A program made the translations under genes and the position numbers. A model generated the notes under the pieces. That model made no database searches and was not told the DNA's origin. It was given only the letters and a program-made list of their open reading frames with translations. A stretch of DNA of 64,000 nt from Haliclona indistincta (Eukaryota > Porifera > Demospongiae > Haplosclerida > Chalinidae): contig OZ024784.1 in assembly GCA_964017065.1 (NCBI GenBank), positions 6,491,152 to 6,555,151 of the forward strand, read 5' to 3'. Every line of letters begins with the position of its first letter. The stretch's first letter is position 1. Positions 1-64,000 of the stretch are shown here, piece after piece.

Positions 1-1314
1 ACCATGACTTCCGGGTTGTTATCAGCAATATGAGACCCGAGCCCGAGATATCAGTGTAATGATATTTACAACACTAATAATGATAATCATCGCACGTATA
101 GGTAAACTTGTGACGTATAAATATTGCCGGTTGCATACTCTTAGGTAATGAACTCTTGCTGGGAAATTATAAAATATTAATGGTTGCATACTCTTAGGTA
201 ATGAACTCTTGCTGGGAAATTATAAAATATTAATGGTTGCATACTCTTAGGTAATGAACTCTTGCTGGGAAATAAACATGCCTGCATAGGAAACACACTC
301 ATGAATGTGTTATCACATTTTACTCGAGTATTCCCTATATACACACTAGTTATGCATATGCATGGATATATTACTTGTGTTTGAGTTTTCTCTTGATAGC
401 TGCAATAACACCGTGTACTGTATGCATTGCATGTTGACATGATAATTATTAATTATTGTGAATGCACATCGATCCTACAAATAAAATTTTCATTTTTAGT
501 TCACAAAAAGGTATTTGAACACTAATTTAAAATACTCCTCTTGTTGTGGAAAATTCGTGGAAAATTACAATGGAACCTCTCTATAACGGACAAGTTGAGC
601 AGTGCTTTTTGTCTGTTATATGGAGACATCTGCTATTAGGAGTGTCCATTAACTGTGTATGATTTTAGGACACTGGCTGTATACCGTAAACATAGAATTG
701 TCTGCTATGTTAATAACATCTTTTTTTTCAGTGAATTTTGTGTTTTTTGGCTTTGCCATAAATCTTATTGGCAAAAATCAGTAATCAGCATTAAAAATTT
801 CTGCAGGTGTGCACACACTAGTGTGCATTACTGCATTACATAATGAGGTAGTGAATCAGATGTCATGATCTAAACAACTCTGAACTCCTAGAATAATGAT
901 GAACAATTTGTGTAAACATTAGAGTATCATTAGACTCTAGACTGGACTAGACTAGGTAAGCTGGACTCCAGACTGCAGTAAGCTAGCTAGAGCTGATTAA
1001 CATCAATATCATGCAGGTTTAGTTATCACAATGCAGTGTTATTTGTATTGTGGATATCCGAGAAAACCAAGAGAAAGTGCAGAGTCCATACAACACACCG
1101 TGAATTGATGACAGATTAACTAACGATTGTCTTTCACTTGCAACAGTAAACTTTAAAATGCCGATTCGCATTTAAATAATACAGTTCAAAGTCCATAGTG
1201 TAGGTTTGTAGTTGTGTACTCTTGACAGCTATTACACACTGCAGATTCCGGGCACTTGAAAATTGTTTATTGTCTATGTCTGGTATATATAATTAATCTA
1301 ATCTTTTTGTACAG
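1..1314 (+). other. 3' part of intron 1 of giant gene G1
   Basis: This stretch aligns by eye with intron 1 of G2 (about 13280-14584), including shared blocks such as the Ctctataacggacaag segment and the final acceptor. It contains no coding sequence I can support. It holds a three-copy 53-base repeat at 129-272 and lacks the 141-base inverted-repeat element present at the equivalent position of G2. Confidence 0.8.
129..272. repeat. 53-base tandem repeat, about 3 copies
   Basis: The unit begins ggttgcatactcttaggtaa and recurs at 129, 182 and 235. The third copy breaks off into sequence that matches the G2 intron. The corresponding part of G2 intron 1 shows no such triplication, so the expansion is specific to this copy. 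Confidence 0.9.
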
Positions 1315-4300
1315 ACCGAACTATCTTATCGTGTTTCATGGCGAAGAAATAGCAGTCCTGGTCAATATTGTGATTCCACTACTGTTGCTAATGGTAATCT
1401 TGGCAGTGGAGAAGGCAATCTTATATGCTTGAGTGGCTGTTCTGGCACGATTACAGCAATGTCTTATATTTGTACTGACTTCAGTATACAAGAAAATTGG
1501 TCCTTTGGTGAACGTTTTATTGCTTATTCAAATGATGTAGCACTATTTAATGTTGCGGATGAGGTGACTATTGGTTTTACTGGTTGCTGCTGGATATCAT
1601 CTGTCGGTGGCAGCTGGAGCCTTTCAACTAGACTGAGTCTGGTCAAAAGAAATGACACTGGCAGAATCAACTCAACACCTCGTGCCATTACTGCTCCTGT
1701 CATTCGCCTTCAAGAAGGTTGTAATCACACCTTGGCCCTTGCTGTCAGCGACCCTGATGGTGATGATGTTCGCTGTAGATGGGCCAGTACTAATCTTGAA
1801 TGTGGAGGCATCTGTAGTACATTTCCTGGTGCTGTCCTTGATTCAGCTTCTTGTATGATTACTTACTGGGCTAATCAAGGAGCTGGCTACAAAGCTGCTG
1901 CAATAATGCTTGAAGACTTTTCTCCTGGTCAGTCAGAGCCATTTAGTAGTGTTGGTTTGCAATTCCTGGTTCTAGTAGTTAGTTCAAACAGTCCATGCTC
2001 ACAGAAGCCAACGTTCATTCACCCAACTTTGCCCCAGGCTACATGTGTAGCTATTCCGGCCATGGCTACTTTTATGACACAGCTAACAGCAACAAGCGGT
2101 GGCACAGGTGTATCCATCACTGAAATACAAACCACCTCACCACTGGGTACATCTAAAGGAGTGCTACAGCATGTAGTAGGTACTAATACTTACTATGTCA
2201 ACATAACATGGACTCCTGAACCAAACCAATACAATCAAACACATCTATTTTGCTACACAGCCCTGAACTCTGCTGGTCTAGCTAGTGAACAAACGTGCAT
2301 TCAATTCCTTACAGCACATTTACCTCCCACACTGATCAATGGAACCAACATACCAAATCAGGAAATGGTTCATCCTTCTAACACCACATGGCATGCTAGA
2401 TTTGATACAGCTATACAGCGTCCTTCTCTAGCTGCTTTCATTATTTTTTATGACAATAACACTGGTAATGAAGTGTATCGAATTGATGCTTCGTTATCGC
2501 CAGAAATAAGCTTTCATGTGTCAAATGAAGTTTCCATACGTCCAAATTACATTTTCGCAGAAAAGAAAAAGTTTTATATACAACTTTCTAGAGGCATTGT
2601 TCAAGGAATATCAGGTTGTGGAGCTGGAAATGAACCAATAGTAGATATAGATTTTTGGGTTTTTGAAACAATAGATGTGACTCCACCAATGATACACTTC
2701 ACTGCTAACCCGTCTATCAGCAATACTAATATTACCATATCTTGGGAAAGTAATGAATCTGTAGCTTGGCAATGCATACTAATATCAGGTAATGTTGAGT
2801 CTGTGGTCAACTGTTCTGGTGCTTTCTGGAGAGGATATGATATGTCTGAAGGCACGTACTCCTTAAATGTTAGTGGCATTGACAAAGCAGGAAATAAAGC
2901 TACAGTGGTACACATGTTTATGGTAGATTTGACCCCACCTACTACTGTCATAAAGGCCAAGCCTAAGGCAATATCTAACCAGCTAAATCCAAGATTTAAT
3001 TTTGTCTGTAATGATGTAGGCTGCACTTATGAATGCCAGTTTAGCAAAATCAACAATGCTTCGCAAAAATTGTCACAATCATGTAATGGAGGTTTCTTTG
3101 ACACACCAACTCTTGAACACAACTATACGTATGTTTTTCAAGTTTCAGCAACTGATATAGTTGGTAACAAAGGTATCTTTGCAAACTACACATGGGATAC
3201 AGACTTTGAAAGTCCACACATATTTGTCATTGATAATGTAACAGTTCAGTGCACTGACACTAGTCCAATGCATACAGGCCAGCCTATGGCAGTGGATAAT
3301 CGATCAGGTATTGTTCCAACCACGTATGTTGATTTCAATCTTGGTTGCTCAATAAAACGCACTTGGAGAGCTACAGATGAAGCAGGAAACACAGCCAGCT
3401 TATTACAGTACATAGACCTGGACTTTCAACCCTCAATATCACTGGCTCCACAAGTTCTGTTAAAGTGTGACAGCACTGCAGATGCTGTAACTGTCTCTAC
3501 AATGACGGCACATGCTATTAATCCATGCAATCTACCATTTCAACTAACTCACATCGATTCCATTGATAACTACACTTGCCCTGCTCAATTCACGCGCAAT
3601 TGGACAATTGCTATATGCAGTAAAAAGGCAACTGCTTCTCAGGTAATTTCTGTATACGATGTATGTCCTGTACATGCTTGTGGAAGAAATGAAACCAAGC
3701 CACGTGGTGCATGCATTTTTGGCGAATGTTTATGTAATAAGCCATGGCATGGCAACGACTGCAGTGTTCTTATATATGAGCCAGTGCTGCAAGCAATAAA
3801 TCATACTGTCTTAAAAGAAGCCCAAGAATATATTGCTAATGTAACACTATCAATGGGTACAAAACCTTTTTCGTGGAGAGTACTTTCTGGTCCCAACGGG
3901 TTGAATATAAATGGAAATCTTGGTCAGGTAATATGGAATAGAGCACATGCTGGAAACCATACTATTGCAGTAGAAGTTGAAAATCAAATTGGTAGAGCTG
4001 AGGTAGAGTGGACATTAGAGGTCAAACCTGGATACAATGCAACTATAGATCATGCTTCTGGTAGTATATTCTCACAAGCTCAACCAGTCATCTTAATGGG
4101 ACATGTTGAATATGTAGCTGGCAATCTTGTCAAGGAATCTCTTGCTGGTGTTGTGCTTGTTGAAATTGATATCATCGCAAATGAAGCAACAAGAACATTG
4201 AAAGCATCCACTACTCAAGATGGAGAATTCTCACTAACATTTTATCCTACTGCAACAGAATATGGCAGCTACACAGCAGCTGCAAGGCACCCAAGTTCCT

Positions 4301-7300
4301 CTAAAGTTTTTTCTCAAGTTGAATGGAGCTTTCTCGGAATGAAAGCTATGCCAAGAGTCGTTAGTTTGAGAGGAGAGACAATGAACAGCTTCATGGACAC
4401 TTTTCATAATGCAACTACTATCTTGAATGATGGTCCAGAGGCTTTAAGTGGTCTTACAGCAATTGCACTTATAAATAGTGAAGACTTAAATGTGATAGCA
4501 TCATTTCAAAATGTGCCATCAAATGGTTCTATTGCTCCTGGAAATGCAATACAAATGGACATAACTGTAACTGCTTCACAACCAGTACAGCATACATTTA
4601 CTATTGAAATTCATTCTTTTCAAAATACTACAGTTGAATTAATTGTTCAGCTCTACGTTGCACAGATTCTTCCAAGTTTTTTAATTGAGCCATCATCTAT
4701 TAATACCAGAATAATTAGAGGAAGCTCACGAGTTCTTCAATTCAACATAACCAATGTTGGTAGGGCCACAGCAAATAATGTTCAAGCTATTTTACCATCC
4801 ACAAACATAATTTCTTTCATCAGCTTTGGTCAAAATGGAAGTAGCCCTCGTTTGAACTTAAAAACAGGAGAATCTGCAACACTATCAATCCTAATACAAA
4901 CACCACAAAGTCAACAACTTGGTGAAATCTCTGCTTCAATGGCCATTTCTAGTGCAGAAGCATCAAAAGCTATTCCTGTGTTTCTTATTGTATCTTCAAA
5001 CCTTCTATTAGACTTGACAGTAGTAGTTGAAGATGAATACACATACTTTGCTGAAGGAAGACCACTAGTAGATAATGCAATAGTGACAATCTTGAACTAT
5101 CAAAGGAATATAAGAATGACTAATGGAACTGATTCTAGGAATGGCAGTGTTATATTTTACAACATCATTGAGGACAGGTATGAGCTAACTGTTGAGGCAC
5201 CAAATCATCGAAGTGCTCGTCAGGTAATTATTACTTCTAGCGACAATCCAGTTGTAACAATATTCATTGAAAGACAAGCAGTGATATACAGATGGAGTGT
5301 TACACAGGTCACATATGAGGACACCTATTCTCTTGTCATTGAAGCTGACTTTGAAACAAATGTGCCAATACCAGTAGTTACAGTGACACCAATGGAGTTT
5401 GATCTTGATGAGCTAGAGCGTGGCTTCATTGACTCGATTCAGCTAAACATAACAAATCATGGTCTCATTCGAGCCGATGATGTCGAAATACAACTCCCTA
5501 CCACACATCCATTTTTAGAATTCTCTATCGCAAATGAAGATCTTGGCAATTTGAATCCCCTTACTTCGATTATTGCAACTGTTCGTATAACAAGAAGACA
5601 TGTTCAAAAACGTGCTGCACCAGCAGTTGTTCTTGTATATGCAATTCAAGTGTTACATAGCTTTGTTTGCAATGAAAGACAATTTCGTATTACTCCTATA
5701 TTTTTGAAAAAGGATCCACCACCTGCACCACCATCTTCAGGCAATAGAGTTCCTTCCTTTCCAAGATTGCGTTATTATGGTGGAGGAAATGGAGGAAATG
5801 GAGGAAATGGACCAGGTCTCCCAGAATTCAGTTCCATACCCTATTCAGCTGTCACTCCTGCTTTTTGCAATAAGTGCCTACAAGCAGTTGTCTCATGCAT
5901 ACCAACGCCAATTTTTCGTTTTTCCGGGTGTATTCCACTATTGATAGGTCAAAAAAGTCCACTTGAATCAGTTCAAAATGCTTTAAGTTGGTTAGGCTGT
6001 GATGTTGACAACAAATGGCTAGGTCCGTTAAATTGTTTTCTTGGTCTTTTTAACGAGGACTGCAAAAGAATTGCACAATCGCTTGTTGGTAGACGCAAGA
6101 GAGCACTTTCTAGCCGAGTAGATGAGTTACTTGATGGTATTTTCCCAATCCATCAGAGTATGAAACTCGGTGAAGAAGTACTTGGTGATCAAATCTGGCT
6201 TTCTGTTAGTGATCCAGAATTGCTGTCTCATATCTATGGATCTATGGATGACGGGAGTGAATCAGGTGTGTTGATATCTATCACAGAGCTCTCTTCAATA
6301 CTGGCTTTGAATCCTCCAAATGGGACTAATACTGAAATGGTTCGTGAGTTAGTAGAACGCTTGAACAACACTCTCCATGGATGGACTACAGGACAACTTG
6401 AACCAGAAGATGGTTCAAATATAGCTTCTTTTAATACTACTCGAAAATATGAGGAAGACATATTCTTGTTCAATGAGAAAGCTAAGAGCAAGGGATTTTC
6501 ATCATATCTGGATGCATACAGTGTTGCTAGAGATGACATCAATCAACTCGACAGATGGGAAGAAGAGGAGGGTGTTTGCGCTGTTGTGAGGATCCGGATT
6601 GAACAGGAACTTGCTGTTACCCGAGAAGCATTCCTTGCTAAACTAGAAATTGAAAACAAAGAAAACCTACCACTTGAGCAAATCGAGTTAGAAATTGTTA
6701 TAGTTGACTCAACCAATGGTAACGTAGCTACAAGCCTATTTTCCATCAGCAATGAAACTCTTTCAGGTTCTCTTGTGAAGGATGGGTCCAAATGGCTTCT
6801 TGGAAGTGGAATGTCTGGACAGGTCGAATGGCTAATTGCTCCTTACTCTGAGGCAGCTCCTCACTCTGATAAAGAGTATGATATTCGAGGAACCTTGCGG
6901 TATGTGCTAGATATGGAGGACATCACTATTCCTCTCCTCCCTACCTTGATCACAGTGAAACCTGATCCATCTTTAATTGTGCACTATTTCTGGGAAAAGA
7001 AGGTCATTGCTGATGATCCCTTTACTGATGAAAGGGAACCATCAGTGCCATTTACACTTGGTGTTGCTATAAGAAACAAGGGCGCTGGAGTTGCTACTGA
7101 TCTTCGAATTACGTCTGGACAGCCTGAAATAATTGAAAACGAAAAAGGACTGTTGGTCAACTTTATGATAATTGGTGCAAACATCGGTATTGGAAATATT
7201 ACACCATCTTTGACTGTTACATTTGGTGATCTTCTCCCAAACACAACTACTGTAGCAAGATGGTTCATGATCTCCAGTCTCCAGGGAGAGTTCAGGAACT

Positions 7301-8052
7301 ATTCTGCTGTCTTTGAAAACAAGAACCCTCTTGGAGATCCCAAACTTTCGATCCTTGATGACCTACAGATTCACGAACTTTTCCGAAACGTCGAAATGTA
7401 TGACAGCAGTGAAGATGATGGAATTCCTGACTTTCTTGTCATTGCTCGTAACCGACCAAGTGAACTATACAGCAGTAAGACACTACAGCAATATGCTGTC
7501 AACCCTGGGGAGGTAATTTCGGTTCACATTACATCTACTAACTCTCTTTCTCTTGAGGTAAGGACCAAGGCAAACTGTACTGGCTGGATTTACTACAGAT
7601 ATGAAGACTCACAGAATATGCTGCAAAATACAGCTCTCTTCTTGAATACTACAAAGCAAGAAGGAAATACCACGTCTCATATTCCTTCAACAAATGCATG
7701 GATAACGAGCGAAAAAGATTCAAGCAAATCTACAGAAACATTCTTTCTTCATGTAGTTGATAACATTCAGTCAATGGATGAGGTGGTCTTCACTATGACG
7801 CTTTGTACTGTCAACTGCACTGGTGTGGAAGTACCTTTCATTGATCCGACTGGCAGATTCGAAACATCAACGACCACTACCATTCCAGCACCTTCTTCCA
7901 GCACAACTACTACAACAAATGATGCATCATTTCAGGCGACAGTATCCATGATGCCTACCAGTACTCCACCTCCCGTTGGTGCTGCTCCTCAAATAACTGG
8001 ATTTATTGTTCTCTTTACTATATTTGCTGTTGTGACAATTTTGATAACTTAG
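1315..8052 (+). CDS. Giant GPI-anchor-like multidomain surface protein G1 (main exon; first exon lies before the window)
   Basis: This is one uninterrupted exon of 2,245 codons. It follows a clear acceptor (tttttgtacag at 1304-1314) and is in frame with the equivalent exon of G2 and G3, so its signal-peptide exon should lie a few hundred bases left of the window. Domains in order: a Cys-rich N-terminal module; Ig/HYR-like modules with the signatures DVTPPMIHF and DLTPPTTVI; an EGF-like loop (CLCNKPWHGNDC, near 3710-3760); a putative-Ig module; NEW3/CARDB-like modules (4690-4960, 5370-5520); a carboxypeptidase-regulatory-like module (5010-5200); a short Pro/Gly linker; a Cys patch; a furin-type site GRRKRAL (about 6090); a Ser/Thr-rich stalk; and a C-terminal hydrophobic tail ending ILIT with no cytoplasmic residues, as in GPI signals. 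There are many N-x-S/T sites. The linker and Cys patch (5700-6040) differ strongly from G2 and G3. Cell-surface location is well supported; function is unknown. Domain names are by eye. Confidence 0.9.
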   Translation, partial: TELSYRVSWRRNSSPGQYCDSTTVANGNLGSGEGNLICLSGCSGTITAMSYICTDFSIQENWSFGERFIAYSNDVALFNVADEVTIGFTGCCWISSVGGSWSLSTRLSLVKRNDTGRINSTPRAITAPVIRLQEGCNHTLALAVSDPDGDDVRCRWASTNLECGGICSTFPGAVLDSASCMITYWANQGAGYKAAAIMLEDFSPGQSEPFSSVGLQFLVLVVSSNSPCSQKPTFIHPTLPQATCVAIPAMATFMTQLTATSGGTGVSITEIQTTSPLGTSKGVLQHVVGTNTYYVNITWTPEPNQYNQTHLFCYTALNSAGLASEQTCIQFLTAHLPPTLINGTNIPNQEMVHPSNTTWHARFDTAIQRPSLAAFIIFYDNNTGNEVYRIDASLSPEISFHVSNEVSIRPNYIFAEKKKFYIQLSRGIVQGISGCGAGNEPIVDIDFWVFETIDVTPPMIHFTANPSISNTNITISWESNESVAWQCILISGNVESVVNCSGAFWRGYDMSEGTYSLNVSGIDKAGNKATVVHMFMVDLTPPTTVIKAKPKAISNQLNPRFNFVCNDVGCTYECQFSKINNASQKLSQSCNGGFFDTPTLEHNYTYVFQVSATDIVGNKGIFANYTWDTDFESPHIFVIDNVTVQCTDTSPMHTGQPMAVDNRSGIVPTTYVDFNLGCSIKRTWRATDEAGNTASLLQYIDLDFQPSISLAPQVLLKCDSTADAVTVSTMTAHAINPCNLPFQLTHIDSIDNYTCPAQFTRNWTIAICSKKATASQVISVYDVCPVHACGRNETKPRGACIFGECLCNKPWHGNDCSVLIYEPVLQAINHTVLKEAQEYIANVTLSMGTKPFSWRVLSGPNGLNINGNLGQVIWNRAHAGNHTIAVEVENQIGRAEVEWTLEVKPGYNATIDHASGSIFSQAQPVILMGHVEYVAGNLVKESLAGVVLVEIDIIANEATRTLKASTTQDGEFSLTFYPTATEYGSYTAAARHPSSSKVFSQVEWSFLGMKAMPRVVSLRGETMNSFMDTFHNATTILNDGPEALSGLTAIALINSEDLNVIASFQNVPSNGSIAPGNAIQMDITVTASQPVQHTFTIEIHSFQNTTVELIVQLYVAQILPSFLIEPSSINTRIIRGSSRVLQFNITNVGRATANNVQAILPSTNIISFISFGQNGSSPRLNLKTGESATLSILIQTPQSQQLGEISASMAISSAEASKAIPVFLIVSSNLLLDLTVVVEDEYTYFAEGRPLVDNAIVTILNYQRNIRMTNGTDSRNGSVIFYNIIEDRYELTVEAPNHRSARQVIITSSDNPVVTIFIERQAVIYRWSVTQVTYEDTYSLVIEADFETNVPIPVVTVTPMEFDLDELERGFIDSIQLNITNHGLIRADDVEIQLPTTHPFLEFSIANEDLGNLNPLTSIIATVRITRRHVQKRAAPAVVLVYAIQVLHSFVCNERQFRITPIFLKKDPPPAPPSSGNRVPSFPRLRYYGGGNGGNGGNGPGLPEFSSIPYSAVTPAFCNKCLQAVVSCIPTPIFRFSGCIPLLIGQKSPLESVQNALSWLGCDVDNKWLGPLNCFLGLFNEDCKRIAQSLVGRRKRALSSRVDELLDGIFPIHQSMKLGEEVLGDQIWLSVSDPELLSHIYGSMDDGSESGVLISITELSSILALNPPNGTNTEMVRELVERLNNTLHGWTTGQLEPEDGSNIASFNTTRKYEEDIFLFNEKAKSKGFSSYLDAYSVARDDINQLDRWEEEEGVCAVVRIRIEQELAVTREAFLAKLEIENKENLPLEQIELEIVIVDSTNGNVATSLFSISNETLSGSLVKDGSKWLLGSGMSGQVEWLIAPYSEAAPHSDKEYDIRGTLRYVLDMEDITIPLLPTLITVKPDPSLIVHYFWEKKVIADDPFTDEREPSVPFTLGVAIRNKGAGVATDLRITSGQPEIIENEKGLLVNFMIIGANIGIGNITPSLTVTFGDLLPNTTTVARWFMISSLQGEFRNYSAVFENKNPLGDPKLSILDDLQIHELFRNVEMYDSSEDDGIPDFLVIARNRPSELYSSKTLQQYAVNPGEVISVHITSTNSLSLEVRTKANCTGWIYYRYEDSQNMLQNTALFLNTTKQEGNTTSHIPSTNAWITSEKDSSKSTETFFLHVVDNIQSMDEVVFTMTLCTVNCTGVEVPFIDPTGRFETSTTTTIPAPSSSTTTTTNDASFQATVSMMPTSTPPPVGAAPQITGFIVLFTIFAVVTILIT

Positions 8053-8171
8053 CAATAACAGTACATGCATTTTTGTTTGATTGTGTAGCTGAATTTAGAA
8101 TAGTAGTAGTCTACTATAGTATGTATGTCTGTGTATGTAGTATGGAGTTTAAAGTAAAGTAAAAAAGTTTT

Positions 8172-8177
8172 AATAAA
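8172..8177 (+). terminator. Poly(A) signal of G1
   Basis: AATAAA lies 120 bases after the G1 stop codon, inside an A-rich run. The same hexamer in the same context follows G2. It sits about 10 bases from the stop of the opposite-strand VPS13-derived frame, so transcripts from the two strands probably overlap at their 3' ends. Confidence 0.6.
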
Positions 8178-8194
8178 AAAAACTAAAAAGTGTA

Positions 8195-8425
8195 GGGATG
8201 ACGCTTGCAAAAGTAAAGGAACAAGATGGGATGAAGCTTGCAAAAGTAAAGGAACAAAATGGGATGATGCTTACGAAAGTAAAGGAACAAGATGGGATGA
8301 TGCTTGCAAAAGTAAAGGAACAAAATGGGATGATGCTTACGAAAGTAAAGGAACAAGATGGGATGATGTTTGCAAAAGTGAAGGAACAACATGGAATAAT
8401 GCTTGCAAATGTAAAAAGTCCCAAG
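8195..8425. repeat. 33-base minisatellite, about 7 units
   Basis: The units read roughly gggatgatgcttgcaaaag followed by taaaggaacaaa, alternating aag/aat and gcttgc/gcttac variants. Since 33 is a multiple of three, several frames stay open on both strands. The minus frame continues from a VPS13-derived exon and yields an 11-residue repeat such as CKHHPILFLYF. The same repeat after G2 has about five units, and none follows G3. Confidence 0.92.
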
Positions 8426-9290
8426 TATCCCTACATCAGTGGCTTGTAGAGTGACTGTTAGTCCTGTGGGCTCTAGCAAGTAAAGAGGAGAGACTCCTTG
8501 CACACGAGCTAACTGCCAGTTCTCATCTGCAAACACACCAAGCAAGTTGAGACATTGAGCAAATACACACACAAACCTGGTTTAGCTACCAAGACCTGCA
8601 GGTTGCTCAGTTTGATAGCAAAGGAGTCATAGTAACAATCCATTGTAGTCTTATCAGTCAACTCCAGAAAGAAAATAAACCATCGTAAGTACTGTGCAAC
8701 GCGTACATGCAATATAAGTTACCTTAGCCAGTGTACGAGGGTCTTTAGTGCTGCCAGTAAGTGCCAGCTCACCAAGATCCACTATTAATAAATGATGCTC
8801 ACTAGAGGAGTATTGTCAGGAGGAAGGTTAGTTCTTACCTGGAGTAGAATCCCTTCTCAGGTACTATTATATACGGAGAACGCACTTTGACATTGATCTC
8901 CATTTGCTGAGATACAGACGACATAAGATACAGACACGCACTTAGCACAATCTATACTACCTTTCTGTCCTGAATGGCGTCCTGTAGACCACTTGTAGTC
9001 TGTTCTTTCAGCTGGCCCATTGTGGCAGATGCAGCAGAAGTCAGTCTAGATAGAGAGAGGTCAACTTAGTGACAATAGGCTTTTAAATACTTACTCCTGA
9101 AGGTGAAGGTTCTTGCGTATTCTAAAGGCAGCAATGAGACCATCAACCGTGTCCTGTATTAGTAGCAGCATAATGAATGCAACTACTACATACCATGAAC
9201 ACATACCTCATCATAGATGATCTGCAGTGGTCTCACATTAGCAGCCACTACAGTGTCCATGTTCTCTCATAGCATGCTAGCAAGAAACAT

Positions 9291-9700
9291 TAGAGAGTTT
9301 TAGTTAGCCGTTCACGCCAAACGGCTGAACGTCAACGGCTGGTTCAGTGACGTCACCACTTATCTTGTAACTTGTGTACACGCGAAGAAGGCAATCTAGT
9401 CGTGTACGTATACAACATTGTAGCGCGCACAGTATTTTGTAGGCACACGTAAAACACACAAAAAACAGAAACCTAAAGCATGTGCCTTTGTGCTAGCTTA
9501 TAACTAATGTGCAGGAAAGCTAGACGAGAGAAGCGAGAAGTCTTTGAAAACCATACGGGAAAACCAGGTGCCAGCCGTTGTAAACGGGAAAATTGAACGC
9601 GAGGCTAGGGTTAACGGTGGATCACGTGCTAATTTGTGACGTCAGCATTGCCAGACGTTTACCGTTAGTGCAAATAAACGTGTAACTAAAACTCTCTAAT
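9291..9700. mobile_element. Inverted-repeat MITE inside V1
   Basis: Terminal inverted repeats TTAGAGAGTTTTAGTTA and TAACTAAAACTCTCTAA bound about 410 bases with no coding capacity. Subterminal motifs (gtgacgtca; ccgtt) also recur inverted. The insert interrupts the exon encoding the VVAANVRPLQIIYDE segment, which is intact in V2, so it arrived after the V copies separated or was lost from V2. Confidence 0.85.
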
Positions 9701-10509
9701 AGTAACCATGTACACTATCATGTCATGTGCATACCAGCATCTGTTCCTCAGGTAGACTACCCAGTCCTTGAGCAAAGGTATTGAAATACACTCCTAGAGA
9801 ATTCAGCTCCACCAACTGAAGGCAGTGTACAATAATAATCATGTGTGCTATAATACATACAGTATCACCTTGTATATGAGTGTTGCTGCTTCCCTTGACA
9901 CACACTGCTTCCAGTTTGCATCAGTACTCTAACCAACAGAAGGGAACAGTATTGAACTCCAAATTGGTAAACTAGACACATCACATCCTGTGTGTAACAG
10001 CAGGTCACTTTCAGTTCTAGGCTGTGCAGAGTGATTCCCATAGCAGTGGTAGTTGGGTTGGTCACTGTATCTTCGTAACGAACGTGCACATCTCTGATTT
10101 TGACCTGCAGAACAATGCAGTACTCACTTGGTGCAAATGCAAGCAGTATTTATCAGACGTTAGTAAAATGTCAGTCAATATTTGCGCATTATCAGCAGAA
10201 CCACTACATAACATCTACAATAATGGTGCTTACTACAAGGTTCTTGATGAGATGAGAGACAAGCTTCTCTGTGAATGTGTCTGGTTTCTCAGCCGCCTTC
10301 TCATCCTTCTTGCCCTTTTTCAGTTTCTTCTTTTGCTCTACAATATACAGTAGTGCAACAGTGAATGTACACACAACATATCCCAAAACAAACACAATGC
10401 TCAACATGCACTAGATAACCATTCCCATCACTACCAATGCAAACACACCACACAGGCATGATGTGTTTAGTGTGCCAAACCAACTTGGCACCAATGCTCA
10501 ATTTCTACA

Positions 10510-10553
10510 AGAATACAACATTCAGTCAGTCAGTCAGTCATTCAGTCAGTCCA
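10510..10553. repeat. CAGT microsatellite in a V1 intron
   Basis: Runs of cagt/cattcagt lie in an intron of the VPS13 fragment. At the equivalent place V2 instead has a gctgt repeat (about 23401-23434), so the two copies have slipped independently. Confidence 0.75.
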
Positions 10554-11479
10554 TAACCATACTGTGCTGTGCTATGCTGTGCTTACCAGCCTTCAGCTTC
10601 TTGGCTGCTTCTTCTAATTTCTTGATCTCGTCTTCTTTTTTCTTGCGTTGTCGTGCCTCGTCTTCTTCAGCATTGTACGGACGATCTACAACAGCGAGCA
10701 AGTCAGTAATCCATGTGGTATGGTGTCTTCAAGTGAACTAGTACATGTTATATACTTCACTCACTCAGGTCCGGTTCAACCACTATGTAGATCTCGTCAA
10801 TAGTAACCACTATCACCTCACTGGTCAGATTCTTCCATGGTATCTTCATCTCAATGTTCCCTAAACAACAAATCCATGGCTGAAAGCTGGATAAACTAGC
10901 TAGAATCAACGGTACAAGAATAGTGCATGCAATGAATCAGAGGATTGACACCCACCAATGTGACTAGCTTTGACTCTGATAGGAAGATCAAACTCTTTCT
11001 GCATGTGTTGATGCACATTATAACCTCTTTAAAAGAAGGATGGTTCAACTTACAAAGAGGTCCTTCTTCAGTTGGATGTTATCAAGTTTCACATTTCCTA
11101 AGCGGAGATAAACGCTGTATCTACCACGTGCAGCCATGCACTACACTACTTACCATTCCATATTCCAACCTTGAGGTGCGAGCTATCTAGCCGTTCCACG
11201 TACGGCTCAAGAAACCGGTTTAGAACATCGACGAGAACCGAAGCAAATACCATGTTTGCCTAAGTTTAGATCTCACCCAATGAGCAAGCCTACATTCAAG
11301 CTTAAGCCAGGAAAACCCGAACTATTCTTTCTTGCTGCCCTTTGCACAATATAATCTACAGTGTCCTGGCTATTACTTGCCCGTTTTACAAGGAAAATGG
11401 GTGTACCCACACTCCAATAGCACTTGCCGTATTTGGAACAAAATTATTTCGTACTCGGCAATCACCAGAGACCCACATA

Positions 11480-11523
11480 GGGGTGGGTGGGTGGGTGGGT
11501 GGGTTGTGGGGAGGGTGGGAGGG
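11480..11523 (+). other. G-quadruplex-forming G-run array
   Basis: The + strand carries eight or more runs of three or four G, mostly separated by single T, in gggtgggtgggtggg style. This is a textbook intramolecular G4 pattern. It lies within the inserted segment upstream of G2 and has no counterpart upstream of G3. Confidence 0.85.
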
Positions 11524-12069
11524 CGTCAGGTGGCATTTTTTTGGCGCTCTGGCAAAATGAGATGTATCTTCTTCCATCGCTCTTGCTGGTACCGTAATTT
11601 GCAAGTCAGTTGTCGTAGCTTTTCCATCAAGACGCATGCGCATTGACGAAATGTAAATAGATTTGTACAGTCAAATGCGCATGCGTAACGTGCCGTAACG
11701 TGCCATGGTTGTGAGCTTGAGCTGAGACAACGGATTTGCAAACTACGGTAGGGGATTTTTGCCGAAATCGTGTCTTCTCATTAAATATTCGCACCTCTGT
11801 AACTTACAGACAGAGACCTTTTTGCAAAATCCCAAACGTACGTTTCTTCCTTGTGTACCAAAGTTTATGTCTGACATTTTGTGTGGGTGTGGCATGCCTA
11901 GGAAAGCTACGTGCTTTTTCGTCATTGGGTGGAGCTTGCTACGCCCACAAGACGAATGGCGACTTTCTTGGGTGATCAGTGTGGCTGAGCAGGCCTCCAA
12001 CTAACAGTAGAAACCAAAATATTCGTAATCCTGATGTTAGGGCAATCCACCCTTAAGGTCGTTTTTAGC

Positions 12070-12136
12070 TAGCCTCGAACCAGGCTCTTTTAATTTGTGT
12101 GGGCGGAATAACCTAAAAGAGCCTGGTTCGAGGCTA
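12070..12136. mobile_element. 67-base hairpin element with 8-9 base target duplication
   Basis: The 23-base ends tagcctcgaaccaggctctttta and their reverse complement enclose a 20-odd-base loop. The sequence GTTTTTAGC flanks both sides (12061-12069, 12137-12145). The paralogous V2-G3 interval carries a single gttttagc at the same place (about 24164), an intact empty site. The duplication length suggests a hAT-type transposase acting in trans. Confidence 0.85.
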
Positions 12137-12387
12137 GTTTTTAGCATGCAGCTACCATCCGTTTGCACCGAGGTACAGTTTGCACAGCTGAGCTGACGAA
12201 GCCACACCTTGTTTGCTCTCACGTGACCATGCATATAAATGATGCTCTACGGTTGCAGTTGTGCATTCGGCAGGCAGCAGGCTGGAATTATAAGCAGAGC
12301 CATTCTCAGGTAATAATGTTATAGATATTTGCAGTGAGTGCACCTTGCAAGCATAATCTTGTCGCTCGTTTTATAGAGTGCAAAACC

Positions 12388-15300
12388 ATGTTGCAGGCTT
12401 GCTCTGTAGTGCTGGTGCTAATCTGCACTACAGGAATCATGGCAAGTCACTTTCGTGGTGGTATCATCATGGTCAGAAGAAATCCAGACAATACTGTGAG
12501 TAAAGAATACTGAATATTGTCATCTAATTATGTCAACTTGCAATATAATTATACATAATGATCATGTTATCAGTTGAGACATTAAATTTTACGGTACACA
12601 TGTAGTCCATTTTAGTTCACAATTAATGTATTTGAACACGAATGCTCTTATCGTAGAAATTTGGTGCCATAATTTATTGTATAATTTCAGAATACTGGCT
12701 GTACGCTGTAAATATAAAACTTGCCATGCTCTCAAATTATACACACTTTAAGCAATTTTTCATGCTTTGGGCTTTGTCGTAATAAAAATCGGTGATTTCA
12801 CAATCAAAAGAAAATGTTTTACATGTGTGCGTATACTGCATTACATATTATTATAAGGTGGAGTCAGGTAGTCAAAACTCTAAACCCCAAAAACAGTGAT
12901 TATTAATCTTTTTGTACAGACCGAACTTTCTTATCGTGTTTCATGGCGAGGAAATAGCAGTCCTGGTCAAAATTGTGATTCCAATAAATTATCTGATTTA
13001 TTGACCTCGCCCTCGAGGCCTATGGCCCTCGGGCTCGGTCAATAAATCGATATAGCATTCGCAGGGTGTTATAATACTTACAAATGTATATCCCAGTTGA
13101 TCAAAGAATGTTCTATGTGTGTATTTTGTATATACCCTTAGTCACAGGTTAAAACCAGTTATATACCACACATGTAATAACTGGATGAGTGAAGTGAGTG
13201 CAGCACTTTGTAAATTGCAGGAGGCACATAGCTACAATCAACTGGGAGATAAACATGCGGCATGTTTATCTCTTGGGATATAAACTGGGAAATAGACATG
13301 CCTGCATAGGAAACACACTCATGAATGTGTTATCAAATTTTACTCGTGTATTCCCTATATACACACTAGGTATGCATGGAATATATTACTTGTGTTTGAG
13401 TATTCTCTTGATAGCTGCAATAACATCGTGTACTGCATAGTGTACTACATCGTGTACTGCATAGTGTACTACATCGTGTACTGCATAGTGTACTACATCG
13501 TGTACTGCATAGTGTACTACATCGTGTACTACACCATGTACTACACCGTTAACCCATGACTATAATGCAGTGCATGTTGACATGATAATTATTAATTATT
13601 GTGAATACACATTGATCCTACAAATGAAATTTCATTTTTAGTTCACATAAAGGTATTTGAACACTAATTTAAAAAATACTCCTCTTGTTGTGGAAATTTG
13701 TGGCAAATTACAGTGGTACCTCTCTATAACGGACAAGTTGGGCAAGTGCTTTTGTCTGTTATATGGAGACATCTGCTATTAGGAGTGTCCATTAACTGTA
13801 TAATGATTTCAGGATACTGGGTGTATACCGAAACATAGAATTGTCTGCTATGTTAATAACATCTTTTTTTTCAGTGAATTTTGTGTTTTTTGGCTTTGCC
13901 ATAATTCTTATTGGCAAAAATCAGTAATCAGCATTAAAAAATTTCTACAGGTGTGCACACACTAGTGTGCATTACTGCATTACATAATGAGGTAGTGAAT
14001 CAGATGTTATGACCTAAACAACTCTGAACTCCTAGAATAATGATGAACAATTTGTGTAAACATTAGAATATATTAGACTCTAGACTGGACTGAACCAGGT
14101 GAGCTGGACTCCAGACTGCAGTACAGGGTTTTGCAGGTTGCTTGACCAAACAATTTGCTGCTAGCGCATGCGCATAGCGTGTTTTTGTATACAAATTGTA
14201 CAGAAAACGTACTGTGCGCATGCGCTAGCAGTAAATTTTTGGTCAAGCAACCTGCAAAACCCTTTAAGCTAGCTAGAGCTGATTATCATCAATATCATGC
14301 AGGTTTAGTTATCACAATGCAGTGTTATTTGTATTGTGGATATCCGAGAAAACCAAGAGAAAGTTTGGAGTCCATACAACAACCGTGAATAGATGACAGA
14401 TATTGTTTTTCACTTGCAACAGTAAACTGTAAAACACCTGAATAATACGGTTCAAAGTCCATACACATGTACATAGTCTAGGTTTTGTATTTGTGTACTC
14501 CTGACAGCTAGTACACACTGCAGATTCCGGGCACTTGAAATTGTCCATGCCTGGTATATATAATTGATCTAATCTTTTGTACAGACCGAACTATCTTATC
14601 GTGTTTCATGGCGAAGAGATAGCAGTTCTGGTCAAAATTGTGATTCTACTACTGTTGCTAGTGGTATTCCTAGTGGTGGACAAGGCAATGTTGTATGCTT
14701 GAGTGGCTGTTCTGGCACAATTACAACAGTTATGTCTTATATTTGTACTGACTTCAGTATACAAGAAAATTGGTCCTTTGGTGAACGTTTTATTACTTAT
14801 TCAAATGATGTAGCACTATTTAATGTTGCAGATGAGGTGACTATTGGTTTTACTGGTTGCTGCTGGATATCATCTGTCGGTGGCAGTGGCAGCTGGAGCC
14901 TTTCAACTAGACTGAGTCTGGTCAAACGAAATGACACTGGCAGAATCAACTCAACACCTCGTGCCATTACTGCTCCTGTCATTCGCCTTCAAGAAGGTTG
15001 TAATCACACCTTGGCCCTTGCTGTCAGCGACCCTGATGGTGATGATGTTCGCTGTAGATGGGCCAGTACTAATCTTGAATGTGGAGGCATCTGTAATACT
15101 TTTCCTGGTGCTGTCCTTGATTCAGCTTCTTGTATGATTACTTACTGGGCTAATCAAGGAACTGGCTACAAAGCTGCTGCAATAATGCTTGAAGATTTTT
15201 TTCCTGGTCAGTCAGAGCCATTTAGTAGTGTTGGTTTGCAATTCCTGGTTCTAGTAGTTAGTTCAAACAGTCCATGCTCACAAAAGCCAACGTTCATTCA

Positions 15301-18300
15301 CCCAACTTTGCCCCAGGCTACATGTGTAGCTATTCCGGCCATGGCTACTTTTATGACACAGCTAACAGCAACAAGCGGTGGCACAGGTGTATCTATCACT
15401 GAAATACAAACCACCTCACCACTGGGTACATCTAAAGGAGTGCTACAGCATGTAGTAGGAACCAATACTTATTATGTCAACATAACATGGACTCCTGAAC
15501 CAAACCAATACAATCAAACACATCTATTTTGCTACACAGCCCTGAACTCTGCAGGTCTGGCTAGTGAACAAACGTGCATTCAATTCCTTACAGCACATTT
15601 ACCTCCCACACTGATTAATGGAACCAACGCACCAAATCAGGAAATGGTTCATCCTTCTAACACCACATGGCATGCTAGATTTGATACAGCTATACAGCGT
15701 CCTTCTCTAGCTGCTTTCATTATCTTTTATGACAATAACACTGGTAATGAAGTGTATCGAATTGATGCTTCGTTATCGCCAGAAATAAGCTTTCATGTGT
15801 CAAATGAAGTTTCTATACGTCCAAATTACATTTTCGCAGAAAAGAACAAATTTTATATAAGACTTTCTAGAGGCATTGTTCAAGGAATATCAGGTTGTGG
15901 ACCTGGAAACGAACCAATAGAAGATAGACATTTTTGGGTTTTTGAAACAATGGATGTGACTCCTCCAATGATACACTTCACTGCTAACCCGTCTATCAGC
16001 AATGCTAATATTACCATATCTTGGGAAAGTAATGAATCTGTAGCTTGGCAATGCATACTGATATCAGGTAATGTCGAGTCCGTGGTCAACTGTTCTGGTG
16101 CTTTCTGGAGAGGATATGATATGTCTGAAGGCACGTACTCCTTAAATGTTAGTGGCATTGACGAAGCAGGAAATAAAGCTACAGTGGTACACACGTTTAT
16201 GGTAGATTTGACCCCACCTATTACTGTCATAAAGGCCAAGCCTAAGGCAATATCTAACCAGCTAAATCCAAGGTTTACTTTTGTCTGTAATGATGTAGGC
16301 TGCACTTATGAATGCCAGTTTAGCAAAATCAACAATGCTTCGCAAAAATTGTCACAATCATGTAATGGAGGTTTCTTTGTCACACCAACTCTTGAACACA
16401 ACTATACGTATGTTTTTCAAGTTTCAGCAACTGATATAGTTGGTAACAAAGGTATCTTTGCAAACTACACATGGGATACAGACTTTGAAAGTCCACACAT
16501 ATTTGTCATTGATAATGTAACAGTTCAGTGCACTGACACTAGTCCAATGCATACAGGCCAGCCTATGGCAGTGGACAATCGATCAGGTATTGTTCCAACA
16601 ACATATGTTGATTTTAATCTTGGTTGCTCAATAAAACGCACTTGGAGAGCTACAGATGAAGCTGGAAACACGGCCAGTTTATTACAGTATATAGGCCTAG
16701 ATTTTCAACCCTCAATATCACTGGCTCCACAAGTTCTGTTAAAGTGTGACAGCACTGCAGATGCTGTAACTGTCTCTACAATGACGGCACATGCTATTAA
16801 TCCATGCAATCTACCATTTCAACTAACTCACATCGATTCCATTGATAACTACACTTGCCCTGCTCAATTCACGCGCAATTGGACAATTGCTATTTGCAGT
16901 AAAAAGGCAACTGCTTCTCAGGTAATTTCTGTATACGATGTATGTCCTGTACATGCTTGTGGAAGAAATGAAACCAAGCCACGTGGTGCATGCATTATTG
17001 GCGAATGTTTATGTAATAAGCCATGGCATGGCAATGACTGCAGTGTTCCTATATATGAGCCAGTGCTGCAGGCAATAAATCATACTGTCTTAAAAGAAGT
17101 CCAAGAATATATTGCTAATGTAACATTATTAATGGGTACAAAACCTTTTTCATGGACAGTACTTTCTGGTCCCAATGGCTTGAATATAAATGGAAATCTT
17201 GGTCAGGTAATATGGAATAGAGCACATGCTGGAAACCATACTATTGCAGTAGAAGTTGAAAATCAAATTGGTAGAGCTGAGGTAGAGTGGACATTAGAGG
17301 TCAAACCTGGATACAATGCAACTCTAGATCATGCTTCTGGTAGTATATTCTCACAAGCTCAACCAGTCATCTTAATGGGACATGTTGAATATGTAGCTGG
17401 CAATCTTGTCAAGGAATTTCTTGCTGGTGTTGTGCTTGTTGAAATTGATATCATCGCAAATGGAGCCACAAGAACATTGAAAGCATCCACTACTCAAGAT
17501 GGAGAATTCTCACTAACATTTTATCCTACTGCAACAGAATATGGCAGCTACACAGCAGCTGCAAGGCACCCAAGTTCCTCCAAAGTTTTTTCTCAAGTTG
17601 AATGGAGCTTTCTCGGAATGAAAGCTATGCCAAGAGTTGTTAGTTTGAGAGGAGAGACAATGAACAGCTTCATGGACACTTTTCATAATGCAACTACTAT
17701 CTTGAATGATGGCCCAGAGGCTTTAAGTGGTCTTACAGCAATCGCACTTATAAATAGTGAAGACTTAAATGTGATAGCATCATTTCAAAATGTGCCATCA
17801 AATGGTTCTATTGCTCCTGGAAATGCGGTACAAATGGACATAACTGTAACTGCTTCACAACCATTACAGCATACATTTACTATTGAAGTACATTCTTTTC
17901 AAAATACTACACTTCAATTAATTGTTCAGCTCTACGTTGCACAGATTCTTCCAAGTTTTTTAATTGAGCCATCATCTATTAATACCAGAATAATTAGAGG
18001 AAGCTCACGAGTTATTCAATTCAGCATAACCAATGTTGGTAGGGCCACAGCTAGTAATGTTAAAGCTATTTTACCATCCACAAACATAATTTCTTTCATC
18101 AGCTTTGGTCAAAATGGAAGTAACCCTCGTTTAAACTTAAAAACTGGACAATCTGCATCACTATCAATCCTAGTACAAACACCACAAAGTCAACAACTTG
18201 GTGAAATCTCTGCTTCAATGGCCATTTCTAGTGCAGAAGCATCAAAAGCTATTCCTATGTTTCTTATTGTATCTTCAAACCTTCTATTAGACTTGACAGT

Positions 18301-21300
18301 AGTAGTTGAAGATGAATACACATACTTTGCTGAAGGAAGACCACTAGTAGACAATGCAATAGTGACAATCTTGAACTATCAACGGAATATAAGAATGACT
18401 AATGGAACTGATTCTAGGAATGGCAGTGTTATATTTTACAACATCATTGAGGACAGGTATGAGCTAACTGTTGAGGCACCAAATCATCGAAGTGTTCGTC
18501 AGGTGATTATTACTACTAGCGACAATCCAGTTGTAACAATATTCATTGAAAGGCAAGCAGTAATATACAGATGGAGTGTTATACCGGTCACATATGAGGA
18601 CACTTATTCTCTTGTCATTGAAGCTGACTTCGAAACAAATGTGCCAATACCAGTAGTTACAGTGACACCAATGGAGTTTGATCTTGATGAGCTAGAGCGT
18701 GGCTTCATTGACTCGATCCAGCTAAACATAACAAATCATGGTCTCATTCGAGCCGATGATGTCGAAATACAACTTCCTACCACACATCCATTTTTAGAAT
18801 TCTCTATTGCAAATGAAGGTCTTGGTAATTTGAATCCCCTTACTTCAATAATTGTAACTGTTCGTATAACAAGAAGACATGTTCAAAAACGTGCTGCACC
18901 AGCACTTGTTCTTGTATATGCAATTCAAGTGTTACATAGCTTTGTTTGCAATGTAAGACAATTTCGTATTACTCCAATTGTTTTGAAAAAGGATCCACCA
19001 CCTCCACCACCTACACCACTTGCACCATCTGCACCACTTGCACCATCTGCACCATCTGCACCATCTGCACCACCTGCATCACCTGCATCACCTGCACCAC
19101 TTGCACTACCATTTTCAGGCAATAGAGTTCCTTCTTTTCCAAGATTGCGTTATTATGGTGGAGGCAATGGAGTAGGTCTCCCAGAATTCATTTCCATACC
19201 CTATTCGGCTGTCACTTCTGCTTTTTGCAATAAGTGCCTACAAGCAGTTGTCTCATGCATACCAACGCCACTTTTTCCTTTTTCTGGGTGTATTCCGCTA
19301 TTGATAGCTCAAGATTTTCCATCTCCTAACAAACCTCCATTTGAATCAGTTAAAAGTGCATTAAAATGGATTGGTTGTCTTGTTAATAAACCATGGTTAC
19401 ATTTGAAAAATTGCTTTCTTGGTCTTTTTAATGAGGACTGCAAAAGAATTGCACAATCGCTTGTTGGTAGACGCAAGAGAGCGCTTTCTAGCCGAGTAGA
19501 TGAGTTACTGGATGGTATATTCCCAATCCGTCAGAGTATGAAACTCGGTGAAGAAATACTTGGAGATGAAGTCTGGCTTTCTATTGGTGATCCAGAATGG
19601 CTGTCTCATATCTATGAATCTATGGACGACGGGAGTGAATCAGGTGTGTTGATATCTATCACAGAGCTCTCTTCAATACTGGCTTTGAATCCTCCAAATG
19701 GGACTAATACTGAAATGGTTCGTAAATTAGTAGAACGCTTGAACAACACTCTCCATGGATGGACTACAGGACAGCTGGAACCAGAAAATGGTTCAAATAT
19801 AGCTTCTTTTAACACTACTCGAAAATATGAGGAAGACATATTCTTGTTCAATGAGAAAGCTAAGAGCAAGGGATTTTCATCATATCTGGATGCATACAGT
19901 GTTGCTAGAAATGACATCAATCAACTCGACAGATGGGAAGAAGAGGAGGGTGTTTGTGCTGTTGTGAGGATCCGGATTGAACAGGAACTTGCTGTTACCC
20001 GAGAAGCATTCCTTGCTAAACTAGAAATTGAAAACAAAGAAAACCTACCACTTGAGCGAATCGAGTTAGAAATTGTCATAGTTGACTCAACCAATGGTAA
20101 CATAGCTACAAGCCTATTTTCAATCAGCAATGAAACTCTTTCAGGTTCTCTTGTGAAGGATGGGTCCAAATGGCTTCTTGGAAGTGGAATGTCTGGACAG
20201 GTCGAATGGCTAATTGCTCCTTACTCTGAGGCAGCTCCTCATTCTGATAAAGAGTATGATATTCGAGGAACCTTGCGGTATGTGCTGGATATGGAGAACA
20301 TCACTATTCCTCTCCTCCCTACCTTGATCACAGTGAAACCTGATCCATCTTTAATTGTGCACTATTTCTGGGAAAAGAAGGTCATTGCTGATGATCCCTT
20401 TACTGATGAAAGGGAACCATCAGTGCCATTTACACTTGGTGTTGCTATAAGAAACAAGGGTGCTGGAGTTGCTACTGATCTTCGAATTACGTCTGGACAG
20501 CCTGAAATAATTGAAAACGAAAAAGGTCTGTTGGTCAACTTTATGATAATTGGTGCAAACATCGGTATTGGAAATATTACACCGTCTTTGACTGTTACAT
20601 TTGGTGATCTTCTCCCAAACACAACTACTGTAGCAAGATGGTTCATGATCTCCAGTCTCCAGGGAGAGTTCAGGAACTATTCTGCTGTCTTTGAAAACAA
20701 GAATCCTCTTGGTGATCCCAAACTTTCGATCCTTGATGACCTACAGATTCACGAACTTTTCCGAAACGTCGAAATGTATGACAACAGTGAAGATGATGGA
20801 ATTCCTGACTTTCTTGTCATTGCTCGTAACCGACCAAGTGAATTGTACAGCAGCAAGACACTACAGCAATATGCTGTCAACCCTGGGGAGGTAATTTCGG
20901 TTCACATTGCATCTACTAACTCACTTTCTCTTGAGGTAAGGACCAAGGCAAACTGTACTGGCTGGATTTACTACAGATACGAAGACTCACAGAATATGCT
21001 GCAAAACACAGCTCTCTTCTTGAATACTACAAAGCAAGAAGGAAATACCACGTCTCAAATTCCTTCAACAAACGCATGGATAACTAGTGAAAAAGATTCA
21101 AGCAAATCTACTGAAACATTCTTTCTTCATGTAGTTGATAACATTCAGTCAATGGAAGAGGTGGTCTTCACTATGACGCTTTGTACTGTCAACTGCACTG
21201 GTGTGGAAGTACCTTTCATTGATCCAACTGGCAGATTCGAAACATCAACAACCACTACCATTCCAGCACCTTCTTCCAGCACAACTACTACAACAAATGA

Positions 21301-21430
21301 TGCATCATTTCAGGCGACAGTATCCATGGTGCCTACCAGTACTCCACCTTCTGCTGGTGCTGCTCCTCAAATAACTGGATTTATTGTTCTCTTTACTATA
21401 TTTGCTGTTGTGACAATTTTGATAACTTAG
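12388..21430 (+). CDS. Giant GPI-anchor-like multidomain surface protein G2 (complete, 2 exons)
   Basis: Exon 1 (12388-12495) encodes 36 residues, MLQACSVVLVLICTTGIMA then SHFRGG, a signal peptide with cleavage likely just before SHFRGG. Donor gtgagt and acceptor tacag join it in phase 0 to exon 2 (14585-21430), giving 2,317 residues. Approximate order: Cys-rich N-terminal module (20-280); Ig/HYR-like modules with TPPMIHF (about 495) and LTPPITV (about 580); EGF-like loop (830-860); putative-Ig module (865-955); NEW3/CARDB-like modules (about 1170 and 1395); carboxypeptidase-regulatory-like module (1270-1335); Pro/Ala/Ser linker (1508-1548); Cys patch (1583-1655); furin-like RRKR (about 1665); Ser/Thr stalk (2255-2290); and a C-terminal GPI-type hydrophobic tail. 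The very large second exon is unusual in this intron-rich neighbourhood. Role unknown; extracellular location is well supported. Confidence 0.92.
12920..12983 (+). pseudogene. Orphan copy of the start of exon 2 inside G2 intron 1
   Basis: After a good acceptor (tttttgtacag) the sequence repeats the first ~64 bases of exon 2 (TELSYRVSWRGNSSPGQNCDS), then jumps into a hairpin sequence. Splicing exon 1 here would give a short secreted peptide ending at a stop near 13047. Its sequence differs slightly from the starts of G1, G2 and G3 (RGN rather than RRN/RRD), so it may derive from a further gene copy. Confidence 0.8.
12996..13052. repeat. GC-rich hairpin
   Basis: gatttattgacc at 12999 pairs perfectly with ggtcaataaatc at about 13038. 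The intervening tcgccctcgagg and ccctcgggctcg pair imperfectly. It marks the breakpoint where the orphan exon ends, so it may be the insertion that caused it. A similar gacccgagcccgag string occurs at 32-46. Confidence 0.6.
13424..13548. repeat. 24-base tandem repeat, about 5 copies
   Basis: The unit catcgtgtactgcatagtgtacta recurs every 24 bases in intron 1 of G2, with degenerate ends (acaccatgta, acaccgt). The G1 intron has only a single degenerate equivalent (about 409-428). Confidence 0.9.
14124..14264. mobile_element. 141-base palindromic MITE with TA target duplication
   Basis: Ends cagggttttgcaggttgctt and the reverse complement of aagggttttgcaggttgctt extend into a nearly complete palindrome (agcgcatgcgca / tgcgcatgcgct). 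TA flanks both sides. The G1 intron carries the uninterrupted sequence gactgcagtaagctagctag, a clean empty site. The TA duplication suggests Tc1/mariner-type mobilisation. Confidence 0.9.
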
Positions 21431-21549
21431 CAATAACAGTACATGCATTTTTGTTTGATTGTGTAGCTGAATTTAGAATAGTAGTAGTCTACTATAGTAT
21501 GTATGTCTGTGTATGTAGTATGGAGTTTAAAGTAAAGTAAAAAAGTTTT

Positions 21550-21555
21550 AATAAA
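21550..21555 (+). terminator. Poly(A) signal of G2
   Basis: AATAAA lies 120 bases beyond the G2 stop in the same context as after G1. Confidence 0.6.
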
Positions 21556-21560
21556 AAAAA

Positions 21561-24113
21561 CTAAAAAGTGTAGGGATGACGCTTGCAAAAGTAAAGGAAC
21601 AAGATGGGATGATGCTTGCAAAAGTAAAGGAACAAAATGGGATGATGCTTACGAAAGTAAAGGAACAAGATGGGATGATGCTTGCAAAAGTGAAGGAACA
21701 ACATGGAATAATGCTTGCAAATGTAAAAAGTCCCAAGTATCCCTACATCAGCGGTTTGTAGAGTGACTGTTAGTCCTGTGGGCTCTAGCAAGTGGAGAGG
21801 AGAGATTCCTTGCACACGAGCTAACTGCCAGTTCTCATCTGCAAACACAGCAAGCAAGTTGAGTCATTGAGCAAATACACACACAAAGCTACCAAGACTT
21901 GCAGGTTGCTCAATTCGATAGCAAAGGAGTTATAGTAACAATCCATTGTAGTCTTATCAGTCAACTCCTGAAAGAAAATAAACCATCGTAAGTACTGTAC
22001 AAAGTGTACAAGCAATAATAAGTTACCTTAGCCAGTGTACGAGGGTCTTTAGTGCTGCCAGTAAGTGCAAGCTCACCAAGATCCACTATTAATAAATGAT
22101 GCTCACTAGAGGAGGATAGAAGAGTATTGTCAGGAGGAAGGCTAATTCTTACCTGGAGTAGAATCCCTTCTCAGGTACTATTATATACGGAGAACGCACT
22201 TTGACATTGATCTCCATTTGCTGAGATACAGACGACATAAGATACAGACACACACATAGCACAATCTATATAGCTTTCTGTCCTGAATGGCGTCCTGTAG
22301 ACCACTTGTAGTCTGTTCTTTCAGCTGGCCCATTGTGGCAGATGCAGCAGAAGTCAGTCTAGATAGAGAGAGGTCAACTTAGTGACAATAGGCTTTTAAA
22401 AACTTACTCCTGAAGGTGAAGGTTCTTGCGTATTCTAAAGGCAGCAATAAGACCATCAACCGTGTCCTGTATTAGTGGCAGCATAATGAATGCAACTACT
22501 ACATACCATGAACACATACCTCATCATAGATGATCTGCAGTGGTCTCATATTAGCAGCCACCACGATGTCCATGTTCTCTCTCTCAAGAGGGCTCAGCTC
22601 CAGGCTAAAGTCCACCAGTGGACTATCCTCCTCTTCCCTGCCTCCTACACCAGCCGTTACCATCCTGGTATCCACCCCGTTGTGTGGTATGCCAGTCATT
22701 GGTATCACCTTGACCTTGTATATGAGTGTTGCTGCTTCCCTTGACACACACTGCTTCCAGTTTGCATCAGTACTCTAACCAACAGAAGGGAGCAGTATTG
22801 AACTCCAAATTGGTAAACTAGACACATCACATCCTGTGTGTAGCAGCAGGTCACCTTCAGTTCTAGACTGTGCAGAGTGATTCCCATAGCAGTGGTAGTT
22901 GGGTTGGTCACTGTATCTTCATAACGGACGTGCACATCTCTGATTTTGACCTGCAGAACAATGCAGTACTCACTTGGTGCAAATACAAGCAGTATTTATC
23001 AGACGTTAGTAAAATGTCAGTCAATATTTGCGCATTATCGGCAGAACCACTTCAAAATAACATTACACAACAATGGTGCTTACTACAAGGTTCTTGATGA
23101 GATGAGAGACAAGCTTCTCTGTGAATGTGTCTGGTTTCTCAGCCGCCTTCTCGTCCTTCTTGCCCTTTTTCAGTTTCTTCTTTTGCTCTACAATATACAC
23201 AGTAGTGCAACAGTGAATGTAAACACAACATATCCCAAAACAAACACAATGCTAACATGCACTAGATAACCATTCCCATCACTACCAATGCAAACACACC
23301 TCACAGGTATAGCGTGTTTAGTGTGCCAAACCAACTTGGCACCAATGCTCAATCTCTACAAGAATACAACAGGCTCACACATTCAGTCAGTCCATGACTA
23401 TGCTATGCTGTGCTGTGCTGTGCTGTGCTGTGCTTACCGGCCTTCAGCTTCTTGGCTGCTTCTTCTAATTTCTTGATCTCGTCTTCTTTTTTCTTGCGTT
23501 GCCGTGTCTCGTCTTCTTCAGCATTATACGGACGATCTACAACAGCAAGTCAGTAATCCATGTGGTATGGTGTCTTCAAGTGAACTAGTACATGTTAAAT
23601 ACTTCACTCACTCAGGTCTGGTTCAACCACTATGTAGATCTCGTCAATAGTAACCACTATCACCTCACTGGTCAGATTCTTCCATGGTATCTTCATCTCA
23701 ATGTTCCCTACACAACAAATCTATAGCTGAAAGCTGGACAAACTAGCTACAATCAACGGTAACAAGAATAGTGCAAGCAATGAATCAGAGGATTGACACC
23801 CACCAATGTGACTAGCTTTGACTCTGATAGGAAGATCAAACTCTTTCTGCATGTGTTGATACACATTATAACCTCTTTAAAAAATGGATGGTTCAACTTA
23901 CAAAGAGGTCCTTCTTCAGTTGGATGTTATCAAGTTTCACATTTCCTGAGCGGAGATAAACGCTGTATCTACCACGTGCAGCCATGCACTACACCCTCGA
24001 CTACACCACTTACCATTCCATATTCCAACCTTGAGGTGCGAGCTATCTAGCCGTTCCACGTACGGCTCAAGAAACCGGTTTAGAACATCGACGAGAACCA
24101 AAGCAAATACCAT
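21561..24113 (-). pseudogene. Truncated VPS13A/C-like N-terminal fragment V2
   Basis: This is a second copy of the fragment seen at 8183-11253, starting MVFALVLVDVLNRFLEPYVE with the same exon chain. Differences are informative. The exon encoding LNSLGVYFNTFAQ is gone: the exon ending in LIYK runs straight into KVIPMTGIPHNG, a segment missing from V1. An 8-base deletion near 21889 removes the donor-proximal bases used in V1 (aaaccag before gtttgt), so the next-to-last junction is probably lost. No MITE is present in the RPLQIIYDE exon. The final exon still runs into the minisatellite. The central ~200 VPS13 residues and the whole C-terminal portion are absent. It looks like an independently decaying duplicate; transcription is untested. 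Confidence 0.83.
21573..21735. repeat. 33-base minisatellite, about 5 units
   Basis: This is the same unit as at 8195-8425 but with two fewer repeats. The opposite-strand frame again runs in from the VPS13-derived exon and ends at the matching stop (CKRHPYTF end). Confidence 0.9.
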
Positions 24114-24414
24114 GTTTGCCTTTATATCTCACCCAATGAGTTAAGGCTACATCCAAGGTCGTTTTAGCATGCAGCTAAGCGCCTTTTGCACAGCTGACGA
24201 AGCCACACCTTGTTTGCTATCACGTGATCATGACTCTTTTGCATGCAGTACGGGTACGCGTACGTATACGTTGCAGTTGCAGTTGCAGTTGCAGTTATAC
24301 TGCATGCATTCGGCAGGCTGGAATAAGCAGAGCCATTCTCAGGTAATAAGGATATTTGCAGTGAGCGCACCTTGCAAGCATAATCTTGTCGCTCGTTTTA
24401 TAGAGTGCAGAAGC
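24114..24414. promoter_or_regulatory. Compact divergent promoter between V2 and G3
   Basis: Only about 300 bases separate the V2 and G3 start codons, and they represent the uninterrupted version of the V1-G2 interval. A ttgcag hexamer repeat (24271-24294) has expanded where G2 has a single copy, and the TATA-like motif seen before G2 is replaced by cgtacgtatacg. Bidirectional activity is inferred from geometry. Confidence 0.5.
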
Positions 24415-27400
24415 ATGTTGCAGGCTTGCTCTGTAGTGCTGGTGCTAATCTGCACTACAGGAATCATGGCAAGCCACTTTCGTGGTGGTATCATCACGGT
24501 CAGAAGAAATCCAGACAATACTGTGAGTAAAGAGTACTGAATAATTCTTTTATCTGCAGCTCGTGACAGAGCAACGCTAGCAGCGTGAAACTCGCTCTGA
24601 TGCATCATTGAGTGTGTCTCAATGTATAATGCAGCTTGAAACGTTGCACAATATTCTGCACCAAGGAATAATGTAGGAACGATCGACATCGTACGGATAC
24701 GCATTTTTTCACGCCAAAAATCTCTCCTGACTAACCGTGCAGCAAAGGTTACCAGCTGAAATTCGACTCTTATAAACCATTTCTAGGTGCTGACGAAGAG
24801 TTTTCTGCATTTACTTTTTCTGATTTTAAGAAAAACACTTTTACATTCTAAATCATGGCTGATTTTGCAGTGACGTCCATGTTTGTCGATGCATAGAACA
24901 GCTACGTTCAGCGTGGGTCAACAAAACTCTTCGTCTGCACCTAGAAATGGTTTATAAGAGTCGAATTTCAGCTGGTAACCTTTGCTGCATGGTTAGTCAG
25001 GAGAGATTTTTGGCTAGAAAAATGCGTATCCGTACGATGTCGATTTTTCCTACATTATTCCTTGGTGTAGAATATTGTGCAACGTTTCAAGCTGCATTAT
25101 ACATTGAGACACACTCATTGATGCATCAGAGCGAGTTTCAATCTGCTAGCGCTGTTCTGTCACGAGCTGCAGATAAAAGAAAGTCGCTCATTAATATTCA
25201 TAAAAACGGGTATACCGCCACCTTAATTAAGTATAATTATCATGTCAACATGCAATATATATGTTACGACCCGATTCACAACCTGACCCGTTTCGAAGCC
25301 GGCCGCCGGTTTCGAAGCCGGTTAACCCGATTTACAACCACATAACTCAGTTGACCCGGTTTAAAACCAATGCTTCAGGGTGCCCACCTGCATGCTAGAT
25401 CGACAGAACCTACGTAGGAGTGCTGTCGCGGTTATAGCTCACTGCAGTGCAGCGCAGCAAGACTGGAAAGTGTCCGCGGAGGCGATTTAGAGCATCATGT
25501 GCTACTACAGTCATCGACAGGAGCGTCGTTGTAAGTGGTTTAGCAGCGCAGCACAGCAAGCCTACCTGCTAAATTGACAGGAATGCCGTTACGAGTGGTT
25601 CAGCAACGCAGCGCAGCAAGAAATGTTGTGTGCATGCAACAGTTGTTTTAACAATCAAACTGCACTAAAATTCATAGGAACATGTCACAGCTTCTTCTTC
25701 AAACGTGACTCCTGTACATGGAAGCAAATTTAAAGAACAGTATGATTGCGATGCAATGTATATGGATCCTCAGAGTACACGTTATGTTTAGTAGTCGAAG
25801 TCTATTACACGCGCGCACTTAGCATTATGCACGCTTTGAATCTGGCGCGCAGCTAGCAAACCCGCTTCGAAACCGGTCAACCGGCTTCGAAGCGGGTCAA
25901 AGGTTGTGAATCGGGTCGTAACATATACAGGCCCGGCGGAAGCAAATTTTCATTGGACCGGCAGCTCATTAATATTCATATTTATTGCGTACAACTCCGC
26001 CCCTTTGCAATTTGTTCGATGTTTTGGTCGCGTGTGACGAGAGTCTCTGTCTACGAAACAAGTTTATACTGACTCGTAGAGCGACAATGACCACATTTTA
26101 GCTCGTGGCAACGTAAGGAAAGTGATTTTGTATAATCGTGGCCCAAAATTATTGGTCCGGCACGTGCCGGGTCTGCCCTGTTGGGTGCGCCGGGCCTGAT
26201 ATACATGTACATGATGATTTTATCAGTTGAGACATTTAGTTCACGCTTTTGGGCTTTCAGTGATTTCATTATCAAAAGAAAAGTTTTTACAGGTGTGCTT
26301 ATACTGACCTGCATTACATAACAAGGGGGAGTCAGGTAGTTTAACCCCTAAAAATAGTGATGAACAATTGTGTAAACATAGATTATTACAATAATTATGG
26401 TTACATTATGTATGGCTGCTGATAGCTATTATACACTGCAAATTCTATTATTCATTGTCTATGCTAGCTGTGCTAGATAATTAATTAATCTTTTGTACAG
26501 ACCGAACTATCTTATCGTGTCTCATGGCGAAGAGATAGCAATCCTGGTCAATATTGTGATTCTACTACTGTTGCTAATGGTAATCTTGGCAGTGGAGAAG
26601 GCAATCTTGTATGCTTGAGTGGTTGTTCTGGCACGATTACACCAATGTCTTATATTTGTACTGACTTCAGTATACAAGAAAATTGGTCCTTTGGTGAACG
26701 TTTTATTACTTATTCAAATGATGTAGCACTATTTAATGTTGCAGATGAGGTGACTATTGGTTTTACTGGTTGCTGCTGGATATCATCTGTCGGTGGCAGC
26801 TGGAGCCTTTCAACTAGACTGAGTCTGGTCAAAAGAAATGACACTGGCAGAATCAACTCAACACCTCGTTCCATTACTGCTCCTGTCATTCGGCTTCAGG
26901 AGGGTTGTAATCACACCTTGGCCCTTGCTGTCAGCGACCCTGATGGTGATGCTGTTCGCTGTAGATGGGCCAGTACTAATCTTGAATGTGGAGGCATTTG
27001 TAGTACATTCCCTGGTGCTGTCCTTGATTCAGCTTCTTGTATGATTACTTACTGGGCTAATCAAGGAACTGGATACAAAGCTGCTGCAATAATGCTTGAA
27101 GATTTTTCTCCTGGTCAGTCAGAGCCATTTAGTAGTGTTGGTTTGCAATTCCTGGTTCTAGTAGTTAGTTCAAACAGTCCATGCTCACAAAAGCCAACGT
27201 TCATTCACCCAACTTTGCCCCAGGCTACATGTGTAGCTATTCCGGCCATGGCTACTTTTATGACACAGCTAACAGCAACAAGCGGTGGCACAGGTGTATC
27301 CATCTCTGAAATACAAACCACCTCACCACTGGGTACATCTAAAGGAGTGCTACAGCATGTAGTAGGTACTAATACTTACTATGTCAACATAACATGGACT

Positions 27401-30400
27401 CCTGAACCAAACCAATACAATCAAACACATCTATTTTGCTACACAGCCCTGAACTCTGCAGGTCTGGCTAGTGAACAAACATGCATTCAATTCCTTACAG
27501 CACATTTACCTCCCACACTGATTAATGGAACCAACATACCAAATCAGGAAATGGCTCATCCTTCTAACACCACATGGCATGCTAGATTTGATACAGCTAT
27601 ACAGCGTCCTTCTCTAGCTGCTTTCATTATCTTTTATGACAATAACACTGGTAATGAAGTGTATCGAATTGATGCTTCGTTATCGCCAGAAATAAGCTTT
27701 CATGTGTCAAATGAAATTTCTATACATCCAAATTACATTTTCGCAGAAAAGAAGAAATTTTATATACAACTTTCTAGAGGCATTGTTCAAGGAATAGCAG
27801 GTTGTGGACCTGGAAACGAACCAATAGAAGATAGAGATTTTTGGGTTTTTGAAACAATGGATGTGACTCCACCAATGATACACTTCACTGCTAACCCGTC
27901 TATCAGCAATGCTAACATTACCATATCTTGGGAAAGTAATGAATCTGTAGCTTGGCAATGCTTACTGATATCAGGTAATGTTGAGTCTGTGGTCAACTGT
28001 TCTGGTGCTTTCTGGAGAGGATATGATATGTCTGAAGGCACATACTCCTTGAACGTTAGTGGCACTGACGAAGCAGGAAATAGAGCTACAGTGGTGCACA
28101 CGTTTATGGTAGATTTGACCCCACCTATTACTGTTATAAAGGCCAAGCCTAAGCCAATATCTAACCAGCTAAATCCAAGATTTAATTTTGTCTGTAATGA
28201 TGTAGCCTGCACTTATGAATGCCAGCTTAGCAAAATCAACAATGCTTTGCAAAAATTGTCACAATCATGTAATGGAGGTTTCTTTGTCACACCAACTCTT
28301 GAACACAACTATACGTATGTTTTTCAAGTTACAGCAACTGATATAGTTGGTAACAAAGGTATCTTTGCAAACTACACATGGGATACAGACTTTGAAAGTC
28401 CACACATATTTGTCATTGATAATGTAACAGTTCAGTGCACTGACACTAGTCCAATGCATACAGGCCAGCCTATGGCAGTAGATAATCGATCAGGTATTGT
28501 TCCAACTACTCATGTTGATTTTAATCTTGGTTGCTCAATAAAACGCACTTGGAGAGCTACAGATGAAGCTGGAAACACAGCCAGCTTAATACAATATATA
28601 GGCCTGGATTTTCAACCCTCAATATCACTGGCTCCACAGGTTCTGTTAAAGTGTGACAGCACTGCAGATGCTGTAACTGTCTCTACAATGACGGCACACG
28701 CTATTAATCCCTGCAATCTACCATTTCAACTAACCCACATTGATTCTATTGATAACTACACTTGCCCTGCTCAATTCACGCGCAATTGGACAATTTCTAT
28801 TTGCAGTAAAAAGGCAACTGCTTTTCAGGTAATTTCTGTATACGATGTATGTCCTGTACATGCTTGTGGAAGAAATGAAACCAAGCCACGTGGTGCATGC
28901 ATCCTTGGCGAATGTTTATGTAATAAGCCATGGCATGGCAATGACTGCAGTGTTCTTATATATGAGCCAGTGCTGCAGGCAATAAATCATACTGTCTTAA
29001 AAGAAGCCCAAGAATATATTGCTAATGTAACACTATTAATGGGTACAAAACCTTTTTCATGGACAGTACTTTCTGGTCCCGATGGCTTGAATATAAATGG
29101 AAATCTTGGTCAGGTAATATGGAATAGAGCACGTGCTGGAAACCATACTATTGCAGTAGAAGTTGAAAATCAAATTGGTAGAGCTGAGGTAGAGTGGATA
29201 TTAGAGGTCAAACCTGGATACAATGCAACTCTAGATCATGCTTCTGGTAGTATATTCTCACAAGCTCAACCAGTCATCTTAATGGGACATGTTGAATATG
29301 TAGCTGGCAATCTTGTCAAGGAATCTCTTGCTGGTGTTGTGCTTGTTGAAATTGATGTCATCGCAAATGGAGCCACAAGAACATTGAAAGCATCCACTAC
29401 TCATGATGGAGATTTCTCACTAACATTTTATCCTACTGCAACAGAATATGGCAGCTACACAGCAGCTGCAAGGCACCCAAGTTCCTACAAAGTTCTTTCT
29501 CAAGTTGAATGGAGCTTTCTTGGAATGAAAGCTATGCCAAGAGTTGTTAGTTTGAGAGGAGAGACAATGAACAGCTTCATGGACACTTTTCATAATGCAA
29601 CTACTATCTTGAATGATGGCCCAGAGGCTTTAAGTGGTCTTACAGCAATCGCACTTGTAAATAGTGAAGACTTAAATGTGATAGCATCATTTCAAAATGT
29701 GCCATCAAATGGTTCTATTGCTCCTGGAAACGCAATACAAATGGACATAACTGTAACTGCTTCACAACCATTACAGCATACATTTATTATTGAAATTCAT
29801 TCTTTTCAAAATACTACAGTTGAATTAATTGTTCAGCTCTACGTTGCACAGATTCTTCCAAGTTTTTTAATCGAGCCATCATCTATTAATACCAGAATAA
29901 TTAGAGGAAGCTCACGAGTACTTCAATTCAACATAACCAATGTTGGTAGGGCCACAGCAAATAATGTTAAAGCTATTTTACCATCCACAAACATAATTTC
30001 TTTCATCAGCTTTGGTCAAAATGGAAATAACCCTCGTTTAAACTTAAAAACAGGAGAATCTGCAACACTATCAATCCTAATACAAACACCACAAAGTCAA
30101 CAACTTGGTGAAATCTCTGCTTCAATGGCCATTTCTAGTGCAGAAGCATCTAAAGCTATTCCTGTGTTTCTTATTGTATCTTCAAACCTTCTATTAGACT
30201 TGACAGTAGTAGTTGAAGATGAATACACATACTTTGCTGAAGGAAGACCACTAGTAGATAATGCAATAGTGACAATCTTGAACTATCAAAGGAATATAAG
30301 AATGACTAATGGAACTAATTCTAGGAATGGCAGTGTTATATTTTACAACATTATTGAGGACAGGTATGAGCTAACTGTTGAGGCACCAAATCATCGAAGT

Positions 30401-33337
30401 GTTCGTCAGGTGATTATTACTACTAGCGACAATCCAGTTGTAACAATATTCATTGAAAGACAAGCAGTAATATATAGATGGAGTGTTATACCGGTCACAT
30501 ATGAGGACACCTATTCTCTTGTCATTGAAGCTGACTTCGAAACAAATGTGCCAATACCAGTAGTTACAGTAACACCAATGGAGATTGATCTCGATGAGCT
30601 AGAGCGTGGCTTCATTGACTCGATTCAGCTAAACATAACAAATCATGGTCTCATTCGAGCCGATGATGTTGAAATACAACTCCCTACCACACATCCATTT
30701 TTAGAATTCTCTATTGCAAATGAAGATCTTGGCAATTTGAATCCCCTTACTTCGATAATTACAACTGTTCTTATAACAAGAAGACATGTTCAAAAACGTG
30801 CTGCACCACCAGTTGTTCTTGTATATGCAATTCAAGTGTTACATAGCTTTGTTTGCAATGTAAGACAATTTCGTATTACTCCAATTGTTTTGAAAAAGGA
30901 TCCACCACCTCCACCACCTACACCACTTGCACCATCTGCACCATCTGCACCACCTGCACCACCTGACCTACCTGACCTACCTGCACCACCTGCATCACCT
31001 GCACCATCTGCACTACCATTTTCAGGCAATAGAGTTCCTTCTTTTCCAAGATTGCGTTATTATGGTGGAGGCAATGGAGTAGGTCTCCCAGAATTCATTT
31101 CCATACCCTATTCGGCTGTCACTTCTGCTTTTTGCAATAAATGCCTACAAGCAGTTGTCTCATGCATACCAACGCCACTTTTTCCTTTTTCCGGGTGTAT
31201 TCCGCTATTGATAGCTCAAGATTTTCCATCTCCTAACAAACCTCCATTTGAATCAGTTAAAAGTGCATTAAAATGGATTGGTTGTCTAGTTAATAAACCA
31301 TCGTTACATTTGAAAAATTGCTTTCTTGGTCTTTTTAATGAGGACTGCAAAAGAATTGCACAATCGCTTGTCGGTAGACGCAAGAGAGCACTTTCTAGCC
31401 GAGTAGATGAGTTACTTGATGGTATATTCCCAATCCATCAGAGTATGAAACTCGGTGAAGAAATACTTGGAGATGAAGTCTGGCTTTCTATTGGTGACCC
31501 AGAATGGCTGTCTCATATCTATGAATTTATGGACGACGGGAGTGAATCAGGTGTGTTGATATCTATCACAGAGCTCTCTTCGATATTGGCTTTGAATCCT
31601 CCAAATGGGACTAATACTGAAATGGTTCGTAAATTAGTAGAACGCTTGAACAACACTCTCCATGGATGGACTACAGGACAGCTAGAACCAGAAGATGGTT
31701 CAAATATAGCTTCTTTTAACACTACTCGAAAATATGAGGAAGACATATTCTTGTTCAATGAGAAAGCTAAGAGCAAGGGATTTTCATCATATCTGGATGC
31801 ATACAGTGTTGCTAGAAATGACATCAATCAACTCGACAGATGGGAAGAAGAGGAGGGTGTTTGCGCTGTTGTGAGGATCCGGATTGAACAGGAACTTGCT
31901 GTTACCAGAGAAGCATTCCTTGCTAAACTAGAAATTGAAAACAAAGAAAACCTACCACTTGAGCGAATCGAGTTAGAAATTGTCATAGTTGACTCAACCA
32001 ATGGTAACATAGCTACAAGCCTATTTTCAATCAGCAATGAAACTCTTTCAGGTTCTCTTGTGAAGGATGGGTCCAAATGGCTTCTTGGAAGTGGAATGTC
32101 TGGACAGGTCGAATGGCTAATTGCTCCTTACTCTGAGGCAGCTCCTCATTCTGATAAAGAGTATGATATTCGAGGAACCTTGCGGTATGTGCTAGATATG
32201 GAGAACATCACAATTCCTCTCCTCCCTACCTTGATCACAGTGAAACCTGATCCATCTTTAATTGTGCACTATTTCTGGGAAAAGAAGGTCATTGCTGATG
32301 ATCCCTTTACTGATGAAAGGGAACCATCAGTGCCATTTACACTTGGTGTTGCTATAAGAAACAAGGGCGCTGGAGTTGCTACTGATCTTCGAATTACGTC
32401 TGGACAGCCTGAAATAATTGAAAACGAAAAAGGTCTGTTGGTCAACTTTATGATAATTGGTGCAAACATCGGTATTGGAAATATTACACCGTCTTTGACT
32501 GTTACATTTGGTGATCTCCTCCCAAACACAACTACTGTAGCAAGATGGTTCATGATCTCCAGTCTCCAGGGAGAGTTCAAGAACTATTCTGCTGTCTTTG
32601 AAAACAAGAACCCTCTTGGTGATCCCAAACTTTCGATCCTTGATGACCTAAAGATTCACGAACTTTTCCGAAACGTCGAAATGTATGACAGCAGTGAGGA
32701 TGATGGAATTCCTGACTTTCTTGTCATTGCTCGTAACCGACCAAGTGAACTATACAGCAGTAAGACACTACAGCAATATGCTGTCAACCCTGGGGAGGTA
32801 ATTTCGGTTCACATTGCGTCTACTAACTCTCTTTCTCTTGAGGTAAGGACCAAGGCAAACTGTACTGGCTGGATTTACTACAGATATGAAGACTCACAGA
32901 ATATGCTGCAAAACACAGCTCTTTTCTTGAATACTACAAAGCAAGAAGGAAATACCACGTCTCATATTCCTTCAACAAATGCATGGATAACGAGCGAAAA
33001 AGATTCAAGCAAATCTACAGAAACATTCTTTCTTCATGTAGTTGATAACATTCAGTCAATGGATGAGGTGGTCTTCACTATGACGCTTTGTACTGTCAAC
33101 TGCACTGGAGTGGAAGTACCTTTCATTGATCCGACTGGCAGATTCGAAACATCAACAACCACTACAATTCCAGCACCTTCTTCCAGCACAACTACTACAA
33201 CAAATGATGCATCATTTCAGGCGACAGTATCCATGGTGCCTACCAGTACTCCACCTCCCGTTGGTGCTGCTCCTCAAATAACTGGATTTATTGTTCTCTT
33301 TACTATATTTGCTGTTGTGACAATTTTGATAACTTAG
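24415..33337 (+). CDS. Giant GPI-anchor-like multidomain surface protein G3 (complete, 2 exons)
   Basis: Exon 1 (24415-24522) encodes the same signal peptide and SHFRGGIITVRRNPDNT. It joins in phase 0 to exon 2 (26501-33337), giving 2,314 residues. Architecture follows G2: Cys-rich N-terminus, Ig/HYR-like modules, EGF-like loop, NEW3/CARDB-like modules, Pro/Ala linker (30900-31015, with PDLPDLP variants), Cys patch, RRKR site, Ser/Thr stalk and GPI-type tail. It is mosaic. At both ends it matches G1 (GNLGSGEGNL; STPPPVGAAP; SMDEVVF), while the linker and Cys patch match G2. The 3' flank diverges from G1 and G2 after about 33430, with no minisatellite or VPS13 fragment, so this is the array edge. 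Its intron carries several inverted-repeat elements. Function unknown. Confidence 0.92.
24547..25179. mobile_element. 633-base foldback element in G3 intron 1
   Basis: The ends CTTTTATCTGCAGCTCGTGA and their complement begin arms of about 265 bases each that pair almost throughout, around a loop of roughly 95 bases. Open frames within it are by-products of the arms and do not look like a transposase. It is absent from the G1 and G2 introns. Confidence 0.88.
25262..25923. mobile_element. TGTTACG-type inverted-repeat element, copy 1
   Basis: It starts TGTTACGACCCGATTCACAA and ends with the near reverse complement TTGTGAATCGGGTCGTAACA, with TATA on both flanks. Subterminal GC-rich repeats (tttcgaagccgg and related) occur at both ends. 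No transposase frame is visible, so it is probably non-autonomous. The element at 56521-57390 shares the terminus and flank. Confidence 0.85.
25925..26205. mobile_element. Possible short inverted-repeat element abutting the TGTTACG element
   Basis: tatacaggcccggcg at 25925 and cgccgggcctgatata at about 26191 form imperfect inverted ends around about 280 bases. Internal attggaccggc and attggtccggc echo each other. The boundaries are less secure than for its neighbour. Confidence 0.5.
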
Positions 33338-33658
33338 CAATAACAGTACATGCATTTTTGTTTGATTGTATAGCTGAATTTAGAATAGTAGTAGTCTACT
33401 ATAGTATGTATGTCTGTGTATGTACATGTATGTAGTATGAAGTTTATTATTGCTAGCTCACGTGAAAACAACGTCGTATCCGGTACCGGTACGGCATCGG
33501 TATGCCGGTAGTAGGCGTAGCCTTTACGACTTGCATGTAAACAAGAAGAGACTGCGATCGAGCTAGTCTTCCGACAAGATTCGAAGAAGTTTCAGCAGTT
33601 GTTCAGGCAGCATAAACCTTCGCGTGTCAGAGATTTGCTACCAAGACTGCAGTCAACA
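33338..33658 (+). other. 3' flank of G3 and 5' leader of the next gene
   Basis: The first ~95 bases match the G1/G2 3' UTR and then diverge. No poly(A) signal is clear close to the stop. GC-rich sequence around 33470-33560 (ggtaccggtacggcatcgg) followed by an exon-like stretch ending at a donor suggests the promoter and first exon of the next gene. Confidence 0.45.
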
Positions 33659-35121
33659 ATGGTGAGCTAATAAAAGTCACTACAGTGCTGTGATCACTTA
33701 TCAAGTTGTACATGGTAGCTAGGTTTCAATACTGTACTTTGTTTGGGTTGTGTATATGCTAGTTGCCGACACAGCGGCAATAACTAGTAGCTGTGCGTAT
33801 TTTAGCGACAAATAGTGACAATTTATTAGAAACAGAATGTATTGTAAAAACTTGAAAAGTTCAGTTTTAGTACAGCACTTCTGTAACAGCCCTTACCTAC
33901 AATACACAATGTACAATGCACTCTAGTATTCTGTTACACTACAATACACTCTAGTATTCTTGCGTTCCACTATTACATTCCATCTCCTATTGGAGAAGCA
34001 TGGTAAGTATGCTCCTTATTGTGAACTCATACATAATCACATGACTCACTGATAGTCAAGTGTTTCCTGTGTCAGCTAAACAAATGCTCCATACTAGGAT
34101 ATCGTATTGACTACCACCCTGGCCCTGGTGCTGGCATGCTGTATACCTGACTAATTATTACCGAAATAGAAACATTCTAATTGCAGCAAAGTGTGCATGT
34201 ATAGCAACAATAATCAATACACTATTATCAAGAGTTATTATGTACCTCTGCATATTCAAATTTTGTTTTGTTAAACTTATTGACATAACTTTATTTTGTT
34301 GTTTTAGATGTCTCTCATAGCTGTTGTTCTTTTGCTTGGACTGGTCCATTGCAGCATGGCTCAGGTATAATTATTCTTTACTAATAAATAAGTTCAAAAT
34401 GTTTATTTTTCTTTCTATTTTTCTCTCCAACAGGATAAGTATTTCTATCATGTAAGTTTTTTATTATTCTGCATGTACATGCCAATCCTCAATCTGTTTC
34501 TTTCCAGAATGTCGCCTTTACTGTGCCTGCAATTGTGGTGTTCATTTTGGCTATAATTTTCATCATCCTTGGTGTCTGGATGATATATAGAGCACGCAGA
34601 GGATACTTTTTGTGCTGCAAACCAGTGAGTATGCAACTGTGCAATGAATTCAGAGCTGTAGTTAATATTGATGTCTCTTTTACAACAGGTTTCTCGAATC
34701 AGAGCAGATCCAACCAGGTACATGATGTACTACTATTCTAGCTGTTCTGCATGTGTAGTTATAATGCATGATGTAAGAGTATTTACTGTATTCAGTATAT
34801 GCATGACTGTTATAGTAGGAGTTCATGTCATATCCACCATGCTTGAAAGTGAAACAATAATTTTTGTGCATTCCTTATACTCCCACCACTGACTCCCACT
34901 GTCTTTTTGGCACACACTTATTCCTTATACATGTAATACTAAGTAGTTTTTCCATACACAGTGATATTGACAGTAAAGCCAGTAAAGAAAAGGGCCTTCC
35001 CTCATATGACATGAAGCCCCGCAGTGTCAAAGCCCCTCCTGCCTATGATGATGCACTCAATGACAAGCTAGTCGACCAGGATGAGGATGCTATTGATGAT
35101 CGTGCTCCACTCAATCCTTGA
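33659..35121 (+). CDS. Small single-pass membrane protein with PPxY motif (A)
   Basis: Exons 33659-33661 (ATG at a donor), 34308-34364, 34434-34451, 34508-34624, 34689-34717 and 34962-35121 join in frame, giving 127 residues. An alternative start is the ATG at 34308. A signal peptide (MSLIAVVLLLGLVHCSMAQ) is followed by a very short ectodomain, one membrane helix (FTVPAIVVFILAIIFIILGV), a Cys/Arg-rich juxtamembrane strip (RARRGYFLCCK) and a cytoplasmic tail with KAPPAYDDAL, a PPxY WW-domain ligand, and an acidic end. The architecture resembles WW-binding adaptors such as WBP1/VOPP1 or Shisa-like proteins, which recruit NEDD4-type ligases, but no orthology is claimed. The next gene encodes a protein of similar design. 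Confidence 0.8.
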
Positions 35122-35486
35122 GCACAGATGACACTGTCACAACACATACATATCATTATAGTGGTGGCTTTGTATTATTGTATATGCATAGTAGCAACTA
35201 TTATTATGTTTGTATATCAGAGATTGGCCAAAATTTCAATTGTATCATGTCACATCTATAAATCATTGTCTCCGTCAATAGAATGTGTAATAATTATTTC
35301 AACAGAAGATTTTTTATGAAAAACTTTTAAATTCTTAGCCATGGCTCGCTCAGGCTCGTATTTACCCACCCATACTGTACTTGTGGCATGACTATGACGT
35401 CATTCTAATAAGATCGCGATTCGCGAGCATCAACAACTAACAAGTCGAAGTCACTGGAAGTGGCACGAAACTTACTAGAAGAGAAA
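35122..35486. other. Intergenic stretch between A and B
   Basis: It contains the A 3' UTR and the B leader. No further gene is visible. A TATA-like or other core promoter motif is not obvious. Confidence 0.4.
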
Positions 35487-37898
35487 ATGAACGGTATGAG
35501 TGTGCTAAATTCATTTTTTCTTGTGTCTGTAAGTCACCAGAGTACTCGCAGACGATCACAGACTGACATTGAAAGTCTGAAAGTCTAGAAGTCCGTTTAG
35601 AAAGTCTGAATCTAGAAGTCAGAAAGTCTGAAAGTCTAGAAGTCCGTTTTAGCTTTGTGTGATGTCAGTAATAACCTATTATATGAGTGAATCGCTCGCT
35701 ACTAGCTTGATTCTGTTGTTATGTACATATACCTGTATAATAAGTAATTTACTTTTACACAGCCCAAAAACTTCGTTGTTTGTTCACATCATGAGTCTGT
35801 GGTATATGTTTGAATGATATAGCTTTCAGTGTCTATAGATTCCCACACATCTATTGCTATCGTGGTTATACACCTATTCAGTATTAATAAAGAGATACAC
35901 TATGTGATATTTTGTCGCTTATAGTTTATATGTAGCGTAGATTGTTAATTCTTGGTGGTTGCTAACACTTCTTTATCCACAGTGTCTACATACATATATA
36001 TCATTGTTCCCATCGTCGTTGTGGTTGTGATCCTCAAGCTATGTCTCATCTTCTGCAGAGCATACGTCTATCATAAGGTGAGAATACAAATGCAAATGCA
36101 TTTTTGTCTCTTACATGTAACTTGTCAGCGGTCTAGTCATGTAAAGCATTCTGTCTTGTAAAATATTGAACTGTGAACATGCTCGTGTGTGAGGCAGGAT
36201 ATTAGAGCATCTAACAGATGTACATGTACATTGGGGAAAACTCCAAATTCCTTTATAATTTACATGCATGTGATAGTTTTCTTCGATGCAACGAGGTAGT
36301 CAGTTTATCACATTATGTATGCATGGTGGTGACCTAGCATCAATTATTCACTATTCACAGAGAAGAGAGGAACAGAGAACATTAGCTAACCAGCAACAGG
36401 TGATAGCAGCTGCAAGAGCTCAAGCAGCAAGGTGAGCAAACACCACTCACCTCACATTATGGGATTTGGGCTAATGAATAGTCTGTCATAAATGTTTTTT
36501 TCAGTGTGCATTAAACACACTAGAATTGTTATTATGCCTCGGTGGGCGGAGCCACGGGGCATACGGTAGTCGGTTTGTGTATCTGTCTGTGTGTGTGTGT
36601 GTCTGTCTGTCGGCAGGATTTCTCGTCGCTCGCAGAAAACTAAGCGCTGAAAGTTGCAATACAAGCTAAAGTCGATATTTGCTTGAAAATGAATTGTAAG
36701 GATTTTGGTTATAAGGCTCTGTTCGTGAGTTATAGCGTGATTGCTTACCTCGCGATCGCCGGCTGGCGATCTAGTTGCTGATGTAAAGACAAAATTGTCT
36801 ATTGCTGGCTGCCTTACAGCTAGTGAGTTCGCCTTTACTTCAGAACAGCACGGCAGACTTGTATATGAAGCTGCAATCTAGAGTTAAGGCGTAGCTTTGC
36901 TTACCTCGCGATCTATGGCCGTTGCTGGCGATCTAGAGTTCTCCGTAGACAAAATTATCCACAGTTGACTGCCTAGAAGCTGATAGGTTACATCGTATGT
37001 CTAAAGAAATTGTGCAAGCAAGCTATGGACGCTATCTCGCTCGTTGTACGTGCTGTGCCCTGAACAACATAGACACGCCCAGTTTAATTAGTGGTCAGCA
37101 CTGATTGGCTTCTGATTGCATAACTATTATACTGCATTGTGATTGCTGTACAGAAAGGTACAACAGCTGCAGTTTAACTTTACTGTGTATGTTTATTTTC
37201 TTTTCTCTACTCCTTACATCTCACTAGTATAATATTATGTAAAATGTTCATTGCCATTATTGAATACCATGTCAGATTTATTGTCTCTCATATGAGGTGC
37301 TGAACTTCGTAATAATTTTATAAGTCGTCAGCCACTAGCATAGTGTTCAACTAGCAACAGCAGACTTTCATTACTGCTTGTGTATTTCAGTTCAGCGTAT
37401 TTAGTCAGACAGGCATGTATGCATAACATTCCACCGAGGCATAAGCACCTTCGGTGCCTAGTTAATTGTTTTGTGATTGTTGACTTATTTTACAGGAATC
37501 AAGTTATGAGGATCACTACATCAAATGGTCAAACATCCACAGTAGGCGCCCATCAGATAGTGCAGCTTCAGCGACCTATTGCCTGTGCTGGTGGTAGGGT
37601 CCTTAATACTGGACGGACTCAGCCACCTCGCAGGACCATTGTGTTGCAGTGTAACCCTGACGCCCTCATGGCACTGCGACGATCCATTGATCCTAATCTG
37701 CCTCCCTCCTATGATCAAGCAGTGTCTGGACGAGATCGTTCAGTCAAGGTCGAGGATGGAAAGAGTGCTACGAGCCTGCCTCCTCCACCAGAGTACTCTG
37801 CTGATAATTATGGTGTTCCATCGGCTCCAGTATTTCCTGATAACAGTGTTCATGAGGTTGCACGTGATGATAATGATGATCAACCACTTTTGCCTTAA
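35487..37898 (+). CDS. Small single-pass membrane protein with two PPxY motifs (B)
   Basis: Exons 35487-35493, 35983-36077, 36361-36431 and 37496-37898 join in frame to 191 residues. There is no signal peptide. The N-terminus is two residues followed by one helix (YIYIIVPIVVVVVILKLCLI), so it is probably a type III or signal-anchor protein. A basic, Gln/Ala-rich stretch follows (RREEQRTLANQQQVIAAARA). The tail carries LPPSYDQAV and LPPPPEYSAD, two PPxY motifs, and ends in an acidic DDNDDQPLLP segment with a possible dileucine signal. The PPxY pair suggests WW-domain ubiquitin ligase or endosomal sorting contacts; this rests on the motif only. Its first intron has a local repeat and its third intron holds a dispersed element. 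Confidence 0.8.
35573..35655. repeat. Local imperfect duplication in B intron 1
   Basis: The string gaaagtctagaagtccgttt recurs about 55 bases apart, with partial copies (aaagtctgaatctagaagtc) between. Confidence 0.75.
36525..37060. mobile_element. Probable dispersed repeat in B intron 3
   Basis: A GC-rich block starting gcctcggtgggcggagccac, with a (gt)n/(ctgt)n tract, breaks into otherwise AT-rich intron. The string acctcgcgatc recurs at 36748 and 36904 together with ctggcgatctag, an internal duplication. Its ends are not resolved. A repeat search of the genome would show whether it is dispersed. Confidence 0.45.
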
Positions 37899-38089
37899 AA
37901 TTTACAGTCTTTATGACTTGTATTAATGTAATAGTTCATATTATATACAGTACCTTGTCAACAGCCGTCAATAGTGTGCACAGTATTTTCTTGACTGTAT
38001 AATTAATGAATCATTAATTTTTTTGCGGTTTGTAGACTCTATGAATGATATTTTATGGGCGTAGTCGACTATACAGCACGTGCAGCAAT

Positions 38090-38199
38090 TCACGTGATCA
38101 GATCCCAGATAGACCAAAGCAACACAATTCAACAAGGGCCGGTAGTTGAGATAGTTGAATCGGGAAGACTTTTCGGAAGTTCTTCTGCTATCAACGTAA
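38090..38199 (+). promoter_or_regulatory. Likely 5' UTR exon of the SLC35F6-like gene
   Basis: A non-coding stretch ending at a donor (tgctatcaac|gtaagc, about 38195) lies upstream of an acceptor (tttgcag, 38315) that sits just before the start codon. This suggests a short leader intron. Transcript evidence is needed for its 5' limit. Confidence 0.5.
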
Positions 38200-38319
38200 G
38201 CACGTGTTTACAAAGTTTCTTCTCTCAAATAATCACCGCTATGCATGTACAAAATGGCAGCCTATCTTTTGTCTTTCACGTAACAATCACTGTTTTCATG
38301 TGTTTTTCTTTGCAGAATA

Positions 38320-39692
38320 ATGGATAACATGGTGTACGTAAAGAAGGTAGTGTTCGATCTGGCGATAGCAGCACTTATGGTGGGCACGGGTACCATCAAC
38401 ACACTTGCTGCAAAGTAATCGCATACACTTTGTATTGTACTGTAACTACCTCTGTATTTGTGCAGGTGGGCTGACTTGCTGAGGGTGAAAGGAACTAACC
38501 CTAGACCCGAGCATAGTTTTGACCATCCATACTTTCAGGTATGCAATAAACTAGTTGAAGTAAAATTTTGTGTATTATAAATGCATAATGGATCATGCAG
38601 ACTGCACTATGTTACTGCTGTTGGTCACTCTTCCTGTAGGCTGCTGAGATGTTCTTAGGAGAAATGATGTGTATTTTTGTATTCTGGGCCTGGTTCTACT
38701 TCACCAAATTTACCAAACGAGACATGAAGCCTTTTGGTCCGCAAAAGTTTTTCCCTGGAGTGTGGGCTATTCCAGCAATGTGCGACTTGATCGGTACATC
38801 GACAATGTATGTTGGGCTGACCTGGACCTATGCAGCCAGCTTTCAGATGCTTCGTGGTAGTGTGATCATCTTCACTGGCCTTCTTTCTGTTGCATTCCTC
38901 AAAACCCGCCTAAAGCCTTCTCAGTGGACTGGCATGTTCATGGTGATCCTTGGATTGATCATTGTCGGTGTGGGAGACTACATTTTCACTAAGCAGACAG
39001 CTACTGTTTCGCCAACATTTGTACTTGCTGGTGACCTGTTGATTGTTTTAGCTCAAGTAATTGCAGCCATACAGATGACAGTAGAAGAGAAACTGATCAA
39101 GAAGTATGAAGTTCCCCCACTGCAAGCAGTTGGGTGGGAGGGCACTTTCGGTTTCATTACTCTGTCTGTTGCTCTCATTCCCATGTTCTTCATTCCGTGG
39201 CATCTTCCAGCTCCATCAAGCACTTGGCAACAGACCATCAGATTTGAGGATGCAATTGATGCTTTCACCATGTTGGGCAACAACTGGCAGCTACTGTTTG
39301 CTTCAGTTGGTACTGTTATCAGTATTGCTTTCTTCAACTTTGCTGGGTTGACAGTAACCAGCACAATGAACGCTACAACACGTATGGTGCTAGATAGTGT
39401 TCGTACTATCTTCATTTGGGTCTTTTCCTTGGCTATTGGTTGGCAACATTTCCAGCCCCTGCAGCCTGTTGGGTATTTGTTGCTGTTTATTGGTACCTGC
39501 ATCTATTATGATGTGATCATTATGCCAGGTGTAAGGTGGGTTTTCAGAAGGATTCCTGTAAAACGCTTCCAAACGTGGGGCGGAATCCAAGCAGAAGAGA
39601 AGGAGCCATTGCTAAGCAAGACAAGCGGAAAGTCAAGCAAGATGCCAACTCCAGTCAACTCGCAGGATATTCAAGAGTATGACAATTACTAA
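38320..39692 (+). CDS. SLC35F6: SLC35F6-like drug/metabolite-superfamily transporter
   Basis: Exons 38320-38414, 38466-38538 and 38640-39692 join to 406 residues, compared with about 371 in human. About ten membrane helices in two EamA-type halves are visible. Diagnostic matches to SLC35F6 include GTGTINTLAAKWAD, FDHPYFQ, SFQMLRGSVIIFTGLLSVAF, GDLLIVLAQVIAAIQM, FFNFAGLTVTSTMNATTRMV and GTCIYYDVI. The C-terminus EEKEPLLSKTS contains an ExxxLL signal like that of the human protein, consistent with late endosome/lysosome targeting. Human SLC35F6 is lysosomal/mitochondria-associated and interacts with ANT2; the substrate is not settled. The start MDNMVYVKK was chosen because it follows an acceptor and precedes the conserved first helix. 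The next gene begins only 195 bases after the stop. Confidence 0.93.
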
Positions 39693-39887
39693 GTAGTACT
39701 CAGCAATTTTGTTTTGTCGAGTCTATCTGTACAGTTATCATAATGTGATTACAACTACAAATGAATTTATGTGGGAGTGTAGAGGGTAGATAGTCACGTG
39801 TGACCATGAATGATTGTTGGCTGATGCAACAGTCATAATTAATTGGTAGGCGGGGAATTGGCGTGGTTAACGATTGCGCGGGGGAGT

Positions 39888-42800
39888 ATGGCTGGACTAC
39901 TTTGCCATCTTCATTTCTGGAGTCTCCAAACGCTGTTTCCCGCTATTACTGTCGGTGGAACTCTTGGCATACACTCATATCAGCATAAAGGAATTAGTAA
40001 GTAACTGAACATAGTATTTTAGTATTATACAGTTGATATTATAATTAATTTTATTCTTTATTTATAATAAAATTATAATTGTATGCAGCTTCTAATAAGA
40101 CTAATATTGACTCTTGTAGAAAGACATGGGCTGAAGGTAAGCAATATTTAAACAGTTAAACTGTACAACATGTCTGTGTGACACAGGACGAGGCATCACA
40201 TGGAACCTCCCAAACCACAAATCAAACAAACTAAGAGACTCTCTGAGAGAGTGTGAGGTATAATGATTGTGGTATATAACGTATTATAAATGCACTGATC
40301 TTGCTTTAGGAGCTGCTGTCCTCTCAGAAGATCATCTGTGTCAAGTGGCAGTCACTGCGTCATTGTCTGGTAGTCAACTATAGCGAGATAGGGAATCATG
40401 ACGTCACTTTGCTGTATATAGGTTTTGCTGCAGAGCGGGTGCTTGATCACATTTACTGTAGCCAGGCACTCTGGTGACATCGAGTCTCTACTGATCGATC
40501 GCTCTCTTATTCCTCGCCTTGATGGTCCCCTTGACAAAGGTTAGTTCATGATTTCTCATATCACGTTATTCTCTCCCATTAGCTCTTATACTGGACAACA
40601 GCATCATAATCACATACCATGAGGACACTAGGGTAGGACTGATATATCTCTCAGGCAAGAAGAGTGCCGGAGGAGGATCTGCTATTCCACTCAACATTTC
40701 CACATCTGACTTAGGCAGGAGGATCGAAAAACTATCTACTCATGATCTCAAGGTACTCAAATATGCACGCTTTAATGAGCTAGCATTTTGTTCTTCTTCA
40801 GGTGGTTCATCTTGATGTGAAGCGTATGCCTGATAGTAAAGTGGACAGACATCTCATTGCTAACTGCCAGAAGGATATAGTATGTGACCAAGGTATACTG
40901 ATAGCTACCGTGCATCTCTGTTCTCCTAGATTGCTGTGTGGTGGTGTGATCTCCAAGAGGGAGGATGGAGGTGGTCCTCTCTTGCTGCTGGAGGATCACA
41001 CAATGGTGTCATCATTAGAATAAGGAAGTTAGTTAACCGCCTGGTTGTATATATTTAAAGAGAGATGATGTCTGTAATTCACTGTTCTGTGTTTCTCTAG
41101 TGAGAAGAAGCTCGAGTTAGTTGGAAACCTACAAACTGATCAAGACCCAGTGTCTATGTGCTTCAGGTACATGTGGTGTCATTGCATCATGATAGGTTTC
41201 TCTCTCTTACTGCAGTAAGACCAGCTCTAGCATGCTGCATAGTCTAGAGATGGTCTCATCTCCCTCCTCATATCCCTACATGTACGAGTGTGTGCTATAT
41301 GAGTGTGGAGAGAAAAGAGTGTCCAGGAACTCTATTGAAGGCTCATTCACTACTGAGGGTGAGTTTTAGTGTTGTTTGTATAGTATTAACTGGTTGTTTC
41401 ACTATACAAGCTCCTGTGGTTGTCTGTGCTTGGAACAGAGATGAAAGAAGATTGCTACTAGCCTGTGAGGGCGGCTCTGTGGTCAGTGTGTTTAATAACT
41501 GGTTATTCTCATTCTGATCAACTCACAGGTGTTTCATGATAACACCAGCGAACGTACTCTCAAGACAAAAGCATTCTTTGTAAGTGGCGGTACATTGTTT
41601 ACTACTTCTACTGATTCATACCTACAGACCACCATCACCTCCATCCAGTGGCACCCAGCTGGATCTCTTGCTGTGGTGTGTGGCAGTAAAGGAGAGCTGC
41701 AATTCTTTGATCTAGCCCTCACTCCACTGTCTATTCAAGTTGCTGATGAAGACCCTCAGCCACCAACAACACTGCTAGTTCTCAACAGCTACTTCATGTT
41801 AGTCTATCTAGGTAAGGTTTCCTGATCATCTCCTCCGTCCACAGGAACCCAGTACTGTTACAGCACACAGGATGGGGCTCTGAAGCTCGAGAGGGAGAGG
41901 GCCATGGTGGTTGCTATGATAATTTTGTAGCTGTATTCAACAGGTACTTAACTTTTATTTTATGTCATGAGATTTTATGTTCCACACTTCACAGAGGCCC
42001 TGTTTTGTTGATTCGGTTTGAGCTGGGTGTCCTGAGTCGTGGTAAGATTGGTCATGTGGAGCTAGTAGCAGAATATCTGAGACACAAACAGTTCAATCAG
42101 GTGAGTCAGTGTTATCATTAGTCACACTATACTCAGGTCTATCATTAGTCACACTATACTCACATTGTGTTGGTCTATCATAGGCTGTGTCTCTGCTGTC
42201 GATGATAGGATGGAAGCACCATCCTGAGGACTGCTTCATTGCACTAACTCTCATTATGGATCACTTGCTCTCTCTTCCTCTCAGCGCCAACACTGAAGGT
42301 ACAGCACACACACACGCACACACACACACACGCACGCACACACACGCACGCACACACACACACTCACACTCACTCACTCACTCATAATACTCTACAGATC
42401 TAATGGAGACTGCTCTAGCAACATATCTATCAGCCTCTTCCTCCTCATCATCGTCATCTTCCTTGCCCTCCTCATCTTCTCATGGTAGTAAGTACACTCA
42501 CTATCAGGAGAATATCACACAGCTCATGAGAAGATTCTTCTTCATCTTATTGAGGTATTGCAATCCTAGAGCTTTGTTGGTATTGTAGTTTCATGTTGTT
42601 TATTGATTTGCAGACACAGACGATTTGAAAAAGCTTTTCGTCTTGCGGTTGATATAAAGGCTAAAGATTTGTTTATGGTGTGTTCACAACAGTCAACATC
42701 ACATGATTAAACTCATCTCTTCTCAGGACATTCATTACATGGCACTAGAGCACAATGAGTCAGCTCTGGCTGAGCTAGCTAAGAGGAAGGCAGAGTCACT

Positions 42801-43088
42801 ATCCAGTGGCAGTCCAGCAACTGGTAGGTGCCTTCAATAATATGACAACAGTGCTATCTGTGTCCTTAATTCCTACTACTTACAGACGCTCTTCAGCATC
42901 CATTGGAGTGGACTGATGGTCCACCAGTTGATGTAGTGCCTGAGGTGCTGGCAAACCCTGGAGCTGTGGAGTTAGGTAGAGACCTGTCCAATGAGAGTGA
43001 TCAAGAGGCTGCTGTCACCTCTCCAACCAGGACTACACTGTGGTCAACTAACAATCCAATACAAGTCGTCAAATTTAACTATTTTTAA
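39888..43088 (+). CDS. WDPCP: WDPCP (Fritz) planar cell polarity/ciliary effector
   Basis: About 20 short exons joined by GT-AG introns give roughly 700 residues (human 746). Matches along the whole length: start MAGLLCHLHFWSLQTLFP; KLRDSLRECE; RHLIANCQKDI then IAVWWCDLQEGGWRWSSL; YMYECVLYEC; GSKGELQFFDLALTPLSIQ; RFFFILLR/HRRFEKAFRLAVDIKA then KDLFMDIHYMALEHNESALA. The C-terminus ends VVKFNYF, like the human MIHFGLV-type end. In animals WDPCP has an N-terminal WD-repeat propeller and acts with INTU and FUZ (CPLANE) at the base of cilia, recruiting IFT-A and organising septins. Its presence implies cilia in this organism. A (CA)n tract lies in one intron and a Ser-rich insert (SASSSSSSSSLP) in the coding region. 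ABHD16A starts 168 bases downstream. Confidence 0.93.
42301..42386. repeat. (CA)n/(CACG)n/(CACT)n microsatellite in a WDPCP intron
   Basis: This is an 85-base simple repeat directly after a donor (gaag|gtacag). It is not coding, although it is open in one frame. Confidence 0.92.
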
Positions 43089-43256
43089 TTACTCAATATC
43101 CTCACCAATCAAATTTTTATTCCAGTATTATACATGTACATGTAATACACTGTAGCAGTGTAGCTCCCCAGTGTGCAGCTGCAGTACAGTAAAAAAATTT
43201 AATGCGAGTACAAAATGGGCGTGGTCTTGTCGATACAGTAAAAAAAGAAGCTGCAC

Positions 43257-46200
43257 ATGGACGAACAAGGTGGTGATTGGGACCAGACGCCCTCACTAGG
43301 CAGGCGATCATGGACTGTTGTTCGCCTCGTACAGTGTATAACAGGCCCCAGGTTAACGCGGTCGTACTTTCTAGGTCGTTCAAATGAAGTGAGTTATTAT
43401 GATCTTGTACGTGTGATGATCGAATGTCATCTTTCTGCTTGTAGGGGAAAGCCTATAGCCCTAACAAAATAGAAGCGTATGCAGACAACGTTCTTTTAGC
43501 TGTATGTTATCTCAATGATATTAGTGAGAGTTAGAATATCAAGTGATTTGTCTATGTGTAGGCATACATTTTTTATTCTCTTGCTTGTCACGTGACTCCA
43601 GTTTATATGGTCTACTATATTGCCAGGCATGGTAAGCTAGTTGTCACTGTACTCAACTATCTGACCTCTTCCTCAGGCATGCCCTCTCTGGCTGGTATTT
43701 TATCCACACTGAGGTTCCTGTCATTTGTCCCCCTCTCTGCATCCATTGCTTTCCTAGTCCGTGGTAAGTGTAGTGAGACTACCTAGTGTCCACAGCTTGC
43801 ACCATGCTGGCTTGCAGGTGTTGGACGTTTCAAGAATAATGCGTATCTTGAGTTCCTAACATGTCTGAACAGTGCTCGTCGATGTACTGGTCATTTTGGT
43901 CCCACAGAGGTTAGTGTGTAGTGACATAGACTTATTAGTAGGGCTGAAACGAATAACACATTTTCATGTTCGAATAGTCACTAGCTAAAACGAATGAATA
44001 GTCGAATACTCTATTATCGGAATAAAACTAGCTCTAGCAACCAGTGTGCAAGAACAAAATATGTTTGAAAGTTTTATATCAACATAAAGTCAGGGCTCAG
44101 GCTTGATTTGTGGACTGGTTACAAATAGCCCAAGTTTCCCAATTGCTAAAAGACTTCAAACGAATATTCGAATAGCTGCAATAGCATTCGAATACTGTCA
44201 AAACGATCGAATAGTCGAATAGTACAAGTATTCGTTTCAGCCCTACTTATTAGACTACGTAACCGGGACTGGAAACGAGGTCATGTGCGTGAAACAATCC
44301 GTGTTGTTAGGTTAATTATAATATTATTCACAACTTGTTGTTGTCAGAGTAGGAGGTCTAGTTCGACAAAAAACAGACGTTACTGCATTAGAACGCCATG
44401 TTACGTCGCCTAGATGGTTATAGATACTACCATAAGTTGGCTCAAACTTGTGTGCTGCTATCTACACAACTGTACAGGCAACTGGTCGTTGGTATTGGGA
44501 ACGAATTGCCCACGAACAGCAATGGCGACTACACCGAGCAACAAAAATGTCTTTATTCAAGCTGAAAAGCGGTTTATAGGCACAGTAGCTTGCTGAAACT
44601 ATTAGCTGTGTCGAACAATGTCTCAGGCATAACTACACAACCTTTTCGCTTAGCTTTTCGCCAGTAAGACGAGAATACAGGCTGAAACAGGTGATGTATT
44701 CCAGCAAATTCACGCCTATTTCCAGATGTTATAAACGTCTGGACACTGTAAAACATCCAGCATGCAAAGGAACAGCTATCGATAATAGAACTGTTGAATA
44801 GTAATCGGTGCTTTAAACTAAGACAAAACAACTACAAGTTGACAAAACTCTCCACTGTCGAAGCTCACCAACAAAAACTCTGTACTTTTCCCAAACAAAA
44901 TAGCACCATGCAAAAGTTCAGCTTTTAAGAAGCTAAAAATGATTACCTTTGTCTTGTTTGTTGCTGTAAGTTAGCAAGACCTGACAAAAACTTTTACATC
45001 GAAACAGGCTGAGAACAACGTCCCACATGCGCAACAAGGAATGATTAGTTGTCTGTACAGTTGTGTAGATAGCAGCGCACAAGTTTGAGCCAACTTATGG
45101 TAGTAGCTATTACCATCAAGGGCATGTAACATGGCGTTCCAATGCAGTAACAACAGTTTTCTGTCCAACTCGACCGTCTTCTTCTGACAACAACAAGTCG
45201 TGAATATGATTAACTCTAACAACGCAGAGTGTTTAACGTGAAATGTATTGCTACTATGCGCTCACGTGACCTCGTTTCCAGTCCCGGTTACGTAGTCTAA
45301 TAGGTCTATGGTAGTGATGACTAGCTGTGTATGATGCTGATTGATGCAGGCTCGTGCTACTGGTATTGACAAGTATGACTTTCAAATGTCAGCTCATCCT
45401 ATCACGTTTCGATATTCTGACTCTAATGTCAAGTGAGTAGTGCATCACTGCCACCATGTCCATGTCCTACCCACCCACACAGACCCAGGAAGCTGAGTAG
45501 CCTACGCAGAAAACAGTTGCTAGAGACACTAATATCATTCCCTATGTCTGCTGCTAGGTAAGCTATACCTGTGCTAGAGCAGTGCACATTATACATACAG
45601 ACATGTGTGTATACCACAGCACTGTTTGTGATAATAATCTCCTCCATACATTCCTCCCACTAATTGAAGATATATTTCTATCACTGTGGTTGGCCGACGT
45701 ATGATATATCCTGGGTCCTTGTTTGCCTTCAATGCTCTCTTGGGTATGAAAACTCACATCCATGAACTTTGTAATAATTACTGTTTTCCACAGACACTGG
45801 CTTATCATTGGGTAGATGCAAACTGAGACGAAAGGTTAGAGTTGCAAATGTGTGCTGTTTCTATCCTTTCTTCTCCTCTAGTATAATGCATATAGAGCCA
45901 AGCTGTTAGCATGTGATGGTAACCATATTGACAGCATGTTTATCGATCGGAGAGGATCACCTGATAGTGTTGCCAAGGGAAACAAGTTGGTGAGCTGCTT
46001 GACATCACTACTAGTCGGCTACGTACTGGTGGTATGATCTTTCTTGTGTCATTGGTAGGTAATATGTTGTGAAGGTAATGCTGCATATTATGAGGTTGGT
46101 ATAATGGAGATAGCAGCATCAGGTATTCAATGGAGTATTGTAATGTACAGTCAGTACCATTTTTGTCTATAGCTGGTTATTCTGTTCTGGGGTGGAACCA

Positions 46201-47498
46201 TCCTGGGTTTGGTGAGAGCACTGTGAGTCACCCTACCATACGCATACTGAATGATAATAATAGTTTGAAAGCAAATTTGACATCATTTTGTACAGGGTCT
46301 GCCGTTTCCGGATCAAGAGTTGAATGCTGTCGATGTTGTTGTCAGATATGCTATCACTGAACTCGGCTTTCCCTTCCAGGACATTATTGTATTTGCCTGG
46401 TCAATAGGTACTGTGTACCATATACACACATGTATACTGTTATGTTGTGTTTATACAGGTGGCTACTCAGCATCATGTGCAGCTATGAGTTACCCTGATA
46501 TAGGAGCTGTGGTAATACTACCTCAGCCTACTCACTAGCCACAATGTGTTGATGTATTTTTCAATGCAGATATTGGACGCTACATTTGATGAGCTATATC
46601 CACTAGTGAAGGCAAGAGTGTCTCCATATCTTGGTGAGCTCATCGGTTGCATTTGTTTCAATGCTTGTTGTTGTTGTAGCTAACTTTTCACGAGGCATGG
46701 TTCAAGAGTATATGAACCTGAACATTGCAGAACAGATTTGTCGCTATCCTGGTCCCATTACTGTAATACGTCGAGAGCAAGATGAAATGATGTCTGAGTG
46801 AGTGTCAGCTATCGTGCATGTGGCTACTTGTACGAGTCTCTTTACAGACGTAGTGAACTACCTACAAACAGAGCTAACTTCCTCCTCGTCAAGATTCTTC
46901 AAACTAGGTCAGATCAGTGTCGTGTACCTGGTCTTGTTTTTCATCATCGTCCACTGTTTCTTCCAGGTACCCTAATCTGGTTACAGCAGAGACACTGTAT
47001 GTGTTATGGGAGTGGTTGAGAGCGCCTAATGAGAGAGCTAGATGTTAGCAATGTACATGAATCGTGTGTTATAATTATGCTGTCATAGTGATGCTAATGT
47101 CTCAAAATGGTGTACATGATGCTGTATGTGCTGGTAGACTGCGCTCATACATGGCGGACAACAGTGCGGAGTATCCCTGGCTTATCGGTGAGATTACTGC
47201 TCATGTACTGTGATTGTTGATAATCTATCTGCTTAGGAAATGGGATGCCTTTGCAAGAGCAAAAGCAGCTTTTGCTCTTTCTGGTAATGTTGGTTTTCTC
47301 AATTCTTTCTATTTCCTCTTTTTTACCCACACAAGTATATACTGCAAACCACAATCACTATCAGTCAGTTTGTGTTAGTGTTGCTTCTCTTTGCTGCAGG
47401 CTACTCAGTACATGATCAATGTTGAGAGTGTGCACTGCTACCCTCTCCCTGCTCAGCTCTTACGTGTTCCTTCAGCAAGAGGAAATTTAGTTAACTGA
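43257..47498 (+). CDS. ABHD16A: ABHD16A-like phosphatidylserine lipase
   Basis: About 21 exons give roughly 550 residues (human 558). Conserved segments: VVRLVQCITGPRL at the start; paired membrane segments (AYIFYSLACHVTPVYMVYY; LSFVPLSASIAFLV); VVGRRMIYPGS; YRAKLLACDGNHIDSMFIDR; VICCEGNAAYYE; AGYSVLGWNHPGFGEST; the nucleophile elbow AWSIGGYSAS, split by an intron at about 46407; ILDATFDEL with the likely acid; and HCYPLPAQ with the likely catalytic His. ABHD16A makes lysophosphatidylserine from phosphatidylserine in the ER membrane of mammals. All triad positions appear present, so an active enzyme is expected. The ~1.4-kb intron between FGPTE and ARATGIDKYD contains two nested transposons. 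One late donor (AGAT|gttagc, about 47046) is weak and was inferred from the protein match. The stop is at 47496-47498. Confidence 0.92.
43939..44245. mobile_element. hAT-type MITE with 8-base target duplication
   Basis: The ends TAGGGCTGAAACGAATA and TATTCGTTTCAGCCCTA enclose 307 bases rich in gaatagtcgaat motifs. The flanks are a perfect 8-base duplication, CTTATTAG (43931-43938, 44246-44253). End sequence, size and duplication all fit hAT non-autonomous elements. Confidence 0.93.
44246..45305. mobile_element. Long foldback element in ABHD16A intron, carrying the hAT MITE at its left end
   Basis: attagactacgtaaccggga at 44249 is mirrored at 45279-45302, and pairing continues intermittently through arms of about 250 bases each (for example acataagttggctcaaactt and its complement). 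The middle ~550 bases show no transposase. The left CTTATTAG belongs to this terminus, so the hAT insertion occurred within the foldback end and is younger. Confidence 0.87.
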
Positions 47499-47799
47499 TA
47501 ATAAATAATTAAGCATCAATAGTTATTTTCAACTTTATGATACTTTCTCAGATTTAATAGTACGTGAGTAACGAACCTGCGGTCACACTGCATGCAAATC
47601 GCTATGCATAGCGATTGCATGCTATACTCAGCAGTAGAGAAATAGTGTAACTGCACTGTGGTAGGACAAGCCCATCCCAAGTTTATTTTAGAAGACGCGC
47701 CGCCTACTGCCCGCTTTCGTGGCCAACAAAGACACTTCCTTTGTGATATCAAGCCCTTGGTGATTCAGATACTACATAAAATCAAGGGCGTATGATAAA
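47499..47799. other. Intergenic region with near-perfect palindrome
   Basis: The segment at 47590-47622 (gcatgcaaatcgctatgcat followed by agcgattgcatgc) pairs with itself save for one base. It also contains the likely promoter of the next gene. No gene is seen here. Confidence 0.6.
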
Positions 47800-48812
47800 A
47801 TGGAGCTCAATGCAGTACCTGAAGGCAGTGACAGAAAGTCTAATGACATACCAGAGGATGCTAACTCTACAACAGATATTTGCAGTAACAGTAAAGAGAA
47901 AACTATTGGTACTATTAACTTGCTTCACATGTTACTACTATACATGTGTAGAGTAACGTTCTTGTCTTTTTCAACACAGAGTCTGCCAAATGCTGCAGAT
48001 TATTCATCGGGAAGCACAGTTGCTACAAGTATGTCTTCGTCTTTCTTCTTGCAGCACTGTGCTTGAGTATGCTGCTTCCATTCGTCATGATCCCTATTGC
48101 ATTCAGAATCAGAGACAAAACTCTCTCAACTATCATCCCAGCGTCGACTACATCTGATCTGGTTAAACTTACTACAATAGATGGTCTGTGGTTCTGGATG
48201 GTGACTGCAACCACCAACCACTCAAGCACTGTTCAACTAGTGCTCAGTGATAGACTTCAGACTGTTTGGATGAATTCATCGAATGTTACATACATCTCCT
48301 CAAACACTTCTCGACTAACCCTCTTAGAGAATGCTTTCATTCTTCCAGGCAGTGTAATCGCAGTGTCACCAGATGATAACACCGCAGTGACACTAGCTGT
48401 AGTGCAGTTCACTGACACAAGACAGAATGTGACGGTTTGTAGTGAGCGCACCTGTACTATCAACCAGACTGGATACTATAGTGCTCTGGTTACCATACGT
48501 CCTTCCATCAACACTACTATAGCTTACCAGTACTCTATCAGGAGTATCGATGCTATCTACTACAACACCACAATCTCTTCATTCCTTTCATTCCTCTACT
48601 GCACACTTGATCAGTTTAATAAGTGTCGTTTTGAACTTGATGATCTAACAGAGTATCACTTACTGGCTACTCTCAATACTAACCAATCAGCAGATGGTGT
48701 TATTAAGTTGACTGTGGAGGGACGACTCACTTGGTACTGTGTACTGATCTTGTTGATCATCCCATTAGTTATAATTTTACTTGTTTTAATTGTGATTAGC
48801 TTGTGCTGGTAA
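47800..48812 (+). CDS. Two-pass membrane protein with glycosylated ectodomain, paralogue P1
   Basis: Exon 47800-47908 and exon 47980-48812 join in frame to 313 residues. The cytoplasmic N-terminus of about 52 residues is acidic/Ser-rich (MELNAVPEGSDRKSNDIPED) and is followed by a short Cys-containing strip. TM1 is YVFVFLLAALCLSMLLPFVM. An ectodomain of about 210 residues with many N-x-S/T sites follows, then TM2 at the very C-terminus (VLILLIIPLVIILLVLIVIS). A CTLDQFNKC motif precedes EYHLLATL, and the segment NAFILPGSV aligns with VLPGSFF and ALTGSTF in P2 and P3. Both ends are predicted cytosolic, as in P2X or CD36-type topology, although no homology to those families is visible. I do not recognise the family. 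Confidence 0.82.
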
Positions 48813-49266
48813 TTTTTGTCATGGTTGTTAATATTGGCTACAATCACTGTTATTGTATGTAGTTTGACTATAATATATTTTATTGCCTAGATGAAAATTA
48901 TGGTCATAGTTAAGACTATATTTATTAAGAAAGAACAAAACTATGGACTGGTTAGACAGTGCAGGAATCTAGTTGAGGCTGAGTAAGAGCTAGCTAGGTA
49001 CATTTGGAAAATCAACAAGAACGTTGACAATTTCGTAGCCGGTACACATGCCATTTTTCCCAATAGGTGTGTAGTATCAAGTTGGCAAACATCATGTATG
49101 GGGCAAGGACTGCAGTATAATATCAAATTCAAGCTTATACCACTATTCATACATCCCTTAGACTCACTCCAAATTTAGTAGTGGTACGGCACCGTCCTGT
49201 CTGCATGCATCAGCACTACATGTGTTGTGTCAGCAAAACTCGGCAAAACTATAGCTTCTCTCGAGA
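48813..49266. other. Intergenic region P1-P2
   Basis: It contains the P1 3' UTR, with AT-rich sequence and a possible tattaaga-type end, and the upstream region of P2. No gene or clear element is seen. Confidence 0.4.
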
Positions 49267-51436
49267 ATGGCAGGTTTCTACACCAAAGCGATTCCAGAAA
49301 ATGGCGGTCAAATGCAAATGCAAAGTGATGAAACAGATCGTAATGCTGGTGAGCATTAACAGTGCCTTATTCGGCGCTTTTGTGTAGTTTGGGCATGAAA
49401 TAGACACCATGATAGCATTGATCAACTGTGTTCTCTCACGCACTCTATGAGGGGAACGCCTGTAGTGCTGGTGGTACCAATATAAACAGTGCTGGTGGTA
49501 CCAATATAAACCTGCTCCCAATATAAACTCTGGAGACTTGTACTTGCATATCATGTTGATTGAGTATTGCTTGTTCAGAATTATTTGTTGAATTTCATAA
49601 CCAAGCAATCACCACCACTGGCCAAGCTGTAGTTTAAATAAACAATGTCCTAACATCAAAACCCCCAAATCTTTGCTAGTAGAGCCATTCAATGTGAGTG
49701 TCCACAGTTGCCCCAATTACTTTCTAAAGTTTTACTATCTCAAAATTACTTTCAGCCTCAAATAAGTATTCTTTTGTTACAGAGCAATCAACAACAACTA
49801 CTACTAATAATGTGAATTATTATCCTGATCCAAGTAAGTACTAAAAATACAGGCTGACTTGTTAAGCCTTGAGCCACAGCATGTCAATTTGTGACACCAT
49901 TTGTTGTGATTTGCTTGTCCTGCAATTCTGGGATTCTCTAGAATTAAACCTGCTCCCAATTTGACTACCTTACAGCTTTTAGGTTACAGATTTTATCTCA
50001 TTTACACACATACATGCATGTATGTGTGTTTAGTTGGTGTACTACTGCTCTCTGTTTTTGCTACACACGTATTGGATACTAGTGAGACATACAATTAGGA
50101 GCCTGAACTACATTCTAGGAATGCAATCAGTGCCTATGTAAACATAAACGTGGTGTTTGGATTTCAAGGTTTTAAATAGCTTTGAGCGACTAAATTCATA
50201 AACTGCACAGATGTGGACGCAAGCCTGTTTTTGTCCAAATGATCATGTGTGTAAATTTCTTGCTCTAATACATGTAATTATAATAGGAATTATGCAAACA
50301 ATTTCATGCTCTGAAGCTAAAATTTTTACGAACAAAAATTTCTACATTTACGATAATTATTATGCTGAAGAGAGTGTACAATAGTGGAACACACACGATA
50401 GTGGGACACAATACATAATGGGTGATAATGCACATGCATAATTATAGCAATTTGTACATTTAAATTTTTGTCTTTTACAGATTTACCTGCTGACCCAGTG
50501 GTTAAACTATCATGGCTTAAAAGATGTCTACTCAGCAAAATAATGCATCTGATTCTCTTGTATCTTGGCATTGTTGGAATAATATGCATATCGGTATCTG
50601 CTTTTAACGGGCATCATTCGCATTTGAATGTCACTACAAATATTACAGTCTGTCTCGAACAGCAAGAATTGTTGTTTGTACTTGGTAACTTCAGTGACCC
50701 ATCATGCTCGTTATATGAAGTCTCTGCAAATAAGGTTACTCCTGATGATGCTGTCATCATCTATCTTGTTGATGAAGTACAACTGAATACTACTACACAC
50801 TTTGACAATAGGTCTCTACGACAAGCTAGAAATTTAACATATCACGTTCTCCCAGGCTCTTTCTTCCAGTTAACTTTCTGGTTTTTTGGTGATGTAGTGA
50901 GTAAAAACATGACTGTACAGTTCAGAGAAATAATGGGATCAGCCAACCTTGAGCAAATTTTATACTCACAAATAGTAGGACCATCTACAATAAGTCAAAC
51001 TGTTAACTACACTGTAGCTCAAGAAGGAGATATACAGGTTGAAATAATTAATAGTGAAAGATTGACTGGCAACTACACATACAATTTCTCTATCAAGGAG
51101 ATACATGCTTCGTCACTGAAACATGTCATCCATAAGTGCACTCTAATCTCTTCTGTCAACAGTTGTAAAAATACGACTTTACCTGACAGAAACATTTTGT
51201 TAGGCCAACTGAAGTATAATCGTATCGATCCACAGTGCCACCCTATAGTTTATCATGTGTCTCTAACGGGTCAAAATTTGTATTGGCTATGGTTTGGCAT
51301 TACCATTCCTATTGCAGTGTTTATGCTCATTGGTTTACTACCAACTGGAGTGGTTTATTGCATGCGTTGGAACGTACGAAAAAAGATGGATAAAAGATTA
51401 TATTCACATGTTTCTTCTTATGAAAGTATGCAGTAA
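49267..51436 (+). CDS. Two-pass membrane protein with glycosylated ectodomain, paralogue P2
   Basis: Exons 49267-49348, 49783-49833 and 50481-51436 join in frame to 362 residues. The N-terminal cytoplasmic region starts MAGFYTKAIPENGGQMQMQS and includes a Thr/Asn-rich exon (QSTTTTTNNVNYYPDP). TM1 is IMHLILLYLGIVGIICISVS. An ectodomain of about 240 residues with about a dozen N-x-S/T sites and the family pattern YNFSIKEI...KCTLISSVNSC follows, then TM2 (LWFGITIPIAVFMLIGLLPT). The roughly 30-residue basic tail ends YSHVSSYESMQ. YSHV fits a YxxPhi sorting signal and YESM the YxxM consensus for PI3K SH2 binding, so this is the only family member here with an obvious signalling-type tail. A LINE remnant follows immediately. 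Confidence 0.82.
49468..49514. repeat. 23-24 base direct duplication in P2 intron 1
   Basis: gtgctggtggtaccaatata occurs twice back to back. Confidence 0.8.
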
Positions 51437-51465
51437 AGTGTTGTAATCACCTCCTGGCTCTCCAC

Positions 51466-52175
51466 TCACCTTTTTAATGTTAATTCAAGCAGAACTAAGT
51501 ACACGATTGTCATTCGTAAACCATCACCCTTCCTCTCCTCTCTCCCTCCTCTTTTTCTTAATAATAACCGTTTAGAGTGTATCTTCCTACAAATACTTAG
51601 GTGTACTAACCTCTCCTGGTCTCCTCACATTAAGTCTGTCTATTCTAAATCTAGAAAAGTTTTAGGTATCATTTTTGCCACTTTTATAATTTCTCATCTC
51701 TTCTCTGTCTTTACCGTGCTCTTGTTCTTCCTATTGTTCCTCTGTATGGTCTCCTCCTGTTTCTTCTGGTGATTTCGCTCCGTTGAAAAAGTTCAATTCT
51801 TCACCCTCAAACTCTGCTCTAAATACTGGTCTTCTAATTATTCCTCTCCTCTCAATTCCCAATTCCACTAACTTACCTACCCTCTCCTCTTACCAAGCTG
51901 AATTTACCTACCAAGCTGAACTTATACTTACTTACAAATTTCTTAATGATCTTCATTATTTTTCCCCTTCTATCTTCTCTTTTGTCAATCCTTCCTCTAG
52001 ACTCTCCCGCCACTTTGACCCACTCAACATTTCTGTCCCTTTTTCTCGTTCATCTGCTTCTTTTCACTCATTTGTCCCTTCTGCTTCCCGCCTCTGGAAC
52101 TCTCTCCCTCACTCTATCAAAGCTCTTTCTACTCTTCATTACTTAAAAAAACAAATTAAACTTACTGTGGTCTAA
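51466..52175 (+). mobile_element. Decayed non-LTR retrotransposon (LINE) 3' remnant
   Basis: Frame-shifted fragments match the C-terminal part of LINE reverse transcriptase ORFs: YKYLGV then TNLSWSPHIKSVYSKSRKVL (two frames), and ELILTYKFLNDL...FVPSASRLWNSLPHSIK. The order is right but stops and shifts separate them. It begins about 30 bases after the P2 stop. No intact RT catalytic motif is present. Confidence 0.8.
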
Positions 52176-53516
52176 TATTATACTCTTTTTGTCCTTATGT
52201 TGTTTTTTTCGTTTTTTTCTTTCATGTTGTTCCTTACATTTGCTTACATGCTCTACTACAAACTATTTTACGTTGCAGGCCAGGTATCGATCATTATGAT
52301 CCTCTATCCTTACTGAACACCCTGGTTTATATGGCTTCATGTCACGTGATGTGGGCATGACATAAGATAGCGCGTACACTAAACACACCATCAAGCACGT
52401 GGTCTGGCCACCAAAATGTTCCATGGACAAGGAATCATGACCAGCGGCCTTGTTCCTATAGGAAGAATGGGAATTACAATTGACATTATGTCTTGTGCAG
52501 AGAAAACTAATGAGATACTAAAGAGTAATCCATTGATCTGGAGATGAGCTGGATTTGGTTGGAAATATAATCATGCTGACTGATTGGTGCAAATAAACCC
52601 GAGTCTCTGTTTTTATGTTTGAACAAATTGGGATTATTGGGGTCTAAAGAATGATAAAAAATCTTCCAAGTCCTCACGGTTCAATTCAATCAACCTGCAG
52701 AGCTCACAACAATTTAATGCTCGTTTGGCATTTTTATAGGAAAGCTAGTTTGAGAGGATTTGATGGATCAGATGGTTTTTCACCTTGACTATTATATTTA
52801 TTTGGAAAGAAGATGGGCATCACTGACATTATAATTATAGCGGGCCACGTATACGTCTTAATTATAAATGTGGACGAAATTTGGAAGATCGAATGTGAGA
52901 CACATGACACCCGTGTTAATAAAGATCTCAGTTAAGCCATCAATGTCATCTGAGGTATCAATAGAAGAAAGGCAAATCTAACCGAGATTCAACATGCATG
53001 CATGCATGCATGCAGCTACTGGGCTTCATGGAGGAAAAAATAGAGCCTGGCATCGCCTAATTTGGACCAATCAGTTATCTAATTAATTTGGGTCGGGTAG
53101 AGAAACGAGTGTTCTGACAAGATGAGGAAAGCCTGTGAGAAGAGACTTAATGGAAACCAAATTAATTTCATGCTCTGCAGTGATCAGAAAGAATTCATGC
53201 AGATTATAACAAGGTATAGAACCCCCGAAGATGATCATGATAATAATAATAATAATAGTACACGCAACGAGCTCGTATACTACTATCATGGTTAGCAAGA
53301 ATTAATGTCATTGCTGGTATTCATTATAGCTGTTCAATCAAAATGGCGGTCGCATGCGTTACTGTGATGTGGTAATTGTTAGAATAAGATGACGATAATC
53401 GATGACGATGATGACGATCTCTATAATTATCATGTGTCACGCCTTCGCGCACGAGATGGAACAACTGCTTGCTTGCAGTGTATGTGAGCTTTTTTGCTGC
53501 GCTTTGATTTTTAGAA
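52176..53516. other. Gene-free stretch between LINE remnant and P3
   Basis: Low-complexity AT-rich sequence with catgcatgcatgcatg (about 52992), an (ata)n tract (53241-53258) and gatgacgatgatgacgat (53399-53417). I see no supported gene. Frames present are short and lack family features. Confidence 0.5.
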
Positions 53517-56500
53517 ATGGCTACTTTGGATCACACCTCAGCCTCAGGCTCAGATATTTACCTAGGTTAGCGTTGCATGCTACATTACTGACATTAGACT
53601 AGTCATTGAACATGGCCTTGTTACTTTGTAGTCAGGCGTAACCTGACCAGTGACCAATCGCATGCTGGCATGACTATTGTTGCTGTCCTGTACTGTATAC
53701 TTCAGATGGTGCGACTCAACAAGATCCCGAAGAAATTGGTCAGTTATGTATGACAAGCCAATCACCTATGCCTGAGCCATGTACAACACTGAGCACTGCA
53801 CGGACACTTGATGCTGATACTAGTGAACGCGAGAATCAACGTATACCACTACCTAAACCAATACCAGTCTCAGATCCAAGTGGACTCACAAGCCTCAACA
53901 CTGATCTTATTGTGTCCGCTACAGCGTCTTGGAGACCACCGCCTCCAACACCATCATCAGGTTTGATTACCTTAACATCATGTTCATGTTATTATTTTGC
54001 TGTACTTAGCAAGTACTCCTCTTCTTGGACCTGACCAGCGCATTTCTCATACACGTAAGTACATACATGTATGCCTGATGTTGAGCTACGTAAGTTAGGC
54101 ATAAATGCATTAGCAGGATGGACGATCATATTATTCTGTGTGCTTGTGCATGGAAGTGTTTGCATTTGTCTGTATGGGTATCATCATTATTACCCATGCG
54201 TAGTATGCGCAAGGGTCATGCGTTTGTGTCTGTCTATAGACCATTTTAGGCGCTAATAGGCGCGAATCTTTGGACCGCCATATTGACGGTATTGTGCTGC
54301 TGGTAAAACAAAAGATATTCGTTTCTTTGCGCGCTTGGCAGGCTACTTTCCACTTGCAAGCGATAGAATATACATTGCAAGCTTAAGAGTTTACAAACGA
54401 ACATTACTGGCACAATCTCGGTCAAGAAAGCGAAGTTAACAAGCAGTTGACTGCTAGAAACCGGTCCAGTTTTGCTGCTGTTCTGTATCAGCCAAGCTAT
54501 TATCGATTGGACTGTTCGATCAAGGCCGCTATCCAGTATTGTTTGCTACCACGATGTAGTTGCTCGTAGACACAGTGTGCCAGTAAATTCGAACAAAATG
54601 TCAGTAGTTTCGTTCCATATTTCCCGCTTTGCTGGCTGTTCGAGAGATAGAAACGCGCGTTTTCAAGCTCTAGTGACTCATATAAGCAATATACTTTCGC
54701 TTGTGTGTGCAAAGTACCTAGTTAAGCACGCAAAAGGACGAAACCTTGTGTTTTGCCTGCAGCACAATACCGACAAAATGGTGGAGTCGACACGGTCATG
54801 TCCGGTGTTGTACGGGCGCGCGCGGGAAAATGATTAGCGACTGAAATGGTCTATATGCGTGTGTATATGTGTGTTGTCAAAAAACATGCCTTACCACTCG
54901 AAAATCTCCACGAAAACACTCTCTGCAGCTTCTTCACTGAATTTATAGTCCTATGAAGACTTTTTCTGTGCTGGCAAGCCTTGCTTGAGCGGCTAATTCA
55001 GGGGTTTCTAAAGCTGCGTGTCCTTATAAGAGCACTTTATGGCATTGTCACCCAACCTCCTCAATTTATCTGGAGCTGTCTATGGACTAGCTGTTGCAGT
55101 AATGCTGGAGTAGTCGTGTACTAACTATGTAGATCTTAGCTCAGCGCACGGTATGAACTCTAGTTCCCATATGCTACATGGTAGAATTCTAAGTGTCAAT
55201 CAGCTATGTTTGCTATTGTTACCAGGAGTGTATAAAGGGATGGAGCGTTCAAATGTGGAAAGCGAAATCTGAGTCCACTGCTTGCGCTGGAACCATCCTT
55301 ATAAGGAAGGTTTTTGCTGAACCTTCCGCATAAGACGGCAATCATGCATGGGTCTGGCTGAATGCTCACTTGTTTTAGCTGGAGACGGGCAGTACGAAGT
55401 GTGGATGAGTGTATACGTAGGAAATAGCGAGCAAGGCTCAAGTTCCAAGTAGCAACAGCACACAGTGGTGGACTTTAGACTTCGATATTACTATAGCAAA
55501 TACGGCTGTTGAATGCTCCTTCCCCTTATACGCTCCTGTTGTTGCACATCTACCATGTAGCATACAGACTACAAAGTAATAGTTTTAACTACCTCGAGTT
55601 GGCAGACTGCATCTTAGTCAGTTGAGCGTTGGCATGCATTGAAGAAGTTGTATACAGTAGATCAAAGATTCTAGTTTTGCATAGCAGCACTGTCTTGAAA
55701 CATACAGTCAAATGGTGCGGGTTTGAGCCTGAAATCTATGGTGATGGAGGTGGGGCCTTAAAACTACTCTGGATGTAAGTTTATGAGTAATCAAATAATT
55801 TTGAATAATTTATTGCTTGAAACTTAGCGGCTATAGGTCGAACAGTTATGTGAATACACAGTAGAAAACTTAGTCCCAAATACCAGAAAATAAACCCAAG
55901 ACCCTAAAAACCTTCACCTAATAGCGCCAACCCATGGCTAACAATGTTTTACATCTAACACAATGCAGTACTTTACTCCTAATGCAAAGGAGCTAACGCA
56001 CGGACAGCAGTGCTAAAAGTCCATGGCGCTGTCATAATACTCGAAAAAGCGAAGAGAATAGACAAAATAGTTGCTTGGTCAGGGAATGATCCACAGCCAA
56101 GCACGATACTCCCAGACACCCCTCACCACTCGACCACTGCAACCACACTGTCCAACTCTTGTTTTATGTTTCATTTTATCAAAAATTAATGTGTGGGCGT
56201 TATACTCTGTAGGGGTCTTACCACGCCCACTGCCAGACCTATAGCCCTGCTGGTCACCAGACCTATAGACACTATGAAAAACAATGCTCAAGACCACGAT
56301 GATGTGATGCACAATGGCAATCTGTTTTGCATACAGCATTATTCAATAGTCAACGTTATGTATCGTAAGCTTGTTGTACCTCTGCTTCTGCTCCTGACTT
56401 TGTAGTAGATATAGATTTTTCACCCACACTGTCATGTCTAATGTCTAATGCCTGTTATGCTATATTCGTCATCCTTGCAACTGTTCTTTGTATGTTATTG

Positions 56501-58459
56501 ATAATGTATATGTTACGGACTGTTGGCCCGTTTTAAAGCTGGCCGGCTGGCCCGTTTTAAAGCCGGCTAGTCCGTTTTAAAGCTGGCCAGCAATTTATCT
56601 GCGCGATATACGCAGTAGAGTATCTGCGCGATATAGCCACATGTTGTCGATGAAGCTGTGTGAGTACTGTTAGATCATTACACGGAGCTTAGACTAGTAT
56701 AGAGTTCTCACTACTAGCGACAATCTGTGATAATGTGGAAGATTCGTTCAACTCGTTCTTTACCAAACGCTTTCTTCCTGGCGCCAAACTAGCTGGGGAA
56801 ACAAGCGGAGTCATTCGTGCTGGAAAGAATTATTCGTGTACTAATCTTTTGTACCAAACATTTTTCTTCCACTGCAGGTGATGACTCTAGCACTAATGAG
56901 GACGAATCTCAACATTTTTCGATCAACTTCACAAGCACTGTAGTCTTTAAACTCACTGTACCTAGTAGCATGCATCATACGATAACAATTAACATGAAGT
57001 TGACAAAGAAAGCGCGGTGGTGCACTATTATTGGCTGTGAAAAGATGTACACGTAGGTCTGTTAATAGTAAGCATTCAGAGCATAGATGTGCCAGAGAGC
57101 CTATGGAACTAGAATCAGTAGAATGTCACTTCTGTAAGAATAAGTACTTTAATAATGTACAGCATTCAAACTGGAATACAAAACTCCCTGCATGGATACA
57201 CCATTCACAGGGAATACGTAATACATCAGAGATATACGCACAATTTGCTTATGTATCATGCCGCGGTTTTAAAATGGGCTGACGCGCTAATGTCGTTTTA
57301 AATCCAGCCAGCCGGATTTAAACGGGCCAGCCCATTTCAAAGCCGGTGGCCCGTTTTAAAACGGTCCGGGTTGCAAAATGGTCCGTAACATATACATTAT
57401 TTTACAATGTGAAGACACCAATCTCTTGAGCGTGATATTACTCATACAATGGGTCCCATTGCCACTAACGTGAGCACTTAATGTCACACACAGGATGCAA
57501 TAATGAATGTTAGCAAAATAATGACTTTATGGCACTTGGGTCGTTTGTGTTCTTGTGCCATAAGCACTCCTCCTACTATTAAGTGAATATTTTTATTATT
57601 GTATCCCTTAGGTAAATCACTTTACAAGTATATTGCGGCTATTCTGATACCCGCAGTCATCAGCTCAGTATTTGTTGGTTTACTATTGGCAGCTATTATG
57701 GGCACGAACACCACACCCAGTACATCATCTCTTGTCACTGCATATCGTGCACAGCCTGTTCCACTGCTTCTTGGTATCTATGACAATTCACAACATTCCT
57801 CGTTCACGGTTTCTTCAAACATCCCTTCTGGTACTCTCACTTCCGCCGCCATCTGGATTCTGGAGTCCATTGAGCCTATCGAGAACATATACAATGACAC
57901 TGTTGAGTTTCAAAACTTACGAAACCTTTTGTTGTATGCCCTCACTGGTTCTACTTTCAACTTAACGGTATTGTCTCATGGTCCTGCTGGTGCGAACGCC
58001 AAATTTGAGTTCAGAAACAAAGTCACTAATGAGCTTCTACATAATTGGACAGTATACCCATCCAATATAAGTCAGAAATTCAGCTATACTACTGTAAATC
58101 CAGGATTCATTGAGATTCAACCAACGAACAATGGATTGAATGGAACCCTCACTCAAAACTTCATCATCAATGAACTAAATGTTTCCTCTTTGGAGCAGTC
58201 TCATTATCAATGTACTCTGAACTCTACTAGCAGATCCTGTAACCTTACAACTATCTACTCCACTAATAATCTGATAGCATCAGTAACTCTCGAGAGTGAT
58301 AGTAACAACTACCCTACCTTCAATACAACCCTGTTAGGAGAAACAACACATGTCTTATCAAGTTGGGGAACACCTTTATTTGGTGTATTAACTGGTATCT
58401 GTGTTTTGTTCACAATTGTTTTAATATTTCTTTGTTTTTATCATTGCCGTAGACAATAA
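53517..58459 (+). CDS. Two-pass membrane protein with glycosylated ectodomain, paralogue P3
   Basis: Exons 53517-53565, 53706-53960, 54010-54054 and 57612-58459 join in frame across phase-1 junctions to 398 residues. The cytoplasmic N-terminus (~117 residues) starts MATLDHTSASGSDIYLDGAT and is Pro-rich (KPIPVSDPSG; WRPPPPTPSS). TM1 is IAAILIPAVISSVFVGLLLA. An ectodomain of about 225 residues with many N-glycosylation sites and the family signature INELNVSSLEQSHYQCTLNS followed by SC comes next, then TM2 (LFGVLTGICVLFTIVLIFLC) and a tail of only YHCRRQ. The 3.56-kb last intron contains a foldback element and a TGTTACG element, so linkage of the last exon to the first three rests on matching phase and on the same exon plan as P2. 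Confidence 0.72.
54235..54855. mobile_element. 621-base foldback element in P3 intron
   Basis: The ends tatagaccattttaggcgct and the complement of agcgactgaaatggtctata start long imperfect arms. Inner pairs include cggtattgtgctgc / gcagcacaataccg and the caagcgatagaatatacattgc region. The centre encodes nothing recognisable. Confidence 0.85.
54856..56520. other. Unassigned intron sequence of P3
   Basis: I find no exon consistent with the P-family plan and no element with convincing ends. A local hairpin (ccttataaggaagg region, 55298-55335) is present. The sequence may include older decayed repeats. Confidence 0.4.
56521..57390. mobile_element. TGTTACG-type inverted-repeat element, copy 2
   Basis: It starts TGTTACGGAC and ends GTCCGTAACA with TATA at both flanks, the same terminus and flank as 25262-25923. 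Subterminal arrays of cccgttttaaagcyggc occur at both ends in inverted orientation, whereas copy 1 has ttcgaagccgg arrays. No transposase frame is convincing. Confidence 0.85.
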
Positions 58460-59849
58460 GTACAGCTGCTATATTAACTATAGTTATTTTTTATTGCACC
58501 AATTATTTTATTATACTGTCATATTTATTCACTGTATTGGTATTTTTATTATCATTGTGTGAATACTGAATTGTGCTATGATCCCCAACACATAAAACAT
58601 TTCCTGTACATTGCTAAGCAAGGACATGCATGATTGGCGAAATGCTAAGGAATAAGGACATACTATCTAGCAGGAGCGCCTTTTATGCGCTCCTGTATCT
58701 AGGAGTTCAGTTAAAATAGACTATGGATTTGTTATCATAACAGAGGCTTGGTTAATATAGAGTAACCCGGGGCTATTTCGTGACGTTTTGGCGTTAGAGC
58801 GTTCGTTCGACTTTACTTGACTGCTAACTCTTTTCGCGTACCCAGGATCCAAATTTTACTTGCACCTACAGAATTAGCAGTCTTATTCGAACTGCTCACA
58901 TATAAATTTATGCTGATACAGTGTAAGAATATTGGACAGCAAGCCGTTTTTTCACTCGACCGTCTTGGGGCTATTTCGACACCACCGGGGCTATTTCGAG
59001 ACGGATTGCATCATGGATAAAGCTGTAAGTGCACGCATGCATGATGCAGATCACTAGTACTGTTGATTGTTATACTCTTAATTCTGCCTCGCAGATATCA
59101 GAATGCTGTTGTTATATTGGCTGGACGGTGGAACCCGGTTGAAGCCAGCACCACATTCGCCGGCACCACATTCACTAGAAACCACAGGAATTTACATATT
59201 GTACATAGAGTTGTAATAATCACATACATGAATAGTGCGCACCTGTAACTACAATACGCGTCGAAAATACGCTTTGAGAACCAGAAGACCAACTGCCAAC
59301 CTGACCAGCGACGCTCACTGTAAGTCATTACTACTTACAGCACCTATACTATTGTTATATAAACCAACTGCTGTGTTATAGCACACTAGACTCAGTAGAG
59401 CTCTGAGGCTAGCTCAACAACAAAAATAAGTGATAACAGGAGCCAGGAAAAGTAAATAAATCATAAATGAATAAAGATACCATCACAGTAATGATTTGCC
59501 AAAGTGAGTAACCAAGTATATCTACCATGTAGCTGGATCAAGATCCTATTCTTGTAGAGCAACAAATTAATTATGGTTACCAGGTTGTTCATAAATGTCA
59601 TGACACTATGTTGGGCTTAGTAAGTCAACACTCATCGCTGCATTTCAATCTTTGAATTTTGGTCAACTGGTAATATACCGGCTAACAGGTCAAAAAATTG
59701 TGATGGCTATATATATACTGCTATTTTCTAATATCAGTAGTCGAATTTTTGTAGAACACTAGTCTGTGGTACAATATTACTTTTACGTACATTTAACACA
59801 ATTTGAATTTCTGCTGGCTAACTATAACTACCAAAAAGTTTGACCTTTG
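58460..59849. other. Gene-free stretch before the satellite
   Basis: It contains a short hairpin caggagcgccttttatgcgc followed by tcctg (58670-58695) and three ggggctatttcg motifs (58782, 58967, 58988) that hint at a small repeat element. No supported gene. Confidence 0.45.
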
Positions 59850-61815
59850 TTGCATCTAGTTGTAGAAAAGTGTCTTAGCTTCACAATGGTACAGTTGATT
59901 TGTCACTAGCTAGTTCACAGGCCCGCACAAATTCAGATAGTACTTTTAATTCTTATTTATGAATCTCATTAACACATTTTGAATTTGTGCTGGCTATCTA
60001 CAATCTCCAAGAGTTTAATCTTTATTTCATCTTGTAGAACAGTGTCTTAGCTTCACTATGGTACAATTGGTTTGTCACTAGCTAGTTCACAGGCCCAGCA
60101 CAAATTCAGATAGCACTTTTAATTGTTATTTATGAATCTCATTAACACATTTTGAATTTGTGCTAGCTATGTAAAACATCTAGGCTTTTGTACTTTATTG
60201 CATCTTGTAGAACAGTGTCTTAGCTTCACCATGGTACAATTGGTTTGTCACTAGCTAGTTCACAGGCCCAGCACAAATTCAGATAGTACTTTTAATTGTT
60301 ATTTATGAATCTCATTAACACATTTTGAATTTGTGCTGGCTATCTACGATCTCCAAGAGTTTAATCTTTATTGCATCTTGTAGAACAGTGTCTTAGCTTC
60401 ACCATGGTACAATTGGTTTGTCACTAGCTAGTTCACAGCCCCAGCACAAATTCAGATAGTACTTTTAACTGTTATTTATGAATCTCATTAACACATTTTG
60501 AATTTGTGCTGGCTATGTACAACAGCCAGGCTTTTTTACTGTATTGAATCTTGTAGAACAGTGTCTTAGCTTCACCATGGTACAATTGGTTTGTCACTAG
60601 CTAGTTCACAGGCCCAGCACAAATTCAGATAGTACTTTTAACTGTTATTTATGAATCTCATTAACACATTTTGAATTTGTGCTGGCTATGTACAACAGCC
60701 AGGCTTTTGTACTGTATTGCATCTTGTAGAACAGTGTCTTAGCTTCACCATGGTACAATTGGTTTGTCACTAGCTAGTTCACAGGCCCAGCACAAATTCA
60801 GATAGTACTTTTAACTGTTATTTATGAATCTCATTAACACATTTTGAATTTGTGCTGGCTATCTACGAACTCCAAGAGTTTAATCTTTATTGCATCTTGT
60901 AGAACAGTGTCTTAGCTTCACCATGGTACAATTGGTTTGTCACTAGCTAGTTCACAGGCCCAGCACAAATTCAGACAGTACTTTTAATTGTTATTTATGA
61001 ATCTCATTAACACATTTTGAATTTGTGCTGGCTATGTACAACAGCCAGGCTTTTGTACTGTATTGCATCTTGTAGAACAGTGTCTTAGCTTCACCATGGT
61101 ACAATTGGTTTGTCACTAGCTAGTTCACAGGCCCAGCACAAATTCAGACAGTACTTTTAACTGTTATTTATGAATCTCATTAACACATTTTGAATTTGTG
61201 CTGGCTATCTACGAACTCCAAGAGTTTAATCTTTATTGCATCTTGTAGAACAGTGTCTTAGCTTCACCGTGGTACAATTGGTTTGTCACTAGCTAGTTTA
61301 CAGGCCCAGCACAAATTCAGATAGTACTTTTAACTGTTATTTATGAATCTCATTAACACATTTTGAATTTGTGCTGGCTATGTACAACAGCCAGGCTTTT
61401 GTACTGTATTGCATCTTGTAGAACAGTGTCTTAGCTTCACCATGGTACAATTGGTTTGTCACTAGCTAGTTCACAGGCCCAGCACAAATTCAGATAGTAC
61501 TTTTAACTGTTATTTATGAATCTCATTAACACATTTTGAATTTGTGCTGGCTATGTACAACAGCCAGGCTTTTGTACTGTATTGCATCTTGTAGAACAAT
61601 GTCTTAGCTTCACCATGGTACAATTGGTTTGTCACTAGCTAGTTCACAGGCCCAGCACAAATTCAGATAGTACTTTTAACTGTTATTTATGAATTTCATT
61701 AACACATTTTGAATTTGTGCTGGCTATCTACGAACTCCAAGAGTTTAATCTTTATTGCATCATGTAGAACAGTGTCTTAGAATCATCATGGTAGAATTGG
61801 TTTGTCACTAGCTTT
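59850..61815. repeat. ~172-base satellite array, about 11-12 monomers
   Basis: The landmark gaacagtgtcttagcttcac recurs at intervals of about 172 bases (for example near 60041, 60211, 60384, 60556, 60727, 60901, 61077, 61249, 61421, 61593). Two monomer types differ in one block: A has tctacgaactccaagagttt and B has tgtacaacagccaggctttt. Their order is A A B A B B A B A B B A. Every monomer also holds an inverted pair, gaatttgtgctggc and cagcacaaattc. Outer monomers are more diverged than inner ones, as expected for an array homogenised from its centre. No coding potential. Confidence 0.95.
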
Positions 61816-61959
61816 AACCTGAGTATTTAATTATTAGTGAGTGCATAGCAGAACTACATGTAGTCGACAGTATTGACAGAGGAAATGTAAGTGAAGTCCA
61901 TTCTGTATAAATTATAGCTGATTTTAAATACAACAAGCAACATTCTTTGTTCCAATTTT

Positions 61960-62439
61960 CTTACCTTGTTTAAAAGCCAGAGGATATGATGGTGTTGCAC
62001 AATTTGAATGCATTCTATTTCCAGTGCACTGTCCACAACACTGGGTGCTAGAGCATGTCTTTTACATGTACACTACAAGTAGTATTATTATGTACTTAAT
62101 TTACATAAAGGCTGCTCTAGCAAGAAAGAAAATTTTGTCTGATTAAATGATCATCATGGTGATGGTGAAACTCCTATTGCTGACAATATATACTGGATAT
62201 GGTATAATTATCCATTTCGAATTATTATGCATGCTTGAGTTGTATGCCATATGAAATATTCTAAAGGTCTTATCTTGCTCGAAGATGACTCTTAACAGAA
62301 GACATTGGAGAGTTTTGGACATAGTCAGTTTACAATAAATGATTATGCAATTAAATGTTATTTTCATGAACCTTTGCCTTCAGATCACTTAGTACCAAAA
62401 CAAACGAACGCCTACGATTGTGGTGTTTTTGTTTGTTTG
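61960..62439 (+). CDS. Ulp1/SENP-type (C48) cysteine protease fragment
   Basis: Two exon-like pieces carry the family's catalytic landmarks. Around 61968-62070 one frame gives GYDGVAQFECILFPVHCPQHWVLEHVFYM, with the HW that holds the catalytic His. The exon 62299-62439, between a good acceptor (cttaacag) and donor (gtaagc), gives 47 residues ending LVPKQTNAYDCGVFVCL, with the conserved Gln and the catalytic Cys of DCG. The Asp expected between them is not placed, and the join between the two pieces was not resolved. Such domains occur in SUMO proteases and also in transposons that carry Ulp1 genes, so a mobile origin is possible beside this satellite. It may be a broken gene. Confidence 0.65.
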
Positions 62440-63005
62440 GTAAGCATCTGCCTCTGTATTATAGCAAACTACCTTTGTATAATCATCACTACACCGGCAG
62501 CAAATATATACTCAAGGACTGGACACTATCATACACACAGGTAAATGTAAATAATTATTGTTACTGATGTTGAATAGTTACTTTCATCACAAAAACTTAA
62601 TAAGGATGGAGATAGCCTACACAATAATGAAAAGGAATGAGAGAGATAGCATGGTAAAGCCATTGATGCTAGCTAGCAGCATGCCGCATCATCACATGCT
62701 ATAATTGTTGCACTGATGCACGTCACTGCATGCATGCAGGACTTGACTGCTGATGATGCAAGTGAAGATATTTCTAATTGAACAACCTTCAGAAAGGTAT
62801 CCAATAGGTATTCCATCAGTGAAGCATCTGTTTGTACAAGATATCTGTAGAGTCAATTAAAAGTGAAAATGAGTTTCAAGTTAACTTGTATCACATAAGG
62901 TGAGTTTAGACTACATGTAGACTGTAAAGACAACATAATGTGAAATGCAGTCATCAGCTGGAGGTACATAAATATATCACTATTATAAACACTCTTGTTC
63001 ATTAG

Positions 63006-63530
63006 TGTTCATTCATTACAAGATGAAGATGAAGATAGTGATATCTATGAAGATGATGAGGATATTAAAGAGTTGGAAAAACTATTACCAGTATGCACTA
63101 AAATTATTATGTGCATATTTATTGATTGCTTGCATTATTCAGATTAAGACACGCTTCCTGATGATGTCTTAGTTCCACAATTTAGTGGAAATGCAGATTT
63201 TGTTGATATAGACAATTTGTTTGCAGCAAGGGAGTCAAAGAGAAATATGTGGATTGGAGGCTTTCCTAGATTCAGTGGAACGGCCACCTGATGAGTTAGT
63301 TATTTTAAGTTAGTTATTTATTTTAACATAAATAACTATGATTTCCTGCACAGAAAATCTTTATTCACACGTGAATACATCAGGAAAGTCTTGAAGAATG
63401 CAGAGGTATAGTATATAGCATTATACAATCATAATTATGAATCATGGTTTTCTTCTAGCCTACTTTTAGAATGGCATTTACGGGTGATTATGTGACCATC
63501 TTCAACTCTAGTAGTACTACAAGGTGCCAC
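63006..63530 (+). pseudogene. Possible downstream exons of the Ulp1-like gene or a degenerate gene
   Basis: 63006-63090 (after ttag, before gtatgc) encodes an acidic strip (SLQDEDEDSDIYEDDEDIKE then LEKLLP). 63149-63290 is open (DTLPDDVLVPQFSGNADFVD then IDNLFAARESKRN) but starts right after an in-frame stop. 63355-63406 and 63459-63522 are short exon-like pieces (KSLFTREYIRKVLKNAE; PTFRMAFTGDYVTIFNSSST) with splice sites. I could not join them into one frame. Confidence 0.35.
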
Positions 63531-63680
63531 TAACTATTAAATAAATATTATTATTATTATTTTACAGTACATACAGAAGTGCAGTAGTAATGCATGGCTG
63601 TTTGAGAAGATGACAGAGACAGTATAGCAGTACTGATGGAATACCAATAAGAACCACTGGTATCCTATAAGTGATATAAA

Positions 63681-63950
63681 TTAGTTAGTAAATGTAGGAG
63701 GAACATAGCCACTACACCTGCAGCAAGGGCAAATGAAGTGAAAAGAGCGAGGGTTAGTCGGAGAAAAATTGTTTAAAAAGTGTCTCCACATAATATTATG
63801 GTCTTTAATCTTGGTTTTAATCGTGTGGAGAGATAGACTTAGATCAATTGGAGGAAGAGAATTCCAAAGACGAGCAGTCCTCTTGAAGTACGAATGTTGA
63901 GTAATGATTGAGCTGGACGACTGATGCACTAGTTTCATAGATTTTCCTGA
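63681..63950 (-). mobile_element. LINE 3' remnant on the minus strand
   Basis: The reverse-strand frame includes SYFKRTARLWNSLPPIDLSL followed by SLHTIKTKIKDH, the C-terminal signature that follows reverse transcriptase in many LINEs, and ends in a Cys/His-containing tail (CPCCRCSGYVPP). The element continues beyond the window edge or is truncated there. It differs from the + strand remnant at 51466-52175, so a separate family or copy. Confidence 0.78.
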
Positions 63951-64000
63951 TCTAGTGTTAGAGGAAGAGAATGCGATGTAGTTCCTGACGGGGAAACTTG

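What the first reader, a model, noticed from the sequence alone, without database searches (positions are those of the whole stretch)
1315..33337. Three tandem copies of a ~2,300-residue GPI-type surface protein that I cannot assign to a known family
The sequence shows three near-identical genes, each with a tiny signal-peptide exon and a single ~6.8-kb exon, a GPI-type C-terminus, an EGF-like loop, Ig/CARDB-like modules and a furin-type site. Recent tandem amplification of a long, heavily glycosylated surface protein is the pattern seen in adhesion and self-recognition loci. That role is my inference and has no direct support here.
Basis: partly seen in the sequence, partly recalled or inferred. 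Interest (0 to 1): 0.8.

Follow-up and report, generated by a model that had tools for sequence, protein, structure and literature searches.

The report
Giant animal-bacterial chimeric surface protein triplet
Three tandem copies of a giant cell-surface protein, probably from a sponge, belong to an unnamed family also found in shrimps, and the C-terminal half of the protein is related to giant bacterial proteins, which hints at an ancient gene exchange between bacteria and animals.

Summary
Three intact tandem genes (92.9-96.6% DNA identity in the long aligned blocks) each have a signal-peptide exon, one ~6.8-kb exon and a GPI-like tail; copy 1's signal exon lies about 1 kb upstream of the window. 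A genome search found these three, one broken relic and two short intron pieces. The protein is not an orphan: named relatives exist in caridean shrimps (Macrobrachium, Palaemon, Halocaridina) and in the sponge Dysidea avara, and the shrimp models share its start and order of parts. The unexpected part: residues ~900-2190 are colinear with giant bacterial proteins (about 25-40% identity), mostly of Verrucomicrobiota, and no Pfam or NCBIfam match was seen over the ~400-residue core. The N-terminal module was not found in 26 bacterial genomes that carry the other half. Animal rows are one clade in two trees, so one ancient transfer is plausible; direction depends on the root. Models suggest an Ig/FN3-like rod. 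Copies evolve under purifying selection (dN/dS 0.28-0.29), which does not favour diversifying self-recognition. Best guess: a furin-processed, GPI-anchored adhesion or matrix rod. Function is inferred.

The parts
1315..8052 (+). Copy 1, main coding exon with stop codon (2245 aa from the acceptor). Its signal exon lies upstream of the window at about -1048..-941
12388..12495 (+). Copy 2, signal-peptide exon; donor ACT|GTGAGT, phase 0
   Evidence: shrimp gene models P0160 and P0162 carry a similar SHFRGA start
14585..21430 (+). Copy 2, main coding exon with stop codon (2281 aa)
24415..24522 (+). Copy 3, signal-peptide exon
26501..33337 (+). Copy 3, main coding exon with stop codon (2278 aa)
26501..27220 (+). 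Copy 3, N-terminal module (KRNDTG..NS..DPDGD), shared with shrimps, not found in 26 block-bearing bacterial genomes
28865..28948 (+). Copy 3, EGF-like loop (others 3679-3762 and 16958-17041)
29267..30697 (+). Copy 3, core of block A (residues 927-1403), colinear with bacterial proteins (others 4081-5511 and 17360-18790)
30893..31036 (+). Copy 3, Pro-rich low-complexity linker, shorter in copy 1 (others 5707-5751 and 18986-19129)
31376..31390 (+). Copy 3, furin-type site RRKR|A (others 6091-6105 and 19469-19483)
31424..31858 (+). Copy 3, helical stretch before block B (others 6139-6573 and 19517-19951); helices of the model span about residues 1633-1780
31847..33058 (+). Copy 3, block B (residues 1787-2190), the most conserved bacterial-animal module; no Pfam or NCBIfam match seen here
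33278..33337 (+). Copy 3, hydrophobic GPI-like C-terminal tail and stop codon (others 7993-8052 and 21371-21430)

Best explanation
Each gene encodes an extracellular rod of 2,281-2,317 residues. Shown by sequence: a signal-peptide exon; an N-terminal module shared with shrimps; a stretch with Big_13 and EGF-like matches, predicted to be all beta; a ~1,300-residue part homologous to giant bacterial proteins (block A, linker, helical stretch, block B); a furin-type site in the linker; a Ser/Thr stretch; and a hydrophobic tail of the GPI type. Inferred: the protein is secreted, N-glycosylated, cut by a furin-like protease into two pieces that stay together, and held on the outer cell surface by GPI. 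It would then act as an adhesion or matrix-binding rod, with the conserved helical stretch and block B next to the membrane as a fixed working or assembly unit. The bacterial-like half most likely entered the animal lineage once, before the sponge and shrimp genes separated, and was joined to the N-terminal part. In some relatives the same rod seems to end in other parts (7TM in the Dysidea avara model; EGF, SRCR or FN3 in others). The three window copies are a recent local amplification under purifying selection.
For: Gene layout. Same start in shrimps: P0160 and P0162 begin with a signal peptide and SHFRGAVIMMRP or SHFRGAIIMMKP, then the main part. P0158 and P0159, ranked next to the shrimp rows, are ORF calls that begin at the Met aligned with the window's exon start and end in a GPI-like tail; the exon border there is inferred. 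Colinear bacterial homology. Animal clade: support 100, 100/100. Beta rod. Helical stretch and an Ig-like domain. Purifying selection. Furin-type motif upstream of the anchor in 75 of 115 animal rows in which the anchor pattern was found (148 examined), against 3 of 73 bacterial linkers. Other C-terminal parts.
Against: No expression, localisation, binding or cleavage data. GPI attachment is judged from tail shape only; by a crude rule 10 of 148 animal rows are GPI-like (two of them the window's own, and at least P0132 looks wrongly classed), 69 leave the exon at a junction and may have other anchors, 67 are other. Matches to Ig/FN3 rods are general folds. The tree does not fix direction: rooting on three single-block bacterial proteins makes animals nested, but with weak support next to P0104 (91/70), and several animal rows have a letter make-up unlike the rest. 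A structural, immune or feeding-surface role is not excluded.
Confidence: 0.55

Rival explanations
1. A self/non-self recognition locus: the copies are a haplotype of a polymorphic family whose variable ectodomains set fusion or rejection.
For: Tandem near-identical long surface proteins; upstream lies another tandem array of short Cys-rich and TM-type ORFs, with ORFs holding an ITIM-like motif.
Against: dN/dS 0.28-0.29 between copies, 1 of 27 windows above 1; against copy 1 the least alike stretch is around the Pro-rich and Cys-rich linker; listed animal relatives keep 40-57% identity.
Confidence: 0.12
2. A microbe-binding or phagocytic receptor: an animal surface protein using a bacterial-type half to hold or sort bacteria.
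For: Homology of half of the protein to bacterial giant proteins; recurring contig lengths that suggest local copies in other species; relatives with SRCR or EGF additions.
Against: No binding data; conserved block B is predicted nearest the membrane rather than at the tip; purifying selection between copies.
Confidence: 0.2
3. The bacterial-animal similarity comes from an animal-to-bacteria transfer, or from an ancient shared ancestor, not from bacteria to animals.
For: The tree alone cannot fix direction; animals sit on one side of a long branch (1.12 and 1.06); only 7 of 145 genomes sampled from one bacterial phylum match, one of them the seed genome and one weak.
Against: Bacterial rows come from Verrucomicrobiota, Planctomycetota, Cyanobacteriota, and single rows of Pseudomonadota and Bacteroidota, some of them metagenome bins that may be misassigned, and carry the blocks in varied architectures.
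Confidence: 0.3
4. The triplet is an assembly artefact (haplotype copies or repeats laid in a row).
For: High identity.
Against: No N in the window, one 19.2-Mb contig, three mutually distinct copies with dS 0.066-0.077.
Confidence: 0.04

Closest known systems
Uncharacterized proteins of caridean shrimps (Macrobrachium rosenbergii P0160, Palaemon carinicauda P0162, Halocaridina rubra P0096/P0157/P0120)
   Different: 47% identity over the two blocks between P0003 and P0096; the annotated ends of P0160 and P0162 show no clear GPI-like tail; P0120 is partial; no function known
Uncharacterized protein of the sponge Dysidea avara (P0140)
   Same: 63% identity over block B; EGF loop, block A, helical stretch, block B
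   Different: Begins near the EGF loop and continues into Calx-beta, Ig, GPS and 7TM parts instead of a GPI tail; may be a real fusion or a merged gene model
Giant two-block bacterial proteins, mostly Verrucomicrobiota, also Planctomycetota and Cyanobacteriota (such as P0106, P0109, L001-L080)
   Same: Blocks A and B in the same order, about 25-40% identity, within long multidomain proteins
   Different: N-terminal module not found in 26 genomes; RX[KR]R in 3 of 73 linkers; other flanking domains, such as CARDB and He_PIG in P0107 or FG-GAP in P0111
Sponge aggregation factor core proteins (definition recalled; only passing mentions seen)
   Same: Long surface or matrix glycoproteins of sponges
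   Different: No Calx-beta match in the window proteins; Calx-beta matches in this genome lie elsewhere, many on contig C4
Dictyostelium Sib proteins, N-terminal domain PF24907
   Same: A weak local resemblance of the N-terminal module
   Different: 13.1 bits against a cut-off of 28.1

Membership tests
Two-block bacterial-animal giant protein family (described here) | Block A followed by block B in one protein | tested here: met
Two-block bacterial-animal giant protein family (described here) | N-terminal SHFRG module confined to animal members | tested here: inconclusive
   0 of 26 bacterial genomes (alignment query); other bacteria not searched; the control used a single shrimp sequence in the own genome
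GPI-anchored surface protein | Signal peptide at N-terminus | tested here: met
   by sequence; similar start in shrimp models; no predictor was run
GPI-anchored surface protein | C-terminal hydrophobic tail with nothing after it | tested here: met
   no GPI predictor was available
GPI-anchored surface protein | GPI actually attached | not testable with these tools
   needs PI-PLC release
Sponge aggregation factor | Calx-beta repeats (recalled definition) | tested here: not met
   no Calx-beta among Pfam matches of the three proteins
Sponge aggregation factor | Wreath domain (recalled) | not tested
   no model looked for; paper PMC5400394 not held
Allorecognition gene family | High polymorphism between individuals | not testable with these tools
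   one assembly only
Allorecognition gene family | Diversifying selection in the ectodomain | tested here: not met
   between the three copies only, dN/dS 0.28-0.29
Adhesion GPCR | GPS and 7TM part | tested here: not met
   not among Pfam matches of the window proteins; present in P0140
CARDB (PF07705) | Score over the curated cut-off | tested here: not met
   0 matches in own genome; shrimp P0162 10.8 bits against 22.7
SIBA-E N-terminal (PF24907) | Score over the curated cut-off | tested here: not met
   13.1 bits against 28.1
Big_13 (PF19077) | Score over the curated cut-off | tested here: met
   31.4, 34.9 and 36.5 bits against 27

The most novel reading that the evidence does not exclude
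An early animal, before the sponge and arthropod lines separated, took up a ~1,300-residue block of a giant bacterial surface protein and joined it to an animal secretion and N-terminal module. The chimera has been kept under constraint ever since (over half a billion years, from recalled divergence times) in sponges and caridean shrimps, was lost or is overlooked elsewhere, was repeatedly duplicated in place, and was re-anchored in different ways (GPI, single TM, 7TM). It would be an ancient animal surface system built on a bacterial core.
Probability: 0.4. Interest if true: 0.78.

Novelty: new variant of a known kind. Interest (0 to 1): 0.55.

Why it matters
Long surface rods are a known kind, but about half of this one is shared colinearly with bacterial giant proteins, and no curated domain model was found for its core. 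If the single-transfer reading is right, it is an unusually large structural (not enzymatic, as far as seen) piece of bacterial protein kept in animals for very long, and it gives sponge and shrimp biologists a defined, testable surface family.

Tried and rejected
Self-recognition by diversifying selection: looked for between the copies, not seen. Aggregation factor: no Calx-beta in the window proteins. SibA-like N-terminus: under the cut-off. CARDB: under the cut-off. Solved-structure sequence searches gave only weak hits at E 0.03-0.34 or none. Foldseek and VIA-align gave general Ig/FN3 or adaptin-ear-like matches; the helical stretch was barely tested by these, so no claim of a new fold is made. 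Literature: the searches listed no paper that I could recognise as being on this family; they cover an open-licence library and eight word sets only, so this does not show that it is not in print.

Limits. The organism is not told; 'sponge' is my inference from the nearest named sequence (Dysidea avara), the tree and the compact genome. In the second and third protein searches 120 of 526 and 120 of 531 hits were listed, so groups further down were not seen. P0103 lies outside the sponge and shrimp groups in an open fork in one tree and on the sponge side in the other. For Pfam and NCBIfam only the best stretch of each family is shown, so 'no match over block B' means that no listed best stretch falls there.

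Correction of my notes: I noted three look-alike TM ORFs downstream; only 50429-51436 and 57587-58459 are similar (27%, E 4e-19); the third is not by blast.

Full report
Observation. The long aligned blocks between copies are 92.9-96.6% identical in DNA and reach into flanking stretches. A script found a signal-peptide exon with a good donor at 12388-12495 and 24415-24522. Fetching 40 kb upstream showed the matching exon of copy 1 about 1 kb before the window. Main exons begin in phase 0 after CAG. The EGF loop, Pro-rich linker, Cys-rich stretch, RRKR site, Ser/Thr stretch and hydrophobic end are in all three. The frames hold 45, 45 and 43 N-glycosylation sequons and 46 Cys each.

Copies in the genome. 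The whole-genome search with copy 3 (counts are lower bounds) found the three copies, a relic on contig C3 (62-65% identity, residues 2-457, with a stop and a frame change, and a signal exon of its own) and two short pieces inside the first introns of copies 1 and 2. Between copies dS is 0.066-0.077 and dN 0.019-0.022, dN/dS 0.28-0.29; 1 of 27 windows of 250 codons has dN above dS. Site patterns are 88, 88 and 132, the last with a peak of 41 sites that set copy 1 apart at nucleotides 4500-5000 of the coding alignment. This reads as a recent amplification under purifying selection.

Relatives in animals. The first protein search gave 116 hits, with only the 7989 candidates sharing most words scored: the window's own P0004, 99 rows at 40-57% identity that I take as animal (most without names, some partial), and 16 rows that I take as bacterial. 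Searching with block B gave 526 hits, 120 listed, among them Dysidea avara P0140 and Halocaridina rubra P0120. P0160 and P0162 start with a signal peptide and SHFRGAVIMMRP or SHFRGAIIMMKP, then the main part, which supports the window's exon join. P0158 and P0159, ranked with the shrimps (P0158 also by tree), begin at the Met aligned with the window's exon start and end in a GPI-like tail. Several contig lengths recur for two or three proteins (727241, 1271747, 419098, 252055, 163113), which suggests local copies elsewhere; this is inferred from equal lengths only.

Bacterial half. Bacterial proteins in the first search match residues ~905-1440 and ~1640-2190 in order, at about 25-31% and 29-40% identity, and a joint alignment shows colinearity. 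A scan of prokaryote genomes with a block B alignment of seven sequences found 332 pattern matches, 290 confirmed, 80 kept, by their titles mostly Verrucomicrobiota, also Planctomycetota, Cyanobacteriota and a few others. On these 80 loci 73 ORFs carry both blocks (blast view). In 26 genomes behind 28 of these loci copy 3 matches in 26 of 26, the N-terminal module in 0 of 26. The control for the module is of another query type: a single shrimp sequence finds the three window copies and the relic in the own genome. In a sample of one bacterial phylum 7 of 145 genomes match, one the seed genome and one weak, so the family is patchy in bacteria. No listed Pfam or NCBIfam best stretch falls on block B in the window proteins, in shrimp proteins or in three bacterial proteins.

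Trees. A quick tree of 73 rows (11 animal and 62 bacterial, thinned from 138 and 77; 861 columns of both blocks) puts all animal rows on one side of a branch with support 100 and length 1.12. A careful tree of block B with 51 rows (10 animal, 41 bacterial, thinned) gives the animal clade 100/100, a sponge-side group 96/90 and a shrimp-side group 95/95; rooted on three single-block bacterial proteins, it places animals inside bacteria with weak support next to P0104 (91/70). Several animal rows have an unusual letter make-up, and P0103 moves between the trees. This fits one event before the sponge and shrimp genes separated. Direction is not proven by the tree; the breadth of bacterial groups favours bacteria to animals.

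Ends and processing. By a crude rule, of 148 animal rows 10 have GPI-like ends, 2 a TM plus tail, 69 leave the exon at a conserved junction and 67 are other; the rule misplaces some rows. Some relatives carry SRCR, EGF or FN3 parts (precomputed Pfam, ends), and P0140 has Calx-beta, Ig, GPS and 7TM. A furin-type motif lies before the anchor of the helical stretch in 75 of 115 rows in which the anchor pattern was found (some anchors were misplaced), and anywhere in the linker in 3 of 73 bacterial ORFs.

Literature. From PMC4784904, PMC13342648 and PMC5450542 I saw passages only; in the first two the word starts Verrucomicrobi- and adhesi- do not occur in the main text. All other papers were seen as search listings with the start of the abstract. 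PMC5400394 was not held.

Verdict. The family is not an orphan and not shown to be a recognition locus. The most notable result is the colinear sharing of about 1,300 residues with bacterial giant proteins, without a curated domain model found for the core, fused to a part found here only in animals.

Noticed in passing
upstream of window, about -34 kb to -9.8 kb (L081-L084): Tandem array (period about 3.14 kb, up to 98% identical) of ORF pieces with a Cys-rich part and a TM segment; separate ORF pieces in the same array hold SEYSMITL, an ITIM-like motif (recalled). That the pieces are exons of one gene is inferred.
   Followed up: partly
50429-51436 and 57587-58459: Two related short TM-protein ORFs (27% identity, E 4e-19); a third ORF at 47952-48812 looks alike in layout but is not similar by blast.
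   Followed up: partly
59793-61813: 173-bp satellite, 11.7 copies.
   Followed up: no
8195-8415 and 21573-21727: 33-bp minisatellite just after copies 1 and 2, not reported after copy 3.
   Followed up: no
12911-13117 and about -399 to -319: Short decayed matches to the start of the main exon inside the first introns of copies 2 and 1.
   Followed up: partly
G000:C3:7282103-7283460 (L091, L092, L095): Broken, diverged relic of the gene's N-terminal part with its own signal exon.
   Followed up: partly
38640-39692 and 41499-41825: EamA/SLC35F-type transporter ORF, and an ORF matching the planar cell polarity effector Fritz.
   Followed up: no
P0140 (Dysidea avara): The module followed by Calx-beta, Ig, GPS and 7TM parts; either an unusual adhesion GPCR or a merged gene model.
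   Followed up: partly
G000:C10:1405709: An open frame of 13,878 residues with a weak Calx-beta match.
   Followed up: no
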